A DNA stretch of 64,000 nucleotides from Algibacter amylolyticus (lineage in GTDB: Bacteria > Bacteroidota > Bacteroidia > Flavobacteriales > Flavobacteriaceae). The DNA lies in assembly GCF_014202225.1 (NCBI RefSeq), contig NZ_JACHGE010000002.1:366636-430635 (forward strand), written 5' to 3'. A model generated the notes under the pieces. It was not told the DNA's origin. It was given only the letters and a program-made list of their open reading frames with translations, and made no database searches. This document shows, piece after piece, positions 1-64,000 of the stretch (its first letter is position 1; each line of letters begins with the position of its first letter). A program made the translations under genes and the position numbers.

Positions 1-540
1 AGATTATCAATAGCTTCAGATGTGTTGAGTATTTCAGGCGGAGCTACCACTATCGATTTATCAAGTTACTTAGATAATACTGATGAGCAAGATTTATCTA
101 TAGCTTCAGATTTGTTGAGTATTTCAGGAGGAGCTACCACTATCGATTTATCAAGTTACTTAGATAATACTGATGAGCAAGATTTATCAATAGCCTCAGA
201 TGTGTTGAGCATTTCAGGTGGAACAACAACTATCGATTTATCAAGTTACTTAGATAATACTGATGAGCAAGATTTATCAATAGCCTCAGATGTGTTGAGT
301 CTTTCAGGCGGAGCTACCACTATCGATTTATCAAGTTACTTAGATAATACTGATGAGCAAGATTTATCAATAGCTTCAGATGTGTTGAGCATTTCAGGCG
401 GAACAACAACTATCGATTTATCAAGTTACTTAGATAATACTGATGAGCAAGATTTATCAATAGCTTCAGATGTGTTGAGCATTTCAGGAGGAGCTACCAC
501 TATCGATTTATCAAGTTACTTAGATAATACCGATGCTCAA
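1..540 (+). repeat. Tandem array of 90-bp coding repeats (6 units in window)
   Basis: Units begin at 1, 91, 181, 271, 361 and 451, with a degenerate seventh from 541. Each is exactly 90 bp (30 codons), so changes in copy number keep the frame. Units differ at only a few positions, for example GCTACC versus ACAACA (Ala-Thr versus Thr-Thr) and ATT versus CTT before TCAGG. The array continues past the left edge, so the true copy number is not known. The near identity at DNA level points to recent expansion or gene conversion. Confidence 0.95.
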
Positions 541-1119
541 GATTTATCATTATCTGGATCAACTTTAAATATTAGTGGAGGAACAGGAGTAGATCTATCT
601 TCATTACAAGATGGAGCAGGTACAGATGACCAAAATCTAACCGCAGCAACGCTTTCAGGTACTACACTTACAGTAGCTATCGAGGGAGGTACTTCAGTAA
701 ATGTGGATTTGTCTCCAATACTATCTACTTTGCAAGCAGAAAACACATCGCAACAAGCACAAATAGACGATTTATTAAGTAGAGTAATGGCTATAGAATC
801 TTGTGCTTGTGGAGGATCGTTGAGTACTTCTGAATCGGGAAAAGCAAGCAATGAAAAAATTATCTTGTATCAAAATATACCAAATCCATTTTCAGAAAGT
901 TCTTCAATAAGATATTTCATACCTAATAGTGTCTTAGGAAGCGCATCTATGGTATTCGTTTCTACAGCTGGACAAATTATATCAACTATCGATCTAAATG
1001 AAAGGGGGGAACAAGAACTAAATATCAATACTAGAGATTTATCTGCTGGTATGTATTATTATACGCTTTATGTTGCTGGTACTAAAATAGACACTAAGAA
1101 AATGATTATTGAGAATTAA
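1..1119 (+). CDS. Repeat-rich secreted surface protein with T9SS type A sorting domain (5'-partial)
   Basis: The reading frame is open from base 1, so the start lies outside the window. The GTG at 22 is an internal codon of the repeat, not a start. The visible part has a block of near-identical 30-residue repeats (DLSSYLDNTDEQ, DLSIASD, LSISGG motifs) and then a more divergent repeat. A short heptad-like stretch (LSTLQAENTSQQAQIDDLL) follows, which could form a trimeric coiled coil. A Cys pair (SCACGG) comes next. The last ~80 residues are a typical Por-secretion C-terminal domain (YQNIPNPFSESSSI, then a basic end), which directs export through T9SS and attachment to the outer membrane. Such LSISGG/VDLSSL repeats are common in flavobacterial adhesin-like and tail-fibre-like proteins; the ligand is unknown. 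A strong terminator follows at once. Confidence 0.85.
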   Translation, partial: RLSIASDVLSISGGATTIDLSSYLDNTDEQDLSIASDLLSISGGATTIDLSSYLDNTDEQDLSIASDVLSISGGTTTIDLSSYLDNTDEQDLSIASDVLSLSGGATTIDLSSYLDNTDEQDLSIASDVLSISGGTTTIDLSSYLDNTDEQDLSIASDVLSISGGATTIDLSSYLDNTDAQDLSLSGSTLNISGGTGVDLSSLQDGAGTDDQNLTAATLSGTTLTVAIEGGTSVNVDLSPILSTLQAENTSQQAQIDDLLSRVMAIESCACGGSLSTSESGKASNEKIILYQNIPNPFSESSSIRYFIPNSVLGSASMVFVSTAGQIISTIDLNERGEQELNINTRDLSAGMYYYTLYVAGTKIDTKKMIIEN

Positions 1120-1141
1120 TTAATCAGTTTTCGATTGCAAT

Positions 1142-1171
1142 AAAAATCGCATCCTTTTGGATGCGATTTTT
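1142..1171 (+). terminator. Rho-independent terminator of the T9SS repeat protein
   Basis: AAAAATCGCATCC (1142-1154) pairs perfectly with GGATGCGATTTTT (1159-1171) around a TTTT loop. The hairpin lies 22 bp after the stop codon and ends in a T run. Confidence 0.85.
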
Positions 1172-1312
1172 ATGTTTTTAATAAATACATTTAAAAATTG
1201 AATACGGCTTAAGTTCTTGAAAATAAATGATATAGATGGTTTTAATTCCGATTTTCCTGTAGGATGTCCTTGGGCATCAACATATCTAAATATTCGTCCA
1301 TAAACCTAAAAA

Positions 1313-1332
1313 AAGCCTCGGTTAAGAGGCTT
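1313..1332 (-). terminator. Terminator downstream of the M42 peptidase gene
   Basis: AAGCCTC (1313-1319) and GAGGCTT (1326-1332) form a 7-bp stem with a 6-nt loop, 5 bp beyond the stop of the minus-strand peptidase gene. An A run on the + strand (1308-1314) gives the U tract on the minus transcript. Confidence 0.75.
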
Positions 1333-1337
1333 AAATT

Positions 1338-2426
1338 TTATTTGAAATAGCTAAACGTTTCGCCGTCTTCTATTTTTAGTAATGTTTCGTAAATTAATTT
1401 AATAACGTTTTCAACATCATCTCTATGCACCATTTCTACGGTAGTATGCATGTAGCGTAATGGTAACGAAATTAATGCCGAAGCAACACCACCATTGCTG
1501 TAAGCAAAAGCATCGGTATCGGTTCCTGTAGCACGCGATAAAGCCGAACGTTGAAAAGGAATTTTCTTAGCCTCAGCCGTATCTGTAATTAAATCTCTTA
1601 ATTTTTGTTGTACTGCCGGAGCATAAGCCACAACAGGACCTTTGCCAATTTCTAGCAATCCAGCCGTTTTAGGCTCAATCATTGGCGTAGTAGTATCGTG
1701 AGTAACATCGGTAACAATGGCCACATCTGGTTTAATAGTATGTGTAATCATTTCTGCGCCACGTAAACCTATTTCTTCTTGAACCGAATTGGTAATGTAA
1801 AGACCAAAAGGTAACGTTTTTTTGTTTTCTTTAAGTAAACGCGCCACTTCCGCAATCATAAAACCACCCATACGGTTATCTAATGCACGACAAACAAATT
1901 TATCACCATTTAAAATATGAAACTCATCCGGATACGTAATTACACAACCCACATGAACTCCCATTTTTTCAACCTCGTCTTTGTCCTTTGCACCAACATC
2001 AATAGTAATATTATCGGGCTTAGGAGACTGTTCTTTAGCCTTATTACGCGTATGTATTGCAGGCCACCCAAAAACACCTTTTACAATGCCATTTTTAGTA
2101 TGGATATTAACTATTTTACTCGGTGCAATTTGGTGATCGCTACCGCCATTTCTAATCACGTAAATTAATCCGTTATCCGATATATAATTAACATACCACG
2201 AAATCTCATCGGCATGCCCTTCAATAACTACTTTATATTTTGCCTTTGGGTTTATAACTCCAACTGCAGTACCATAAGTATCTGTAATAAATTCATCTAC
2301 ATAAGGTTTTAAATAATCCATCCACAGCTTTTGTCCGTCCCACTCATATCCTGTTGGTGCTGCGTTATTTAAATATTTTTCTAAAAAGTCCATAGACTTT
2401 TTGTTCAATATGCTCTTCTTTGCCAT
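1338..2426 (-). CDS. M42 family metallopeptidase (aminopeptidase)
   Basis: Cytoplasmic two-metal aminopeptidase of the M42 glutamyl-aminopeptidase/endoglucanase family, which removes N-terminal residues from peptides. At 362 residues it has the usual family length. The expected metal ligands and catalytic residues are visible: H71 and D73 in EGHADE, D183 in ALDNRMGG, the Glu pair E217/E218 in VQEEIGLRGAE, D240 in VTDVTHD and H327 in RYMHTTVE. No signal peptide is seen. The start MAKKSILNKK is the first Met of the frame. It is transcribed alone, with a terminator just after the stop. Exact substrate preference (Glu/Asp versus Leu) cannot be read from sequence. Confidence 0.9.
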   Translation of the reverse strand: MAKKSILNKKSMDFLEKYLNNAAPTGYEWDGQKLWMDYLKPYVDEFITDTYGTAVGVINPKAKYKVVIEGHADEISWYVNYISDNGLIYVIRNGGSDHQIAPSKIVNIHTKNGIVKGVFGWPAIHTRNKAKEQSPKPDNITIDVGAKDKDEVEKMGVHVGCVITYPDEFHILNGDKFVCRALDNRMGGFMIAEVARLLKENKKTLPFGLYITNSVQEEIGLRGAEMITHTIKPDVAIVTDVTHDTTTPMIEPKTAGLLEIGKGPVVAYAPAVQQKLRDLITDTAEAKKIPFQRSALSRATGTDTDAFAYSNGGVASALISLPLRYMHTTVEMVHRDDVENVIKLIYETLLKIEDGETFSYFK

Positions 2427-2491
2427 TTATATAAATTTTGTACTAAAATAATAATATATTATCTATAATTGTTTCTTAATTTAAAGTTTTT

Positions 2492-2583
2492 GGGCGTTAC
2501 CCATAAAGGGTCGGGCTTTACAATACAAGTCCTCGCACTTTCTTCGTCAGGCTGTGGGCTTTCCTTTGCAATCCCTAACGCAA
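2492..2583 (+). repeat. Dispersed structured repeat, copy 1
   Basis: About 92 bp. The closing helix GCGTTA (2494-2499) pairs with TAACGC (2576-2581). Inside are a short hairpin ACCC/GGGT (2499-2511) and a longer arm, AAGTCC (2527-2532) with GGGCTT (2556-2561). It shares conserved segments (TCGGGCTTT, CAAGTCCTCGCAC, GCTGTGGGCT, CAATCC) with copies at 9511, 17995 and 42312. It lies between two minus-strand genes. Confidence 0.8.
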
Positions 2584-2625
2584 GCTTAGGCTAATTAGTA
2601 ACACAGCATAAGTTTTAATGTTATA

Positions 2626-4227
2626 CTATTTGGTAATAACTTTTTTATAAATAGTATTACCAATATTTAAATAATATAGCCCTTTAGGTAGGCTATTAAT
2701 ATTAATTTTTTCGTTGTTAGAAATAGATCCTTGTTTTACTGCTTTCCCTAAAGTATCATATAAGCTATAACTAAGCGTTTCCGAAATTCCAGAGATTTGT
2801 ATAAAGTTATTAGATGGATTAGGAAAAATACGAATAGATGAGTTTTTAACTTCAGTATTAACCGAAAGCGTGCTACAAGTAGTAGTTCCTTGAATTTCTG
2901 TGTAAGTTGGGTTATACCCATTATTGAAAACGTTATATTCAGCTTCCGATATTTGCCCCGGATCTGTATCTCCAATTAAAGAGCCAATGGCACAGTATTC
3001 TTCAAGTTCAATATTAGTATTTATATTTAAGTTTCTAGCAACGGACGTAAGATTATCCAAACCGTTTAATGAGGTAAGTGCATCATTTTGAAAAATTTGA
3101 ACATCTTCGCCTATGGTGGTTAAATTAGTTAAACCATTAAAAGAAACAAGGGCATGATTATCCCAAACCCAAAAACTTGTTGCTACGGTAGTAAGTGAAT
3201 TTAAGCTATTAAAAGCAGTAAGAGATTGATTGTTTCTAACTCTAAAAAATCGGCCAACAGTAGTAAGTGCATCTACGCCACTTAAAGTAAGAAGAGAGTC
3301 GTTTCTATACACATAAAAATAATCGCCAACAGTAGTAAGCGCATCTAATCCGTTTAAAGATGTAAGACTATCGTTGTTGTCTATAAAAAAATTACCTCCA
3401 ACCGTTGTTAAATTATCTAAACCGCTTAAAGAAGTTAGTGCAGCGTTACTTTGTATAAATACTTCACCACCAATGGTATTAATGCTAGTTAAAGTATTTA
3501 GGTTAGTAATATCATTTGGTGTGGCTTCAGTAACTACTAAACTTCCTGTTATATTTGATTGCGTAATAGAAAAGGCATCAACTTCAGCTTGACTAGTTAG
3601 TATAATACTTCCAGCATAAACGGTAGCCGTAGATGTAATACTGCAATCGGTCATATTTTGTATTTCTGTATAAGTGGGGTTGTAACCATTTCCAATTAAA
3701 ACATATTCTTCTGCCGAAATTTGTCCTGTTCCATCTCCAAATAAACCTGAAATAGTACAAAGGTTAGTTAGGCTATAATTTCTATCAAGATCTAATTCGC
3801 CACCTACCGATGTTAGAGCATCCAAACCACTTAATGTGGTAAGCGCTGTATTTCTAGAAATGTTCAAATTGATACCTATCGATATAAGATTATCTAAACC
3901 ACTTAAAGAGGTAATTGTGGTATTAGAATCTACCTGTAAAATTTGGCCAACAGAAACAAGTGCTTCCAATCCGTTTAAGGACGTAAGCTGCTTATTTCCA
4001 AAAATTCTTAAAGTACCACCCACCTGTGTAAGTGTACTTAACCCATTAAGATTTACAATTTCTCCATCTAAAGTTTCATCAATAAAAAGGTTGCCGGTTA
4101 CTTCAGTATAAGTAAAGGCATCAATTTCTGCTTGCGTGGTTAGTGTAAGATTGCCTGTGTAAGTGTTTTGGGCGAATCCTAAATAGGTAAATAATAAGAA
4201 TAAAATAGTAGTGTTTAGTTTTATCAT
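2626..4227 (-). CDS. Secreted leucine-rich-repeat-like protein with T9SS sorting domain
   Basis: 533 residues. A signal peptide (MIKLNTTILFLLFTYLGFAQ) is followed by two homologous blocks of about 180-250 residues. Both begin with a T.QAE.DAF segment, carry a ladder of short repeats (TSLSGLDNLTTVGG, LNGLDALTTVGD) and end with GNGYNPTYTEIQ or NNGYNPTYTEIQ plus a Cys. This is an internal duplication of a receptor-L-domain/LRR-like solenoid. The last ~70 residues (IRIFPNPSNNFIQI to KKVITK) are a type A T9SS sorting domain. The protein is therefore predicted to be exported and surface-anchored or released. Its binding partner is unknown. It is the downstream neighbour of the alginate lyase on the same strand but 115 bp away, so co-transcription is possible, not shown. 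Confidence 0.85.
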   Translation of the reverse strand: MIKLNTTILFLLFTYLGFAQNTYTGNLTLTTQAEIDAFTYTEVTGNLFIDETLDGEIVNLNGLSTLTQVGGTLRIFGNKQLTSLNGLEALVSVGQILQVDSNTTITSLSGLDNLISIGINLNISRNTALTTLSGLDALTSVGGELDLDRNYSLTNLCTISGLFGDGTGQISAEEYVLIGNGYNPTYTEIQNMTDCSITSTATVYAGSIILTSQAEVDAFSITQSNITGSLVVTEATPNDITNLNTLTSINTIGGEVFIQSNAALTSLSGLDNLTTVGGNFFIDNNDSLTSLNGLDALTTVGDYFYVYRNDSLLTLSGVDALTTVGRFFRVRNNQSLTAFNSLNSLTTVATSFWVWDNHALVSFNGLTNLTTIGEDVQIFQNDALTSLNGLDNLTSVARNLNINTNIELEEYCAIGSLIGDTDPGQISEAEYNVFNNGYNPTYTEIQGTTTCSTLSVNTEVKNSSIRIFPNPSNNFIQISGISETLSYSLYDTLGKAVKQGSISNNEKININSLPKGLYYLNIGNTIYKKVITK

Positions 4228-4342
4228 TGGTAAAATGATTAGTTTTTAAATAGTATTTAGTTAAGATTAAGCGAAGCGTTTTGGCTTAAACCAAAATTTA
4301 AGTTGTTTTAAAATAGATTTGTTTTTTTAGAACTATGGAGAG

Positions 4343-5431
4343 TTAGTCATTTTTATCAAAATACTCTTGGTTAGATACCGAGGCATCACTAATTCTTAAA
4401 CTTGCTGTTTTAAACCATACCTCGGCATAATTACCATCCGCATATTGTTTTTCAAGATCGCCTTCATGAGTTTCGGCTCCAGAACACCAGTTTTTGTTTA
4501 TTTCTGGCGATTTACCATTGGTTTGGTTGTAACAGCCTAATTTAAAAAATAAACCTTCGCCTGTGTATGCTTCTTGGCGTTCCACACCATCTTGCCCCAG
4601 AGGAACAAATAATTTTTGGGTTTGTTCAGGTATGTCGGCAGTTGCGGTGTATTCAGATTCTATTAAGTTTTTTGTAAATGTTTTTGTGTCGTGCCCTTTG
4701 CTCGAGAAGGTTAGTGTCATAATACCGTTTACGACTTCTATTTCATAACTAAATTCTTCACCTAAAGCAATACCATCTTTTGGTTCTTCTGGATACGTAT
4801 TAACCTCAGTTCCAACAACAGAAAAATCGTTACCCCAAACAGCCGAAGAATAATCCCATCGTCCAGAATTATCATCGCCAGCGGTATTAATTTCATAATG
4901 CCAAAATACCGATCCTTTTGTATGGCCTGGGAATTTTTTGTAAAATATTTTAAGCGGTTCGTTTTCGTGTTTATCGGCACTATGAATTTGTCCAACTACC
5001 ACAGCATGTGTAGCTGCTACACGCGCATCACCAGTAGTAGAAACATTCATAACCTTAAGCGTTGCCGTTAATTTATCGTTAGCTGTTTTAGGATAAAACT
5101 TTTTTACCTGTGCTAATTCTGTTCTAATATTGTTCGATGTCCCGTGGGTATCGCCAGCATTAGGAGCCTTAAAAACTACCCAATTATTTTCGCCATCATT
5201 TTCAGTATAGAAAAAATCTTTATGCTCAAAATTTATTGCTTTTCCAACGTTAGAGCCATCACCTAAAATCAATTTCCAATCGTTAAAAAAAGGAATAACT
5301 TCGCTGGCATAAATAGTTTTTTCTGTTTCTACTGTTTCAGTTTTTTTAGCACCGTTGTTACAGCTACTTAATATTAAGAATGTACTAAAAACTAACCATG
5401 TGGATAGAGGTGCTATAAATTTTTTATTCAT
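4343..5431 (-). CDS. Alginate lyase, polysaccharide lyase family 7, lipoprotein
   Basis: Depolymerises alginate by beta-elimination. The N-terminus is a lipoprotein signal ending at the lipobox LSSC (Cys24), so the enzyme should be membrane-anchored. The three PL7 signature motifs appear in order: RTELAQV (R103), QIHS (Q148, H150) and FFKLGCYNQ (residues 295-303, catalytic Tyr301). At 362 residues it is a single-domain PL7 plus linker. No SusC/SusD pair, second lyase or uronate-metabolism gene is nearby, so it is not part of a visible polysaccharide utilisation locus. Specificity for mannuronate or guluronate cannot be decided firmly; QIH rather than QVH is often linked to polyG or polyMG preference. 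Confidence 0.88.
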   Translation of the reverse strand: MNKKFIAPLSTWLVFSTFLILSSCNNGAKKTETVETEKTIYASEVIPFFNDWKLILGDGSNVGKAINFEHKDFFYTENDGENNWVVFKAPNAGDTHGTSNNIRTELAQVKKFYPKTANDKLTATLKVMNVSTTGDARVAATHAVVVGQIHSADKHENEPLKIFYKKFPGHTKGSVFWHYEINTAGDDNSGRWDYSSAVWGNDFSVVGTEVNTYPEEPKDGIALGEEFSYEIEVVNGIMTLTFSSKGHDTKTFTKNLIESEYTATADIPEQTQKLFVPLGQDGVERQEAYTGEGLFFKLGCYNQTNGKSPEINKNWCSGAETHEGDLEKQYADGNYAEVWFKTASLRISDASVSNQEYFDKND

Positions 5432-5572
5432 TTTTGTTATAGATATTACGTTAGTTAAAATGTTGTTTTATTGAAGTCTGTCGATGTTAACAAAGTTATC
5501 GTTTTTTTCTCTTGGACAGCCAAGTATCTTGATTATTTCAATTTTCAACGGTCTCAATTATCATAAAATGAG

Positions 5573-5580
5573 TATTTTTG
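5573..5580 (+). promoter_or_regulatory. Candidate -7 box of the DUF4294 operon
   Basis: TATTTTTG matches the Bacteroidota -7 consensus TAnnTTTG and lies 28 bp upstream of the ATG at 5609. No convincing TTG is seen at the -33 position. Confidence 0.4.
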
Positions 5581-5608
5581 GCATAATAAAAGTCCCATTG
5601 TTTATTGC

Positions 5609-6286
5609 ATGAAATACTTAAAATACATACTTATATTTTTCCCAGTCTTACTCTTCGCCCAAATAGAAGAAATTAAGCAGGATTCTGTGTCTGAAAAGTA
5701 CCTAATTATTAAAGGTGATTCGGTACCCAGAACATCTATAGATTTAGATGAAGTCATGCTATTACATAGATTGGAGTTTAATAGTAAAAAGGACAGAATT
5801 AGATATTTAATTCTACGCCGTAAAACCATTAAAGTATATCCGTATGCTAAAATGGCTGCCGAACGATTAGATTCTATGAACTCGCGCATGCTGACGCTCA
5901 CTAAAAACCGAGATAAAAAACGTTACACCAAGCGCGTACAAAAGTATATTGAAGGTGAGTTTTCTGAAGAATTAAAAAAAATGACCCGTACCGAAGGGCA
6001 GATTTTGGTAAAGCTCATTCACAGGCAAACCGGTGTAACGGCTTTCGAGCTTGTTAAAGAACTGCGTAACGGTTGGCGAGCCTTTTGGTATAATACAACA
6101 GCAAGTATGTTCGATATTTCTTTAAAACGTGAGTACGACCCAGAAAACGAAAAAGAAGATTATTTAATTGAAGATATTTTACAACGAAATTTTCAAAGCG
6201 GACGCTTGGAACAACAAAAATCGGCAATCGAATTTGATTTTTACGATTTAACCAATAAATGGGTGCATCAAAAAACTCCTGAATAA
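5609..6286 (+). CDS. DUF4294 domain-containing protein
   Basis: 225 residues. A signal peptide (MKYLKYILIFFPVLLFAQ) indicates export to the periplasm or envelope. The rest is a charged, largely helical domain with the recognisable DUF4294 core (RRKTIKVYPYAKMAAERLD through LVKLIHRQTG and ELRNGWRAFWYNTTA). Function is unknown; the family is conserved in Bacteroidota. The stop codon abuts the ATG of the TrhA-like gene with no gap, and the GNAT gene overlaps that one, so the three form a tight operon. Confidence 0.8.
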   Translation: MKYLKYILIFFPVLLFAQIEEIKQDSVSEKYLIIKGDSVPRTSIDLDEVMLLHRLEFNSKKDRIRYLILRRKTIKVYPYAKMAAERLDSMNSRMLTLTKNRDKKRYTKRVQKYIEGEFSEELKKMTRTEGQILVKLIHRQTGVTAFELVKELRNGWRAFWYNTTASMFDISLKREYDPENEKEDYLIEDILQRNFQSGRLEQQKSAIEFDFYDLTNKWVHQKTPE

Positions 6287-6913
6287 ATGCGTATTCAATC
6301 GCCATTCGAAGAGAAACTAAACAGTATAACCCATGCTTTGGGTGCCTTATTTGGAGTTGTTGCCTTGGTATTACTTTTAACACACAATACCAATAAAACA
6401 GATTGGAGTTTGTTTAGTGTTATACTTTACGGCCTTTCTATTGTTATTTTGTTTTTAGCCTCTACATTTTATCATGCTGTAAAACAGGAGCGCTATAAAC
6501 ACTATTTTAGGATTGCAGATCATATTAGTATTTATTTCTTAATAGCCGGAACATACACACCGGTATGTTTAATTTCGTTAGATGAATCCTTAGGTTGGAT
6601 TCTTTTTTTTATAGTTTGGGGTATTGCAGCTTTTGGCGTTATTTTAAAGTTGTTTTTTACAGGAAGGTTCGAGCTTTTCTCCACTTTATTGTATTTAGTA
6701 ATGGGTTGGCTAATTGTTTTCGATTTTTCAAACCTCGCTAACCAAATAGGAGAACAAGGCATTTTTTGGTTGTTTGCAGGCGGTATGGCTTATACCGTTG
6801 GTATTGTGTTTTACGCCATTGATAAAATACCGTACAATCATGTTATTTGGCACTTGTTTGTTTTGGCAGGAGCCGTTTTTCACTTTTTAATGATTTTTAA
6901 TTATGTTATTTGA
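6287..6913 (+). CDS. Hemolysin III / TrhA family membrane protein (PAQR superfamily)
   Basis: 208-residue integral membrane protein with about seven hydrophobic segments. It has the PAQR/HlyIII landmarks: NSITHALGALFG near the N-terminus, STFYHAV after the second helix, and WHLFVLAGAVFHF at the end, which supply the three conserved His of the putative zinc site. The family name is historical. Members are linked to membrane fluidity homeostasis, and hydrolase activity is proposed but not shown here. It starts directly after the DUF4294 stop and overlaps the next gene by 11 bp. Confidence 0.88.
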   Translation: MRIQSPFEEKLNSITHALGALFGVVALVLLLTHNTNKTDWSLFSVILYGLSIVILFLASTFYHAVKQERYKHYFRIADHISIYFLIAGTYTPVCLISLDESLGWILFFIVWGIAAFGVILKLFFTGRFELFSTLLYLVMGWLIVFDFSNLANQIGEQGIFWLFAGGMAYTVGIVFYAIDKIPYNHVIWHLFVLAGAVFHFLMIFNYVI

Positions 6914-7412
6914 TAGAATAAAAATTGAAATAGCTAACACCACCAAAGATTACCACCAAATTGAAAAATTAGCAGATGTTATTTGGCGCGAGCATTATAT
7001 TCCTATTGTTGGTAAGCCACAAATAGATTACATGCTAGAAAAATTTCAATCGGTAAAACCTATTACAGAGCAAGTTGAAAATGGCTATACATATTATATT
7101 TTAAAATTCGAAGGCGTTTCCGTTGGCTATATCTCCATAAAGAAGGAAACCGATGCTTTATTTTTAAGTAAAATTTATGTACTGAGTACTTATAGAGGAA
7201 AAAAAATAGGGAAGACGGCCATGGCTTTTGTTGAGGATAAAGCTAAACAGTACGAGCTTAATAAAATAAGATTAACTGTAAATATTCATAATACAAATTC
7301 AATTAAAGCCTATGAAAAACTAGGGTTTAAAAATATCGGGCCTATTGTTGCCGATATTGGAAATGGTTTTATTATGGACGATTATGAGATGGTTAAACAA
7401 ATACCTGCGTAG
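6903..7412 (+). CDS. GNAT family N-acetyltransferase
   Basis: 169 residues. The GNAT acetyl-CoA loop is visible (LSTYRGKKIGKTAMAFVE), followed by the C-terminal strand-helix (VNIHNTNSIKAYEKLGFKNIG). The substrate amine is unknown. The start overlaps the TrhA-like gene by 11 bp, which suggests translational coupling. The last residues (Ile-Pro-Ala) and the TAG stop are supplied by a short palindromic repeat at 7404-7417, so the repeat appears to have replaced the original 3' end of the gene. Confidence 0.85.
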   Translation: MLFDRIKIEIANTTKDYHQIEKLADVIWREHYIPIVGKPQIDYMLEKFQSVKPITEQVENGYTYYILKFEGVSVGYISIKKETDALFLSKIYVLSTYRGKKIGKTAMAFVEDKAKQYELNKIRLTVNIHNTNSIKAYEKLGFKNIGPIVADIGNGFIMDDYEMVKQIPA

Positions 7413-7417
7413 GCAGG
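7404..7417. repeat. Small palindromic repeat CCTGC-GTAG-GCAGG, copy 1
   Basis: Left arm CCTGC (7404-7408), loop GTAG, right arm GCAGG (7413-7417) followed by AAT. It overlaps the end of the GNAT gene and contains its stop codon. Related copies lie at 7483 and 11000. Confidence 0.7.
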
Positions 7418-7482
7418 AATCTCATCAATACACCTAGAATTAAGTTTTTAAGTAAGTATTGTAAAAGCGTTTTCCATGTATC

Positions 7483-7504
7483 AGATTCCTGCGTTGGCAG
7501 GAAT
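7483..7504. repeat. Small palindromic repeat ATTCCTGC-GTTG-GCAGGAAT, copy 2
   Basis: An 8-bp perfect stem with a 4-nt loop, between the convergent GNAT and DUF4268 genes, 3' of both. It may act as a bidirectional transcript end, although there is no long T run. Confidence 0.75.
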
Positions 7505-7505
7505 A

Positions 7506-7934
7506 TTATCCCTCAATAACCTCTTTATATTCCTCGAAAAAAGCCTCAAACAAGCTCATGTGTGTATTAAAAAACACCATAACATCTTGCCAGGAGTTTT
7601 TGTTATGTATCGATACTTTTTGCTCTAAAGGCACGTAAATTCTAGAAATCTCTTTTTTGTTTTCTAAAAAATATTCTTCGTCGTAAATAGCTTCAGGAAG
7701 ATAATCGTCTAATAAAATCGATTTTAAAGCCACTAGTTTTTCCCAATATTTAATGCGGTGTTCTAAATCGTCCTCAAGATCTAGAGCTACTAAAGCCGTT
7801 CTATTATCAAAATGAAATTTAAAACTAAAGCCTTTTAGTTTGGTATCGTACAATACCCATTTCCGTGGAAACGATTTTCCAAAGCTGGTCCAAAATTCTT
7901 CTCTTAAACGTCTTGATTCTTCTTTGCTAAACAT
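7506..7934 (-). CDS. DUF4268 domain-containing protein
   Basis: 142 residues from the ATG at 7934 (MFSKEESRRLREEFW). A GTG three codons upstream (7943) would add MFL but is less likely. The protein matches the small DUF4268 family of Bacteroidota: LREEFWTSFGKSFPRKWVLYDTK, then KGFSFKFHFDNRTALVALDLE. Some larger DUF4268 proteins are linked to restriction-type nucleases, but this stand-alone form has no nuclease motif that I can see. It is soluble with no signal peptide. Function unknown. Confidence 0.75.
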   Translation of the reverse strand: MFSKEESRRLREEFWTSFGKSFPRKWVLYDTKLKGFSFKFHFDNRTALVALDLEDDLEHRIKYWEKLVALKSILLDDYLPEAIYDEEYFLENKKEISRIYVPLEQKVSIHNKNSWQDVMVFFNTHMSLFEAFFEEYKEVIEG

Positions 7935-8008
7935 TAAAAACACTGTTTTTTTTCATTCAATTACAATCTTGAATGCTTCCGTCATCCGTTACCCACCTTC
8001 CGTCTTTT

Positions 8009-8683
8009 TTAAATCATATAAGCCACCGCTACACCTAATATAATCGAAATAAACTTCGAGAAATTAAACTTATGTCCGTCGCCACTTTCAAACAAAATGG
8101 TAGTCGAAATATGGAAAAATATACCAATAACTACAGCGTTTATCATGTGTGCGTAATCGGCAAGAAACGTCGAGTTATGCGAAATCCAAGTACCTAAAGG
8201 TGTCATAAAAGCAAAAGCCACTAAAAAGCCACCAATTTGTAATTTCGTGTAGTTGGATTGTAATAAAAACATGGTAATTAAAGTCGCAATAGGTATTTTA
8301 TGCACTAGAACGCCATAAACCATATCATTATGGTCGTGTATAGAAAAGCCTTCTAAAAAGCTATGTATACACAAACTAATAAATAATAGCCAAGGGAAAA
8401 TAGTTTTGTTTTTATGGATATGTACATGCCCATGTTCGGCACCTTTCGAGAATAATTCCAATACAATTTGCAGCATAATACCGCACATTATAAAAAGTCC
8501 AGTAAGTTTTGTGTCTAAATGGTTGTACACTTCCGGAAGCAATTCAAAAAGCGTTAACGCTAATAAAAAAGCACCACTAAAAGAAAGTAATAGCTTGGTG
8601 TTCCACGATTTTTGCTTTTTGGTTATAAGCGCTAAAATAAAACCTAAAACTACCGCCAATAAAGGTAAAAGAAACTTATCCAT
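8009..8683 (-). CDS. ZIP family divalent metal transporter
   Basis: 224-residue membrane protein with about eight hydrophobic helices. The ZIP family metal-site helices are clear: HSFLEGFSIHDHND in the fourth and LVHKIPIATLITMF in the fifth. A His-rich cytoplasmic loop (EHGHVHIHKNK) lies between helices 3 and 4, typical of zinc or iron importers. It most likely brings Zn(II) or Fe(II) into the cytoplasm; specificity is not readable. It is a single gene on the minus strand, 65 bp upstream of the DUF4268 gene. Confidence 0.88.
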   Translation of the reverse strand: MDKFLLPLLAVVLGFILALITKKQKSWNTKLLLSFSGAFLLALTLFELLPEVYNHLDTKLTGLFIMCGIMLQIVLELFSKGAEHGHVHIHKNKTIFPWLLFISLCIHSFLEGFSIHDHNDMVYGVLVHKIPIATLITMFLLQSNYTKLQIGGFLVAFAFMTPLGTWISHNSTFLADYAHMINAVVIGIFFHISTTILFESGDGHKFNFSKFISIILGVAVAYMI

Positions 8684-8768
8684 TCAAAAAAAATACTATT
8701 CAAATTTAAAACTCAATCTAAAATAATCCGTAACAGTCAAAATAATTTGGTGTCACATACGGTTTGAC

Positions 8769-9500
8769 TTATTTAAAAATCATCACTAAGCGTTCCGATG
8801 TTTTAGGGCTAAATTTTCTCAATTTATAGTCACCAAAAACCTCCAATAAATACACGCCAGCCTGTTCAAAAAGCAATTCAAAATCCGCTAAAGTAAACCC
8901 ACGAACGCGCTCCTGGAAATTATAAAACTTATCATCGGCCGTAAAAGTAATATCTTTTATAATATATCCATCTTCAACAAAGCGTTTTAAATGAAAATCG
9001 ATGCCATCAACAGTTTTAATTTCCTCGGGCACCAAATTGTCAATAACAAACTCACTATTCATAAAATCAATTACCCCAAAACCAAATTCATTTAACTCCT
9101 CTTTAATAGATTTTATGGTTTTTAAATTATCGGCATCATCCTCAAAATAGCCAAAACTAGTAAACAAATTAAAAACCGCATCAAACTCCTTATGGTATGG
9201 TTTACACATGTTGTGCACATCAAATTTAAGGCGGTGGTTTTCAAACTGTTTAGCAAATTTAATGCTGTTTTCGCTTAAATCTACACCTGTAACATCATAC
9301 CCAATTTTATTAAGGTATAAGGCGTGTCTGCCTTTTCCACAAGCCAAATCAAGTATAGTGCCGCCCTCCGGAATATTCAAATAATCCGTTAAAGTTTCCA
9401 TAAAAGCTTGCGCCTCTGTGTCGTCCCTGTCCTTGTATAAAATGTGGTAATATGGCGTGTCAAACCAAGAAGAAAACCAAGTCGTTGTGTTATTAGTCAT
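8769..9500 (-). CDS. Class I SAM-dependent methyltransferase
   Basis: 243 residues with a standard Rossmann methyltransferase core. Motif I is ILDLACGKGRHALYL, followed by the acidic VTGVDLSENSI end of strand 2. AVFNLFTSFGYF forms motif IV with an unusual FTSFGYF stretch shared by small-molecule methyltransferases of this subgroup. No extra domain reveals the substrate. The start MTNNTTTWFSSWFDTPYYH is the usual beginning of this family. Its 5' end faces a dispersed repeat and the divergent rRNA methyltransferase gene. Confidence 0.85.
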   Translation of the reverse strand: MTNNTTTWFSSWFDTPYYHILYKDRDDTEAQAFMETLTDYLNIPEGGTILDLACGKGRHALYLNKIGYDVTGVDLSENSIKFAKQFENHRLKFDVHNMCKPYHKEFDAVFNLFTSFGYFEDDADNLKTIKSIKEELNEFGFGVIDFMNSEFVIDNLVPEEIKTVDGIDFHLKRFVEDGYIIKDITFTADDKFYNFQERVRGFTLADFELLFEQAGVYLLEVFGDYKLRKFSPKTSERLVMIFK

Positions 9501-9510
9501 AGTGTTGTTT

Positions 9511-9607
9511 GGGGGTTACCACGCCCAAAAGCGCGGTCAGGCTTTTCGTTACAAGTCCTCGCACCAAAAAAGGTGCTGTGGGCTTTCCACTTCAATCCTT
9601 AACCCGG
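9511..9607 (+). repeat. Dispersed structured repeat, copy 2
   Basis: The closing helix GGGTTA (9513-9518) pairs with TAACCC (9600-9605); both sides differ from copy 1 and pairing is kept. Hairpin P2 pairs ACC and CGC (9518-9524) with GCG and GGT (9531-9537), with one mismatch. Arm P3 pairs AAGTCC (9553-9558) with GGGCTT (9580-9585), with inner stem GCACC/GGTGC (9561-9565 and 9572-9576). It lies in the divergent gap between two methyltransferase genes. Confidence 0.85.
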
Positions 9608-9627
9608 ATTTATCAATAAACGTTATG

Positions 9628-9653
9628 TTTGCCGCAAAATTACGTTATTTTTG
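9628..9653 (+). promoter_or_regulatory. Candidate promoter of the rRNA methyltransferase gene
   Basis: TATTTTTG at 9646-9653 matches TAnnTTTG. A TTTG lies upstream at 9628-9631, but the 14-bp spacing is shorter than the usual 17-23. It would give a leader of about 175 nt. Confidence 0.35.
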
Positions 9654-9835
9654 CAATGTAATACCTAATGTAATTGGGTTTTTAGGTAATTTAGCGACAT
9701 TTATTTTTGTTTATAACAAGGCAGAATTTTTAAGCATAGCCTGAGTTACGGTTTAAAAATTTAAACAAGTTAAAAGCAAAAAGAAAAAGCAGAAAATTTA
9801 AAATTTAAGTTGCTTTACGTATAAAGACGAAAAAA

Positions 9836-10999
9836 ATGGGAGAAAATTTCAATATGGTTGCCAAAACCTTATTTGGCTTTGAAGATTTATTGGCCAACGA
9901 GCTTACACAATTAGGTGCAATGCATGTAAAAAAGGGCGTGCGTAACGTTGCTTTTTCTGGCGATAAAGGCTTCATGTACAAATGTAACCTAGCATTGCGT
10001 ACAGCAGTTAAAATATTAAAACCCATACATTCGTTTAATGTAAATAGCGAGCAAGATTTATACGATAAAATTTATGCAATGGATTGGACCCAATATCTAA
10101 AACCTACAGGGTCTTTAGCTATCGATGCTACCATTCATTCCGATTTATTTACGCACTCGCTTTATATAGCACAAAAAACAAAAGATGCCATTGTAGATAA
10201 ATTTAGAGAAACCGATGGTCAACGCCCAAACGTAGATCTTAAATTTCCAGATGTAAAAATTAATGTACATATCGATAGGCGTCGTTGTACAATCTCGTTA
10301 GATTCATCGGGAGATTCTCTGCACAAACGTGGTTACAAAACAGCAACCAATATTGCACCAATAAACGAAGTATTGGCAGCAGGTTTAATTATGTTATCCG
10401 GTTGGGATGGTCAATCCGATTTTATGGACCCTATGTGTGGTTCCGGAACCATGCTCGTTGAAGCCGCTATGATAGCCTGTAACATTCCGCCAAACCTTAT
10501 GCGAAAAGAATTTGCTTTCGAGCGCTGGCCAGATTGGGATGTCGAGCTTTTCGAGAAAATTGAAGAATCCTTGCTAGGTAAAACTCGCGATTTCCATCAT
10601 AAAATAACAGGGTATGATAAAGCTCCAAGTGCGGTTTCAAAAGCTATAGATAATGTAAAAAACGCCCAGTTAGAAGATTTTATCGAGGTACGCCACGAAG
10701 ATTTCTTTAAAACACAAAAAGCGGGCGAAAACAAACTACATATGGTGTTTAACCCTCCTTACGGCGAGCGTTTAAATATCGATATGGAAGAGTTTTATGC
10801 CAACATTGGCGATACGTTAAAACAAAATTATCCAGGTACCGATGCTTGGTTTATAACCTCGAACCTCGATGCTTTAAAGTTTGTAGGTTTGCGTCCATCT
10901 AGAAAAATACAGCTTTATAATGCCAAACTAGAATCGCGCTTAGTAAAGTACGTTATGTACGAGGGCAGTAAAAAAGGTAAATACATGAACAAGGACTAA
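9836..10999 (+). CDS. THUMP-domain rRNA (guanine-N2)-methyltransferase, RlmL-like
   Basis: 387 residues. The N-terminal third is a THUMP RNA-binding domain (LFGFEDLLANELTQLG to KINVHIDRRRCTISLDSSG). The C-terminal part is a Rossmann methyltransferase with motif I MDPMCGSGTMLVEAA and the N2-guanine type motif IV FNPPYGERL. This matches the RlmL N-domain / YcbY family, which methylates G2445 of 23S rRNA in E. coli; the RlmK half is absent, as is usual in Bacteroidota. The ATG at 9836 gives MGENFNMVAKTLFG. A second Met at residue 7 is an equally possible start. A small palindromic repeat follows the stop. Confidence 0.88.
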   Translation: MGENFNMVAKTLFGFEDLLANELTQLGAMHVKKGVRNVAFSGDKGFMYKCNLALRTAVKILKPIHSFNVNSEQDLYDKIYAMDWTQYLKPTGSLAIDATIHSDLFTHSLYIAQKTKDAIVDKFRETDGQRPNVDLKFPDVKINVHIDRRRCTISLDSSGDSLHKRGYKTATNIAPINEVLAAGLIMLSGWDGQSDFMDPMCGSGTMLVEAAMIACNIPPNLMRKEFAFERWPDWDVELFEKIEESLLGKTRDFHHKITGYDKAPSAVSKAIDNVKNAQLEDFIEVRHEDFFKTQKAGENKLHMVFNPPYGERLNIDMEEFYANIGDTLKQNYPGTDAWFITSNLDALKFVGLRPSRKIQLYNAKLESRLVKYVMYEGSKKGKYMNKD

Positions 11000-11019
11000 A
11001 TTCCTGCGAAAGCAGGAAT
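11000..11019. repeat. Small palindromic repeat ATTCCTGC-GAAA-GCAGGAAT, copy 3
   Basis: A perfect 8-bp stem with a GAAA (GNRA-type) tetraloop, overlapping the last base of the methyltransferase stop codon. The same arms occur at 7483-7504 with a different loop (GTTG). The conserved arms with variable loops suggest that the hairpin, not the linear sequence, is maintained. Confidence 0.75.
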
Positions 11020-11156
11020 CTGTTAATATTTTAGCTTACTCAATTCGCTACTGGTAATTACTAGCAGTAGTGTACAATCATTTCTTGACTTTAGTCAATT
11101 AAAAGGAAAAAGAGAAAATCTAAGTTTGTAGACATAATTTATAACACTTCAAACCT

Positions 11157-11756
11157 ATGATTTTCAAAGTTAAAATAGCAGTATTTTTTATATTGACAGG
11201 CATTTTCGCTTTTGGTCAAAATACCGCACAAACAGAAAACGCTGTTGCGTATAAACATTCTATTGGATCGTCTTTTTTTATGTTAGGAAATTTTCTTTCT
11301 GACTCTCCCGAATATTACTTACTAACCTACGGAAACAGACTCACCAAAAAAGATCGGGTTTTTGTTGAGTTTAATACTTGGAAATATTCTGAACCTTTAG
11401 GAACCTATGGCGATTCAGAAGAACTATATCCAGGTTTTGTACGAGCTACCGGAATAGGAGTAGGGTATCAACGTTTTCATTGGAAAGGCGTGTTTACAAC
11501 AATTCAAGCCACTTCCTTTAAAAAACAATATCATGATATAAATGACAATAAAACTCAAAAAGGTTTTCAATTGTATCTTCAATTAATTGCAGGTTATCGT
11601 TTTGAGTTTTTTAAAAATCGTTTCTATTTAGAACCTGCTTATGCTCTTAAATATTGGCCAATTGATACAAATTACCCTGATGATTTTGCAGTAATAGAAT
11701 CTGGAAAGCCCAACTATATATTTGAGCCTAGTTTAAATTTTGGATTTAAATTTTAA
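11157..11756 (+). CDS. Predicted outer-membrane beta-barrel protein of unknown function
   Basis: 199 residues. A signal peptide (MIFKVKIAVFFILTGIFAFGQ) is followed by a chain rich in alternating aromatic strands (SSFFMLGNFL, YLLTYGNRLTKKDRVFVEFNTW, LYLQLIAGYRFEFFKNRFYLEPAY). The chain ends in a terminal Phe (LNFGFKF), the usual signal for outer-membrane insertion. I do not recognise a named family. It converges on the Crp/Fnr regulator gene with a 4-bp overlap of the two stop regions, so the two transcripts are antisense at their ends. Confidence 0.65.
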   Translation: MIFKVKIAVFFILTGIFAFGQNTAQTENAVAYKHSIGSSFFMLGNFLSDSPEYYLLTYGNRLTKKDRVFVEFNTWKYSEPLGTYGDSEELYPGFVRATGIGVGYQRFHWKGVFTTIQATSFKKQYHDINDNKTQKGFQLYLQLIAGYRFEFFKNRFYLEPAYALKYWPIDTNYPDDFAVIESGKPNYIFEPSLNFGFKF

Positions 11757-12331
11757 TCACCAATTAAAATCCTTTTGCGTATTCTGCTTAGCGTTTCTGG
11801 TTTAATACCAAGGTAACTAGCTATTTGATATTGAGGTACTCTTTGCATTAAGTCTGGTCTGTTTTTTAGTAAGTTTAAGTAGCGTTCTTTAGGAGAAGCA
11901 TTTTTGAATTTTGAAAATGCTTCTTGATTTTCACCCAACATCTTTTCCATTTCTACGCGACAGATTTCAGCAAAATGGGGAAATTTTTTATATAACGCAT
12001 TTTCCTTTTCTGGGTTCATAATGGCTACCGTGGTATCTTCAGTACACGAAAAGTAATACTTAGAAGGTTTTTTGTTAGCCATACTATCAAAATTTGCAGC
12101 CGATTGAAGTTCGGTATAAAATTCAGAAGTTACCTCTTCACCATCTACAATGGAATATTCCCTAATACAACCTTTTATAACAACAAATGCATCTTTAGCA
12201 ATTTGTCCTTCTTTAAGCAGAGTCGTTTCTTTTTTTAAAGTCTTAATAGGAAAGGCTTTTTTTATTTCTTGCTTTTCTTCAATACTTAAGTCAAGAAAAT
12301 TTGACATCATGTCCACTAATGTATTTTCCAT
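11753..12331 (-). CDS. Crp/Fnr family transcriptional regulator
   Basis: 192 residues. The N-terminal cyclic-nucleotide-binding-like beta-roll (LLKEGQIAKDAFVVIKGCIREYSIVDGEE) lacks the RxA phosphate-binding cassette of cAMP-binding CRPs and any Fnr Cys cluster, so its ligand is unknown. The C-terminal helix-turn-helix is clear (RVPQYQIASYLGIKPETLSRIRKRI). This is the common flavobacterial subtype of Crp-like regulators. Its regulon is unknown; the facing beta-barrel gene is a candidate by position only. Confidence 0.88.
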   Translation of the reverse strand: MENTLVDMMSNFLDLSIEEKQEIKKAFPIKTLKKETTLLKEGQIAKDAFVVIKGCIREYSIVDGEEVTSEFYTELQSAANFDSMANKKPSKYYFSCTEDTTVAIMNPEKENALYKKFPHFAEICRVEMEKMLGENQEAFSKFKNASPKERYLNLLKNRPDLMQRVPQYQIASYLGIKPETLSRIRKRILIGD

Positions 12332-12360
12332 TACTATTTTTTCTATTTCAAATGTTTAAA

Positions 12361-12382
12361 TCCCTGATTAAACAGGGGTTTT
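12361..12382. terminator. Weak hairpin between the VOC and Crp/Fnr genes
   Basis: CCCTG (12362-12366) pairs with CAGGG (12373-12377) around ATTAAA. It lies 49 bp beyond the stop of the minus-strand VOC gene and 30 bp upstream of the Crp/Fnr start. It could be a terminator for the former or a palindromic operator for the latter; sequence alone does not decide. Confidence 0.35.
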
Positions 12383-12430
12383 GTCTACTTAAAATAAAGA
12401 TACTTAATTATTTTAAAACGTTAATGATTC

Positions 12431-12943
12431 TTACTTAGCATAAGCACCCGAAGAATACGTTAACTCATAACTATGTGTGTAGATTTCAAAAACAATCCCA
12501 AAAGGGTCTTCAACATAACACATTTTAAAAGGTTTGTCTTCTGGGTAGTATTCCCTAATAGGCATAAGTTGTTTACCACCGTAAGCTATAATTTTTTCAA
12601 TGAGGTCCTCAATATTTGGGTCTTGTATGCAAAAATGGAAAAGCCCAGTGTTAAATGGATTAAATTCCGGAGCCTCTTTTACACCATGCGGAAACGAAAA
12701 TAACTCAACTCCAATACCATCGGAAGTTGCTAAATGGGCAATTTCAAACTCGGTCCACTCGTCACCAAAAACATCAATACACATTTGGCCAATGGCGGTT
12801 TCTTTTTCTTTTTTAATTTTTGAAGGCTCCATAATAACATACCAACCCATAACTTCCGAATAGAATTTTACAGCTTCGTTTATATTAGGTACAGTAAGTC
12901 CAATATGAGAAAAGGACTTAGGATAATCTTTATTTGTTGTCAT
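12431..12943 (-). CDS. VOC family protein (glyoxalase/dioxygenase-like)
   Basis: 170 residues from the ATG at 12943 (MTTNKDYPKSFSHIGLTV). A longer frame from a TTG at 12964 is unlikely. It has the vicinal-oxygen-chelate fold with two beta-alpha-beta modules: SHIGLTVPNINEAVKFYSEVMGW and GLFHFCIQDPNIEDLIEKI, ending in VEDPFGIVFEIYTHSYE. The His near the start, the central His and the Glu near the end fit a metal site. The substrate is unknown. It is divergent from hxlR-osmC across a 122-bp promoter region, so all three may form one electrophile-response module. Confidence 0.8.
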   Translation of the reverse strand: MTTNKDYPKSFSHIGLTVPNINEAVKFYSEVMGWYVIMEPSKIKKEKETAIGQMCIDVFGDEWTEFEIAHLATSDGIGVELFSFPHGVKEAPEFNPFNTGLFHFCIQDPNIEDLIEKIIAYGGKQLMPIREYYPEDKPFKMCYVEDPFGIVFEIYTHSYELTYSSGAYAK

Positions 12944-12972
12944 AATACATAATTTAGATTGCAAAAATATTC

Positions 12973-12980
12973 TATATTTG
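12973..12980 (+). promoter_or_regulatory. Candidate -7 box for hxlR-osmC
   Basis: TATATTTG matches TAnnTTTG exactly. It lies 85 bp upstream of the TTG start of the HxlR-type gene, in the divergent gap facing the VOC gene. An HxlR autoregulatory site would be expected close by, but I could not single one out. Confidence 0.45.
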
Positions 12981-13065
12981 TTTAATTGGCAATAACTTAC
13001 CCAAATGTAATATACATAACTAAAAGAGTTAATTGCTGATTTATAGATAATTAAATGTGTGAATT

Positions 13066-13377
13066 TTGAAAAAAGAAATTAATTGTCCTTTAAATTACAC
13101 CATGAATTTAATAGGTACAAAATGGAAACCATTGGTTTTATTCCATTTACTAGAAGGTGGTTTACGTTCGGGCATATTACAAAAAAAGATACCTGGCATT
13201 TCTAATAAAATGTTTACCCAAACCTTACGGCAATTGGAAAAAGACGGCCTAATTAACCGAAAAGTATTTCCGGTTGTTCCGCCTAAAGTGGAGTATAGTT
13301 TAACGGAAAGAGGAACATCTTTAGAGCCTATTTTAAGAAGCTTAGATGCTTGGGGAATGGAAGATTGTAAACGCTAA
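13066..13377 (+). CDS. HxlR family winged-helix transcriptional regulator
   Basis: 103 residues. The family signature is present: Cys7 in EINCPLNYTMNLIGTKWKPLVLFHL, then a winged helix-turn-helix (KKIPGISNKMFTQTLRQLEKDGLINRK) and PKVEYSLTERG in the wing. The conserved Cys near the N-terminus is the redox or electrophile sensor in characterised HxlR/HypR/YodB proteins. The start is a TTG: an in-frame TGA stands 6 bp upstream and the next ATG would remove the conserved Cys segment. osmC follows 31 bp downstream on the same strand and is the likely target. Confidence 0.85.
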   Translation: MKKEINCPLNYTMNLIGTKWKPLVLFHLLEGGLRSGILQKKIPGISNKMFTQTLRQLEKDGLINRKVFPVVPPKVEYSLTERGTSLEPILRSLDAWGMEDCKR

Positions 13378-13408
13378 TTAATCAGCTGTAATATTAAGAA
13401 AACTAGTT

Positions 13409-13888
13409 ATGTCTTTTAAACACACATTTAAAGCCGAGGTAAATTGGCAAATTGGCGACAATGAAACCACAGCCAACCCAAGAGGTTTTAGTAGAAACCA
13501 CGAGGTAACTATTGCTAATAAAAACACACCTTTAGAAGTTTCGGCCGCTAAACCCTTTCGTGGGGACGACACGCGTTATAACCCCGAAGATTTATTGTTA
13601 TCTGCCTTAGCATCGTGCCACATGATGTCTTATTTATATGTGTGTTCGCAAAATAACATTGAGGTTGTAAGTTTTACCGATACTGCCGAGGCTATTTTAG
13701 ATGTTGAGCCATCGGGTAGTGGGCATTTTAGTAAAGTAACTTTAAAACCCGTGGTAACCATTAAGGATGATTCGCAAGTTGAACTCGCTAAAGCGTTGCA
13801 TGACAAAGCTAATAGCTTATGTTTTATTGCAAACTCTTGTAATTTTCCAATTAAACACTATGTGGAGATTTTAGTAACTAAGGACTAA
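13409..13888 (+). CDS. OsmC family peroxide/hydroperoxide reductase-like protein
   Basis: 159 residues, full length for the small OsmC family. The peroxidatic Cys is C70 in SALASCHMMSYLYVC and the resolving Cys is C138 in NSLCFIANSC. Known members reduce organic hydroperoxides with thiols. The context (HxlR regulator upstream, VOC protein divergent) supports a role in oxidative or electrophile stress. The C-terminal ten residues (KHYVEILVTKD) differ from those of the truncated copy at 14779-15111. Bases 13549-13853 recur there almost unchanged. Confidence 0.88.
   Translation: MSFKHTFKAEVNWQIGDNETTANPRGFSRNHEVTIANKNTPLEVSAAKPFRGDDTRYNPEDLLLSALASCHMMSYLYVCSQNNIEVVSFTDTAEAILDVEPSGSGHFSKVTLKPVVTIKDDSQVELAKALHDKANSLCFIANSCNFPIKHYVEILVTKD
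13549..13853 (+). repeat. 305-bp direct repeat, copy A (inside osmC)
   Basis: This stretch, covering osmC codons about 48-148, recurs at 14779-15082. The two differ by three substitutions (GACGAC/GACGAT, TCTGCC/TCGGCC, AAGTTG/AAGTGG) and a one-base deletion in the CCC run. Identity is therefore near 99%, and similarity stops sharply at both ends. Confidence 0.95.
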
Positions 13889-13908
13889 GATAATTTGGTA
13901 TAAAAGTC

Positions 13909-14094
13909 TTATTGCTTTTTTGTTCTGGTAATAAAAACAATTATAAGAGATATTATAAATAAAATTGTTTTACCTACCAAAGCACCATAACCAAATTCAC
14001 TCAGTTTGGATAGACCTAAAGATAGAATTTGAATAATATTATATAAGAATACTAACGATGCTATAATAGCTATATAGTGAATTGCTTTTTTCAT
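13909..14094 (-). CDS. Small two-helix membrane protein, unknown function
   Basis: 61 residues: a first transmembrane segment (HYIAIIASLVFLYNIIQIL), a short loop, a second (GKTILFIISLIIVFITR) and a basic tail. No family is recognised. It lies between osmC and the Bor-like lipoprotein gene, inside the region bounded by the osmC repeat. Typical small-gene composition and a clean ATG support it, but nothing shows that it is expressed. Confidence 0.5.
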   Translation of the reverse strand: MKKAIHYIAIIASLVFLYNIIQILSLGLSKLSEFGYGALVGKTILFIISLIIVFITRTKKQ

Positions 14095-14102
14095 AAAAAT
14101 AA

Positions 14103-14132
14103 AAAATGAGCGGCATGAATCCCGCTCATTTT
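14103..14132. terminator. Terminator of the Bor-like lipoprotein gene
   Basis: AAAATGAGCGG (14103-14113) pairs with CCGCTCATTTT (14122-14132) around an 8-nt loop, 14 bp beyond the minus-strand stop. The A/T flanks on both sides make it potentially bidirectional. Confidence 0.75.
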
Positions 14133-14146
14133 CGTTTAAATATTAA

Positions 14147-14443
14147 TTAATATTTTACTGTAGTAGTTGTTGGTGTATAAAGACCAAAAGTAATTGCATT
14201 TACTAAACCGTTTACAAAAGAATGTCTTGTGAAAATAGTATAATCTTCAGAACCATTTGCCATTTCCTTAGTGTCTGAAACTCCAACTGGAGCTAATCCA
14301 CCAATTAAGTAATGATTCCATTTAGTAACTTCCGTATTACCTTTTGCTCCTGCGCCAACAACGCTGGTATACGAGTAACAAGAAGTTAAAAGAATTGATG
14401 CTGTAAAAGCAATTGTAAATAATCTCATTGTTTTTTTAATCAT
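14147..14443 (-). CDS. Bor/Iss-like lipoprotein
   Basis: 98 residues with a lipoprotein signal (MRLFTIAFTASILLTSC). The C-terminal half (RHSFVNGLVNAITFGLYTPTTTTVKY) closely resembles the end of the phage-lambda Bor family (pattern FVNGL..ITLGIYTP...V). The mid part also fits (HYLIGGLAPVGVSDTKEM against FFVSGIGQKK). Lambda Bor and plasmid Iss are surface lipoproteins tied to serum survival in E. coli; a role in this organism is not known. The start may be Met1 (14443) or Met6. It has its own terminator and lies between the two osmC repeat copies. Confidence 0.7.
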   Translation of the reverse strand: MIKKTMRLFTIAFTASILLTSCYSYTSVVGAGAKGNTEVTKWNHYLIGGLAPVGVSDTKEMANGSEDYTIFTRHSFVNGLVNAITFGLYTPTTTTVKY

Positions 14444-14782
14444 TTTTGTTTGATTTTTAAAATTAAATAATTTGTTAAATTGTTTACTCTTAGTTGTTTA
14501 TTATTAAAACAATTAATAGCAAATTAAGAAGCTAATTTAACTTAAACATGTAAGAAAAAGCAAATGAAATAAGGGAAGATTTAATAATATTTGTTAAAAG
14601 AAACTAACCATCTTATCAACAAAGTATTAGAGCTAAAAAAAACTTATTGGCCTTCTTAAAAAGTGAAATTCTATAAACTAAAAAGTAGTTTAACTGACAC
14701 CACATTTATTTCTGGCTAACGTTTTTCAAATCGGGAGTAATTTAGGTTTGCAAAACTAACAGTAGCATAATCGTTAGTTAAA
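14444..14782. other. Gene-free stretch with decayed remnants
   Basis: 339 bp without an intact gene. Bases ~14651-14729 hold a decayed piece of a DUF6048 paralogue (separate entry), followed by the start of the truncated osmC copy. The first ~200 bp are AT-rich, with no motif that I can name beyond a possible promoter for the Bor-like gene. Confidence 0.6.
14651..14729 (-). pseudogene. Decayed 3' fragment of a DUF6048 paralogue
   Basis: Read on the minus strand, bases 14651-14690 encode YFLVYRISLFKK, against YFLAYRIPLFKK in the intact DUF6048 gene at 15119-15919. Upstream, after a one-base shift, GVS(Y)N aligns with GTSYS. An FENV-like segment (14718-14729) aligns with the NFENVYIP stretch of the intact protein, with internal deletion and stop codons between. 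The order and spacing match a shortened, frameshifted copy. It sits immediately left of the truncated osmC copy, mirroring how the intact DUF6048 gene lies right of it. Confidence 0.65.
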
Positions 14783-15111
14783 CCTTTCGTGGGGACGATA
14801 CGCGTTATAACCCCGAAGATTTATTGTTATCGGCCTTAGCATCGTGCCACATGATGTCTTATTTATATGTGTGTTCGCAAAATAACATTGAGGTTGTAAG
14901 TTTTACCGATACTGCCGAGGCTATTTTAGATGTTGAGCCATCGGGTAGTGGGCATTTTAGTAAAGTAACTTTAAAACCCGTGGTAACCATTAAGGATGAT
15001 TCGCAAGTGGAACTCGCTAAAGCGTTGCATGACAAAGCTAATAGCTTATGTTTTATTGCAAACTCTTGTAATTTTCCAATTACGCATCAAGCGCAAATAA
15101 TACTTAAGTAG
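14779..15111 (+). pseudogene. 5'-truncated osmC copy
   Basis: Bases 14779-15082 copy codons ~48-148 of osmC. In frame, a TAA stands directly before the homologous part (14779-14781) and there is no ATG, only internal TTG codons. The first third of the protein, needed for the dimer fold, is missing, although the Cys pair is intact. After the repeat ends the frame continues with its own tail (THQAQIILK), which looks like a genuine OsmC C-terminus from a different allele. It is best read as a dead remnant of an older osmC whose core was overwritten by, or copied to, the intact gene. Confidence 0.8.
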
Positions 15112-15118
15112 ATGCTTT

Positions 15119-15919
15119 TTAAGGTCTGTCTCTTGGTGGTGGCGGTCTAGAGTCTTTTTCTGGCTTTGTAAATTCAGTAGTTTTAGATTGTTTTACTTTT
15201 TTAAATAGCGGAATTCTATACGCTAAAAAGTAACTGTAACTCGTTCCAATTCTACTACTATCATAGGTTTTGCCAAACCCTGGAATGTACACGTTTTCAA
15301 AATTATCAGGAACCGTTTCGGTAACTAAAGCTTTTAATTGTAAATTTAAACCAATGTAAAAGTTGTTAAACAATTCGGCTTTCATTCCTAAAATAATTTC
15401 TGCCCAAATAGCGGTTAAACCTTTAAATTCTTGATTCTCTTCGGATGTATATTGTGGTGCCCAATATTGATCGATACTGTAAACTGTAAATTTATTTAAA
15501 TCGTGACTAAAAGTACTTGCGCCCACACGAAAACCAGTGTAGATCATGTTATCCATGTCTAGCCAGTTTTCATACATATTAAAATCTACACCACCTTTTA
15601 TATAGCTTCCGGTGGTTGTAACATCTAAATAATCGTTTAAGGTGTTTTTTTCTTCAAAACCTAATTCGGCAGCTAGATACATTTTTTCTTTTAAGCGATA
15701 ATCGGCCATAATTTCAAAACCACTGTAATCATCATCAAAAAAAGAACGTGCCAATTTACCTATGTCACCACCTAAACGCAGTCCGTATTTTAGCTTTATT
15801 TTAGTTGAATCGTTTGCAGTACTAACAATGCTATCGTTTTGTGAATGTCCAGACACACAAAATAACAAAAGGCATATTAGTGTACTAATGCGAAATATTA
15901 AAGTGTGTTGTTGTTTCAT
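15119..15919 (-). CDS. DUF6048 family protein, predicted outer-membrane beta-barrel
   Basis: 266 residues. A signal peptide (ISTLICLLLFCVSGHSQ) is followed by a beta-strand-rich chain (LRLGGDIGKLARSFF, MYLAAELGFEEKN, IYTGFRVGAST, FYIGLNLQLKALV, YFLAYRIPLF) and a Pro/Arg-rich tail. The family is restricted to Bacteroidota and its function is unknown. It overlaps the DUF6452 lipoprotein gene by 35 bp and follows rlmD, an arrangement I recall from other Flavobacteriaceae, so the three are probably one operon. The two envelope proteins may act together. Confidence 0.8.
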   Translation of the reverse strand: MKQQHTLIFRISTLICLLLFCVSGHSQNDSIVSTANDSTKIKLKYGLRLGGDIGKLARSFFDDDYSGFEIMADYRLKEKMYLAAELGFEEKNTLNDYLDVTTTGSYIKGGVDFNMYENWLDMDNMIYTGFRVGASTFSHDLNKFTVYSIDQYWAPQYTSEENQEFKGLTAIWAEIILGMKAELFNNFYIGLNLQLKALVTETVPDNFENVYIPGFGKTYDSSRIGTSYSYFLAYRIPLFKKVKQSKTTEFTKPEKDSRPPPPRDRP

Positions 15920-16436
15920 CTTCTACAGATTGATTATCGGTTAAAGGTTGTCTAGAAATCATCCAGTTATCGTCGTCCTCAACTATGGTTAGGGTTACGT
16001 TTTTAAAAATAGTTTTGTAGCCGCAGGCACGCGATACGTATACTTCTTCTCGGCTGTAGTTTATAATGATTTTATCATAATTACCGTCAATAAAATCATC
16101 TGTATCATCATCGGGTGTATCATTATCATTTACCTCGGCATCACTAACAAGTATGTATTCGGTGGTGTTGTCTGTTGTTTTAAGCGGCAAAATAACATTA
16201 TCGGTATTTGTAAATACATAATCTTCTAAATACTCATCTAAAAATTCGTCGTTCTCAACACCAATAACGACTAAGTCAGAAACATTTAAAAAGATATCAG
16301 AATCCGTAGCATCTATAAAATCTATAATTAATCGCGGTGTTGTTGGTGTGGAGTCCGGACAAATATCATCGCGTTCGCAACTGTAATTTCCAACGATAAT
16401 TAGAATTATAAAAAGTAGGCTTATTTTTTTCATCAA
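15885..16436 (-). CDS. DUF6452 family lipoprotein
   Basis: 183 residues. A signal sequence (SLLFIILIIVGNYSC) ends at a lipobox-like YSC, giving a lipid-anchored protein. An acidic Asp-rich stretch (NDNDTPDDDTDDFIDGN) lies before YDKIIINYSREEVYVSRACGYK. Pairs of Cys (C20/C26 region and the late RACGY) may form a disulfide. Function unknown. It is 3 bp from the rlmD stop and overlaps the DUF6048 gene start, so the trio is tightly coupled. Confidence 0.8.
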   Translation of the reverse strand: MMKKISLLFIILIIVGNYSCERDDICPDSTPTTPRLIIDFIDATDSDIFLNVSDLVVIGVENDEFLDEYLEDYVFTNTDNVILPLKTTDNTTEYILVSDAEVNDNDTPDDDTDDFIDGNYDKIIINYSREEVYVSRACGYKTIFKNVTLTIVEDDDNWMISRQPLTDNQSVEDETTTHFNISH

Positions 16437-16439
16437 AAT

Positions 16440-17855
16440 TTATCTTCTTTCCAAAAGTACAACATTTTCCACGTGAAAAGTTTGTGGAAACATATCTACA
16501 GCTTGGGTTTTAATCACTTTGTATTGGGCATCCATTAAAGCTAAATCTCTAGCTTGTGTAGCGCTATTACAACTTACATAAACCACACGTTTTGGTGCAA
16601 TGTTTAATATTTGTTGTACCACATCTTTATGCATGCCATCTCTTGGCGGATCTGTAATTATAACATCTGGTTGTCCGTGGGTTTCAATAAACTGGGTATT
16701 AAAAACCTGTTTCATATCGCCAACAAAGAACTCAACGTTATTTATGTTATTTAATTGTGCATTTTCTTTTGCTGCAGTTATAGCATCGGGTACAGATTCT
16801 ACACCAACAACCTTACTAGCTTGTTTAGCAACAAATTGAGCAATGGTTCCGGTACCTGTATATAAATCGTAAACCAATTCATTTCCTGTTAAACCTGCAA
16901 AATCTCTTGTAATTTTATATAGTTCGAATGCTTGGTTAGAGTTGGTTTGGTAGAACGATTTGGCGTTAATTTTAAACTTTAAGCCTTCCATTTCTTCAAA
17001 AATATGATCGTTACCTTTGTAGCAAATCACTTCTTGATCGTAAATAGTATCGTTAGCTTTTCCGTTAATTACATATTGTAAAGAGGTAATCTGCGGAAAG
17101 GTTTCTGCTAAAAAGTCCAAGATTAATTCGCGCTTAGCTTTATCTTCCTTAAAAAACTGAATCATAACCATAATATCACCTGTGGTAGAGGTTCTAATCA
17201 TCATGGTTCTTAATAATCCGGTTTGGTTTCTTGTGTTAAAGAATTCCAAATCATTTTCAATAGCAAATGTTTTAACAGCGTTTCTTATAGAGTTTGAGGG
17301 GTCCGCTTGTAAATGACATTTTTTAACATCTAAAATTTTATCCCACATTCCTGGAATATGAAAACCTAGAGCGTTTCTATCTCCTAAATCTTCATCCGAC
17401 TGAATTTCCTCTAGTGTTAACCAACGGCTATCGCTAAACGAAAACTCCATTTTATTTCTGTAAAAATACTGTTCTGCCGAACCTAAAATAGGTGTAATCT
17501 CCGGCAACTCAATATGTCCAATACGTGTTAAGTTATTAGTAACTTCTTTTTGTTTGTAAAACAACTGATGCTCGTAGGCCATATTTTGCCATTTACAACC
17601 ACCACAAGTTCCAAAATGTGAACATTCTGGTTTGGTTCTTTTATCTGAAAGTTTATGAAACACCGTGGCTTTACCTTCGTAATAGGCTTTACGTTTTTTA
17701 AACGTTTGCACATCTACCACATCGCCAGGAACGGCGTTAGGAAGAAAAATTACTTTTCCGTCTGGTGCTTTTGCTATTGTTTTTCCTTTAGCGCCAGCAT
17801 CAATAACTTCTACGCTTTCAAAAACTTGTTTTCTTTGTTTACTTCTTCTTGACAT
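16440..17855 (-). CDS. rlmD: 23S rRNA (uracil-1939-C5)-methyltransferase RlmD
   Basis: 471 residues. An N-terminal TRAM domain (VIDAGAKGKTIAKAPDGKVIFLPNAVPGD) is followed by the iron-sulfur Cys set C78, C84, C87 and a later Cys in DVKKCHLQ. The SAM domain has VYDLYTGTGTIAQFVA, the motif ITDPPRDGMH and the catalytic Cys in VYVSCNSATQARDL. This is the RumA/RlmD/TrmA family; RlmD is the usual call in Bacteroidota, although U747-type specificity cannot be excluded. It heads the rlmD-DUF6452-DUF6048 operon. Confidence 0.92.
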   Translation of the reverse strand: MSRRSKQRKQVFESVEVIDAGAKGKTIAKAPDGKVIFLPNAVPGDVVDVQTFKKRKAYYEGKATVFHKLSDKRTKPECSHFGTCGGCKWQNMAYEHQLFYKQKEVTNNLTRIGHIELPEITPILGSAEQYFYRNKMEFSFSDSRWLTLEEIQSDEDLGDRNALGFHIPGMWDKILDVKKCHLQADPSNSIRNAVKTFAIENDLEFFNTRNQTGLLRTMMIRTSTTGDIMVMIQFFKEDKAKRELILDFLAETFPQITSLQYVINGKANDTIYDQEVICYKGNDHIFEEMEGLKFKINAKSFYQTNSNQAFELYKITRDFAGLTGNELVYDLYTGTGTIAQFVAKQASKVVGVESVPDAITAAKENAQLNNINNVEFFVGDMKQVFNTQFIETHGQPDVIITDPPRDGMHKDVVQQILNIAPKRVVYVSCNSATQARDLALMDAQYKVIKTQAVDMFPQTFHVENVVLLERR

Positions 17856-17994
17856 GCTGCAAAAATAATAATAGCCAGTAATAAAAACGGATTTATTTAG
17901 ATTAACTTTAAAGGAAATAATAATTCTTTTAAAATAAAATGAACCTTTTTAGTTTTTTAAGCTCGTTAGTGTATTGATATACTATAAGCTATTT

Positions 17995-18082
17995 GCGTTA
18001 GGGATTGAAATGAATAGCCCACAGCCTGACGCAGGAAGTGCGAGGACTTGTAATGTAAAGCCCGACCCTTGTGGTAACGCAC
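17995..18082 (-). repeat. Dispersed structured repeat, copy 3 (minus orientation)
   Basis: Read on the minus strand, GCGTTA (18080-18075) pairs with TAACGC (18000-17995). The internal blocks GGGTCGGGCTTTAC, CAAGTCCTCGCAC, GCTGTGGGCT and CAATCC match copy 1 nearly base for base. It lies in the divergent gap between rlmD and rocD. Confidence 0.85.
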
Positions 18083-18271
18083 AAATTAAGGGCAAAAGAA
18101 AAGCTGCATTAGTTGGGATACCAAGCAGCTTACCATTTTTAATAGAGGTTAAGTATTTATATATTTTTAAACGTAATACGTGTTTTATATTGTTTTAACT
18201 ATTTCTAGTTACTTATAAGACACATAAACATTTGAAACGTCACATATTTTTGTTTTTTTTTAATTAATTTC

Positions 18272-18349
18272 GCTATTCCTAGGGATGATTTCTCTCCCAC
18301 GCTGAATTTTCGAGACTTTTCGAAAGGATAAAGGTGCAGAAGGAATTGC
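18272..18349 (+). promoter_or_regulatory. Possible structured 5' leader of rocD
   Basis: GC.ATTCC (18272-18279) can pair with GGAAT.GC (18342-18349) around one mismatch. Inside is a hairpin TTTCGA (18308-18313) / TCGAAA (18320-18325). The enclosed segment is GC-richer and purine-rich (AAAGGATAAAGGTGCAGAAGG), unlike the AT-rich surroundings. It matches no riboswitch class that I can name, so it is only a candidate for an RNA leader or a protein-binding site. Confidence 0.3.
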
Positions 18350-18377
18350 ATATTTTTAATATTTAAATTTTTTTAAA

Positions 18378-19658
18378 ATGGCAATTTTAGACCAATTAAC
18401 TTCGCAACAAGCGATAGATTTAGAAAACAAGTATGGTGCACACAACTACCATCCGTTACCTGTAGTATTAAACAGGGGAGAAGGTGTGTATGTTTGGGAT
18501 GTAGAAGGCAAGAAGTATTACGATTTTTTATCGGCATACTCTGCGGTAAATCAAGGGCATTCTCACCCCAAAATAGTAAATGCTATGGTGAAGCAAGCGC
18601 AAACCTTAGCTTTAACATCTAGAGCATTTCATAATGATATGCTTGGTAAATACGAAAAATTTGCTTGCGAGTTTTTTGGATTTGATAAGCTTTTACCTAT
18701 GAATACAGGAGCTGAAGCTGTGGAGACGGCTTTAAAACTTTGTAGAAAATGGGCTTACGAGGTAAAAGGGATTGATGAAAATAAAGCCGAAATTATTGTT
18801 TGCGAAAATAATTTTCATGGGCGTACAACGACTATAATTTCGTTTTCTAACGATCCTGTGGCACGTAAAAATTTTGGTCCTTACACCAATGGTTTTATTA
18901 AAATTGAATATAATAATATTGAAGCTTTAGAGGCTACTTTAAAAGCCAATAGTAATGTGGCAGGTTTTTTAGTAGAACCGATACAGGGTGAAGCAGGTGT
19001 ATATGTGCCTAACGATGATTACTTAACAAAGGCAAAAGCACTTTGCGAAAAATATAATGTTTTGTTTATTGCTGATGAAGTGCAAACTGGTATTGCTAGA
19101 ACGGGGCGTTTATTAGCTACTTGTGGTAACTGTAGTTGTGAAACTAAAAATTGTGATAAATCACCAGATGTAAAACCCGATGTTTTAATTCTTGGAAAAG
19201 CCATTAGTGGTGGTGTATATCCAGTGTCCGCAGTTTTGGCTAATAATAATGTAATGGATGTAATTAAACCAGGGAACCACGGCAGTACTTTTGGAGGAAA
19301 TCCGGTAGCTGCAGCAGTAGCTATGGCAGCATTAGAGGTTGTTAGAGATGAGAATCTTGCAGAAAACGCGTATAAGCTTGGTGATTTATTTAGAAGTGAA
19401 TTAAATGATTACATAAAAACCAGTAATATTGTTAATTTAGTGCGTGGTAAAGGCTTGCTAAATGCCATTCTTATTAATGATGATGAGGAGAGTGATACCG
19501 CATGGAATATTTGCTTAGCGCTACGTGATAATGGTTTACTTGCAAAACCAACACATGGTAATATTATTCGTTTTGCGCCACCTTTAGTTATGACGGAAGC
19601 TCAGCTATTGGATTGCGTTAGTATTATAAAGAAAACGTTAAAACAATTTGAAAATTAA
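18378..19658 (+). CDS. rocD: Ornithine aminotransferase RocD
   Basis: 426-residue PLP enzyme that converts ornithine and 2-oxoglutarate to glutamate-semialdehyde and glutamate in arginine breakdown and proline synthesis. The PLP lysine is K274 in [16 protein letters not shown]. The cofactor Asp is in IADEVQTG (D233), and [12 protein letters not shown] and [12 protein letters not shown] are the other class III landmarks. An oddity is a short Cys-rich insertion (C249, C252, C254, C259: [11 protein letters not shown]) just before the PLP lysine. E. coli-type class III enzymes lack it, but I recall it from flavobacterial RocD sequences. The DUF5362 gene follows 10 bp downstream. Confidence 0.9.
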
Positions 19659-19668
19659 TTAAATATAT

Positions 19669-20118
19669 ATGGAACAAAAATCGGCTTTTGAAAGCTTTGA
19701 ATTGGAAGTAAGTGAAGATATTAGAGGGTATTTAAACGAAACTGCTAAATGGACTTATTTTTTGTCAATTCTTGGTTTTATTGGAATTGGATTTATGGTT
19801 CTAGGTGGCATTGGTGTGAGTCTTTACACGGGTATGAATCAATTAGGAGGTGCCGATGCTTATGGATTAGGATACTCTGCTGGTGTTGGAATAGTTTATA
19901 TTATTTTAGCACTCGTTTATTTATTTCCGGTTTTGTATTTGTTTAAATTTTCGAACAAAATGAAGCAAGCTTTAAAATTGAAAAATAATGAAGCTTTTAA
20001 AATGGCATTTTTAAATTTAAAATCGCATTATAAGTATATGGGCATTTTTACGATTGTTATTTTTTCGCTTTATATTTTAGTGATTATAGGAGTAGCAACC
20101 GGAGCGGCATTGTTCTAG
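19669..20118 (+). CDS. DUF5362 family membrane protein
   Basis: 149 residues. A soluble N-terminal segment (FESFELEVSEDIRGYLNETAKWTYF) is followed by four transmembrane helices (ILGFIGIGFMVLGGIGVSL, VGIVYIILALVYLFPVLYLF, and the pair near the end). The motif RGYLNETAKW...FLSILGFIGIGFM is typical of DUF5362. Function unknown. It is 10 bp after rocD and before a strong terminator, so it is probably the second gene of that transcript. Confidence 0.75.
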   Translation: MEQKSAFESFELEVSEDIRGYLNETAKWTYFLSILGFIGIGFMVLGGIGVSLYTGMNQLGGADAYGLGYSAGVGIVYIILALVYLFPVLYLFKFSNKMKQALKLKNNEAFKMAFLNLKSHYKYMGIFTIVIFSLYILVIIGVATGAALF

Positions 20119-20142
20119 TTAAATATGTAAACATTAAGGCAT

Positions 20143-20172
20143 AAAAAAAGCGACCATTTGGTCGCTTTTTTT
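20143..20172. terminator. Terminator after rocD-DUF5362
   Basis: AAAAAAAGCGACC (20143-20155) pairs with GGTCGCTTTTTTT (20160-20172) around ATTT. It lies between convergent genes and has T runs on both strands, so it probably serves both directions. Confidence 0.88.
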
Positions 20173-20192
20173 ATTTGTAATTTTATGCTTAA

Positions 20193-20519
20193 TTATTGGT
20201 TTTGATATTGATCCATCATTTCTTGAGATTGTCTCATGATTTCATCCCATCCGACTGTAGATATTAAATAGACATAATAAACAAAGTATAAAATATTGAT
20301 TATCAATATTACTAAAGCTACTGTTTTTGCCGTATTCATAGCTTTTACGCTTGCCATGTCAAAATTTTCAGGGTTAAGTTTTGCCGCTTTTAATTTGCTT
20401 GCTGCAATAAAAAAGGCAATACCTGCTAAAATAAATCCTAAACCGCCCATACAGCAGCATAAAAGTCCTAAAATTGCTAATACGTAAACAAGTGTTGGAT
20501 TGAGTTTTTGTTGTTCCAT
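20193..20519 (-). CDS. CCC-motif small membrane protein
   Basis: 108 residues. A hydrophobic N-terminal helix carries three Cys in a row (LAILGLLCCCMGGLGFILAG), followed by a second segment (KTVALVILIINILYFVYYVYLI) and a polar tail. This is the small CCC-motif membrane protein family of Flavobacteriia, of unknown function. It is 9 bp downstream of the DUF2752 gene on the same strand. The two are often neighbours in this clade as I recall, so a shared operon is likely. Confidence 0.75.
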   Translation of the reverse strand: MEQQKLNPTLVYVLAILGLLCCCMGGLGFILAGIAFFIAASKLKAAKLNPENFDMASVKAMNTAKTVALVILIINILYFVYYVYLISTVGWDEIMRQSQEMMDQYQNQ

Positions 20520-20528
20520 GTGTAATTT

Positions 20529-20804
20529 TTAATTAGTTATTTTAATAATGTAACTTATTATAATTGTTACTACAGTTAAAATAGCTAGAGTTCCAATTAT
20601 TTTATTCGAATGTTTAAATTTAAAGAAAATATTTATTCCAATGAATAAAAATAAAGTAATTAAACTATAAATAGCAGGGTACATTTGAAAAGCGTCAAGA
20701 AATTCACCTCTAAATAACAGAGCCATTGCACGTTGCATACCACAACCCATACAATCTACTCCAAAGAGTTTTTTATTTATGCACGGCAACATGTATTCTT
20801 CCAT
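20529..20804 (-). CDS. DUF2752 family membrane protein
   Basis: 91 residues. The DUF2752 signature is clear at the N-terminus: CINKKLFGVDCMGCGMQRAMALLFRG, with three Cys and the GCGxxRA core. Two transmembrane helices follow (IYSLITLFLFIGINIFF and IIGTLAILTVVTIIISYII). Function is unknown. The Cys pair recalls small redox or metal-handling membrane proteins, but this is only inference. Confidence 0.85.
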   Translation of the reverse strand: MEEYMLPCINKKLFGVDCMGCGMQRAMALLFRGEFLDAFQMYPAIYSLITLFLFIGINIFFKFKHSNKIIGTLAILTVVTIIISYIIKITN

Positions 20805-20866
20805 AAATTATAAATATAATATGGCTAAATTACTAAAAGTGATTTAAGAAAACGTGTTGGCTTATT

Positions 20867-22813
20867 TTAATTTTTATTGTTTACTATAATTTTTTTGTTA
20901 AAAATCTTATTGTCTTTTAAATCGATTTTAGCTACATAAACACCATCGCTAATTGCTTTAGTTGAATAGCTAAGTTTAGCAGAGTTAGATGAAATAACAT
21001 GTTGCATAACTTGTTTTCCAGCAACATCATACAGGGTAAAAGACTTGATGTCTAAACTGTTTGGATTTATAATACTTATTTCAGAAATGGTGTTGTTTTG
21101 AAATACTTTAAAACTATCAAGAGTATTTTCTGTGGTACTTAAACTCGTGTCGGTTTTAGTAAATGTAACTTCAAAACGATTGTTATATACACCTTTGTCT
21201 AAAGTAACATTAAACTTGTTGTTTATAATATCGGTATACGTATCTGTTTCATTGTCATAAATGTAGACATTTACACCATTAGGCATATCTTTTAATTCGT
21301 GGATAGTAATGTCTATAACGGTATTACTCGTTGCAGTTTTTATGCCTAAAGGTAATCTTGTGTTTTCGTTATATTTAATCGATTTAAGTACTAACTCTTT
21401 TTCACTTGAAAATAGATAAACATCATCTGCTAAATCATTTATATTTTGTGCATCAAAAAACTTATTGAAAACTTCGTTATTTGGTGTGCCTTCTCTAAAA
21501 GCTATAACATTTTCCTTATAGAAAGTTTTGTTAATATGTGAATGCAGTTTTATTTCTGGAATTATGGTAGGGTTTTCAAAAATAGATTTATAATCTACAC
21601 CATTATGGGACATTACAACTACATTGGAAACGCTTTTATTTTTTTTATTTGAACTTTTAGCAAATATAGCGCCATTACCAGTAGGAGTAGAGTCTTCAGG
21701 TAAAAAGAGTCTCATGCCATTTGTAAACGTTGCGTCGCCTCCAGAACTTGCTCCTGCACTTGCTTGTGCAGCGCTTTGAATAACAAAGCCTTGTCCAATT
21801 GCGGCATAGCGTCTAGAAAAATTTGCATCATAATCAGTAGAAACTCCAGAAGTAGACCCATTGGTACTTCCGTCTGCATCATTATAATTTTCGAAAGTTG
21901 CAACTGTATAACTTCCATTGTCATAAAGATCATTTGGGTCACCTGGAGAATAGACCCCATATCCACCTTCATATGCTGCTAAATAATGAGAATTTTTTAC
22001 TTTTTGTTCCCAAAAGAAAATTTCACCACTTAATACATTTCTATTGTTGGTTCCTGTTGCAACAGAATTTCCAAAACTATCAGTTAATCCAAAGCCATCA
22101 GTTAAAAATAATTTTAAATCTAATGCAGAAGGGTAAGGGTTTCCTGTTAAAGTTACAACAGTGTTTGGTGTTCCAGATGGCTGGTCATCAGTACCATCAA
22201 AAACACAACTTACTGTAATTGTACCATTGTTTGGTCTACCTCTAAAATCTAACATATTATTAGGGTTAGGGCTTCCTTTTAATGAAAAACCATAACCTGT
22301 TTCGGCATCTCCTGTGTTTAAAATTTGTTTCCAATTCCAGTAACCTTCGCCATCGCGTATGGTGTACATCCAATGGCTAGATAATGCAGTTGCTGTCCCC
22401 TCGTAAGCCGGAATAAAACCATAAGGCGTTGAAGTTACATTTTCTATATCTGTTTCATCGGCTGGGTCGTATATTGTAGAGCCATTAAAAGGAACATTTG
22501 TTTTAATTGTACCATCAACAGGAGCTCCTACTGGCGAACAGAAATAGTTGTATTCATAAACACCCGTAGTTTGATTCTGATAAATCGATAATGCTCCAGC
22601 ATCAGAGTTCTTAATGTCATTGTTTTGAACAAGCTGTGCATCCCCTCTAAAATACAGGTTAGATGTTGGAGTTTCTAGTCTTATATCGTTATTTACAAAC
22701 ACTACAATATCCTTAGCATATAAAAAGCTATTGTCGTCTACATATAAATCTGGATCTTGGCTAAATATAAAATTAGCAGCAAGGAGTAGTAGTAAAGTAA
22801 ATTTATAGGTCAT
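20867..22813 (-). CDS. Large secreted protein with T9SS type A sorting domain
   Basis: 648 residues. A signal peptide (KFTLLLLLAANFIFSQ) is followed by a long beta-rich region with YNYFCSPVGAP, SSHWMYTIRDGEGYWNWK, GYGFSLKGSPNPNN and LTGNPYPSALD segments. These are common to flavobacterial T9SS proteins with an integrin- or fibre-like stalk. The last ~80 residues (NTISEISIINPNSLDIKSF to NKKIIVNNKN) are a type A sorting domain. No catalytic motif was found, and a role as surface or secreted structural protein is inferred. The start is the first Met, with a TATCTTTA box about 25 bp upstream. Confidence 0.8.
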   Translation of the reverse strand: MTYKFTLLLLLAANFIFSQDPDLYVDDNSFLYAKDIVVFVNNDIRLETPTSNLYFRGDAQLVQNNDIKNSDAGALSIYQNQTTGVYEYNYFCSPVGAPVDGTIKTNVPFNGSTIYDPADETDIENVTSTPYGFIPAYEGTATALSSHWMYTIRDGEGYWNWKQILNTGDAETGYGFSLKGSPNPNNMLDFRGRPNNGTITVSCVFDGTDDQPSGTPNTVVTLTGNPYPSALDLKLFLTDGFGLTDSFGNSVATGTNNRNVLSGEIFFWEQKVKNSHYLAAYEGGYGVYSPGDPNDLYDNGSYTVATFENYNDADGSTNGSTSGVSTDYDANFSRRYAAIGQGFVIQSAAQASAGASSGGDATFTNGMRLFLPEDSTPTGNGAIFAKSSNKKNKSVSNVVVMSHNGVDYKSIFENPTIIPEIKLHSHINKTFYKENVIAFREGTPNNEVFNKFFDAQNINDLADDVYLFSSEKELVLKSIKYNENTRLPLGIKTATSNTVIDITIHELKDMPNGVNVYIYDNETDTYTDIINNKFNVTLDKGVYNNRFEVTFTKTDTSLSTTENTLDSFKVFQNNTISEISIINPNSLDIKSFTLYDVAGKQVMQHVISSNSAKLSYSTKAISDGVYVAKIDLKDNKIFNKKIIVNNKN

Positions 22814-22978
22814 AATTAAATGGGGTTAATTAAGCTGTAAAGATAGTATTTTTATATTATTGTATATATAGGTCTCTCTTTTTAACGCTGTTGTGTTGTT
22901 TTTAGGCAATAAAATAGTGCTTCGTAATTTGATAGGATTGTTATTTTTAATGTAATTTCGTGGTTAAAATACTATTGA

Positions 22979-23167
22979 ATGAAATATTTAAATTATGTTT
23001 TCATTATTGTTGGTGCCTTTGTAGCCATGTATGCTAAAGTTGATGCCAATCAAAATCAATACATATTAATTGGTGGTATTGTTTTGTTAATGATAGGCAT
23101 TTACAGAGTTTCAAAAACAATACCAAGCAGAAATAATGATGATATAAATAATTCTGAAGAAGACTAA
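22979..23167 (+). CDS. Small two-helix membrane protein, unknown function
   Basis: 62 residues. Two transmembrane helices (YVFIIVGAFVAMYAKV and YILIGGIVLLMIGIYRV) are joined by a short polar loop, and the tail is acidic (NNDDINNSEED). It is 2 bp upstream of the Smr-domain gene, which supports it as a real first gene of a two-gene operon. A TAATTTCG box (22954-22961) with a TTTG 21 bp upstream is a possible promoter. No family recognised. Confidence 0.7.
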   Translation: MKYLNYVFIIVGAFVAMYAKVDANQNQYILIGGIVLLMIGIYRVSKTIPSRNNDDINNSEED

Positions 23168-23169
23168 CT

Positions 23170-23730
23170 ATGAGATTTAAGGTAGGTAATTTTGTTTTGG
23201 TTTTAGATGAAGATTTATCTGGTGTTATTACACATATAAAAGGAAACACCATTTCTATTGAAACTGAAGATGGTTTTTTATTAGATTTTGAAACCCATGA
23301 ATTGGTTATAAAGGATAAAAAAGAATCTATAGCTAATCAGATTTTTTCAAATTCGAATATTGCAACGGTTGTTTCAGAAAAAGAAATACCTAAACGAAAA
23401 AATCAACCTAAGGTAAAAGCAAAGGAAAGGTTTCAGCCCACAATGGAAGTGGATTTGCACATTCATCAATTGGTAAAATCTTATCGCGGTATGTCTAATC
23501 ACGATATGCTAACTCTTCAATTAGATACAGCAAAACATAAACTAGAGTATGCTATTAAAAACCGTATCCAAAAAGTGGTTTTTATACACGGTGTGGGCGA
23601 GGGTGTTTTAAAAATGGAGCTCGAATATTTATTTGGCCGCTATAACAACGTTAAGTATTACGATGCCAATTATCAAAAATATGGTTTAGGAGCAACCGAG
23701 GTTTATATATACCAAAATGTGGCTAATTAA
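23170..23730 (+). CDS. Smr domain protein (MutS2-like C-terminal nuclease domain)
   Basis: 186 residues. The N-terminal ~60 residues form a small beta-domain (KVGNFVLVLDEDLSGVITHI, SIETEDGFLLDFETHELVI) that may bind nucleic acid. The C-terminal half is an Smr domain with EVDLHIHQLV and the HGVGEGVLKMELEYLF motif. Smr domains cut RNA or branched DNA. Stand-alone forms with this N-terminal module are common in Bacteroidota, and their substrate is not established. It ends exactly where the convergent lipoprotein gene ends, with no spacer. Confidence 0.85.
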   Translation: MRFKVGNFVLVLDEDLSGVITHIKGNTISIETEDGFLLDFETHELVIKDKKESIANQIFSNSNIATVVSEKEIPKRKNQPKVKAKERFQPTMEVDLHIHQLVKSYRGMSNHDMLTLQLDTAKHKLEYAIKNRIQKVVFIHGVGEGVLKMELEYLFGRYNNVKYYDANYQKYGLGATEVYIYQNVAN

Positions 23731-24648
23731 TTAAGGAAAATCTGGAGTTACTGTTCTAGTGTCTGTTGTATTGCCATCATCTAAGGCACCAAAATCAAAA
23801 ACATCTAAAGAGATTAATTCTAAATCAAAATTTGATATTTGTAACGTTACCAAGTATTCTTGACTAATAGTATGCTCTCTGTAAGCAGTCGCTGGAACAG
23901 AAGTATCTATGTCTTTATTCAAGTAATCGGCTATTTCGCTTGTGGAAAAATCGTTTGCTGGATTTTGATCTTGACTATCATTTTCTTCATCTCTTGTATC
24001 AACACCATCGCCATCATCATCGGTATCTAGATAATCAGGAGTTCCATCGCCGTCGGTGTCTTGTGCATCACTTAAATCTTCATCGCCATCTGGGTCTGGA
24101 TTTTCATTTTTAGTTAAAATATTATCGCCATCATCATCGGCATCAATATAGTTTGGTATGCCATCGCCATCGGTGTCATCATCTTCATAATCCCCATTAC
24201 CATTCAAGTCTTCTAATTCGGCAGGAATTCCATCATTATCATCTTCCGTTAAAACCGTTTTTAAATAGGCGCTTCCGCTAGTACTTTCTATATCTTGAGT
24301 TATATTTACTGCAGAGCTTGGTATGACCTCACAAAATAAATCGCTTGGTAACGATGTGTTACTATAAGTTCTGTAATTAAAAGGGTTTGTGGTACTTATG
24401 GTATATGTTTTTTCAAATACACCTGTTTCATCTACATCTAGAATATTTGCAATACTAACATTGGTTAATTTTAAAGATAAAGATTCAGACGGATCATCTT
24501 TAGTTTTGTAAAAAACCAAATCGTCGCCACCTTCACATACTTGAAAAGTGTCATCAAAATCTAATTCAACTGTTATAATATCTCCATCATCACAACCATT
24601 AAAGGTTAGTAAGCTTGAAGCGAATAAAACAAAAAATAACTTACGCAT
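23731..24648 (-). CDS. Lipoprotein with thrombospondin-type-3-like calcium repeats
   Basis: 305 residues. The signal sequence ends in a lipobox (SSLLTFNGC, Cys19). The middle holds an Asp-rich tandem (DTDGDGIPNYIDADDDGDN, DTDGDGTPDYLDTDDDGDG, DPDGDEDLSD) typical of TSP3 or dockerin-like Ca-binding loops. The final domain (ATAYREHTISQEYLVTLQISNFDL) is a beta-sheet of unknown kind. It is likely an exposed, calcium-stabilised outer-membrane lipoprotein. The stop codon abuts that of the Smr gene. Confidence 0.75.
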   Translation of the reverse strand: MRKLFFVLFASSLLTFNGCDDGDIITVELDFDDTFQVCEGGDDLVFYKTKDDPSESLSLKLTNVSIANILDVDETGVFEKTYTISTTNPFNYRTYSNTSLPSDLFCEVIPSSAVNITQDIESTSGSAYLKTVLTEDDNDGIPAELEDLNGNGDYEDDDTDGDGIPNYIDADDDGDNILTKNENPDPDGDEDLSDAQDTDGDGTPDYLDTDDDGDGVDTRDEENDSQDQNPANDFSTSEIADYLNKDIDTSVPATAYREHTISQEYLVTLQISNFDLELISLDVFDFGALDDGNTTDTRTVTPDFP

Positions 24649-24863
24649 TGTTTCTAGGTTTTAGGCAAAAATAATAGAATTGATATTCATAACGTAGTAA
24701 TCCTAAATAAAGTTCAAAGCAATCTGTAAATTTTGTTATTTTGTCGTTTGTATTTTGTTAGGTAAAGCGATGGGGAATTAGAATATACTTGTGTTTTAGC
24801 TAATTTACTATTAAAAAATAGCTTACTTTTTTTATCCTAGAATGTAATCTTTAAAAGCTATGA

Positions 24864-24893
24864 TTGCTAATCGTTTTATTTCAAGTATTTTTG
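24864..24893 (+). promoter_or_regulatory. Bacteroidota-type promoter of the cysteine desulfurase gene
   Basis: TTG at 24864-24866 is followed after exactly 19 bp by TATTTTTG (24886-24893), a full match to TTG-N19-TAnnTTTG. The ATG is 20 bp further down, giving a very short leader. This is one of the two best promoter matches in the window. Confidence 0.6.
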
Positions 24894-24912
24894 AACTTTA
24901 ATTTACAGCCTT

Positions 24913-26058
24913 ATGAAGTCAGTATATTTTGATAATGCAGCCACTACACCTTTGCGTGAAGAAGTTATTCATGCTATTTCGGAAGTTATGAGAACTAATT
25001 TTGGTAATCCATCATCTTCTCATAGTTTTGGTAGGTCTTCAAAGGCATTAGTTGAAAAATCAAGAAAAGCCATTGCACAGAGTTTAAATGTCTCGGCAGG
25101 CGAAATTATATTTACTTCTGGTGGAACCGAAGCCGATAATTTGGTTTTAAATAGTGCAGTAAAAGATTTGAGTGTAACACACATTATTACCACAAAAATT
25201 GAACACCATGCTGTTTTACATACCATTCAAAAATTACAAAAGGAGTACAGTATAACTATTAGTTATGTGGATATTAAACCAAGTGGCCAGATAGATTACA
25301 GTCATTTAGAGCGTTTATTACAAAAAAACGCTAAAGCCTTAGTGAGTTTAATGCACATTAATAACGAGATTGGTTCTGTTTTGGATATTAAGCAAGTTGC
25401 CAATATGTGTAAATTGAATAACGCCTTATTTCATTCGGATGCTGTGCAATCTATTGGACATTATAACATGGACTTACAAGAGATTAAGGTCGATTTTGTA
25501 GCAGCTGCAGCGCATAAATTCCACGGCCCTAAAGGTGTTGGTTTTGCATTTATTAGAAAAAATTCTGGGTTATTAAAGCCTTTAATTGTTGGAGGTGAGC
25601 AGGAGCGCGGACTTCGTGCAGGAACAGAGAGTGTACATAATATTGTTGGGATGGAAAAAGCATTACTAATGGCCAATGATAATTTAGAAAAAGAAGCACA
25701 ATATATAAAAGAATTAAAGAGCTACTTTATTGATACGATGAAAGCAGCAATTCCTAATGTGACTTTTAACGGAAGTTCTAATGATTTTGATAAAAGTACT
25801 TACACTTTAGTAAATGTGTGTTTGCCAATTGATCCTAAAAAGGCAGCTATGTTGTTGTTTCAATTAGATTTAAAAGGAATTGCTTGCTCTAAAGGAAGTG
25901 CTTGCCAAAGCGGAAGTTCCCAAAAATCGCATGTATTATCTGAAATTTTAAGTAATGAGGATTTAGAAAAGCCTTCTATCCGTTTCTCTTTCAGCATTTT
26001 TAATACTAAAGAAGAAGTGGACTATGTTGTTAATGTTTTAAAAGCGTTCGCTCAATAA
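24913..26058 (+). CDS. Cysteine desulfurase (NifS/IscS type)
   Basis: 381 residues. Removes sulfur from cysteine as enzyme-bound persulfide for Fe-S clusters or thiolation. The PLP lysine is K202 in AAAHKFHGPKG. FDNAATTPL opens the fold, and the persulfide Cys is C331 in GSACQSGSSQKSH, in the extended loop of group I (NifS/IscS) enzymes. No iscU, sufBCD or mnmA is adjacent, so its acceptor cannot be inferred from context. It may be a general desulfurase or one for tRNA thiolation. A well-formed promoter precedes it. Confidence 0.88.
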   Translation: MKSVYFDNAATTPLREEVIHAISEVMRTNFGNPSSSHSFGRSSKALVEKSRKAIAQSLNVSAGEIIFTSGGTEADNLVLNSAVKDLSVTHIITTKIEHHAVLHTIQKLQKEYSITISYVDIKPSGQIDYSHLERLLQKNAKALVSLMHINNEIGSVLDIKQVANMCKLNNALFHSDAVQSIGHYNMDLQEIKVDFVAAAAHKFHGPKGVGFAFIRKNSGLLKPLIVGGEQERGLRAGTESVHNIVGMEKALLMANDNLEKEAQYIKELKSYFIDTMKAAIPNVTFNGSSNDFDKSTYTLVNVCLPIDPKKAAMLLFQLDLKGIACSKGSACQSGSSQKSHVLSEILSNEDLEKPSIRFSFSIFNTKEEVDYVVNVLKAFAQ

Positions 26059-26138
26059 AACCTGTGTATTTTTTCATACAAAATCTGTTAAAATTCATTT
26101 TTATTGGATAAAAAGCTCTTAGTGTAGTTCTTTTTGTA

Positions 26139-26146
26139 TATTTTTG
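26139..26146 (+). promoter_or_regulatory. Candidate -7 box of the secreted protein gene
   Basis: TATTTTTG matches TAnnTTTG, 39 bp upstream of the ATG at 26186. No good TTG is seen at -33. Confidence 0.35.
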
Positions 26147-26185
26147 CATTGTAAGTCTCTCACGCTTTAACCAACATGAATCGTT

Positions 26186-27619
26186 ATGAGATTTTATCCC
26201 CTTATCTTTATTTTTATTACCATCCAAACAATAGCTTCTGCGCAAGTTGGTATTGGAACGACAGCCCCACATGAATCTTCTGCTTTAGATATAACTTCAG
26301 ATTCTCAAGGATTTCTAGCCCCAAGAATGATAACTGCAGATCGAATCGCTATAAGTGATCCGGCCGAAGGACTTTTGGTTTTTGATACTGAAGAAGATGC
26401 TTTTTTCTATTTTGATAGTTCTGTCTGGGTAAAACTAGAGGGCTCCGTTACCAGAGATAATTACAAATTAGTTAAATCTGAGGCAGACTTAGCAGATGAA
26501 CTTGCAGCAGGAGGCGGCTTAGAATATTTTTTAGATGAAAATTTTCTTTATGAAATAAATGGAACCATTACTTTAACTGCTCCTATAAACTTAAATGGGG
26601 CATACGTAATAGGGGAAGATACTAATGAAGATATTTTGTTAAAAGCGGGAGGAACACTATTTCAAGGTGTTTCAGGAGGATCTATTAGAGGGCTAACCAT
26701 ATCAGTTACTGGAGGCTCAGTATTTGATATAACTGGAAGCTTTGCCGAAACGCTTATTGTAAGGGATTGTGTTATAGCAAATTCGGCGTCAGTTGGTACG
26801 TTGTCATCATTTAATCTTATTTTTTTTAGTATCGTTCAGTTTGTAAATAATGCGGATGGAATAACGTATACTGATATTAATGAAGTTTTAATAAATTCAA
26901 GTGGATGGGATAGTAGTAATGGAGGTGTTTATGAAACGTTTACAGGAGATTTTGATGTGATATCTAGACAAGGCGGTTTTAGTGAAGTTACTACTGCTAT
27001 AGCAGGAATGGATGTTTCAGCTGTAACCTCTGTAACGGGAGGAGCATCTATACGTAATGTTTCGTTTTTAGGCGGAGGTAACTATATAAACGGAACGTCT
27101 CCATATACAGGATATGATTTTACTAATGATTGGGATGTTAATACCCCGGGAATTGCAGTAGAAACCGATGGCGTAGCATCTGGTAACTTTTACTATAATG
27201 GTAATTTAACAACAGGTTTTACCCAAAGTATAACTAATGGTACTGCTGTAGAGATAGAAGGTGACGGTACTTTTGAAGCTAATAGTTTGTTTAGGTTTAT
27301 TGTAGACTTGGGTGATAATAACAGGTTGTACTATGATGGATTAAAGTCTAGAGAGTTCCAAATAAATGCATCGTTATCTATACGTGTAACTGGTGCGGTT
27401 GGTAATTTTTATGCTTTTGTTGTTGCAAAAAATGGGGCTGTAATTACAGAGTCGAATTCTATTGTGTATATTGATAGTGATACTCAAATTCAAAATGTTT
27501 CTATAAATGCGAATGTCGATTTGGCTAATGGCGATTATATTGAAGTGTTTACTCAAAGATTAACCGGTTCTGGAACAGATAGCCTTATCGTGTTTTCAGA
27601 AAATTTAAGTATTAAATAA
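26186..27619 (+). CDS. Large secreted protein, unknown function
   Basis: 477 residues. The signal peptide (MRFYPLIFIFITIQTIASAQ) is followed by VGIGTTAPHESSALDITSDSQGFL, the opening that many flavobacterial secreted or tail-fibre-like proteins share. The middle (GVSGGSIRGLTISVTGGSVFDITGS, FAETLIVRDCVI) resembles a parallel beta-helix. The C-terminal ~120 residues look like a beta-sandwich (LSIRVTGAVGNFYAFVVAKNG, IYIDSDTQIQ). No T9SS domain is present, so how it is retained or released is unclear. It converges on the TonB receptor gene with a 4-bp gap. Confidence 0.7.
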   Translation: MRFYPLIFIFITIQTIASAQVGIGTTAPHESSALDITSDSQGFLAPRMITADRIAISDPAEGLLVFDTEEDAFFYFDSSVWVKLEGSVTRDNYKLVKSEADLADELAAGGGLEYFLDENFLYEINGTITLTAPINLNGAYVIGEDTNEDILLKAGGTLFQGVSGGSIRGLTISVTGGSVFDITGSFAETLIVRDCVIANSASVGTLSSFNLIFFSIVQFVNNADGITYTDINEVLINSSGWDSSNGGVYETFTGDFDVISRQGGFSEVTTAIAGMDVSAVTSVTGGASIRNVSFLGGGNYINGTSPYTGYDFTNDWDVNTPGIAVETDGVASGNFYYNGNLTTGFTQSITNGTAVEIEGDGTFEANSLFRFIVDLGDNNRLYYDGLKSREFQINASLSIRVTGAVGNFYAFVVAKNGAVITESNSIVYIDSDTQIQNVSINANVDLANGDYIEVFTQRLTGSGTDSLIVFSENLSIK

Positions 27620-27623
27620 TTAA

Positions 27624-30083
27624 TTAAAACTTCATAGTCGTTCTTACATTAAAAACCCGTGGTGTTAAGTAATTAGGAATAGCAATTTGCGATTTACTAC
27701 TTACATCTCTAACCCAAGTGTTGGTTATAGAGTTTTGAACATCAAAAAGATTGAATATTTCGAAACCAAATGATAAGTCTTTAAATGGTTTTTTCCAGCC
27801 TTGATCAAAACGCTTGTTAGCATCAACCAATACATATTGAAGACCAAAATCTGCACGTTTGTACGATGGTAATCTGCTTTGATATAAATACGGGTCTGCA
27901 TAACTAGGCGAACCACCTGGTAACCCCGTATTAAACACCATATTTAAATACATTTTTAAGTTTGGCATATTAGGCACATAATCTTGAAATAGAGCAGCGA
28001 ATTTTAAACGCTGATCTGTTGGTCTTGCAATGTAACCTCTGTCATCAATGTTTTCTTCGGTTTTTAAATACCCAAAACTAAGCCACGATTCTGTGCCAGG
28101 GACAAATTCACCATTTAAGCGCAAGTCTAAACCATATGCGTAGGCTTTAGCGTTATTATTGGCAGCATAACGAATACGTACATTTTCTAGGGTATACGGA
28201 TTAACATTACTAAGGTTTTTATAATAGGCTTCGGAGGTTAATTTAAAAGGGCGATCCCACATTTTAAAGCTGTAATCGTTTCCTAAAACTAAGTGAAAAG
28301 ATTTTTGCGCCTTCACATCTGGTTGCACAACCCCATTAACATCCCTAAGTTCTCGATAAAATGGTGGTTGGTAGTATAAACCTCCTGCTACTCTAAATAG
28401 CATGTCTTTTTCCCAATCTGGTTTTATGGCAAATTGTGCACGCGGACTAAAAACCACTTGATTTGATGTTGAAATACCATCGCCACTAACAGACCAGTTA
28501 TGAGCACGAATACCGGCGTTATACCAAACATCGCTACTTCCTAAAGTGCTACGTTTACTCCATTGGCCATAGGCTTGTATTCGGTTTATTTGAGTGTTGT
28601 TTGTTGCTCTTACATTTTGAAAAGGAACTAACGGACCTGTAAAAGGTGCGTAAGGTTGCTCGTTAGTAGTTGTTTTTGGAGGTCTTAATGAAAATCCTGC
28701 AGAGTCTATAGTTTCCCATTCTACCAAACGGTCTCTTATATCTTCATTGGTGTATTTTACAGACCATTCAAAACGATTATCATTTACTTTAAAATCTCCT
28801 TTATGTTCAATAGTCGTTATTAGAGCATCTAAGTCGTTTCTGCCATGGTTTAATTGGCTACCAATACCCTGGCTAAACTCAACTTCACCTAAATTTTCAT
28901 CACCAATATTACTATTTACATCGCCTAAACGATATTGCGCTAAAATGTCAAAGTACTCTTCCTCGGTAGTATGGTAGGTAGACGCTATTAATTTTAACGT
29001 TAAATCGTCATTTACAAAGTAAGACCCTTTAAAAGCACCAAAAAGGGTTTGGTACCTGTCTTTTTCTTGCCCATCATAAAACACTAATAATGCTACAGGT
29101 TCGCTTAAGGTTCCGAAGTTAGTTTGGCGCGTTTGCGGTTCAAAGTCATATTTATTTATAGATGCACTACCTAAAAAACTTAAATGAAATTTATTCGAAA
29201 ATTTATAAGTGAAATATCCTTGTGCATCTGCAAAAGTGGGTTTGAAATTGGTTTCGGTTTCTTTTGCATTTACAAGCAAACTGTTATCGCGGTAACGCAC
29301 TCCAACGATACTCGTGAATTTTGAATTTTTACTTATGTTTTCAACTGAAAGACCGCCACCTAAAAGACTTAAATCCGCGTTAACTTCAAATTGATATGGG
29401 TTTTTATAGGTAATATCTAATACCGAAGATAACTTATCGCCATACTTCGCTTGAAAACCACCAGCAGAAAAATCTACATTCTGTACCAAATTTGTGTTTA
29501 CAAAACTAAGTCCTTCTTGTTGTCCTGAACGTACTAAAAACGGACGATATACTTCAATACCATTTACATAAACTAAGTTTTCATCATAATTTCCACCACG
29601 AACAGAATATTGTGTACTAAGTTCGTTGTTATTACTAACTCCTGGTAAGGTTAGCAATAAATTTTCCACACCAGCATTCGCCCCAGGAATTTTTCTAATA
29701 ACGTCTGGCTTTATAGTTATTATGCCTTCAACTTCTTTACGTCTATTACTATTTACAATAACGGTTGCTATTTGCTCAATAGTTGTACTCATTACGGGGT
29801 TAAACTCTAAGTTTTCACCATTTTTTAAATTGAAAGTACTTCTAATCTTTTTATGCGAAATATGAGTAAAGGCTACGGTAACATCTTTACTTGCAGGAAT
29901 TGTTAAGGTATAAAAACCATTGGCATTTGTTTGCGCACCAGAAGTGTCAGTTTTTATATTAACATTTTCAATGGGCTGATTTTTTTCATCTAAAATAACA
30001 CCTCGAAGCGTTGCGCTTTGGGCAAAACTAAATGTTATGGTTAAAAAAAATAGGGTAGTGGTTAGTAGTTGTTTTGCCTTCAA
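27624..30083 (-). CDS. TonB-dependent receptor
   Basis: 819 residues. A signal peptide (TTLFFLTITFSFAQ) is followed by a carboxypeptidase-regulatory-like domain (ATLRGVILDEKNQPIENVNI, residues ~23-105). A plug domain comes next (KPDVIRKIPGANAGVENLLLTLPGV, TQYSVRGGNYDENLVYVNG), then a 22-strand-type barrel ending in a terminal Phe (VRTTMKF). There is no SusD-like partner, so it is not a glycan SusC pair. The substrate could be an iron chelate, a vitamin or a peptide. The M23 peptidase gene is 11 bp upstream on the same strand, suggesting one transcript. Confidence 0.9.
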   Translation of the reverse strand: MKAKQLLTTTLFFLTITFSFAQSATLRGVILDEKNQPIENVNIKTDTSGAQTNANGFYTLTIPASKDVTVAFTHISHKKIRSTFNLKNGENLEFNPVMSTTIEQIATVIVNSNRRKEVEGIITIKPDVIRKIPGANAGVENLLLTLPGVSNNNELSTQYSVRGGNYDENLVYVNGIEVYRPFLVRSGQQEGLSFVNTNLVQNVDFSAGGFQAKYGDKLSSVLDITYKNPYQFEVNADLSLLGGGLSVENISKNSKFTSIVGVRYRDNSLLVNAKETETNFKPTFADAQGYFTYKFSNKFHLSFLGSASINKYDFEPQTRQTNFGTLSEPVALLVFYDGQEKDRYQTLFGAFKGSYFVNDDLTLKLIASTYHTTEEEYFDILAQYRLGDVNSNIGDENLGEVEFSQGIGSQLNHGRNDLDALITTIEHKGDFKVNDNRFEWSVKYTNEDIRDRLVEWETIDSAGFSLRPPKTTTNEQPYAPFTGPLVPFQNVRATNNTQINRIQAYGQWSKRSTLGSSDVWYNAGIRAHNWSVSGDGISTSNQVVFSPRAQFAIKPDWEKDMLFRVAGGLYYQPPFYRELRDVNGVVQPDVKAQKSFHLVLGNDYSFKMWDRPFKLTSEAYYKNLSNVNPYTLENVRIRYAANNNAKAYAYGLDLRLNGEFVPGTESWLSFGYLKTEENIDDRGYIARPTDQRLKFAALFQDYVPNMPNLKMYLNMVFNTGLPGGSPSYADPYLYQSRLPSYKRADFGLQYVLVDANKRFDQGWKKPFKDLSFGFEIFNLFDVQNSITNTWVRDVSSKSQIAIPNYLTPRVFNVRTTMKF

Positions 30084-30094
30084 GTGTGTAAAAT

Positions 30095-31780
30095 TTATTT
30101 TCTATAAAAGAACGTTTCAAAAGTAGAATTATTTCCAACATTATCAGTAACAATTACTTTTAAATTGTTTTTGGTGTCTGTAATTATGCTATCATTAAAA
30201 TCGTAAGTTAGCATATTCTTCTTGTATTCATACTCCATTAAAATCCATTTCCCGTTTATAGATGCTCTAAAATTAGATATCCCGGAGCCTTCATCTGTAA
30301 TTTTAATTTTTAAATAACGATACTTACTTAACCACTGTTTGTCTTTAAAATTTACAGCCGAAATTTTAGGACTTATTGTGTCCATGGTTAAAGCAAATGT
30401 GCCTAGTTTTTTTGTGCTTGCCGTAAGTAAATCGCCTTTTCTTTTTGTTGACGTGTAGGCTGGATAATTTTTGTATCCTATTAATTTGGCTATATAGAGT
30501 TTGTTTTTGTCTTCGTTTGTAAACCTACTTACATCGTAGGTAATATTAAAATTCTTTTTAGTAGGCTTAATGTCTTTGTGAAGTTTAAGTGTGTCATTTT
30601 TCACTTCAAAATCTAAAAAGAAATCTTCGTAAAAAGTGTCTTTATAAAAATCGACTGTTACATTACCTGCTTTTAAGTTTGTAGCTTGGTTAGCCTTAAT
30701 GTAGTATGGTGTAATACGTTTTTCTTTAGGCTTAGTAATGCTTTGTTTGCTGCCTTTAATATGTACAGTTATCCAAGATTCATTGTTTTTAAAATCGGCT
30801 ACTCTTATTTTATATACTGAATAGGTGCTGTCTTCTACTTTAATAACACCATCATTTAACACCGATTTATATAGACTTAGCGGATTGTTTTTCTTGAATA
30901 ATTTTTGAATCCGTTGCTTTTCGGTTGTAAAATGTTCATAGTCTATTAACTGATTAATATGTTTGGTTTCATCAAAAGAGAAGCGTCCAAAGTCTATTTC
31001 AAAATTTCTATTTCCATTTATAAAGGTTTGAATGTTATATACACCATTAGAGTTTGCTGCCAAATCTTGCCTGTCTATAGTGTTTACCGCAAAACCAATA
31101 TTACCAAAGGCTTCAATGTTTTCGGTAGTGTAATCACCATTTTTAAGCGCTGTTAATCGTAATTTTTGTTTGGTATTCGATTTATTTATAAACGAATGGT
31201 CATCTAAAGGATAAGCGTAAATGGATTTCACCGTTGGATAGGTGGTGTCTTTTATATCCATCCCAAAAAGCATTGGGTTAATTGGGCGTTCTTCTTTATC
31301 TCTAATTTCGAAATGTAAATGTGGACCGCCAGAACTTCCTGTGTTTCCGCTGTAAGCAACTAGGCTGTCCTTTAAAAGTGGTAAATCTTCGGCTTTGGGG
31401 AATAATTCAATTTCATAAGATTCTTGCTCGTACTGTTGCTTTTTGATGAAGGCTTCAATATCTGGCGAGAATTTTTGAAGATGCGCATACACCGAGGTAT
31501 AACCATTTGGATGGGTTATGTATAAGGCTTTTCCGTAACCATAATGCGATACTTTTATTCTGCTAACAAAACCATCGGCTACGGCCTTAACTTTTAAGCC
31601 CACGCGTTGCTGGGTTTTTATATCGACACCCGAGTGAAAATGATTAGAACGTAATTCGGCAAACGTGCCAGCCAAAACTAATGGGATTTCTAGTGGTGAA
31701 CTAAAATAATCTTGTGGGTAATTGTTTTGAGCATTACTGAATAATGAAAAAACTAAAATGAGGGACAGTATAATTCGCAT
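30095..31780 (-). CDS. M23 family metallopeptidase (LytM-type, secreted)
   Basis: 561 residues. A signal peptide (IILSLILVFSLFSNAQ) precedes an N-terminal LytM domain with complete zinc ligands: H49 and D53 in HFHSGVDIK, then H154 and H156 in GGPHLHFEIRD. H100 (VYAHLQ) is also conserved. Residues ~180-561 are a long beta-rich extension with no family that I recognise. It is predicted to act on peptidoglycan cross-links in the periplasm. The TonB receptor follows at 11 bp in the same direction. Confidence 0.88.
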   Translation of the reverse strand: MRIILSLILVFSLFSNAQNNYPQDYFSSPLEIPLVLAGTFAELRSNHFHSGVDIKTQQRVGLKVKAVADGFVSRIKVSHYGYGKALYITHPNGYTSVYAHLQKFSPDIEAFIKKQQYEQESYEIELFPKAEDLPLLKDSLVAYSGNTGSSGGPHLHFEIRDKEERPINPMLFGMDIKDTTYPTVKSIYAYPLDDHSFINKSNTKQKLRLTALKNGDYTTENIEAFGNIGFAVNTIDRQDLAANSNGVYNIQTFINGNRNFEIDFGRFSFDETKHINQLIDYEHFTTEKQRIQKLFKKNNPLSLYKSVLNDGVIKVEDSTYSVYKIRVADFKNNESWITVHIKGSKQSITKPKEKRITPYYIKANQATNLKAGNVTVDFYKDTFYEDFFLDFEVKNDTLKLHKDIKPTKKNFNITYDVSRFTNEDKNKLYIAKLIGYKNYPAYTSTKRKGDLLTASTKKLGTFALTMDTISPKISAVNFKDKQWLSKYRYLKIKITDEGSGISNFRASINGKWILMEYEYKKNMLTYDFNDSIITDTKNNLKVIVTDNVGNNSTFETFFYRK

Positions 31781-31902
31781 ATATGAGTATTATGGCTAAA
31801 ATATTAATTTGATATGAAAGTGCAAAAAATAATACAATAATCAAGCCATGTGTTTTTTGATACCATGATAAATAATGAAACTGAAATTTTATGACAAAAC
31901 AA

Positions 31903-31933
31903 TTGTAATTTATGGCTAAGAATGTTAACTTTG
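31903..31933 (+). promoter_or_regulatory. Bacteroidota-type promoter of the zapB-like/zapA operon
   Basis: TTG (31903-31905), then 20 bp, then TAACTTTG (31926-31933), fitting TTG-N17-23-TAnnTTTG. The ATG at 31958 lies 24 bp downstream. Confidence 0.6.
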
Positions 31934-31957
31934 TAAGGTAAGTATTGAAATTTGTAA

Positions 31958-32248
31958 ATGAGTAATATTGAAGATATTGTAGATTCTTTAGAAAACAAGA
32001 TTAGTAAAGTATTACACAAACTTGAGCTTTTAAAACGTGCTAATTTGAAATTAAATGAAGAATTAGAGATTTCAAAGCAAGAAAATTTAACACAACAAAA
32101 GCATATTGCTAGTTGGGAAGAAAAGTACGAAGCTCTTAAAATGGCAAATACAATACTTGGTAGTGACGAAAATAAAAGAGAAACTAAGCTTAAAATAAAC
32201 GCATTAATTAGAGATATTGATCATTGTATTGCTCAACTCGCTGATTAA
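31958..32248 (+). CDS. Coiled-coil protein, ZapB-like by position
   Basis: 96 residues, almost entirely heptad-patterned helix (VDSLENKISKVLHKLELLKRANLKLNEEL), with no signal peptide. It sits 15 bp upstream of zapA on the same strand, a pairing I recall from Bacteroidota. ZapB in E. coli is a coiled coil that bridges ZapA to the septum. The positional analogy suggests a divisome role, but sequence similarity to ZapB is not claimed. Confidence 0.65.
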   Translation: MSNIEDIVDSLENKISKVLHKLELLKRANLKLNEELEISKQENLTQQKHIASWEEKYEALKMANTILGSDENKRETKLKINALIRDIDHCIAQLAD

Positions 32249-32263
32249 AGTTAATTACATTCA

Positions 32264-32551
32264 ATGTCCGAAAAGCTTAAAATAAAGCTGTCTATAGCTA
32301 ACCGAGTATATCCTTTAACGATTGATGCAAGTCAAGAGGAAGGATTGCGTAAAGCGGCTAAGAACATTGAAGTGATGATAAAACAATTTGAGCAAAGTTA
32401 TTCTGTTCGAGATAAACAAGATGTTTTGGCCATGTGTGCCTTACAATTTGCATCTCAAGTAGAGCAGAAGTCTATAGATAAAGCAACTGTAAGTGAGCAT
32501 GTAGAAGAAAAACTAAATGCTTTAAACGATTTATTACAATCGCATATATAG
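32264..32551 (+). CDS. zapA: Cell division protein ZapA
   Basis: 95 residues. ZapA family: an N-terminal beta-strand domain (KIKLSIANRVYPLTIDASQEE) and a helical core (GLRKAAKNIEVMIKQFEQSY, QDVLAMCALQFASQVEQ), which crosslinks FtsZ protofilaments. It is followed by the 6S-type RNA and then rny, a conserved neighbourhood that echoes the zapA-ssrS link of proteobacteria. Confidence 0.88.
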   Translation: MSEKLKIKLSIANRVYPLTIDASQEEGLRKAAKNIEVMIKQFEQSYSVRDKQDVLAMCALQFASQVEQKSIDKATVSEHVEEKLNALNDLLQSHI

Positions 32552-32586
32552 TCTCTAATACGTTCTTTAAAATAAACTAAAAGTTA

Positions 32587-32780
32587 CTGCCTACATTGGT
32601 TATTTTTTTTGATAAACTCAACGTTAATTCTTTAAAAAGGGTGAGTTTAAGTTGTAAAAGCAAGCTGCTAGTACCAAATTTATTTTTGGTTACTCGAGCA
32701 GATCCTTGATCAGCTTGTTAGCCCTAAACTTGTTTTTAAGGAGTTTATACAAAACTTTATACTGGTGTAGGCTTTTTTAT
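32587..32780 (+). ncRNA. ssrS: 6S RNA (6S-Flavo type)
   Basis: The 297-bp gap between zapA and rny folds into one long rod. GCCTACATTGGT (32589-32600) pairs with ACTGGTGTAGGC (32761-32772) over 12 bp including G-U pairs. ATAAACTC (32612-32619) pairs with GAGTTTAT (32741-32748), CAAGCTG (32661-32667) with CAGCTTG (32711-32717), and an apical hairpin is ACCAAA/TTTGGT (32673-32690). Internal loops separate the helices, giving the open-promoter mimic of 6S RNA, and a T6 run ends the transcript. Position next to zapA supports this. The assignment is by structure and context; no covariance search was run. Confidence 0.75.
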
Positions 32781-32848
32781 ATACCAATTTGACTGAAATG
32801 ATTAAATAGTCAAAAGGGCATTTTATATTATAATCAACTAAATTAACG

Positions 32849-34423
32849 ATGGATAACTCAATTATATTTGCAGTAGGTGGTGTTATATTAGGGCTAATAA
32901 TTGGCTTTGTAATAGCAAAAACACTAGAAAAAAATAATGCTTCAAAACTTGTAAAAGAAGCGAAAAAAAATGCGGCTTTAATACTTAAAGAAGCAAACAG
33001 CGAAGGTGAAAGCCTTAAAAAAGATAAAATTCTTCAGGCTAAAGAAAAATTTATCGAACTAAAATCTGAGCATGAAAAGGTCATTTTAGCACGCGATAAA
33101 AAAATGGCTGAATCTGAAAAAAGAACACGCGATAAAGAGTCGCAAGTGTCTAGCGAATTAGCTAAAAGTAAAAAGCATAACGAAAGTCTTGAAAGTAAAA
33201 TTAATGACTACAACCACAGACTTGATGTTTTAGATAAAAAGCAGGAAGAGGTAGATAGGTTACATAAAAGCCAAGTACAGCAATTAGAGGTTATATCAAG
33301 CCTTTCTGCAGAAGAAGCTAAAGAGCAATTAGTAGAATCTTTAAAAGGTGAAGCTAAAAATGATGCTATGGCTTTTATACAAAGTTCTTTAGAAGAAGCT
33401 AAACTTACAGCAGAACAAGATGCTAAGAAAATTATAATAAACACCATACAGCGTATTGGAACAGAAGAAGCGGTAGATAACTGTGTGTCTGTTTTTAATA
33501 TTGAATCTGATGATGTTAAAGGACGTATTATTGGTCGAGAAGGTCGTAATATTAGAGCTATTGAAGCAGCAACAGGTGTTGAGATTATTGTAGATGATAC
33601 TCCTGAAGCAATCATTTTATCATGTTTTGATTCTGTACGAAGAGAAGTAGCACGTTTATCATTACACAAATTAGTTACCGATGGTAGAATTCACCCTGCT
33701 AGAATTGAAGAGATTGTTAAGAAAACTCAAAAGCAAATCGAGCAGGAAATTATAGAAGTTGGTAAGCGTACTGTTATAGACTTAGGTATTCATAATTTAA
33801 ATCCTGAGTTAATTAAAATGGTTGGAAGAATGAAATACCGTTCGTCTTACGGCCAAAACTTGTTGCAACACTCGCGTGAAGTGGCTAAGCTTTGTGGCGT
33901 AATGGCAGCAGAATTAGGTTTAAACCCTAAAATGGCTAAAAGAGCAGGTTTATTACATGATATAGGAAAAGTGCCAGATGCCGAAGCAGATATGGAAACT
34001 CCACACGCTATTTTAGGTATGCAATGGGCTGAGAAGTTTGGTGAAAAACCAGATGTTTGTAATGCTATTGGAGCACACCACGACGAAATAGAAATGAAAT
34101 CGTTATTAGCACCTATTGTACAAGTTTGTGATGCTATTTCGGGAGCAAGACCAGGGGCAAGACGTCAAGTTTTAGATAGTTATATACAGCGTTTAAAAGA
34201 TTTAGAAGATATTGCTTTTGGATTTAATGGTGTTAAAAAAGCTTACGCAATTCAAGCGGGTAGAGAACTACGTGTTATTGTTGAAAGCGAAAAAGTAGAC
34301 GATCAAAAAGCGGCAGATTTATCATTTAGTATTTCTCAAAAAGTACAAACTGATATGACGTATCCAGGTCAAGTTAAAGTAACTGTCATTAGAGAAACAA
34401 GAGCAGTTAATATTGCTAAGTAA
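32849..34423 (+). CDS. rny: Ribonuclease Y
   Basis: 524-residue endoribonuclease that starts bulk mRNA decay. An N-terminal membrane anchor ([19 protein letters not shown]) is followed by a long charged coiled coil (residues ~30-200), a KH domain ([27 protein letters not shown]) and an HD domain ([31 protein letters not shown]). The length is the family norm. A strong terminator follows, shared with the convergent histidine kinase gene. Confidence 0.93.
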
Positions 34424-34450
34424 AAAGAAAATTAAGATTATTTAATATAT

Positions 34451-34481
34451 AAAAAAGTCCAGTTTTAAACTGGACTTTTTT
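34451..34481. terminator. Shared terminator of rny and the convergent kinase
   Basis: AAAAAAGTCCAG (34451-34462) pairs with CTGGACTTTTTT (34470-34481). The right arm overlaps the last codons (Lys-Ser-Pro-Val-stop) of the kinase gene on the minus strand, so part of the hairpin is coding. Confidence 0.88.
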
Positions 34482-35637
34482 TGTTTGGTATAGTTACCGT
34501 AAACGTAGTGCCTACATTAAGAGTGCTTTCAACATTTATTTTGCCGCCATAAGTCTCTATTTGGTTTTTTATCAAGTATAAACCAACACCTTCCGAATCT
34601 TTATTGTTATGAAATGTTTTGTACAAGCCAAAAATAGAATCGCCATATTTTTCTAAATCAATTCCAATACCATTATCAGAAACAATAACTTGGAGTTTTT
34701 CGTCTTTAATAATCGTGCTAACTGTAGCTACGGGATCTCTATCTGGATGTTTGTATTTTATAGCATTAGTAAGTAGGTTCTGTATAATGCTCTCTAAGTA
34801 TATCGCATTATAATAAATAAATAGCTTAGGGTTTATATTGTTGTTAATAGTAGCCTTATTTTCTGTAATAACAAGGTTTAACATGTTTAGTATTTTATCT
34901 GTCTCTTCGGCTAAATAGAGTTTTTTAAATGCCGTAGGTTTATGGTTTTGTATCGATACAATTTCATGCAAGTTACTAATGGTTTTAGTAAGCGAAGCAG
35001 ATAAGCTTTTAAGATATTGTAATAGGTCTTCTTTTTCCTTTTCAGACTTAGATTCTTCATGAAATTTTAATAAACTCTCAAAATTACTAGCATGTTGTTT
35101 TAAATTATGAGTAACTATATGCGCAAAGTTTTTAAGTCTATTATTTTGTTTACTAACAAGGTTTAACGTGTTCGATATTTTAATTTCATTTTCAATAAGG
35201 TTGGTAATATCTATATGTGTACCTAGAAAACGAATAGGTGTACCGTTATCATCCCATTTTATAATTTTGCCTTTGTCTAATATCCATTTGTAAGTACCGT
35301 CTTTACATTTTACGCGGTGTTCATTAATGTAAATAGGTTTTAGGCCTTCTAAATGGTCTTGGTAGTCTTTATAATATTTCTCTCTGTCGTCGGGGTGAAC
35401 GCGTTTGTTCCAATCATTAACATTGGATCCAAAGGTAGTGTCATTCTCAAAACCAATAATTCTTTTAGAAGATTCAGAGAAGTATACTTTATTAATGGTG
35501 GCGTCAAACTCCCAAACACCAATATTGGTAATGTCTACCGCTAATTCCCATTTTGAATTTTCTTGTCCAACATTATTAAGGGGAATATCAGTTTTATCCA
35601 ACTTCAATAATCCTCTAACTTTGTTAAATATTGGCAT
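34465..35637 (-). CDS. PAS-domain sensor histidine kinase (orphan)
   Basis: 390 residues, cytoplasmic, with no transmembrane segment. The PAS/PAC domain covers ~30-150 (TNIGVWEFDATINKVYFSESS, KCKDGTYKWILDKGK, GTHIDIT). A dimerisation helix carries the phospho-His H177 in FAHIVTHNLKQHASN. The HATPase has LLTNAIKYKH, VSDNGIGIDLEKYG and GVGLYLIKNQIETYGGK. The H-box HNLKQHASN departs from the usual HNLRSP. No response regulator is encoded nearby, so the partner is elsewhere. The 3' end lies inside the rny terminator. Confidence 0.88.
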   Translation of the reverse strand: MPIFNKVRGLLKLDKTDIPLNNVGQENSKWELAVDITNIGVWEFDATINKVYFSESSKRIIGFENDTTFGSNVNDWNKRVHPDDREKYYKDYQDHLEGLKPIYINEHRVKCKDGTYKWILDKGKIIKWDDNGTPIRFLGTHIDITNLIENEIKISNTLNLVSKQNNRLKNFAHIVTHNLKQHASNFESLLKFHEESKSEKEKEDLLQYLKSLSASLTKTISNLHEIVSIQNHKPTAFKKLYLAEETDKILNMLNLVITENKATINNNINPKLFIYYNAIYLESIIQNLLTNAIKYKHPDRDPVATVSTIIKDEKLQVIVSDNGIGIDLEKYGDSIFGLYKTFHNNKDSEGVGLYLIKNQIETYGGKINVESTLNVGTTFTVTIPNKKSPV

Positions 35638-35761
35638 ATATAAAAGTTGTTATTATGTTAGTTTAATAAGATTTAGGGGATTGGTTTTTATAAATTTACA
35701 AATAATTAGCTGGAAATAAAAGAAATAGATGTAGTAGAGTTCTCTTTTTTTTTACTTTTTA

Positions 35762-36658
35762 TTAGTTTCTAGGGTGGTATTTCTCAACCACCTCGCTTAA
35801 ATGACTTTTATCTAAATGCACATAGATTTCAGTGGTAGTAATGCTTTCGTGTCCTAGCATAAGCTGAATAGAGCGTAAATCGGCATTATTTTGTAATAGA
35901 TGTGTGGCAAAAGAATGTCTAAAAGTATGTGGCGAAATATTTTTTTCTAACCCAATTTTCACCGCTAATTGTTTAATTATGGTAAAAATCATAGCGCGCG
36001 TTAACTGTTTACCTCGTCTGTTTAAAAATAAGGTATCCTCGTGCCCCGGTTTAATGTTTAAATGAACCCGAATACTAGTCCTATAAATATTTATATATTT
36101 TTTGGTAACATCTATAATAGGGACAAAACGCTGCTTGTCTCCTTTACCGGTAACTTTTATAAAGCCTTCATCAAAAAATAGGTCTGATATTTTTAGGTTT
36201 ATTAACTCGCTTACGCGCAACCCGCAACCATATAAGGTTTCTAACATGGCTCTATTACGTTCGCCTTCAGGCTTACTTAAATCAATAGCTTTTATTATTG
36301 TATCTATTTCGGCTTCCGATAGGGTGTCTGGTAGTTTCCTTCCTATTTTGGGAGATTCAATTAATTCTAACGGATTGTCCTTTCGGTAATCTTCAAATAC
36401 TAAATAATTAAAAAAACTGCGCAGGCCAGATATTATTCTAGATTGCGATCTAGCATTAACAATTTTAGCAATCTCATAAATAAATTGTTGAATAAGCTCT
36501 GAGGTAATGTTAACAGGCGTATGGTTTATGTTATTAGCTTCAACAAAATTTATAAGCTTCGTGACGTCCAAGGCATAATTATCGATAGAATTTTGCGATA
36601 ACCCGCGTTCTATCTTTAAATATAGTTGGTAATCGTTTAAAGCGTGTTTCCATTTCAT
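35762..36658 (-). CDS. xerD: Tyrosine recombinase XerD
   Basis: 298 residues. An N-terminal SAM-like domain (YLKIERGLSQNSIDNYALDV) is followed by the catalytic domain with Arg in YGCGLRVSELINLK, Lys in VTGKGDKQRFVP, HTFRHSFATHLLQ, LGHESITTTE and Tyr in EIYVHLD. It resolves chromosome dimers at dif with its partner. In this clade xerD often faces aroQ; here two beta-barrel genes lie between them. The length and full catalytic set indicate housekeeping XerD rather than an integrase. Confidence 0.88.
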   Translation of the reverse strand: MKWKHALNDYQLYLKIERGLSQNSIDNYALDVTKLINFVEANNINHTPVNITSELIQQFIYEIAKIVNARSQSRIISGLRSFFNYLVFEDYRKDNPLELIESPKIGRKLPDTLSEAEIDTIIKAIDLSKPEGERNRAMLETLYGCGLRVSELINLKISDLFFDEGFIKVTGKGDKQRFVPIIDVTKKYINIYRTSIRVHLNIKPGHEDTLFLNRRGKQLTRAMIFTIIKQLAVKIGLEKNISPHTFRHSFATHLLQNNADLRSIQLMLGHESITTTEIYVHLDKSHLSEVVEKYHPRN

Positions 36659-36878
36659 AGTTGTAAAAGTAACTATTTATAGGTGCAATGTGTAGTTTTT
36701 TTATGCAATACGGTTAAATTATTAGCTAGAATTGTTAATAAGTTGAATCTTAAAACATTTAATTACAGTGTTTTACGAAATATTGTTGACAAAATTGTTA
36801 ATAACATTGGTGTATTTGTAGTATTTTTCAAAAATTTAGCTTTAATTTGCTGTAATCAAACTAAAAACATTTTAAATT

Positions 36879-37385
36879 ATGAAAAAATTATTTTTATGCG
36901 CTGCTATTGCAGTATTCGGATTAACAAGCGTTAGTGCTCAAAACTTTGGTTTAAAAGCAGGGGCTGATTTTGCTTCTATGAAGTTTAAAGCTGAAGGAGC
37001 AAGTGTTTCCACTTCAGAAACTGGCTTTTATATTGGAGCTTTTGCTGATATTGATGTTTCAGAATCATTTGTGTTTCAACCTAGTGTTATGTATGTTTCT
37101 ATTGATGAATTAGATCAAATCGCTATTCCTCTTATGGCTAAAATTCCTGTTTCGGAGGAGTTTAGTGTTTTAGCTGGTCCTAGTTTAGGGATTTTGCTTG
37201 ATACAGGAGAAGGTGTAAAGTCGTTAAATTTTGGTGTTGAAGCTGGAGCTGCATACGACATTTCTGAGCAGTTTTTTGTTGAAGCTAGATATAGTTTAGG
37301 TTTAGCTAACTTAATTGAAGATGCTCCAAGTGGGTATTCTTCTAAATTAAGTGGTTTTTTCGTTGGCGTAGGTTATAAGCTATAA
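36879..37385 (+). CDS. Small outer-membrane beta-barrel protein
   Basis: 168 residues. A signal peptide (MKKLFLCAAIAVFGLTSVSAQ) is followed by an eight-stranded OmpA/OmpX-like barrel (FGLKAGADFASMKFK, TGFYIGAFADIDVSESFVFQPSVMY, FFVEARYSLGLAN) ending in FFVGVGYKL. It shares signal peptide and layout with the gene at 37627, so the two are probably paralogues. A possible promoter is TTTG (36815-36818) with TTAATTTG (36842-36849). A terminator follows. Confidence 0.78.
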   Translation: MKKLFLCAAIAVFGLTSVSAQNFGLKAGADFASMKFKAEGASVSTSETGFYIGAFADIDVSESFVFQPSVMYVSIDELDQIAIPLMAKIPVSEEFSVLAGPSLGILLDTGEGVKSLNFGVEAGAAYDISEQFFVEARYSLGLANLIEDAPSGYSSKLSGFFVGVGYKL

Positions 37386-37400
37386 ATTTAAGTATTTAAT

Positions 37401-37435
37401 AAAAAAAAGGGAAGTTAATAGCTTCCCTTTTTTTT
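37401..37435 (+). terminator. Terminator of the first beta-barrel gene
   Basis: AAAAAAAAGGGAAG (37401-37414) pairs with CTTCCCTTTTTTTT (37422-37435) around the loop TTAATAG. The same loop and inner GAAG/CTTC pairs occur in the terminator at 38269. Confidence 0.88.
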
Positions 37436-37581
37436 TATGCAGTAAACTGAAATAAAAGCACTTAAAAGATAAAATAAATAGTACTTGGTTTTTAGTAAAA
37501 ATATCCTTAAAAGCGCTTATTTAATCGATGAAATGCATTATATTTTAACATTTTATAGACTTCTACTACAGTTCTAAAAAT

Positions 37582-37589
37582 TAGATTTG
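37582..37589 (+). promoter_or_regulatory. Candidate -7 box of the second beta-barrel gene
   Basis: TAGATTTG matches TAnnTTTG, 37 bp upstream of the ATG at 37627. The -33 region (TTC at 37561) is imperfect. Confidence 0.4.
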
Positions 37590-37626
37590 CCACCGAAATT
37601 ATTCAAACAATCAAACTTAAACAATT

Positions 37627-38247
37627 ATGAAAAAATTATTAATTATTGCTGCGGTTGCAGTATTCGGATTATCAAATGTAAATGCTCAAGATGATGCAAA
37701 AGCTTATGGATTTAATGAAGGTGATGTCTTTTTAGAAGGTAACATCGGATTTAGTAGTACTAATGACAAAAACTTTGATGAAAAAACAAACAGTTTTACA
37801 ATTGCTCCTAAAGTTGGTTTCTTTTTAAATGAAGATTTAGCTATTGGAGGTCAATTAACTTTTAATTCATTTAAAGAAGAAGTTTCAGGAACTGATACTG
37901 TTGATAACTCTACATTTGGTGCTGGAGTGTTTGCTCGTTACTACTTTTTAGATTTAGGACAACGTTTTAAAACGTTTACTGAGTTTGGTATTGCTTATGC
38001 TACTAGTGATAATAAAATTAGCGACTTTAAAGTTAACGCTATTGGTGCTAGTTTAGACTTAGGTATTAACTATTTTGTAACAGAAAAAATTGCTTTAACT
38101 TTTGGTTTAAGAAACGTATTAGGTTTCACATCTACAAAGGCTGATGTTGATGGAGCTAAAGCAGAATCTAATTTTAACTTAGGATTTGGAGATGTTGCTA
38201 ACCCTTTTAGTGGTAATGCTTCTTTTGGTTTATTATACAAATTATAA
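37627..38247 (+). CDS. Outer-membrane beta-barrel protein
   Basis: 206 residues. The signal peptide (MKKLLIIAAVAVFGLSNVNAQ) is nearly that of the gene at 36879. The barrel strands are clear (VFLEGNIGFSSTNDKNF, FTIAPKVGFFLNEDLAIGGQLTF, FGAGVFARYYFLDLGQRFKTFTEFG, IALTFGLRNVLGF), with a final FGLLYKL. It is probably an abundant surface barrel of unknown ligand. It carries its own promoter box and terminator. Confidence 0.8.
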   Translation: MKKLLIIAAVAVFGLSNVNAQDDAKAYGFNEGDVFLEGNIGFSSTNDKNFDEKTNSFTIAPKVGFFLNEDLAIGGQLTFNSFKEEVSGTDTVDNSTFGAGVFARYYFLDLGQRFKTFTEFGIAYATSDNKISDFKVNAIGASLDLGINYFVTEKIALTFGLRNVLGFTSTKADVDGAKAESNFNLGFGDVANPFSGNASFGLLYKL

Positions 38248-38268
38248 TAAACATACCAAAATAATAGA

Positions 38269-38302
38269 AAAAAAAACCGAAGTTAATAGCTTCGGTTTTT
38301 TT
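38269..38302 (+). terminator. Terminator of the second beta-barrel gene
   Basis: An A run and CCGAAG (to 38282) pair with CTTCGG and a T run (38290-38302) around the loop TTAATAG. Relative to the terminator at 37401 the outer GGG/CCC pairs are exchanged for CC/GG while the loop is kept. Confidence 0.88.
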
Positions 38303-38330
38303 ATGCTCATTTTTTAAATATCTTTACTAC

Positions 38331-38744
38331 ATGAAAAAACTAATCATAATAAACGGTCCTAATTTAAATCTATTAGGAAAGAGAGAACCTAATATTTACG
38401 GAAGTTTGTCTTTTACAGAGTTTTTAGAAGAAGTGAAAGGTAAATACCCGGACGTCTCTATTGATTATTTTCAATCGAATATAGAGGGCGAATTAATAGA
38501 TAAATTGCATGAAGTCGGTTTTAATTTTGATGGTATTATTTTAAACGCAGCGGCTTATACACATACTTCTATTGGTATTGGCGATGCTATTAAAGCTATT
38601 GAAACGCCCGTTGTAGAAGTGCATATTTCAAATACGTTTAATCGCGAGGAGTTTAGGCATCAATCTTTTATTTCTCCTAATGCTAAGGGCGTTATTCTTG
38701 GCTTTGGCTTACAAAGTTACGAGTTGGCTATTCAGAGCTTTTAG
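38331..38744 (+). CDS. aroQ: Type II 3-dehydroquinate dehydratase
   Basis: 137 residues, complete for the small dodecameric type II enzyme that converts 3-dehydroquinate to 3-dehydroshikimate in aromatic synthesis. Landmarks: INGPNLNLLGKREPNIYG at the N-terminus (catalytic Tyr and Arg lid), FQSNIEGELIDKLHE, ILNAAAYTHTSI and VEVHISNTFNREEFRHQS. The start is 29 bp after the terminator of the beta-barrel gene. Confidence 0.93.
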   Translation: MKKLIIINGPNLNLLGKREPNIYGSLSFTEFLEEVKGKYPDVSIDYFQSNIEGELIDKLHEVGFNFDGIILNAAAYTHTSIGIGDAIKAIETPVVEVHISNTFNREEFRHQSFISPNAKGVILGFGLQSYELAIQSF

Positions 38745-38800
38745 AATAAGGATGTAATTAGCTTCCTTGAAAGGTGAAAAGCACTAAATAAAAACCATGT

Positions 38801-38834
38801 AAAAAATGCGATTCAGTTTTGAATCGCATTTTTT
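38801..38834 (+). terminator. Terminator after aroQ (34-bp unit, copy 1)
   Basis: AAAAAATGCGATTC pairs with GAATCGCATTTTTT around AGTTTT. The identical 34 bp recur at 39407-39440. Confidence 0.88.
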
Positions 38835-38908
38835 ATTATAAAATTTTTAAGATAAATTTAAATAATATAGTTTAGGTTTGTGTAGTATTAAATTTACAAT
38901 TCTGTGCT

Positions 38909-39406
38909 GTGAGAGGAAACTTAATTATTTTATGGATAATCTGTCCTTGTTTTTGCAATGTTAATGGGCAAGAAAGTGATACTAAAAAGGAAGCGTCGTT
39001 TAACATTAGTAATGAGGTTAATATTAATAACGAAGTCTTACCCTTCGCTACCTACTTTTCAGAATATAATATAAGTAAAAACTGGATTTTAAGAGCTGAA
39101 AACGTGCAAACTAACTTTGGTGGTTTTAGTACAAATTATATGGTAAAAGATTTTCCTTTACTGGTAAAATATAGCATTAGTAATAAGTTTCATGTTTTGT
39201 TTGGGCCAACATTAAATTTATTACTCGTAAACGGAACGGTAGAAGAGGTAAGCCCATCCGGAACCTTAGGTGTACAATACGAGTTTAACGAATCGTTTTT
39301 AATGGATGCGAGGTTTAATTATAACTTAGAAAGTGAGAATTCTTTTAAAACCAGTATGCCAACTACTAATTCGATTTTAAAGTTGGGTGCTAAATATAAA
39401 TTCTAA
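38909..39406 (+). CDS. Small outer-membrane beta-barrel-like protein
   Basis: 165 residues from a GTG start at 38909. The hydrophobic N-terminus (LIILWIICPCFCNVNGQ) is a signal peptide, possibly lipoprotein-like because it has two Cys. Beta strands follow (LPFATYFSEYNISKNWILRAENV, KFHVLFGPTLNLLLVNG, FLMDARFNYNLES), ending in LGAKYKF with a terminal Phe. It is flanked on both sides by the same 34-bp terminator. No family name recognised. The GTG start is supported because no in-frame ATG exists before the mature part. Confidence 0.65.
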   Translation: MRGNLIILWIICPCFCNVNGQESDTKKEASFNISNEVNINNEVLPFATYFSEYNISKNWILRAENVQTNFGGFSTNYMVKDFPLLVKYSISNKFHVLFGPTLNLLLVNGTVEEVSPSGTLGVQYEFNESFLMDARFNYNLESENSFKTSMPTTNSILKLGAKYKF

Positions 39407-39440
39407 AAAAAATGCGATTCAGTTTTGAATCGCATTTTTT
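39407..39440. terminator. Terminator (34-bp unit, copy 2), between convergent genes
   Basis: Identical to 38801-38834. It begins at the base after the stop of the beta-barrel gene and also lies 23 bp beyond the stop of the minus-strand lpd gene, so it may serve both. Confidence 0.88.
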
Positions 39441-39463
39441 ATATCGTTTAAACGTTTATAGTC

Positions 39464-40840
39464 TTATAAATGTATTACTTCGTCATAAGCAGCTGCAACA
39501 GCTTCCATTACCGCTTCACTCATTGTAGGGTGAGGGTGAATAGCTTTTAATACCTCGTGACCTGTAGTTTCAAGTTTACGTCCTAAAACAGCTTCAGCAA
39601 TCATATCGGTAACTCCAGCACCAATCATGTGGCAACCTAACCATTCGCCATATTTGGCATCAAAAATAACTTTTACAAAGCCTTCTTTATTTCCACCAGC
39701 ACTGGCTTTACCAGAAGCAGAGAACGGGAATTTACCAACTTTAATATCTAAACCTTTATCCTTTGCTTGCTTTTCAGTTAATCCAACCGATGCAATTTCA
39801 GGAGAACAATATGTACAACCTGGTATGTTTCCGTAGTCTATAGCTTCAACATGCATTCCTGCAAGTTTTTCTACACATAGTATCCCTTCCGCGGAAGCGA
39901 CATGAGCTAAAGCTTGACCAGGAGTAACATCTCCAATAGCATAATAACCAGGAATGTTAGTTTGGTAAAAATCGTTAACAATAATTTTATCCCTATCAAC
40001 AACAATGCCTACATCTTCTAAACCAATGTTTTCAATATTAGATTTAATACCAACGGCACTTAAAATAATATCTGCTTCAAGTACTTCTTCACCCTTACTT
40101 GTTTTTACTGTTGCTTTAACACCTTTTCCAGAAGTATCAACCGATGTTACTTCGGCCGATGTCATAACTTTAATTCCAGATTTTGTGAAAGAACGCTCTA
40201 ATTGCTTAGATACATCATCATCCTCAACAGGAACAATTTTTGGTAAATACTCTACTATAGTAACTTCTGTACCAATAGAGTTATAAAAATATGCAAATTC
40301 AACACCAATAGCACCAGATCCAACCACAATCATTTTCTTTGGTTGTTTCTTTAAGGTCATGGCTTGTCTGTATCCAATTACCTTTTTGCCATCTTGTGGT
40401 AAACTTGGTAACTCACGAGAACGTGCACCAGTTGCAATTATAATATTGTTAGCGCTATATTCGGTACCATCAACTTCAACCTTTTTACCAGGTTTTAGTG
40501 TTCCGTAACCTTCTATAACATCAATTTTATTCTTCTTCATTAAAAACTGAACACCTTTGCTCATACCATCTGCAACCCCACGGCTACGTTTTACAACAGC
40601 ATCAAAATCATGTTCTGCATCTTTTACTTTTAAACCATAGTCCTCAGCATGCTTTAGGTATTCAAAAACCTGAGCCGATTTTAATAAAGCTTTTGTTGGA
40701 ATACAACCCCAGTTTAAGCATACGCCACCAAGATTTTCTTTTTCAACAATAGCGGTTTTAAAACCTAATTGTGATGCTCTAATAGCTGTTACATAACCAC
40801 CAGGACCACTTCCAAGAACAATAATATCGTATTTACTCAT
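39464..40840 (-). CDS. lpdA: Dihydrolipoyl dehydrogenase
   Basis: 458-residue E3 subunit of the 2-oxoacid dehydrogenase complexes; it reoxidises dihydrolipoamide with NAD+. The FAD site is VLGSGPGGYVTAIRA, the redox disulfide is C41/C46 in GGVCLNWGCIPTK, and the NAD site is VVGSGAIGVEFAYF. The C-terminal HPHPTMSEAVMEA supplies the catalytic His-Glu pair. No E1 or E2 gene is adjacent, which is common. The length is typical. Confidence 0.93.
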   Translation of the reverse strand: MSKYDIIVLGSGPGGYVTAIRASQLGFKTAIVEKENLGGVCLNWGCIPTKALLKSAQVFEYLKHAEDYGLKVKDAEHDFDAVVKRSRGVADGMSKGVQFLMKKNKIDVIEGYGTLKPGKKVEVDGTEYSANNIIIATGARSRELPSLPQDGKKVIGYRQAMTLKKQPKKMIVVGSGAIGVEFAYFYNSIGTEVTIVEYLPKIVPVEDDDVSKQLERSFTKSGIKVMTSAEVTSVDTSGKGVKATVKTSKGEEVLEADIILSAVGIKSNIENIGLEDVGIVVDRDKIIVNDFYQTNIPGYYAIGDVTPGQALAHVASAEGILCVEKLAGMHVEAIDYGNIPGCTYCSPEIASVGLTEKQAKDKGLDIKVGKFPFSASGKASAGGNKEGFVKVIFDAKYGEWLGCHMIGAGVTDMIAEAVLGRKLETTGHEVLKAIHPHPTMSEAVMEAVAAAYDEVIHL

Positions 40841-41019
40841 TTGTTAAAAAGTTTAGAATGCGAATTTACGAAATCGATTTTTAAAAAAGAATAGAGAACT
40901 TATTAAATCCAAAAAAAAATATTAAGTAATATCCATTATGTAATTGTTGTTTTGTAACCTTATAATAAGGAATAGAATCTGTACTTGTTTTATTACCTTT
41001 GCGCTGCAAGTTTTTATTT

Positions 41020-42303
41020 ATGAACATACCTAGAACGAGTTTTCCTCGCATTGTAATTATTGGCGGTGGTTTTGCAGGCGTTGCCTTAGCAAAAAAATTA
41101 TCTAAACAAGAAGTGCAAGTTGTACTTTTAGATAAAAATAACTATCACACCTTTCAGCCTTTACTTTACCAAGTATCTACAGGTGGTTTAGAGCCAGACT
41201 CTATTGCTTACCCTATTCGTAAAATTTTAAAAGACTTTCCAAATTTTTATTTTCGATTAGCAGATGTCGAGGAGATAGATACTCAAAAAAACAAGGTAAA
41301 AACCAATATAGGTAACTTAAAATTCGATTATTTAGTAGTGGCTTCGGGATCTACAACAAACTTTTTTGGCAATACCGAAGTCGAAAGACACAGTATGGCC
41401 ATGAAAACCATACCGCAGTCTTTAGATTTAAGAAGTTTAATTCTCGAAAATTTTGAAGATGCTCTTTTAACCTCAGATTTAAACGAGCGTAACGCTTTAA
41501 TGAATTTTGTAATTGTAGGTGGCGGACCAACAGGCGTAGAGCTTGCCGGTGCATTGGCCGAAATAAAAAAAGGCATCTTGCCAAAAGATTATCCAGATTT
41601 AGATACGCGTTTGGCTCAAATTCATATCGTGCAATCTAGCAATTGCATATTAAAAGGTATGAGCGCGCAAGCCTCGGCAAAGGCAGAAGATTTTCTAGAA
41701 AAACTAGGCGTTAACGTATGGAAAAACGTTAGAGTAACCAATTACGATGGCAAAACGGTTACCACAAATACCGATTTAACCTTCGAAACCGCCACTCTAG
41801 TTTGGGCGGCAGGCGTAAAAGGAGCCACCATAAAAGGTCTAGATGCGCAAGATCTTGTTAGCCGTGGCAACAGGCTTTTGGTAAACGAGTTTAACCAAGT
41901 AAAAGGCTATAACCACATATTTGCTATTGGCGATATTGCCTGCTTGGTAAGTGATGAGTTTCCGCATGGTTTCCCAATGATGGCACAACCTGCCATACAA
42001 CAAGGCGACCAATTAGGCGATAATATTTTAAAACTTATTGAAAACCAACATATGGAGCCCTTTAGCTATACCGACAAAGGTGCTATGGCAACAATTGGAC
42101 GAAATAAAGCCGTAGTCGATTTAAAACGATGGAAATTTCAAGGCGTATTTGCTTGGTATGTTTGGATGTTTGTACACCTGTTTTTCCTAATAGGTTTCAG
42201 AAACCGAATGGTGGTGTTTGTAAATTGGGTGTATAATTATGTTCGTTTCGACAGGGAAGCCCGATTAATAATTCGTCCCTTTAAAAACAAACATAAAGTA
42301 TAA
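41020..42303 (+). CDS. Type II NADH dehydrogenase (NDH-2)
   Basis: 427 residues from the ATG at 41020 (MNIPRTSFPRIVIIGGGFAG). An in-frame extension to 40999 is not needed. Two dinucleotide folds are present: VIIGGGFAGVALAKKL (FAD) and FVIVGGGPTGVELAGALAE (NADH). The quinone-site motif region is QPAIQQGDQLGDNI, and a C-terminal membrane segment (WYVWMFVHLFFLIGF) anchors it. It passes electrons from NADH to menaquinone without pumping. A box TACCTTTG (40994-41001) is a possible -7 element. Confidence 0.88.
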   Translation: MNIPRTSFPRIVIIGGGFAGVALAKKLSKQEVQVVLLDKNNYHTFQPLLYQVSTGGLEPDSIAYPIRKILKDFPNFYFRLADVEEIDTQKNKVKTNIGNLKFDYLVVASGSTTNFFGNTEVERHSMAMKTIPQSLDLRSLILENFEDALLTSDLNERNALMNFVIVGGGPTGVELAGALAEIKKGILPKDYPDLDTRLAQIHIVQSSNCILKGMSAQASAKAEDFLEKLGVNVWKNVRVTNYDGKTVTTNTDLTFETATLVWAAGVKGATIKGLDAQDLVSRGNRLLVNEFNQVKGYNHIFAIGDIACLVSDEFPHGFPMMAQPAIQQGDQLGDNILKLIENQHMEPFSYTDKGAMATIGRNKAVVDLKRWKFQGVFAWYVWMFVHLFFLIGFRNRMVVFVNWVYNYVRFDREARLIIRPFKNKHKV

Positions 42304-42311
42304 TAACCTTT

Positions 42312-42471
42312 GGGCGATTTCAGAAGAAAAATCGGGTCAGGCTTTACTCATCGGTTTATATTTTTAATATATTAAATCGTGAATATAAATATTTCAGCAG
42401 TCGCTTTTTTGTGTTGCATACGTGCAACAACACAAAAAGAACTTCAACAAATGCCTCAATCCTTATCGCGG
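42312..42471 (+). repeat. Dispersed structured repeat, copy 4 (expanded)
   Basis: The outer helix is GCGAT (42314-42318) with ATCGC (42465-42469), a different sequence from copies 1-3 with pairing kept. A small hairpin is TTTC/GAAA (42318-42329). The central arm is replaced by a much longer one with TTTTTGTGTTG pairing to CAACACAAAAA. Conserved blocks GGGTCAGGCTTTAC and CTCAATCC remain. It begins 9 bp after the NDH-2 stop. Confidence 0.7.
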
Positions 42472-42547
42472 GGCATACTTACTAAATAATGGTTTTAAGA
42501 TTTAGTTTTTCACGCCTTTTATAGATTAGTTTTATTATAAGAAATAA

Positions 42548-42578
42548 GACCTACAAGGTTTTAAAAACCTCGCAGGTC
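42548..42578. repeat. Imperfect palindrome GACCT...AGGTC
   Basis: GACCT (42548-42552) and AGGTT (42554-42560) mirror AACCT and AGGTC (42566-42578) with two mismatched positions between the arms. It resembles hairpin repeats that I recall from other Flavobacteriia. It may act as a transcript end between convergent genes. Confidence 0.5.
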
Positions 42579-42712
42579 AGGTAAACTTCTTAAATAATGC
42601 TAAGACTCCAGATCTTCACAAGAAAAAATACTTGCCTCTTTATTTTTATGACTTAAAGCTTATCACCACAACGAAACAAACTGCATACCGCGGCTGTATA
42701 CTGTCAACTTGC

Positions 42713-43264
42713 TTAAAGATCATCAGTAAAATGTCTGCGCTCCTTCTCATTATTAAACTTGGCCTTATTATACGTGGCAGAATTACCTTTTGGAATAGAT
42801 AACGATTTCCATTCCTTTCCTTTTAATAGTTTGCCTAAAAAAACAATTTGTCCTACGTGGTAAGCATAATGGGCTAGTTGCCTGTTTATGGCCTCTGTAA
42901 CCGTGTGTCCGCCGTTTCTAATGTAAATAATATGTTCTAAATCTTCGGGTTTTAAAGCTCTAATAGCATTAAATAAACAAAACCATCCGCTTTCCCAAGT
43001 AGCTATTACAGCTTCTTCCGAAGTGAAGTCACTAACAAATTCATCATCCCTGTTTCGCCAGCTTTTCTCGCCATCTTCAGTTAAAAAATTGCTCCATCTG
43101 CTTCGCATATTGCCAGCTATGTGTTTAACAAGTATAGCAATACTATTGGCATCTTCATCACTTTGCCAAAGCATGTCATCAAAACTTAGCTGTTTAAACG
43201 TTTTATCGCCTAAGCTTTTGTAATACTCAAACTGTTTATTTACGCTTTCTAAATAACTTTCCAT
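42713..43264 (-). CDS. DUF1572 (DinB-like) protein
   Basis: 183 residues from the ATG at 43264 (MESYLESVNKQFEYYKSLGD). A longer frame would need a TTG. It is a four-helix DinB/YfiT-type fold: His in ILVKHIAGNMRSRW, and the pair in NRQLAHYAYHVGQIVFLGK. Three His in this layout form the metal site of the superfamily, whose members include thiol transferases and damage-inducible proteins. The specific reaction of DUF1572 is unknown. It stands alone, next to a repeat-rich gap. Confidence 0.8.
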   Translation of the reverse strand: MESYLESVNKQFEYYKSLGDKTFKQLSFDDMLWQSDEDANSIAILVKHIAGNMRSRWSNFLTEDGEKSWRNRDDEFVSDFTSEEAVIATWESGWFCLFNAIRALKPEDLEHIIYIRNGGHTVTEAINRQLAHYAYHVGQIVFLGKLLKGKEWKSLSIPKGNSATYNKAKFNNEKERRHFTDDL

Positions 43265-43353
43265 GTAATAAAGGTAAAGCGTCAATTTTTAAATAGCAAG
43301 CTTTTAATGCACTTCAATAATTTTTTGAAATTTGGATAGCAATTTATTTCCTT

Positions 43354-43836
43354 TTAGTTATTAGGAATAAACTTTAGCGACACGCCATTTATACAATGAC
43401 GCATACCTGTGGTGCGCTTTGGTCCATCATTAAAAACATGTCCTAAATGACCGCCACATGTGGCACAATGCTCTTCGGTTCTGGCATAACCCAAATCGTA
43501 ATCTGTAGAAAAACTAACATTGCCTTTTATTTCTCTATCAAAACTTGGCCAACCTGTACCAGAATCAAATTTATGAGCACTCTTAAATAAAGGTGTATCG
43601 CAACCTTTACAAACATAAATACCCTCTGCTTCGTTTTTGTTTAACGGACTTGAAAAAGCACGTTCTGTTCCTGCTTGTCTTAAAACATGAAATTCTTTAG
43701 CGCTTAATTGCGCTTTCCACTCAGCTTCTGTTTTATTTATTTTATAAGTCTCTTCCTTGGTATTTGTTTTTTTTTGCGCCGTAGAGTTGCAATTAAAAAA
43801 TAAAACTAAGGCAAAAGCAATTATTAACTTGTTCAT
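43354..43836 (-). CDS. msrB: Peptide-methionine (R)-S-oxide reductase, lipoprotein
   Basis: 160 residues. The signal sequence ends in a lipobox-like LFFNC (Cys16), so the enzyme is probably anchored in the envelope. The MsrB domain has four zinc Cys (C76, C79 in VCKGCD; C124, C127 in HCATCGGHLGHVF), the substrate motif GTGWPSF and the catalytic Cys C148 in GMRHCINGVSLKF. It repairs methionine-R-sulfoxide in exported proteins. A recycling Cys near residue 95, found in some MsrB, is not seen. Confidence 0.9.
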   Translation of the reverse strand: MNKLIIAFALVLFFNCNSTAQKKTNTKEETYKINKTEAEWKAQLSAKEFHVLRQAGTERAFSSPLNKNEAEGIYVCKGCDTPLFKSAHKFDSGTGWPSFDREIKGNVSFSTDYDLGYARTEEHCATCGGHLGHVFNDGPKRTTGMRHCINGVSLKFIPNN

Positions 43837-44000
43837 ATATTCAATTTTTTTATAATGTTTAAGTCGAAATAATTTTCAAAACATAACAAAAGTACCATTA
43901 GGTTTTTTTAATATGTGACAAAAATATAATTTAAGTGTCCAATTAAAATAACAATGCATTTTTTATGTATTTTTAAGACTTGAAATTAAACCATCGAATT

Positions 44001-44819
44001 ATGAAAATGAAATACACCCTTTGCTTAATAGCCATATCGGCTCTAGTATTTTCTTGTGCTACGAACCCCTTTACAGGAAAGAAAACGATGGCTTTAGTAC
44101 CTAACTCTCAGTTGTTTCCAACAGCTTTTGCTCAATATGGTCAATTTTTGAATGAAAACAAAGTAATTACTGGAACTAAAGATTCCGAAATGATTACAAG
44201 AGTAGGGCAACGTATAGCAGTTGCTGCCGAACGTTGGTTGAATGCTAATGGAAATGAAGGGTATTTAAATGATTATAAATGGGAGTATAATTTAGTAGAC
44301 GATGCTACTGTAAATGCATGGTGTATGCCAGGTGGTAAAATTGTATTTTATACTGGAATATTACCAATAGCAGAAAATGAAGCTGGTGTTGCAGCTATTA
44401 TGGGGCATGAGGTAGCTCACGCTTTAGCTAACCACGGACAGCAACGTATGAGTGCTGGATATTTACAACAAGGTATTGCTGTTGCAGGAAATATTGCTAT
44501 TAAAGATGAGAATGCAAGAAATGCTTTTAACCAATATTATGGTATTGGATCGCAATTAGGTGTTATGTTACCTTTTAGTAGAAGTCATGAAACTGAATCT
44601 GATCAAATCGGAATTTATTTAATGGCTATTGCGGGTTATAATCCAGATGAAGCTGCCGAATTATGGAAACGTATGAAAGCTAACAGTGGTGGTCAAGCTC
44701 CTGCTGAGTTTATGAGTACGCACCCATCAAACGATACAAGAATTGCTAACCTTACTAAATGGGCGCCAAGTGCAAAAGCCGAGGCTAAGAAATTTGGCGT
44801 TACTACATTTAGAAATTAG
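44001..44819 (+). CDS. M48 family metallopeptidase, lipoprotein
   Basis: 272 residues from the ATG at 44001 (MKMKYTLCLIAISALVFSC), with Cys19 as lipobox. The zinc site is HEVAH in AAIMGHEVAHALANHG, with the third ligand Glu in RSHETESDQIG. This is the LoiP/BepA/YfgC-like group of outer-membrane-associated M48 proteases that clear misfolded envelope proteins. A TTG-started longer frame (43980) would spoil the signal peptide. The MFS gene follows after a terminator-like hairpin. Confidence 0.88.
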   Translation: MKMKYTLCLIAISALVFSCATNPFTGKKTMALVPNSQLFPTAFAQYGQFLNENKVITGTKDSEMITRVGQRIAVAAERWLNANGNEGYLNDYKWEYNLVDDATVNAWCMPGGKIVFYTGILPIAENEAGVAAIMGHEVAHALANHGQQRMSAGYLQQGIAVAGNIAIKDENARNAFNQYYGIGSQLGVMLPFSRSHETESDQIGIYLMAIAGYNPDEAAELWKRMKANSGGQAPAEFMSTHPSNDTRIANLTKWAPSAKAEAKKFGVTTFRN

Positions 44820-44857
44820 TATTAACGATATAAATAAAATATTTGCTTATTTTCGAA

Positions 44858-44883
44858 GCTGCTCATAAAAGGGCAGCTTTTTT
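44858..44883 (+). terminator. Terminator after the M48 peptidase gene
   Basis: GCTGCTC (44858-44864) pairs with GGGCAGC (44871-44877) around ATAAAA, extended by A-T pairs. A T run ends 3 bp before the next ATG, so it also forms the leader of the transporter gene. Confidence 0.7.
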
Positions 44884-44886
44884 ATT

Positions 44887-46242
44887 ATGGTATTTTTAGA
44901 GAAAGGAAGTAAAAAGTTATTAAATGCATGGGCCTTTTACGATTGGGCAAATTCTGTGTATACATTAACCATTGCTTCGTCTATATTTCCTATTTTTTAC
45001 TCGGCATTGTTTCTTAAAAGTACTTCGGAAGTTAAAACGGTATTGGCTTTTGGTTTCGAGTTTAAAAGTACAGCGCTAATAACTTTTGTTACGGCATTTA
45101 CTTTTTTGGTTGTTGCTTTTACTTCGCCAATTCTATCTGGTATTGCTGATTACGTAGGAAATAAAAAGAATTTTTTGAAATTTTTCTGTTATGTTGGTAG
45201 TATTGGTTGCATTGGTTTATACTGGTTTGATATTACTCCAGATAAGATTCATTTAAGTTTACTGTTTTATTTTATGGGGTTAATAGGATATTGGGGAAGC
45301 TTAGTGTTTTATAATTCGTATTTGCCAGATATAGCATTTCCGGAGCAACAAGATAGTATTAGTGCTAAAGGATTTTCGTTGGGGTATTTGGGTAGTGTTT
45401 TGTTATTGGTTTTAAATTTAGCCATGGTTATGTATCCATCTACTTTTTTTATTACCGATAAAATTTCAGAAAATGGCGAAATAATTGAATCTGCAGCCCA
45501 AGTAGGTATGCGTTATTCATTTGTGCTTGTAGGCTTATGGTGGATTGGTTTTAGTCAATATAGTTTTTACTGGTTGCCAAAAGGAACTTCTAACGGACAT
45601 AAAGTCACTAGGGCTATTATATTTAATGGCTTTAAAGAATTGCGTTTAGTGTGGAAAGATTTAAACGAAAATTTAAGATTAAAACGCTATTTGCATGCCT
45701 TTTTTGTGTTTAGTATGGCTGTACAAACCATTATGTTGGTAGCTGTTTATTTTGGAGAAGAAGAAATTTTATGGGGAGATGGTGATGCTAAAACATTTGG
45801 ATTAATAGGTAGTATTTTAATTATACAGCTTGTTGCCATTTTAGGGGCGTTTTTAACTTCTCTTGCTTCATCAAAATTCGGGAATATTAAAACGCTAATT
45901 GTAGTTAATATTACATGGATGGGATTGTGTTTTTATGCTTATACCATGCATACGCCAACGGAGTTTTATATTGCTGCTGGCTTGGTAGGTTTAGTAATGG
46001 GCGGGATACAAGCTTTGGCCCGTTCAACCTATTCTAAGTTTTTGCCAGAAACGGAAGATACCACTTCATATTTTAGTTTTTATGATGTTGCTGAAAAAAT
46101 AGGGATTGTGATAGGTATGGTGATTTTTGCATTTATAGATCAGATAACTGGAAGCATGCGAAACGGAATTTTGTTTCTATTCGTTTTCTTTTTAGCTGGC
46201 ATTATTTTACTTTTTAGAGTGCCTAATGAGCGTTTTAAATAA
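44887..46242 (+). CDS. UMF1/Atg22-type MFS transporter
   Basis: 451 residues with about twelve transmembrane helices. The N-terminal NAWAFYDWANSVYTLTIASSIFPIFY is the signature of the UMF1 family (Atg22-like), and the mid motif GSLVFYNSYLPDIAFPEQ is the shared loop. Yeast Atg22 exports amino acids from the vacuole; bacterial members have no assigned substrate. The YihY/BrkB gene follows with at most a 10-bp gap or a 17-bp overlap, so the two are co-transcribed. Confidence 0.88.
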   Translation: MVFLEKGSKKLLNAWAFYDWANSVYTLTIASSIFPIFYSALFLKSTSEVKTVLAFGFEFKSTALITFVTAFTFLVVAFTSPILSGIADYVGNKKNFLKFFCYVGSIGCIGLYWFDITPDKIHLSLLFYFMGLIGYWGSLVFYNSYLPDIAFPEQQDSISAKGFSLGYLGSVLLLVLNLAMVMYPSTFFITDKISENGEIIESAAQVGMRYSFVLVGLWWIGFSQYSFYWLPKGTSNGHKVTRAIIFNGFKELRLVWKDLNENLRLKRYLHAFFVFSMAVQTIMLVAVYFGEEEILWGDGDAKTFGLIGSILIIQLVAILGAFLTSLASSKFGNIKTLIVVNITWMGLCFYAYTMHTPTEFYIAAGLVGLVMGGIQALARSTYSKFLPETEDTTSYFSFYDVAEKIGIVIGMVIFAFIDQITGSMRNGILFLFVFFLAGIILLFRVPNERFK

Positions 46243-46252
46243 ATGTTTTAAA

Positions 46253-47146
46253 ATGAAAACCCAAGAAGTAAAAAACAAATTTAAAATTATTGATTTGCCA
46301 AAGCTTATAGTTAAGGCAAGTAAATCCTGGTTTAATAGTGATCCTTTTGAGAGAAGTGCTGTGGTAGCATATTACGCCATTTTATCTTTACCCGCATTAA
46401 TGGTAATTATAGTAAATCTAGTAGGTGCTATTTGGGGTAAAGAGATAGTTCAAGGAGAATTGTTGGCTCAAATTTCTAAAGCATTGGGAACTCAGACTGC
46501 AGAATCGATAAGACTTATGATGGTTGATAGAGGAGAAGCCTCAACATCTATTTTTACTACATTAATTGGCGTTGGAACTTTAATTTATGGTTCTACGGGA
46601 GTGTTTTTTCAAATCCAGAATGTTTTAGACAAAATATGGAAAGCGAAACCAAGATTTAAAAATGGATTAATCGAGACTGTTTTTGGCAGGATTAAAAGCT
46701 TTGGGTTTATTCTTGTTATTGGCTTTTTGCTTTTAATTAGTTTTGTACTAACGTCTGCTTTAAGCGCTTTTGGTGAAAATTTAAAACATTATATACCAAT
46801 AGATTTTGTTGACTATGTTTATTATTTAGATGTGATTCTTTCCTTGTTAATGATCTATGTGCTTTTTGCAACTATGTTTAAAATACTGCCAAATGCCAGA
46901 ATACCATGGCGTGCTGTTCGTATTGGTGCTGCTCTTACGTCTGTGTTGTTCGTTTTAGGGAAATATCTTTTAGCACTATATTTTAGCGAAATGGAACCTG
47001 GATCTACTTATGGTGCTGCGGGAGCAATTATTTTGATTATGTTATGGGTGTCGTATTCTAGTTTAATTTTGTTTTACGGGGCTCATTTTACTAAAATTTA
47101 TTCTGAGCATTATTTACACGAGGAACCCGAGCAAATTATTCCGTAA
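46253..47146 (+). CDS. YihY/BrkB family inner-membrane protein
   Basis: 297 residues from the ATG at 46253 (MKTQEVKNKFKII). An upstream in-frame ATG at 46226 would overlap the transporter gene by 17 bp and is the alternative start. Six transmembrane helices carry the YihY landmarks: FERSAVVAYYAILSLPALMVII, LIYGSTGVFFQIQNVLDKIWKAKP and YGAAGAIILIMLWVSYSSLILFYGAHFTKIY. The family was once called ribonuclease BN and serum-resistance BrkB; its true role is open. A terminator shared with clpC follows. Confidence 0.88.
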   Translation: MKTQEVKNKFKIIDLPKLIVKASKSWFNSDPFERSAVVAYYAILSLPALMVIIVNLVGAIWGKEIVQGELLAQISKALGTQTAESIRLMMVDRGEASTSIFTTLIGVGTLIYGSTGVFFQIQNVLDKIWKAKPRFKNGLIETVFGRIKSFGFILVIGFLLLISFVLTSALSAFGENLKHYIPIDFVDYVYYLDVILSLLMIYVLFATMFKILPNARIPWRAVRIGAALTSVLFVLGKYLLALYFSEMEPGSTYGAAGAIILIMLWVSYSSLILFYGAHFTKIYSEHYLHEEPEQIIP

Positions 47147-47253
47147 TATAAAAATGGGTTCACTTAATAATAGGCTGTGTGTCTTCTCGCTGCATTCATA
47201 AAAATGTAAGATTTAAATATTTACTAATTTTACTTGTAATTATAAGGCATAAA

Positions 47254-47282
47254 AAAAGCCCGAATGTAACATTCGGGCTTTT
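47254..47282. terminator. Bidirectional terminator between yihY-like and clpC
   Basis: AAAAGCCCGAATG (47254-47266) pairs with CATTCGGGCTTTT (47270-47282) around TAA, with T runs both ways. Confidence 0.9.
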
Positions 47283-47303
47283 AAATTTAATGTGCTTTTA
47301 AAA

Positions 47304-49850
47304 TTATGATTCGGCTGGTTTTTCAGCTTTTTCAATTGATATTACAAGTTCATCAGAATCGTTGTTTAAATCAATCTTAATATTATCGCCATCTTGTAGA
47401 TTTGATGCTACAATTTCTTCAGCTAAAGCATCTTCAACATATTTTTGAATCGCTCTTTTTAAAGGACGTGCTCCATATTGTTTATCGAAACCTTTTTCTG
47501 CTATATAGTCTTTTGCAGTTTCGGTAATTGTTAAAATGTAACCTAAACCTTTAATTCTATTTAATAGTTTCTCTAATTCAATATCGATGATTTTGTTAAT
47601 GTCTTCTTTTTCTAAAGCATTAAAAACTACAACATCGTCTATTCTATTTAAGAATTCTGGTGCAAACGATTTTTTTAGCGCATTTTCAATAACGCTTTTT
47701 GCATTAGCATCTTCTTGAGCTTTTTGAGACGCTGTACCAAAACCAATTCCGGTACCAAAGTCTTTCAATTTACGAGCACCAATGTTAGACGTCATGATGA
47801 TGATAGTATTTCTAAAATCAATTTTTCTGCCTAAACTATCTGTTAAATAGCCATCGTCAAGCACTTGAAGCAACATGTTAAATACATCTGGGTGTGCTTT
47901 TTCTATTTCATCTAAAAGAATAACCGCGTAAGGCTTTCTTCTAACTTTCTCCGTTAATTGTCCGCCTTCTTCATAGCCTACATATCCTGGAGGTGCTCCA
48001 ATTAATCTAGAAATAGCGAATTTTTCCATGTATTCACTCATGTCAATTCTAACTAGAGAATCTTCACTATCAAATAATTCGCGAGATAGTACTTTTGCTA
48101 ATTGGGTTTTTCCAACGCCTGTTTGCCCTAAAAATATAAACGAACCAATGGGCTTGTTAGGGTCTTTAAGTCCAGCTCTGTTACGTTGAATAGCCTTAAC
48201 GACCTTAGCAACCGCATCATCTTGACCAATTACTTTTCCTTTTATAAGGTTAGGTAGTTCTGCTAATTTGTTAATTTCGGTTTGCGCAATTCTGTTAACA
48301 GGCACTCCGGTCATCATAGAAACTACATCGGCTACATTGTCTTCTGTAACAACTTCTCTATGCTGTTTGGTGTCTTCTTCCCATTTTTCTTGAGCTATTG
48401 CTAAATCTTTTTCAATGCGTTTTTCATCATCTCTAAGTTTTGCCGCCTCTTCGTATTTTTGCTTTCTAACAACAGCATTTTTTAATTCCTTGATATCTTC
48501 AAGTTGTTTTTCAAACTCAATAATTTGCTTAGGAACTTCAATGTTTGTTATGTGTACGCGCGACCCCGCTTCATCTAAAGCATCAATAGCTTTGTCTGGT
48601 AAAAAGCGTTCGGTCATGTATCTATTGGTTAATTTTACACAAGCTTCAATAGCTTCAGGTGTATAATCAACATTATGATGTTCTTCGTATTTGCCTTTTA
48701 TGTTATTAAGAATCTCGATAGTTTCTTCAACCGTAGTTGGTTCTACAATAACCTTTTGAAAACGACGCTCTAAAGCACCATCTTTCTCGATATATTGTCT
48801 GTACTCATCTAAGGTTGTAGCACCAATACATTGTATTTCGCCTCTTGCTAAAGCTGGCTTAAACATGTTTGAAGCATCTAAACTCCCAGTGGCTCCTCCA
48901 GCACCAACAATGGTGTGTATTTCGTCAATAAACAAAATAACATCATCATTTTTTTCAAGCTCGTTCATTACGGCTTTCATGCGCTCTTCAAACTGTCCTC
49001 TGTATTTTGTTCCAGCAACTAAACTTGCCAAATCTAGAGTTACAACACGTTTATTAAATAATATACGCGATACTTTACGCTTAACAATTCTAAGTGCTAA
49101 ACCTTCTGCTATGGCAGATTTACCAACTCCCGGTTCACCAATTAAAAGTGGGTTATTTTTCTTTCTTCTACTTAAAACTTGAGACACACGTTGTATTTCC
49201 TTTTCTCTACCTACAACAGGGTCAAGTTTGCCTTCTTCAGCCATCGCTGTTAAATCCCGTCCAAAATTATCTAAAACAGGAGTTTTTGACTTTTTATTCG
49301 TCTTACCTGTTGGAGCATTAAAAATGTTATCCTTTGTAGATTCTTCTTCTGGTGCATTGTCGTCATCTTGAAATTCAGACTTAGGCTCTATATAGTCGTT
49401 GTCGTTTGTAATCATAAGTTTAAATTGTTCTTTAACATTATCGTAATCTACTTTTAGCTTATTTAAAAGCTTGGTAGTGGGGTCGTTCTCGTTTCTTAAA
49501 ATACAAAGTAATAAATGCGCCGTATTAATAGAGGTGCTTTGAAATAATTTGGCTTCTAAAAACGTGGTTTTTAGCGCTCGTTCTGCTTGTCTAGTGAGAT
49601 GTAAGTTCTTTTTTTGATTAGAAGCTATTATGATATTAGGGTTCGCAGGACTTAATATTTCAACTTTTCGTCTTAAATGATTTAAATCTATATCTAAAGC
49701 ATTTAAAATATTTATTGCTTTGCCGTCGCCATCGCGCAAAAGACCAAGCATAAGGTGTTCGGTGCCAATAAAATCATGACCTAAACGCAATGCTTCTTCT
49801 TTGCTGTACGCAATTACATTTTTTACTCTTGGGGAAAAATTATCATCCAT
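47304..49850 (-). CDS. clpC: ATP-dependent protease ATPase subunit ClpC
   Basis: 848-residue Hsp100 unfoldase that feeds ClpP. Two Clp-N repeats come first (SPRVKNVIAYSKEEALRLGHDFIGTEHLMLGLL, then ARQAERALKTTFLEAKLF). AAA1 has GEPGVGKSAIAEG and VILFIDEIHTIVGAGG. A UVR-type middle segment (KYEEAAKLRDDEKRIEKDL) is the ClpC hallmark that tells it from ClpB. AAA2 has GQTGVGKTQLAKVL and ILLDEIEKAHPDVFN. No mcsA, mcsB or ctsR lies nearby, so regulation differs from that of Firmicutes. Confidence 0.93.
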   Translation of the reverse strand: MDDNFSPRVKNVIAYSKEEALRLGHDFIGTEHLMLGLLRDGDGKAINILNALDIDLNHLRRKVEILSPANPNIIIASNQKKNLHLTRQAERALKTTFLEAKLFQSTSINTAHLLLCILRNENDPTTKLLNKLKVDYDNVKEQFKLMITNDNDYIEPKSEFQDDDNAPEEESTKDNIFNAPTGKTNKKSKTPVLDNFGRDLTAMAEEGKLDPVVGREKEIQRVSQVLSRRKKNNPLLIGEPGVGKSAIAEGLALRIVKRKVSRILFNKRVVTLDLASLVAGTKYRGQFEERMKAVMNELEKNDDVILFIDEIHTIVGAGGATGSLDASNMFKPALARGEIQCIGATTLDEYRQYIEKDGALERRFQKVIVEPTTVEETIEILNNIKGKYEEHHNVDYTPEAIEACVKLTNRYMTERFLPDKAIDALDEAGSRVHITNIEVPKQIIEFEKQLEDIKELKNAVVRKQKYEEAAKLRDDEKRIEKDLAIAQEKWEEDTKQHREVVTEDNVADVVSMMTGVPVNRIAQTEINKLAELPNLIKGKVIGQDDAVAKVVKAIQRNRAGLKDPNKPIGSFIFLGQTGVGKTQLAKVLSRELFDSEDSLVRIDMSEYMEKFAISRLIGAPPGYVGYEEGGQLTEKVRRKPYAVILLDEIEKAHPDVFNMLLQVLDDGYLTDSLGRKIDFRNTIIIMTSNIGARKLKDFGTGIGFGTASQKAQEDANAKSVIENALKKSFAPEFLNRIDDVVVFNALEKEDINKIIDIELEKLLNRIKGLGYILTITETAKDYIAEKGFDKQYGARPLKRAIQKYVEDALAEEIVASNLQDGDNIKIDLNNDSDELVISIEKAEKPAES

Positions 49851-50272
49851 AAATCGTGTCCTTTCTGCTTTAAAAATAGTAAAACATTTTAACTAAAGTC
49901 AAAAACTATACCTAAAAATGTGTTAATACTAAAAACATTTAGGTTTTAACAAGATTTTAAGTCTTAAAATTATGTTATGCCAAAGCAGAAAAAAACAATA
50001 ATATCCTGTGCTTTGGATTAAGCTTTAGCACTAAAAAATGGAAAAAGAATAAGTGAAAAAGCCGAAAAACTAAATGTTTTGAGTACTTAGCGCTAATTGA
50101 CGAAAAAAACTTTATTAAATCAAAATTTTAACGCTCATACTTATTAACGAATTAAGTCGTGTAAATTGTTAATAAATTACATGAAAAAGGAGGGCTCATA
50201 GTCGTACTGTGACTGTTGGAATTCTTATATTAGCGTGTTAAGAAATTTACATAAAACTAAATTAATTTATAT
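49851..50272. other. Divergent clpC/gyrA gap
   Basis: 422 bp, AT-rich, with no frame of note. It should hold both promoters. A weak -7-like box for gyrA is TATATTAG (50226-50233). AGTC...GACT around 50200-50214 is a short inverted pair. Nothing stronger is seen. Confidence 0.6.
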
Positions 50273-52837
50273 ATGGCAGAAGGAGAAAAATTGATCCCTA
50301 TTAATATTGAGGATGAGATGAAATCGGCTTACATTGATTATTCAATGTCAGTCATTGTGTCACGTGCTTTACCAGATGTAAGAGATGGTTTAAAACCGGT
50401 TCATAGACGTGTACTTTACGGTATGCACGAACTGGGAGTTAGAGCTAATACAGCACATAAAAAGTCCGCAAGAATAGTTGGAGAAGTTTTAGGTAAGTAT
50501 CACCCACACGGTGATACATCAGTATACGATGCTATGGTGCGTATGGCTCAAGAATGGAGTTTGCGTTATATGCTTGTAGATGGTCAAGGTAACTTTGGGT
50601 CAATTGATGGTGATAGTCCCGCAGCAATGCGTTATACAGAAGCGCGTATGCGTAAAATTTCTGAGGACATGTTGGCAGATATTGATAAGGAAACTGTAGA
50701 TCATAAATTAAATTTTGATGATACGTTACAGGAACCAACAGTTTTACCAACTCGTATTCCAGGATTATTGGTTAACGGAGCTTCTGGTATTGCAGTAGGT
50801 ATGGCTACAAATATGCCACCTCACAATTTAACCGAAGTTGTTAATGGTACAATAGCATACATTGAAAATAATGATATTGAAATTGATGAGCTAATTACAC
50901 ACATAAAAGCGCCAGATTTTCCAACAGGAGGAACAATTTATGGCTACGATGGTGTAAAGGAAGCTTTTCATACAGGTAGAGGTCGTATTGTAATGCGTGC
51001 TAAAACCAATATTGAAGAGGTAAACGGTCGTGAATGTATTATTGTTGACGAGATTCCATACCAAGTGAATAAGGCGGATATGATTAAGAAAACTGCCGAC
51101 TTAGTTAACGATAAAAAGCTAGAAGGTATTTCGCTTATTCGAGATGAATCTGATAGAAACGGAATGCGAATTGTTTACGTTTTAAAACGTGATGCTATCC
51201 CGAATATCGTATTGAATAAGTTATTCAAATATACAGCGTTACAGTCCTCATTTAGTGTTAATAACATAGCATTAGTTAACGGGCGTCCGCAGATGTTAAA
51301 CTTAAAAGAATTAATTCATTATTTTGTTGAACACAGACATGAGGTAGTAGTAAGACGTACTACTTATGAATTGCGTAAAGCAGAGGAGAGAGCTCATATC
51401 TTAGAGGGTTTAATTATTGCTTCAGATAATATTGATGAAGTTATTAAAATAATTAGAGCATCATCGAATGCAGATGAAGCAAGAGCTAACTTAATTGAAC
51501 GTTTTAAACTCTCTGAAATTCAAGCTAAAGCAATTGTAGAGATGAGATTGCGTCAGCTTACTGGTTTAGAGCAAGATAAGTTGCGTGGAGAGTACGAAGA
51601 AATTATGAAGACTATTATCGATCTTAAGGATATCTTAGAGAAAAAAGATCGTAGAATGAACATCATAAAAGAAGAGTTAGAAGTAGTAAGAGAAAAGTAT
51701 GGTGATGAGCGTCGTTCTGTAATTGAATACGCTGGTGGAGATTTAAGTATTGAAGATATGATTCCTAACGAAAAAGTGGTAATCACTATTTCTCATGCAG
51801 GTTATATTAAACGTACATCTTTAACAGAATACAAAACTCAAAATAGAGGTGGTGTAGGGCAAAAAGCATCTACCACAAGAAATGAAGATTTCCTAGAGCA
51901 TTTATTTGTTGGTACAAATCACCAATACATGTTATTCTTTACTCAAAAAGGAAAATGTTTCTGGATGCGGGTTTACGAAATACCAGAAGGTAGTAAAACA
52001 TCTAAAGGTAGAGCTATTCAAAACCTTATAAATATTGAGCAAGACGATAAGGTAATGGCATTTATTTGTACTCAAGATTTAAAAGATGAAGAGTATATTA
52101 ACAGTCATTACGTCATTATGGCGACTAAAAAAGGTCAAGTTAAAAAGACCTCATTAGAGCAGTATTCTCGTCCTAGAACAAACGGAATTAACGCCATTAC
52201 TATTAAAGATGACGATGTTTTATTAGAAGCTAAATTAACTACAGGCGAAAGTCAAGTTATGTTAGCTTTAAAATCTGGTAAAGCTATTCGTTTCGAAGAG
52301 GCTAAAACTCGACCTATGGGACGTGGTGCTTCAGGAGTAAGAGGTATTCGTTTACAAGATGAAAAAACAGACGAAGTTATTGGTATGATTGCTGTCGATG
52401 ATATGGAGAGTAACGTACTTGTTGTATCAGAGAACGGTTATGGTAAGCGTTCTAGCTTAGAGGACTACAGAATTACCAATCGTGGTGGAAAAGGTGTGAA
52501 AACCATTTCTATTACAGAAAAAACAGGTAACTTAGTGTCTATTAAAAATGTGACAGACGACGATGATTTAATGATTATCAATAAATCTGGTATAGCTATT
52601 AGAATGGCTGTAAAAGATTTAAGAGTTATGGGACGTGCTACTCAAGGTGTTAAATTAATTAACCTTAAAGGTAAAGACTCAATAGCCGCTGTTGCAAAAG
52701 TGATGCATGATGAAGATGAAGTGGAATTAGACGAGGATGGAAATGTAATAATCGCTGAAGATAGCGAAAACATTGATGCTTCTGATGATGGCACAACTCT
52801 TGATACTGATATAGAAGATAATAACACTGAATCTTAA
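50273..52837 (+). CDS. gyrA: DNA gyrase subunit A
   Basis: 854 residues. The catalytic Tyr is Y121 in AMRYTEARM, and the winged-helix region has [27 protein letters not shown]. The GyrA box reads QNRGGVGQ instead of QRRGGKG, followed by six blade repeats of the C-terminal domain. The acidic tail ([17 protein letters not shown]) is typical. In the quinolone region the residues are GDTSVYD: Thr82 stands where E. coli has Ser83 and Asp86 where it has Asp87, so the two key contacts keep hydroxyl and acid. The TPR gene starts 17 bp after the stop. Confidence 0.95.
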
Positions 52838-52854
52838 ATTTAATATTATTTAAA

Positions 52855-54105
52855 ATGAAAAAACAATTAATCATCGCTTTAGCATTTTCAATAAGTGCAT
52901 TTACATTTGCACAGAAAAAAGAATTGAAACTTGCAGAGAAAGCTATTAAAAGTAACAATTTCGCTGAAGCTAAAGCAGCTATTACTCAAGCTGAAGGCTT
53001 ATTGTCTGGTATGGACGATAAGTTGAAAGCTAAGTTATACTTCTTAAAAGGGCAAGCTCTGTACGCTAACGGAAAAGGAAGCATTAATGATATTAGTGCG
53101 GCTCTTGAAAATTTAGAGAAGGTAGAAGGGGCTTATGGCTCTGAAATTAAAGAGATGAAGCAAACCATTTCTAACAACTTAATTACTACTGGTAATAAAG
53201 CTTATGAAGGTCAGGATTATTCTAAGGCTTCAAAGTATTTTGAAAAAGCATATAGAGTAAAAACTCAAGATACTATGTTTCTTTACTATGCGGCGGCAAC
53301 TGCTGTAAACGAACAGGAATACGATAGAGCTTTAAGTCTTTATGAAGAGCTAAAAGATTTGGGATACACCGGAGTTTCAAAAGAATATTTTGCAACAAAT
53401 AAGGAGACTGGTGAAGAAGAAATCTTAACCAAAGAAACTCGAGATTTATACGTAAAAACGGGAACTTATATCAAGCCAGGTGAGCGCACAACGGAATCGA
53501 AAAAACCTGAGATTGTTAAAAATATAGCGCTTATTTATATTTCTAATGGCGATAATGAAAAAGCGCTTACAGCAATTAAAGACGCTAGAGCTGAAAATCC
53601 AGACAATGTAGATTTAATTATTAACGAAGCTAATATTTATTTACAGTTAAAGGATGAAGATAAATTTAAAGATCTTATTGAACAAGCTTTAGTTAAGCAA
53701 CCAGATAACGCATCATTACATTATAATGTTGGTGTTGTTAATATGAATAAAGGTGATTCAGAAGCTGCTAAAAAATCTTTTGAGAAAGTATTAAGTTTAG
53801 AGCCTAGTTATTCTGATGCTGCATTAAACCTTTCAAATTATTATATTGAAAAAGGAAACGTGGTAATTGAAGCTATGGGGAAACTTGGTATGAGTAAAGC
53901 TGATGACGCTAAATACGAAAAATTTAAGGTTGAAAAGAATCAGTTGTTTCAAAACGGAGCTGATATTCTACTTGATTTTATAAGTAAGAATCCGGATACT
54001 AAATCTGATATTTATACGCAGTTAAAAAACATTTATTTAGCTTTAGGTGAAACAGCCAAAGCAAATGAAATGAGCAATAAAATTGCAGCAATGTCTGGTC
54101 AATAA
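52855..54105 (+). CDS. Secreted tetratricopeptide-repeat protein
   Basis: 416 residues. A signal peptide (MKKQLIIALAFSISAFTFAQ) is followed by about seven TPR units (FAEAKAAITQAEGLL, YSKASKYFEKAYRVK, YDRALSLYEELKDLGY, NEKALTAIKDARAENPDN, SEAAKKSFEKVLSLEPSY). TPRs bind proteins; the partner is unknown. It lies 17 bp after gyrA, an arrangement that I recall from other Flavobacteriia, so it is likely co-transcribed although its function in the periplasm differs. A terminator follows. Confidence 0.85.
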   Translation: MKKQLIIALAFSISAFTFAQKKELKLAEKAIKSNNFAEAKAAITQAEGLLSGMDDKLKAKLYFLKGQALYANGKGSINDISAALENLEKVEGAYGSEIKEMKQTISNNLITTGNKAYEGQDYSKASKYFEKAYRVKTQDTMFLYYAAATAVNEQEYDRALSLYEELKDLGYTGVSKEYFATNKETGEEEILTKETRDLYVKTGTYIKPGERTTESKKPEIVKNIALIYISNGDNEKALTAIKDARAENPDNVDLIINEANIYLQLKDEDKFKDLIEQALVKQPDNASLHYNVGVVNMNKGDSEAAKKSFEKVLSLEPSYSDAALNLSNYYIEKGNVVIEAMGKLGMSKADDAKYEKFKVEKNQLFQNGADILLDFISKNPDTKSDIYTQLKNIYLALGETAKANEMSNKIAAMSGQ

Positions 54106-54134
54106 GGCAATCTGTTTTCATAAATTTATATAAG

Positions 54135-54160
54135 AAAGCCGCTATTTAGCGGCTTTTTTT
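54135..54160. terminator. Terminator between gyrA-TPR and the C40 peptidase
   Basis: AAAGCCGC (54135-54142) pairs with GCGGCTTT (54149-54156), followed by more T. The T run ends where the convergent peptidase gene ends. Confidence 0.88.
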
Positions 54161-54908
54161 ATATTATCTTTTTTATAACGCGGAGTTTATGTGTGTGCAT
54201 TTTTTTGTCAACATTATAAATACCAGAATGGTCTAAGCGGTCAATTCTAACTTTACCGTGGGCATGTATAATGTAGTTGTCCTCCATGATAATACCAACG
54301 TGCGTTATTATACCTTCGTTGTTATCAAAAAAGGCTAAATCACCTGGTTCGCTTTCTTCTATAAAACTTAAAGCTTCTCCTTGAGTTGCTTGTTGCGAGG
54401 CATCACGCAATAATTTATAACCATTAAGCTTGTAAACCATTTGTGTAAATCCAGAGCAATCAATACCAAAAGGTGTTTTTCCACCCCACAAATACGGCGC
54501 ATTTAAATAAGTAAATGCCGTTTGGATAATATTAGATTTTTCCAGTTTTCTATTAATGGAGTTGCCTTCGTAATTATGATTTACTAAGGATAGTCCGTTT
54601 AAACTAGAGCCAATGGTTATAGGGAATAGCTGATTGTTTTTATCTTCAATAAACTCAACTAAATCGGTTGATAATATTGGGTTTTGGTTATGTAGGTCTT
54701 TATATTGTTCTTCAGTAATTTCGGCATACTGTTTATTGTCCACCCAACCTTCATATTTATCAAAAGCTAGTCTAATTTTAGTCCATTGCTTACGTTGTTC
54801 TAAAATTTTAAAAAAGTCGCCATATATAACTTGCGAAATTAATTCACTAGCATCTGCTGGTTCATTTCGAAGCGGAACAATGCTTAAATTACAAATACCG
54901 TATTGCAT
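54159..54908 (-). CDS. C40 (NlpC/P60) family peptidase with SH3-like domains
   Basis: 249 residues. An N-terminal bacterial SH3 pair (CNLSIVPLRNEPADASELISQVIYGDFF, IRLAFDKYEGWVD) precedes an NlpC/P60 domain with C151 in FGIDCSGFTQMVYK, H203 in ITHVGIIMED and H215 in YIIHAHGKV. It cuts peptidoglycan stem peptides, as in DL-endopeptidases. There is no signal peptide, so it may recycle muropeptides in the cytoplasm. The thiolase gene lies 92 bp upstream on the same strand. Confidence 0.88.
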   Translation of the reverse strand: MQYGICNLSIVPLRNEPADASELISQVIYGDFFKILEQRKQWTKIRLAFDKYEGWVDNKQYAEITEEQYKDLHNQNPILSTDLVEFIEDKNNQLFPITIGSSLNGLSLVNHNYEGNSINRKLEKSNIIQTAFTYLNAPYLWGGKTPFGIDCSGFTQMVYKLNGYKLLRDASQQATQGEALSFIEESEPGDLAFFDNNEGIITHVGIIMEDNYIIHAHGKVRIDRLDHSGIYNVDKKMHTHKLRVIKKII

Positions 54909-55000
54909 TAAAAAAATAGTGTTATAAAATATCTAAAAAGAAAAATAGCTCTGTGGTCCATTGGGGTAAATACTGTTTTAGCCGGTTGTAACTTTATCTG

Positions 55001-56182
55001 TTAAGGACGTTCAATAATTACAGCAGAAGCACCACCACCACCATTACAAATAGCTGCAGCACCAATTTTCGCGTTATTTTGTTCTAAAACATTCAATAGA
55101 GTAATTAAAATTCTAACTCCAGAACATCCAAGTGGATGGCCTAATGAAACCGCACCACCATTAACATTTACATTTTTATCTGTAAGGCCTAATATTTTAA
55201 TATTAGCTAAACCTACAACAGAAAAAGCTTCGTTAAATTCAAAAAAGTCAACATCATTTAAAGAAATTCCTGCTTTGCTTAAAGCTTTAGGTAACGCCTT
55301 AGATGGCGCTGTTGTAAACCATTCTGGTTCGTGAGCAGCATCAGCATAACTTTTTATGGTTGCTAAAATTTTTAGTCCTAATTCTTGTGCTTTTTCCTTA
55401 CTCATTAAAACCATGGAGCCTGCACCATCATTTATCGTCGAAGCGTTTGCAGCAGTTACTGTACCATCCTTAGAAAAAGCCGGTCGTAATTGCGGAATTT
55501 TATCCATTCTTACGTTGCTGTATTCTTCATCTTTAACTACTATTATAGGTTCTCCACGACGTTGAGGCACTTCAACAGGTACTATTTCATTATTAAATTT
55601 ACCGTTATCCCAAGCCGCTGCCGACCTGTTATAGGATTGTATAGCGTACGCATCTTGATCTTCTCTAGAAAACTCATATTTGGTGGCACATGCATCGGCA
55701 CAAACACCCATTGCATTTTGATCGTAAACATCAACTAATCCATCTTTCTGCATACCATCTACCAAGGTAGTCGGTCCAAATTTTGTCGCGTTTCTAGCGT
55801 ATAAATAGTGTGGTATTAGACTCATGTTTTCCATACCGCCAGCAACCACAATATTTGCGTCACCTAATGCTATAGCTTGTGCGGCCTGCATTACGGTTTT
55901 CATACCCGAAGCACATACTTTGTTTATTGTTGTACAAGGCACTGTATTTGGAATGCCAGCAAAAATAGCAGCTTGTCTTGCTGGAGCTTGACCGGTTCCA
56001 GCCTGCACCACGTTACCCATTAGAACTTCGTCAACTAGTTCTGGACTTAAATTTATTTTTTCTAAAGCGCCTTTAATAGCAATGGCTCCTAACTTAGGAG
56101 CTGGTATAGTTGATAAAGCACCCATAAAACTTCCAATAGGAGTTCTTGCTGCAGAAACAATTACGACTTCTTTATTCATCAA
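55001..56182 (-). CDS. Acetyl-CoA C-acyltransferase (thiolase)
   Basis: 393 residues. The acyl-enzyme Cys is C90 in [15 protein letters not shown] (numbered from the first of two Met). The His is in [16 protein letters not shown], the second Cys is in [14 protein letters not shown], and the catalytic Asn loop is [11 protein letters not shown]. This pattern fits biosynthetic acetoacetyl-CoA thiolase (AtoB/PhaA) somewhat better than FadA, but direction is not certain. The start could be either Met of [15 protein letters not shown]. Confidence 0.88.
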
Positions 56183-56548
56183 TTTAAGGTTTTAGTGTAG
56201 TACTTGCGAAAATAACGATTTTTTAGTAGAAATTTGAAAGATTAGAATAGAACTAATCACCTTGCTTTTTGTTTCTCTTAAAAGCAGTCGTTTAATCTCA
56301 TGTTTTTAGCGTTTTTTAAAGTTTATATTTAGGTAAAATTTAAAAAGTTTAACTAACTGGATATATTGGTTAAGGAGTAAAAAAATGTTAATAGGACTTG
56401 CGTGTAAAACCCATTATAAGGCAATAAATTTATTACATTTGATTTTTAGACGAATTTAATGATATCTAGCGGAATAATTTAGGGCAGCTATTTATCTAGT
56501 TGATGCTAAATTGCGCACCATTCATTTAGAAGGATTGAATACAAATAC
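56183..56548. other. Divergent thiolase/7TM-HD gap
   Basis: 366 bp, no gene. A -7-like box TACATTTG (56434-56441) lies 108 bp before the HD gene, without a matching -33 element. A 24-codon frame at ~56384 has no support. Confidence 0.5.
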
Positions 56549-58603
56549 ATGAAAGACTTAATAAATAAACTATATAAAAATCATGCTTTAATATATAAAG
56601 TCTTGTTGTTTATATGCACCACATTTTTAATTGTTTATTTGTTTCCTAAAAGCGGGAAGTTTAAATATAGTTTTGAAAAAGGCAAACCTTGGCAATCTGA
56701 AAGTTTACAAGCACCGTTTGATTTTGCAATTAAAAAAACAGATGCTGAAATTGCTTCAGAAAAAAAGAGTATTACAGAGCATGCAACGCTGTATTTCGAT
56801 TTAGATAATACTGTACAGAAAAAGGTTAATGATTCTTATAACGAGCAGTTTGCAGTTTCATTTCCCGATTCTTTATCTAGGAGTATTTCAATTAAATTGT
56901 TTGATGCAGGTAAGCAAGTGGTTTCAGAATTGTATGCTTATGGCGTTTTAAGTGAAAACTACGATTTTGATAAGGATAGATCCATTGTTATATTGGATGG
57001 AAGAGAAAAAAAACAAGATGGTTTCTATTCTAATCTTGTCAAGCAAAACGACGTAACCCGTGTTATAGAAAGCGTATTAGCAAAAAGTAATTTGTCTAGT
57101 TTTAAAACTCAGTTTTTAGCGTTTTGTTTCGATTTAATTGAACCTAATATTACCTATAATAAATCTTTTACGGATAAGGCTATTAATGATGAATTAAGCC
57201 GAATATCACATACAAGAGGAAGTGTTGCCAAAGAAACTTTAATTGTCTCTAAGGGTGAAGTTATTGAAGGCGATAAATATCAAATTTTAAAATCTTTACA
57301 GTCAGAATACGAATCTCAGGTTTGGAACGAATCTAATTACAATTGGGTTTTGTTCGCTTATACGCTACTTGTGGCTTTAGCGCTATTAATGTTACTTCTT
57401 TTTTTAAGAAAATATAGAATAGCCGTTTTTGAGAATAACACCAAAGTGACCTTTATATTTTTTAATATATTATTGATGGTTTTTATTACCACTTTGGTGG
57501 TTAAATACGATTCTAAATATATTTATATTGTTCCAATATGTATTTTACCATTAGTGTTTAAAGCCTTTTTTGATGCGCGCCTTGGTTTATTTGCACATGT
57601 ATTAACAGTGCTTTTATTAGGGTTCATTGTGCCCAATAGTTACGAGTATTTGTTTTTGCAAATTATAGCAGGAATTGTAACTATTTTAACGGTATCCGAG
57701 CTTTATAAACGGGCTAATTTGTTTATTTCGGTAGGGCAGATAACACTTATTTATATTATAGCTTATTTTGCTTTTTTTGTAATTCACGAAGGAAGTGTTG
57801 AAACCTTAAAGTGGGAAACATTTATATGGTTTATTTTATGTGGATTAGCGACCTTGTTTGTGCAGCCTTTAATATATGCTTATGAAAAGCTTTTTGGGTT
57901 AGTTTCAGATGTGTCACTTCTAGAACTTTCTGATACCAATAGTAAATTACTAAAAGAGCTTTCAAATAAAGCACCAGGCACATTTCATCACTCATTAAAC
58001 GTAGCAAATTTAGCAGAATCGTCGGCTAATGAAATTGGAGCAAATGCGATGTTAGTTAGGGTAGGAGCACTGTATCATGATATTGGTAAAATGAAAAACC
58101 CTACGTATTACACCGAAAATCAATCCACAGGTATCAATCCGCACGATGAGTTATCCTCCAAAGAAAGTGCTAAAATAATTACCGATCATGTTATTGATGG
58201 TATAGAAATCGCGAGAAAAAATAATTTACCAGATAGAGTTATTGATTTTATAAGAACGCATCATGGTACTAGTGTTGTATATTACTTTTATATGCAAGAA
58301 AAAAAGGATTATCCAGATATGGAAATCGATAAATTAGATTTTAGCTATCCCGGACCTAAACCATTTAGTAAAGAAACGGCTATATTAATGATGTGCGATA
58401 GTATTGAAGCGGCATCTAAAAGCTTGAAGGAGCCAACCTCAACCAAAATTGAAGCCTTTGTAGAAAAAATTATAAATAAACAGATTGAAGAAGGTCAATT
58501 TTTAAATGCGAACATAACTTTTAAAGAAATTCAATCGATAAAAAAAGTGCTAAAGCACAAGCTTGCAAACATTTATCATTTAAGAATTGAATATCCTGAA
58601 TAA
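56549..58603 (+). CDS. 7TM-HD family phosphohydrolase (PgpH-type, c-di-AMP phosphodiesterase)
   Basis: 684 residues. A membrane anchor (VLLFICTTFLIVYLF) is followed by an extracellular domain (~40-250), seven transmembrane helices (~265-460) and a cytosolic HD domain. The HD site is TFHHSLNVANLAESS, ALYHDIGKMKNP and IRTHHGTSVVYYFY, the PgpH arrangement. Family members degrade c-di-AMP to pApA and link it to cell-wall and osmotic control. The length and layout match. It is followed by two tRNA genes. Confidence 0.88.
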   Translation: MKDLINKLYKNHALIYKVLLFICTTFLIVYLFPKSGKFKYSFEKGKPWQSESLQAPFDFAIKKTDAEIASEKKSITEHATLYFDLDNTVQKKVNDSYNEQFAVSFPDSLSRSISIKLFDAGKQVVSELYAYGVLSENYDFDKDRSIVILDGREKKQDGFYSNLVKQNDVTRVIESVLAKSNLSSFKTQFLAFCFDLIEPNITYNKSFTDKAINDELSRISHTRGSVAKETLIVSKGEVIEGDKYQILKSLQSEYESQVWNESNYNWVLFAYTLLVALALLMLLLFLRKYRIAVFENNTKVTFIFFNILLMVFITTLVVKYDSKYIYIVPICILPLVFKAFFDARLGLFAHVLTVLLLGFIVPNSYEYLFLQIIAGIVTILTVSELYKRANLFISVGQITLIYIIAYFAFFVIHEGSVETLKWETFIWFILCGLATLFVQPLIYAYEKLFGLVSDVSLLELSDTNSKLLKELSNKAPGTFHHSLNVANLAESSANEIGANAMLVRVGALYHDIGKMKNPTYYTENQSTGINPHDELSSKESAKIITDHVIDGIEIARKNNLPDRVIDFIRTHHGTSVVYYFYMQEKKDYPDMEIDKLDFSYPGPKPFSKETAILMMCDSIEAASKSLKEPTSTKIEAFVEKIINKQIEEGQFLNANITFKEIQSIKKVLKHKLANIYHLRIEYPE

Positions 58604-58703
58604 AAAGTAAAAAAAACTTGAAAAATGTTTGCGTTCTTTAAGATAAAAACTAAATTTGCATCCGCATTTAAAAACAAATGCGTAGTTCATTTAATAAATT
58701 ACT

Positions 58704-58791
58704 GGAGAGGTGCCTGAGTGGCCGAAAGGAACGGTTTGCTAAATCGTCGTACCCCAAAAGGGTACCCGGGGTTCGAATCCCCGTCTCTCCG
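58704..58791 (+). tRNA. tRNA-Ser(GCT)
   Basis: Acceptor GGAGAGG pairs with TCTCTCC (one G-U pair), with discriminator G. The long variable arm (CGTACCCC AAAA GGGTACC) is diagnostic of a class II tRNA. The anticodon loop TTTGCTAAA has GCT, which reads AGC/AGU. The T loop is GTTCGAATC. CCA is not encoded. Confidence 0.96.
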
Positions 58792-58824
58792 CAAGTTTCT
58801 TCATTGAAATTTAGATAACCAATT

Positions 58825-58899
58825 CGGGGTGTAGCGTAGCCCGGTTATCGCGCCGCGTTTGGGACGCGGAGGTCGCAGGTTCGAATCCTGCCACCCCGA
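58825..58899 (+). tRNA. tRNA-Pro(TGG)
   Basis: Acceptor CGGGGTG (58825-58831) pairs with CACCCCG (58892-58898), discriminator A. The anticodon stem is CCGCG/CGCGG with loop TTTGGGA, so the anticodon is TGG. The T arm is GCAGG TTCGAAT CCTGC. CCA is not encoded. Confidence 0.96.
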
Positions 58900-58923
58900 C
58901 TAACCTAGAGATAGGTATTATTT

Positions 58924-58958
58924 AAAACACCGTTAATCCATGATTAACGGTGTTTTTT
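58924..58958 (+). terminator. Terminator of the tRNA-Ser/tRNA-Pro transcript
   Basis: AAAACACCGTTAATC (58924-58938) pairs perfectly with GATTAACGGTGTTTT (58942-58956) around CAT, then TT. Confidence 0.9.
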
Positions 58959-59189
58959 GTTTTATATGGTTTAGTTTGGTGTCATTTAAAATTAAATAAA
59001 AGGTGCGCAATTAGGTGTACACTTTTCTCAGCTAATAGGTGCACTTCAATAAATAATTTGACTTTTATTTTTATCCCACAATAGTGTAATTATAGCTATA
59101 AGTTATGCACATCAAAAGCTTATATTAAATTATAAGGTAATGCATTAATATTTAATAAAAGGTATTTAAAACTGAAGTAAGAAGAGTTT

Positions 59190-60002
59190 CTATTTTTTGA
59201 AATAATCATTAAAATAAGTTAACTGATACTTTATAGCATTAGACCAGTAATTCCAATCATGACCTCCTGGACGTTCAATATAATCGTGGGCTATATTTCT
59301 TTCCAATAATTTTTTGTGTAAGTTTTTATTTACTTGGTAAAAGAAATCATTAGTACCGCAATCGAAAATTATTTTTAAGTTGCCATCTAGTAAATACACT
59401 AAGTTTATTATCGTGTTTTCTTCCCAAGCATCTTTATTTTTAGGGTATGTTCCTAAACGTTTAGAAATATCCCAATTATTAGGAAAAGGCCTAATGTCTA
59501 CACCACCACTCATACTGCCTGTTGCTCCCCAAATATCTTGATGTTTAAAGGCAAGATATAATGCACCATGTCCTCCCATACTTAGTCCCGTTATAGCACG
59601 TCCTTTTTTTTCTGTAATTGTTTTGTATTTGCTATCAATGGCTTCAATTAGCTCCTTAGAGATGTAAGTTTCGTATTGCATCTTTGTATCTATAGGGCTA
59701 TCAAAATACCAACTAGTAATTCCTCCATCAGGGCATACTATAATTATGTCGAATTTTTTGGCATATTCTTGTAATGCAGGTACATGTTTTAACCATTCTG
59801 TATAGTTTCCATTAGCGCCATGAAGTAGGTATAATACAGGCTTTTTGTAACCCGAAGAATTATCTGGAGTAATAATTAAGTTCGGAATGTTTTTCTGCAT
59901 GGTTTTACTATAAACCAAAAGAGTATCAATTTGTGAGTTTACAGAACTTATACATAATATCCCAATTAGGAGGCCAATTAGTTTTTTTTTGAAGTGGTAC
60001 AT
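59190..60002 (-). CDS. Secreted alpha/beta-hydrolase esterase (esterase D / feruloyl-esterase-like)
   Basis: 270 residues. A signal peptide (LIGLLIGILCISSVNSQ) precedes an alpha/beta hydrolase. The oxyanion strand is VLYLLHGANGNYTEW, the nucleophile Ser141 is in GLSMGGHGAL, Asp is in FDCGTNDFFY and His in RPGGHDWNYW. The family (PF00756-type) includes S-formylglutathione hydrolases, mycolyltransferases and xylan or feruloyl esterases; the secreted form favours the last. The symporter gene diverges upstream across 260 bp, so a shared sugar-ester uptake role is possible. Confidence 0.85.
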   Translation of the reverse strand: MYHFKKKLIGLLIGILCISSVNSQIDTLLVYSKTMQKNIPNLIITPDNSSGYKKPVLYLLHGANGNYTEWLKHVPALQEYAKKFDIIIVCPDGGITSWYFDSPIDTKMQYETYISKELIEAIDSKYKTITEKKGRAITGLSMGGHGALYLAFKHQDIWGATGSMSGGVDIRPFPNNWDISKRLGTYPKNKDAWEENTIINLVYLLDGNLKIIFDCGTNDFFYQVNKNLHKKLLERNIAHDYIERPGGHDWNYWSNAIKYQLTYFNDYFKK

Positions 60003-60262
60003 AACACAGTTTTTATTTAAAAATGATAGGGTTAATCGTTTTGAAAAACTATTTAATAGTGGTATTAAATGTTTTAGTAGAGTCGTGTTTTAAAAATTTT
60101 ATAATAAATTGATTTTATGTGAAAAATTATGAAGACTTTCTCTATTTCTTTAAAATAACTGTAAATATAACACATATTAATTTTCGTTTAGATGTTCTCT
60201 CAAATAAATCTGTATATTTACGATTATTAAACTAAAAACTAAATAGATAAAAATTTTAAATT

Positions 60263-61828
60263 ATGGGAATAATATCGTTTGTTGGCTTTACTTTACTTGT
60301 TGCAATTATTGCGTGGTGGTCCACTAGAAAAACCAATGAGAATACCTCCGATGGCTATTTTTTAGGGGGAAGAAGTTTAACAGGTCCAGTAATTGCCGGT
60401 TCGTTGTTGCTTACAAATTTATCTACCGAACAAATTGTAGGTATGAATGGTGTATCATTTAGAGATGGACTTCCTATAATGGCTTATGAAGTTATAGCAG
60501 CTATTGCTATGGTTTTTACTGCCTTTGTTTTATTACCAAAGTACCTTACAGTAGGTATAGCAACCATTCCGCAATTTCTTGAAAAGCGTTATGGTAAAAC
60601 AACAAAAACTATTGTTTCTTTATTGTTCTTATTGGGTTATGCTATTTCAATGTTACCAACAGTTTTGTATTCTGGGGCATTGGCTATTAATAGTATGTTT
60701 GATATTCCTGAAATGTTAGGAATGGAGCCTGTTGCTGCACTTTGGGTAACTGTTTGGTCTATTGGAATTATAGGTAGTATTTATGCTATTTTTGGTGGGC
60801 TAAAAGCCGTTGCCGTTTCAGATTCAATTAACGCTGTTGGTTTAATTATTGGAGGATCATTAATTCCCGTTTTTGGTTTAATGTATATTGGTGATGGAAA
60901 TATGTTTGACGGATTAAATATTCTAACAACTAGTTTACCTGAAAAGTTTGATATTATAGGTGGTCCAGATTCTGATGTGCCGTTTTGGACATTATTTACT
61001 GGTATGATAATAGTAAATTTTTATTACTGGGGAACAAATCAAGCTATTATTCAAAGAGCGTTAGGTGCTAAAAATTTAAAGGAAGGACAAAAAGGACTTT
61101 TATTAGCTGCATTTATTAAAATATTAGGACCTATTATTGTGGTATTACCTGGTATTATAGCATTTTATATTTTTAATGGCGATATTCCTAATGCAGATGA
61201 GGCCTACCCAATGCTTGTTAAAAAAGTACTGCCAGCAGCCTTTATTGGTTTCTTTGCAGCTGTATTGTTTGGTGCTATTTTAAGTTCATTTAATAGTGCG
61301 CTAAATAGCTCTGTTACCTTGTTTGGTCTAGATTTTTATAAAGAATATATTAATAAGGATGCCTCAGAAATGAAGGTTGTGAAAGCAGGAAAAACTTTCG
61401 GTGTTGTATTAGCCGTTTTTTCTATGGCTATTGCACCCATGTTATATGGTGTTCAGGGTGGTGTTTTTACCTATTTACAGCAACTAAATGGAACACATAG
61501 TGTGCCTATTTTAGCTATAATTATTGTTGGAATATTTTCAAAACGCGTGACTGGTAAATCGGCTAATATTGCCATTTTATTTAGTGCAATAACCTATTTA
61601 ATTATATTATATGTTATTAAGCCGGATATTCACTTCTTACACCTTATGGGGCTTCTTTTCGTGTTAACAATTGCTCTTATGTTTATTATTAGTCATTTTA
61701 AACCAAGAGAAACAGCATTTGAGGAAGAGTATACTAAACAAGTGGATATTACGCCATGGAAATACTTAAAGCCTGTTGGTTATACAGTGTGTACTCTAGT
61801 AATATTACTTTACGTGTACCTATCCTAA
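60263..61828 (+). CDS. Sodium:solute symporter (SSS family)
   Basis: 521 residues with about 14 transmembrane helices. N-terminal landmarks GYFLGGRSLTGPVIAGSLLLTNLSTEQIVGMNG and the loop TVGIATIPQFLEKRYG fit the SglT-like solute:sodium symporters. WSIGIIGSIYAIFGGLKAVAVSD carries the SSS core motif, and SSFNSALNSSVTLFGLDFYKEYI follows. It probably imports a sugar or sugar acid with Na+. It sits divergent from the esterase gene. No metabolic enzyme is adjacent, so the substrate stays open. Confidence 0.88.
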   Translation: MGIISFVGFTLLVAIIAWWSTRKTNENTSDGYFLGGRSLTGPVIAGSLLLTNLSTEQIVGMNGVSFRDGLPIMAYEVIAAIAMVFTAFVLLPKYLTVGIATIPQFLEKRYGKTTKTIVSLLFLLGYAISMLPTVLYSGALAINSMFDIPEMLGMEPVAALWVTVWSIGIIGSIYAIFGGLKAVAVSDSINAVGLIIGGSLIPVFGLMYIGDGNMFDGLNILTTSLPEKFDIIGGPDSDVPFWTLFTGMIIVNFYYWGTNQAIIQRALGAKNLKEGQKGLLLAAFIKILGPIIVVLPGIIAFYIFNGDIPNADEAYPMLVKKVLPAAFIGFFAAVLFGAILSSFNSALNSSVTLFGLDFYKEYINKDASEMKVVKAGKTFGVVLAVFSMAIAPMLYGVQGGVFTYLQQLNGTHSVPILAIIIVGIFSKRVTGKSANIAILFSAITYLIILYVIKPDIHFLHLMGLLFVLTIALMFIISHFKPRETAFEEEYTKQVDITPWKYLKPVGYTVCTLVILLYVYLS

Positions 61829-61855
61829 AAAAAGAGATTTTTTGATATTATTAAT

Positions 61856-61891
61856 AAAGGTGCTACTTAATTTAAAAGTAACACCTTTTTT
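61856..61891 (+). terminator. Terminator of the symporter gene
   Basis: AAAGGTG (61856-61862) and TACTT pair with AAGTA and CACCTTT (61882-61888) with one mismatch, and a T run follows. Confidence 0.8.
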
Positions 61892-61938
61892 TTAGAAAAA
61901 CGAAGTAAGTGTTCTGGTAACAGGATATCTAAGAAAGG

Positions 61939-62313
61939 TTAAAATTTGTTTTTTCTGTTTGTATTTTGATTTTTGTAGTGTTTTAAACCAGTATTTAATT
62001 CAAGTTCGTACAACGTACCTATAACTAAGTTTTCAATGCCAATTAAGTCTTCGTAATTTAAAACAAAACTAACTTGAGGGGCTGGAGTTTCCAAAAGCAT
62101 GAGCTGTTCTTGATTGTTGCTATTACAAGTAGTAATTAGTTTATTTATAGAGGTTTCAATATGTTGTAAAAAAGTGAGTAATTCTAAGGCTGTAAAATGC
62201 AATGCAGTATTATTAAAAACTAAATTTATTTTTTTGTAATCCTCTACGGCACAGCGCTTCCACCAAAAAACTAAACCAAAATCATTTCTATATATTACTG
62301 TAATATCGTCCAT
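61939..62313 (-). CDS. Small soluble protein, second DUF6686-like paralogue
   Basis: 124 residues, no signal peptide. It starts MDDITVIYRNDFGLVFWWKRCAVEDY and has INLVFNNTALHFTALELLTFLQ, then a later VSFVLNYEDLIGIENLV. The layout matches its upstream neighbour: a Cys-bearing start, L.FNN, and a later strand ending before a helix. The two are probably diverged copies. The start is 2 bp from the stop of that neighbour, so they are translationally coupled. Function unknown. The tail (KHYKNQNTNRKNKF) is basic. Confidence 0.6.
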   Translation of the reverse strand: MDDITVIYRNDFGLVFWWKRCAVEDYKKINLVFNNTALHFTALELLTFLQHIETSINKLITTCNSNNQEQLMLLETPAPQVSFVLNYEDLIGIENLVIGTLYELELNTGLKHYKNQNTNRKNKF

Positions 62314-62315
62314 GT

Positions 62316-62672
62316 TTAATTTAAAATTAGCGTATAATCGATATCTTTTGTTGTTAAGTTCTTAGTAAAAACATGGTTTGAAGTAGTGGAAAAAAGGTGT
62401 TTTAGTTCTAAAATTTCTTGGCTATTAAACATTAAAACTAGATTGTGCTGCATGGATGGAATAGGGATTTTACGTTTTACTCTAGCCGATGCATATTTAA
62501 TTTGCCAGTATTCAATTTCTAGATCTAGTATATAAGATTTAAATTGTTTAAACTCTTTTTTGTTAAGCTCCAGGTATATATTATTAAATTCTAAATGATA
62601 AATTTCACATTGGCAACACAGGTATAATTCGCCGCTTTTTACTTTAGAAAGTACTTTTATTTTGGTACACAT
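62316..62672 (-). CDS. Small soluble protein, possibly DUF6686 family
   Basis: 118 residues. A CxxC-like cluster stands near the N-terminus (LYLCCQCEIYHLEFNNIYLEL), then KEFKQFKSYILDLEIEYW, a basic patch KRKIPIP and HNLVLMFNSQEILELKHLF. I believe this matches DUF6686 but hold the name loosely. The Cys cluster could bind a metal or take part in redox chemistry. It lies 11 bp after the PepSY/flavodoxin reductase gene and 2 bp before a divergent paralogue, so all three are one operon. Confidence 0.6.
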   Translation of the reverse strand: MCTKIKVLSKVKSGELYLCCQCEIYHLEFNNIYLELNKKEFKQFKSYILDLEIEYWQIKYASARVKRKIPIPSMQHNLVLMFNSQEILELKHLFSTTSNHVFTKNLTTKDIDYTLILN

Positions 62673-62683
62673 GGTCTTAAATT

Positions 62684-64000
62684 TTAGTAGCAGTCTGTTT
62701 TTATTAAATTCATGTTTAACGGGGCATTAAGCTTGTTTTTGGATATGTTTTCTAGGGTTTTTAAAACACCATTTTGCATAGCTACAGAACCGCAAATCAT
62801 TATAGTTCCTTTGTTTTTTAAAACTCTAGATAGTAACTCTTCTTTTTCCATTAATGCATTTTGAACATATTTTTTCTGACTTTCGCCTTGCGAGAAACTT
62901 AAATAAACACCAGATAATCTTTTATTATAAAAGGCATCGTCAATATGTTTGGAGTACATCTTGTATGACTCATTTGTGCGTCCGCCCCAAAACAGGTAGT
63001 TTTTAGAATGTTTTAGGTTATCATCGCTAATCATTCCTAAAAAAGGAGCAATTCCGGTACCGTTGGAAATCATAATTACTTCTTTTGCCGATTTTGGAAA
63101 ATGAAAGTCTTTATTCTGTTCTATAGCAGCAGGTAACATATCGTTTAGTTTTAAATCGTTTAAATAGTTTGAGCATATTCCAAACTCATGTTTTTTAATA
63201 CTTAAAAGAATGTTTTTTCCAATTTTGCCAATAGAGTATTGCCTAGGTACTTCGTTTTCTTTGGGTATAATAGAGAGTAAATCGCCAGACCGAAAAGCTC
63301 TTTTCTTAATGGGTTGTAATTCTAGTAAAAATGAATTATCGCTATTTATGGTCGTGCGTTTTACTACTTTAAAAGAGCTTAGTTTTTTTTTGTTATGATT
63401 TGTTGGAGGCTCATTAACATTGAGTGTTAGATTTTTTGTTTTACCCCAGGAATCTATCCAGTTTTTAAACTCGGTAAACGATTGATTGTTAATTTTATGA
63501 AGCGCCATACAAGGCATGTATTTTTGGTGTTGTTGTAACATAGAATCTACCAAAATGGCATATTTGCAAAAGCCTTTATAGGCCAACGAGCCAAACCCAA
63601 CAACTGCATATTTTAAGTTGTTTTGTTGCGGAGTAGTTTGTACGAGTTTTTCAAAATACTTGGCATTAACAGGAGGATCGCCTTCGCCGTAAGTGGAGGT
63701 AAGGACAACAAGGTGAGTTGCTTTTTTATAAGTAGTATATTGGTTTAATTCTGAGATGTAAACCGATTTTCCTTCGGCAATTAAAGCGTTTAGTAATAAT
63801 TTAGCAAAGCCAAAAGTACTGCCTGTTTCCGAGCCAACAAGTATAATGTATTCGGCAGCATCTTTATTAAACTTATTTTTAATGTTTACAGCATTACGTT
63901 TTCGGTTTAAGGTCATAGAAAACCCAGAGAAAACAAAAAACAATATACTAATACTTGTTAATAGTAAAACAAAAGACCATATAATGGAGCCTTCTCCCGT
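62684..64000 (-). CDS. PepSY-type membrane reductase with flavodoxin and FNR domains (3' part)
   Basis: The frame is open to base 64000, so the gene enters from the right edge; a TTG at 63943 is internal. The first visible residues are a membrane helix after TGEG (SIIWSFVLLLTSISILFFVFSG), the usual last helix of a PepSY-TM protein. A flavodoxin domain follows (LVGSETGSTFGFAKLLLNAL, STYGEGDPPVNAKYF), then an FAD/NADPH-reductase domain (RQYSIGKI, SNGTGIAPFLGM, MICGSVAMQ). Such proteins move electrons from NADPH across the membrane and are often linked to ferric-siderophore reduction. The FNR C-terminal aromatic is replaced by Cys-Tyr. Confidence 0.85.
   Translation of the reverse strand, partial: TGEGSIIWSFVLLLTSISILFFVFSGFSMTLNRKRNAVNIKNKFNKDAAEYIILVGSETGSTFGFAKLLLNALIAEGKSVYISELNQYTTYKKATHLVVLTSTYGEGDPPVNAKYFEKLVQTTPQQNNLKYAVVGFGSLAYKGFCKYAILVDSMLQQHQKYMPCMALHKINNQSFTEFKNWIDSWGKTKNLTLNVNEPPTNHNKKKLSSFKVVKRTTINSDNSFLLELQPIKKRAFRSGDLLSIIPKENEVPRQYSIGKIGKNILLSIKKHEFGICSNYLNDLKLNDMLPAAIEQNKDFHFPKSAKEVIMISNGTGIAPFLGMISDDNLKHSKNYLFWGGRTNESYKMYSKHIDDAFYNKRLSGVYLSFSQGESQKKYVQNALMEKEELLSRVLKNKGTIMICGSVAMQNGVLKTLENISKNKLNAPLNMNLIKTDCY

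Follow-up and report, generated by a model that had tools for sequence, protein, structure and literature searches.

Flavo-1-related repeats of Algibacter amylolyticus: a conserved folded frame around differing interiors

The closest described counterpart of the repeats studied here is the Rfam family Flavo-1 (RF01705), entered in 2010 as a probable RNA in Table 1 of PMC2864571 and ranked, in a passage of the review PMC9029176, among the most abundant small RNA families without function. The passages of PMC9723704 on F. psychrophilum report Flavo-1 hits in either sense, many of them outside transcribed regions, as well as several 5' transcribed regions that overlap such hits. A table in PMC12306157 gives REP counts for two Flavobacterium species, which may or may not include Flavo-1-like elements. 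Among the titles listed in our literature search, which covered few subscription papers, only the Flavo-1 papers describe such repeats.

In this work, we analysed a stretch of 64,000 nucleotides of the A. amylolyticus genome (the window), in which a sequence-only reading had noticed four dispersed, intergenic structured repeats with conserved blocks and a closing helix changing on both sides together. The four repeats do exist, all are intergenic relative to the long ORFs, and the quoted blocks and P1 pairs (GCGTTA/TAACGC, GGGTTA/TAACCC and GCGAT/ATCGC) are present in the sequence. Copies 1 to 3 were scored by R1, a covariance model built from own-genome copies, with copies 1 and 3 in the training alignment and copy 2 outside it. 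Their coordinates in the window are:

2491..2584, plus strand: copy 1, module I; R1 107.0 bits, Flavo-1 33.9 bits on the minus strand, under the cut-off of 42
2494..2498, plus strand: copy 1, P1 left arm GCGTT, partner 2577-2581, from family covariation
2499..2511, plus strand: copy 1, P2 side hairpin ACCC/GGGT, from the family alignment
2513..2518, plus strand: copy 1, P3 left arm GGGCTT, partner AATCCC at 2570-2575 with one mismatch, columns 26-31 with 84-89
2527..2532, plus strand: copy 1, P4 left arm AAGTCC, partner GGGCTT at 2556-2561, from covariation
2570..2575, plus strand: copy 1, P3 right arm AATCCC, from covariation
2577..2581, plus strand: copy 1, P1 right arm AACGC, from covariation
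9510..9608, plus strand: copy 2, module I, hairpin GCACC/GGTGC; R1 72.2 bits, Flavo-1 38.6 bits on the minus strand, under the cut-off
17992..18083, minus strand: copy 3, module I; R1 108.6 bits, orthologous copy in the congener G002
about 42309..42472, plus strand: copy 4, module IV by alignment with L175 and L116; frame degenerate, AT-rich insertion present

The R1 search missed copy 4, also when it was run without filters at E 10. Its interior is nearly identical to those of the own-genome copies L175 and L116, and on this alignment copy 4 is a member of the family through its interior, despite the AT-rich insertion and the worn frame; an orthologous copy is present in G002, as judged by eye from an alignment. 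The rare GGGTTA/TAACCC form of P1 belongs to copy 2, whose interior is not the same among congeners in the orthologue comparison. Short ORFs of 95 and 74 amino acids overlap copies 2 and 3, respectively, and look spurious.

The search of the genome with a covariance model, which the sequence-only reading had proposed, gave 139 or more copies in the own genome (E<=1e-4), and the block CAAGTCCTCGCAC occurs 58 times there versus none for its reversed control. The element measures about 92 nt and is built as a multi-helix frame with a conserved 5' edge, ATwATTTGG, in the own genome and in the phylum set; its most frequent interior is module I (72 of 120 own-genome copies). Searches found related copies across Bacteroidota, also on Bacteroidota plasmids, and phage records gave no match at E 0.1.

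The earlier reading knew no accepted name for these repeats, and here it has to be corrected: as judged from covariance-model alignments, they are the reverse complement of Flavo-1, a named family. Of 20 chosen own-genome loci, 14 match the Flavo-1 model at E 0.05, each time on the complement of the described strand, and at E 0.001 the model has 77 matches in the own genome and none in the 14 control genomes. Scores above the 42 bits that Rfam sets for membership were obtained at six of the 20 loci (L142, L147, L339, L343, L165 and L337), whose interiors are of module II, V or VI-like type. The module I loci tried and one module VI copy (L174) score under that cut-off, whereas the module III/IV loci L145, L155, L160, L346 and L175 and the module I locus L015 have no match at E 0.05; nor did the Flavo-1 search at that threshold match copies 3 and 4. 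Copies 1 and 2 obtain their 33.9 and 38.6 bits over the full model. Alignments of five Flavo-1 loci give the same helices and loops as the Rfam consensus fold, and their strand is the one indicated by the wobble test described below. P3 with its mismatch, the GNA loops, the mini-helix and P4 are common to both descriptions. The printed Rfam model differs in having neither P1 nor P2, and in that module I, the commonest interior of the own genome, stays under its cut-off in the loci tried. Our analysis adds to it P1, P2, a set of six or more interior modules sharing one frame, a single folding strand, and sites that are kept while their interiors are replaced.

The fold is a nested rod, P1-(P2)-P3-P4-P5, which differs from the one first drawn. 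The claim of compensatory pairing holds in a larger alignment: among 53 own-genome copies, 10 of 24 pairs show compensatory change, in 93 cells, and only 1 of 500 shuffles reaches the pair count and none of 500 the cell count. The inner arms had been thought to pair locally, but the covarying partner of column 31 is column 84 (29 UA, 13 AU, none broken), against such local pairing. With local hairpins instead (the first GGGCTT with AAGTCC, the second with AATCCC), double changes amount to 33 versus 43 cells, and pairing fails in 13 of 42 cells between columns 31 and 40 and in 14 of 42 between columns 75 and 84, the latter being the fairer count since column 40 was fixed by the way copies were selected. 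The re-pairing of P2 read in copy 4 is probably decay; G002 has CCCGA/TCGGG at that place. Within P4, one fixed pair (42 of 42) reads T-G on the described strand and would therefore be A-C on the proposed strand, and 11 of 53 copies fail to form the outer pair; both features count against the proposed-strand fold. On neither strand did energy folding prefer the fold derived from covariation, with minimum free energies not clearly better than those of shuffles (z from -1.6 to +0.8 as RNA in four copies, and from -1.6 to -0.4 as DNA in three). G-A loops suit RNA and DNA equally.

On the described strand, A-C outnumbers G-T by 38 to 1 (191 parsed elements, those of G002 being largely orthologues of the own ones); wobble pairs therefore fall almost only on the Flavo-1 strand, and one strand folds. 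Mutation bias fails to explain this asymmetry, because substitutions at unpaired sites run the opposite way. Along the longest contig the copies show no orientation pattern (28 versus 25, runs z -0.67), which gives no support for coupling to the lagging strand.

Comparison with the closest congener, G002, showed that 29 of 29 comparable sites are still occupied (25 by pattern, four by alignment reading). Between the two genomes the P1 and P3 stems changed at 3 of 330 positions (0.9%), versus 64 of 798 (8%) in the flanks. This figure applies to 15 unswapped sites of the 29; all swapped sites are among the 14 left aside, and the anchor patterns favour a conserved P3. Within that scope, covariation and slow divergence at orthologous sites bear out the earlier view of a selected folded nucleic acid and not a simple insertion. 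At five sites the interior has been replaced between the own genome and G002, and this maintenance of the outer frame while inner hairpins swap between species appears to be new. A clean empty site was not seen at the sites compared, and no gene-bearing version was found: the distance between left and right end was 20-139 nt in all but three cases, and those three (1962, 2388 and 2415 nt), considered as autonomous versions, were read as elements whose right end escaped the pattern; the sequence pieces scanned included 19 left ends without a right end. These comparisons thus do not demonstrate mobility, and past mobility is something that we infer.

In line with the Rfam listing of Flavo-1, could the copies be small RNAs or parts of untranslated regions, transcribed by read-through or from weak promoters? 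We regard this as possible, if not our preferred reading. The wobble asymmetry and the GNA/GNA loops would fit it, as would the probable-RNA entry in Table 1 of PMC2864571 and the several F. psychrophilum 5' transcribed regions that match Flavo-1 hits in the data presented in PMC9723704. In addition, 25 of 120 copies have a run of at least five T within 25 nt after the element on the Flavo-1 strand, compared with 3 of 120 within 20 nt on the opposite strand, counts made with no shuffled control; the runs on the Flavo-1 strand could be RNA terminators. On the other hand, gene orientation is unbiased (layouts ++31, --24, +-26, -+16), and promoter words upstream are in no excess on the Flavo-1 strand (11 versus 10.4 in shuffles) and near the shuffled level on the other (10 versus 7.9), which leads us to think that the folded strand acts as DNA; the same passages of PMC9723704 place hits in either sense, many of them untranscribed. 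Of the original alternative, RNA or single-stranded DNA, the folded element stands and the choice leans towards DNA, without being settled.

A further possibility is that a Y1 transposase (RAYT) moves the repeats in single-stranded form, as non-autonomous elements of the REP or IS200/IS605 kind; the many copies, mostly intergenic, the folded single strand and the conserved edge ATwATTTGG would fit. This we consider unlikely: a PF01797 search of the own genome finds a single Y1 domain, within a restriction-methylase-like ORF, the genomes G007, G005, G026 and G012 have no Y1 match yet carry at least 71, 38, 39 and 23 copies, and an element occurs at one of the 30 Y1 loci examined, at the far end of the locus. 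As copy number is not tracked by Y1 presence, such a transposase was rejected as the mover. Least probable, in our opinion, is compensation arising without selection, by template switching in replication or gene conversion that copies one arm onto the other. Interiors differing at the same site between congeners and palindromes nested inside loops agree with it; but template switching should erase mismatches, and the P3 mismatch and GNA loops persist, while conversion between differing copies would raise the divergence of orthologues, which is low.

We propose, with about even confidence, an ancient element under constraint that works through a single folded strand, with DNA favoured over RNA, and whose interiors are exchanged by recombination. 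Its working form would be the complement of the described strand, folded as a single strand into a rod. P1 would close this rod, with P2 as a hairpin at its side; P3 follows, with a single invariant G-A mismatch, then a 2-bp helix between two GNA/GNA internal loops, then P4, and at the tip a terminal hairpin domain open to exchange. Each site would keep its frame, and P2 and the terminal domain would give way to different hairpins or to interiors resembling those of other copies, most simply through recombination or gene conversion between copies. The folded DNA strand may become exposed when DNA is replicated, repaired or transferred, and a putative structure-specific protein may bind it; originally it may have been the form in which a small non-autonomous element moved. 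A bolder version, which we hold to be doubtful, is that Flavo-1 is no RNA family but a set of phylum-wide, strand-specific folded DNA sites whose cassette-like interiors are exchanged by a dedicated structure-recognising enzyme, with the frame at fixed chromosomal positions. If most copies act as folded DNA, the RNA annotations of Flavo-1 mislead. More than 100 copies per genome, constrained where measurable, would make a large feature of Bacteroidota chromosomes, and the exchange of interiors at a fixed site makes the responsible enzyme searchable.

Similarly to the REP elements with RAYT, as characterized in the REP passages of PMC2817692, the present repeats have many copies, mostly intergenic, palindromic and with complementary mutations. 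In contrast, they are about 92 nt long with a multi-helix frame; the REP head given in the same passages, GT(A/G)G, is absent from the palindrome edge, which here is ATwATTTGG, and no rayt gene between two inverted copies was found at the 30 Y1 loci. The integron attC site offers a second comparison. In attC one strand folds, with a conserved base, fixed unpaired features, a variable terminal structure and conserved GTT/AAC core boxes, next to an integrase gene and cassettes. Our element resembles it in its one folding strand, its conserved base with fixed unpaired features and its variable end, and differs in lacking conserved GTT/AAC boxes, as P1 positions vary in pairs: position 7 of P1 is T-A in 58 elements, C-G in 22 and C-A in one (81 elements).

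In this analysis, we have examined the four dispersed folded repeats of the Algibacter amylolyticus window. Our results show that they are full-length, modular relatives of Flavo-1 (Rfam RF01705), and that one strand of the element folds and is under selection. The strand opposite to the one on which we describe the element matches RF01705, so the view in the sequence-only reading that no accepted name exists has to be given up. The four repeats claimed there are all present, and all four are, as had been stated, intergenic with respect to long ORFs. Their positions, with those of other features of the window, are as follows:

2491-2584, plus strand: copy 1 (window sequence, match to R1, the covariance model of own-genome copies)
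9510-9608, plus strand: copy 2 (window sequence, R1 match)
17992-18083, minus strand: copy 3 (window sequence, R1 match)
about 42309-42472: copy 4 (window sequence, alignment)
32616-32746, plus strand: 6S-Flavo RNA (RF01685), 103.3 bits
58704-58791: tRNA gene
58825-58899: tRNA gene

The CAAGTCCTCGCAC block occurs 58 times in the genome, against 0 for the reversed block. R1 was built from 42 aligned own-genome copies without large insertions, core-bearing copies with insertions or odd ends being excluded. The covariance-model search of this genome and its relatives that had been suggested earlier gave at least 145 own-genome matches at E<=1 and at least 139 at E<=1e-4 (lower bounds, with 150 of 939 candidates scored), and matches in 33 of 60 relatives. 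The Rfam Flavo-1 model gave 77 own-genome matches at E 0.001, some at places outside the R1 list. All ten genus genomes searched, own included, carry R1 matches (38 to at least 71 each), as do 43 of 296 phylum genomes, which were searched with strict filters and 14 scored candidates per genome. The core pattern was found in at least 118 stretches, among those listed Flavobacterium, Algibacter, Pedobacter, Bacteroides, Rufibacter and others. The element was also found in 6 viral contigs, in none of the phage records searched, and in 77 plasmid records (76 from Bacteroides, Phocaeicola, Parabacteroides or Butyricimonas, one from Capnocytophaga), with 60-80% identity in 76 of the 77.

The fold that fits best is a nested rod consisting of P1, a side hairpin P2, P3 (the first GGGCTx paired with the last xATCCC), P4 (AAGTCC paired with the second GGGCTT) and P5. 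The RNAalifold prediction largely agrees with it; energy folding did not single it out. In the 42-copy alignment, columns 31 and 84 pair as UA in 29 copies and AU in 13, with none broken. Two local hairpins instead of the rod were rejected, being broken in 14 of 42 copies at 75-84 and in 13 of 42 at 31-40, where column 40 is fixed by the choice of copies. The compensatory changes noticed in the sequence-only reading held in a larger alignment of 53 copies, for which the opposite strand was taken and the structure was extended by a 2-bp helix flanked by two GNA/GNA loops. Of 1272 cells, 97.2% are paired, a share that 0 of 500 shuffles attained; double changes occur in 10 of the 24 pairs (reached by 1 of 500), and 93 cells carry them against a shuffle mean of 25.6 (0 of 500 reaching 93), the shuffles ignoring relatedness, though the changes recur on many backgrounds. 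When partners were slid by 1-3 columns, at most 7 double-change cells remained. The fold is weakest at the outer pairs of P4 and P2, which are unpaired in 11 and 8 of the 53 copies respectively. Some loci with near-equal interiors have differing yet still paired P1 arms.

Which strand folds was addressed with 81 elements from the own genome, 21 from G002, which is the closest congener, and 89 from other Bacteroidota, as parsed by patterns from 136, 40 and 118 pieces respectively, unparsed pieces being dropped. The non-Watson-Crick pairs of the frame on the described strand are 38 A-C, 1 G-T and 47 neither, excluding two columns taken as unpaired; the A-C cells become wobble pairs on the Flavo-1 strand. 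Mutation bias is not a likely cause of this asymmetry, since substitutions at unpaired sites of the Flavo-1 strand run the opposite way (C to T 4/318, A to G 0/742, G to A 24/689). One fixed P4 pair speaks against the Flavo-1 strand as the folded one.

The compared sites are old, and constrained where this is measurable. In some 798,000 bases of G002, both flanks were matched for 29 of 120 own copies, and all 29 sites are occupied (frame recognised by pattern at 25, by eye at 4). Constraint was measured at 15 of them, the other 14 being swapped, different in length or module label, or unanchored. Divergence was 3/330 in the P1 and P3 stems, 28/1016 in the rest of the element and 64/798 in the flanks (against flanks, p = 2.6e-7 for stems and 4.5e-7 for the rest; stems against rest, p = 0.057), an upper estimate of the effect because site choice and anchor patterns favour conserved copies.

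Interiors at one site differ between species. By reading, the interior is replaced relative to G002 at five sites (C1:884060, where the handle gives contig and position, C1:1152867, C2:294869, C2:341756 and the poorly aligned C4:340222), and only P2 or the P1-P2 junction at two (C1:871838, C1:986988). At C1:1152867 pair 31-84 flipped on both sides at once. In congeners, copy 2 retains both the rare P1 (GGGTTA/TAACCC) and its A-T variant of P3, and across nine species its terminal domain takes about six forms, one from another module; in G008 and G009 the aligned piece starts within the element, and G003, a tenth species, has diverged. At the copy 1 site, four species have a module I interior, three a different one and one a worn copy, and in two congeners no element is recognisable. 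Copy 3 is present in G002 and not recognisable in G001, the two congeners compared. Donors for the new interiors were not found; locus pairs with interiors at most 2 bases apart number 24 among the own loci, with 1 such pair in the stretches from G002.

A single frame holds various interiors. Rough patterns divide the 120 own copies for which both ends were located into 72 of module I, 18 of II (one module V copy included), 12 of III, 9 of VI, 3 of IV and 6 unassigned. Module VI has a ~75-nt insert within the terminal stem (L172, L173, L174, L329, L332, L334, L336, L337, L339, L340), and AATCTGTTAAATTATAG-like pieces recur in some of these loci. Other dispersed palindromes can sit in P2 and the inner loop; those nested in loops are CACCCTTCGACTCCGCTCAGGACAGG, CCTGCCTGCCGGCAGGCAGG, CCTACAAGG..CCTTGCAGG and TCCCGAT..ATCGGGA (loci L008, L014, L043, L044, L046, L158 and others).

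What does the element do? A DNA-level role is the reading we favour, with a confidence close to evenly balanced; the element may instead act as an RNA. In favour of RNA, T runs are commoner after the element on the Flavo-1 strand (25 of 120 copies, 25 nt) than on the other (3 of 120, 20 nt), in counts with no shuffled control. The number of promoter words is close to that in shuffled sequence on either strand. Gene layouts at the 99 of 120 copies with enough flank are ++ 31, +- 26, -- 24, -+ 16 and 2 single-neighbour, with 4 copies that overlap an ORF at least 100 aa long, and orientation along the longest contig shows no pattern in a hand-compiled list of matches. The 5' edge ATwATTTGG, common to the own genome and the phylum set, may be the element end or a target preference. 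Y1 transposases (IS200/IS605-like) were rejected as the mover, as copy number is not tracked by Y1; the pieces searched showed no version carrying a gene. Separately, locus L056 has a Y1 (IS200-like) domain inside a ~1300-codon ORF that reads like a restriction-methylase, and L312, L314 and L315 of congeners have open frames of similar length (1074-1287 aa) with this domain.

Among 20 chosen own-genome loci, 14 match the Flavo-1 model at E 0.05. Its cut-off is exceeded by six of these (48.3-64.1 bits), whose interiors are of module II, V or VI-like. A module VI locus with 38.4 bits lies under it, as do seven loci of module I or similar to it (28.7-38.0). No match at that E was obtained for the module III and IV loci or for one locus of module I. 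Window copies 1 and 2 match under the cut-off; copies 3 and 4 gave no match at E 0.05. Part of the set is thus linked to Flavo-1 directly, and the rest via the shared frame. Table 1 of PMC2864571 gives Flavo-1 as a probable RNA, occurring in Bacteroidetes and marked 'n' for cis-regulatory, and the section of PMC9029176 on the most abundant small RNAs mentions it. In F. psychrophilum, as reported in PMC9723704, its hits fall sense and antisense to transcribed regions alike, with many outside them.
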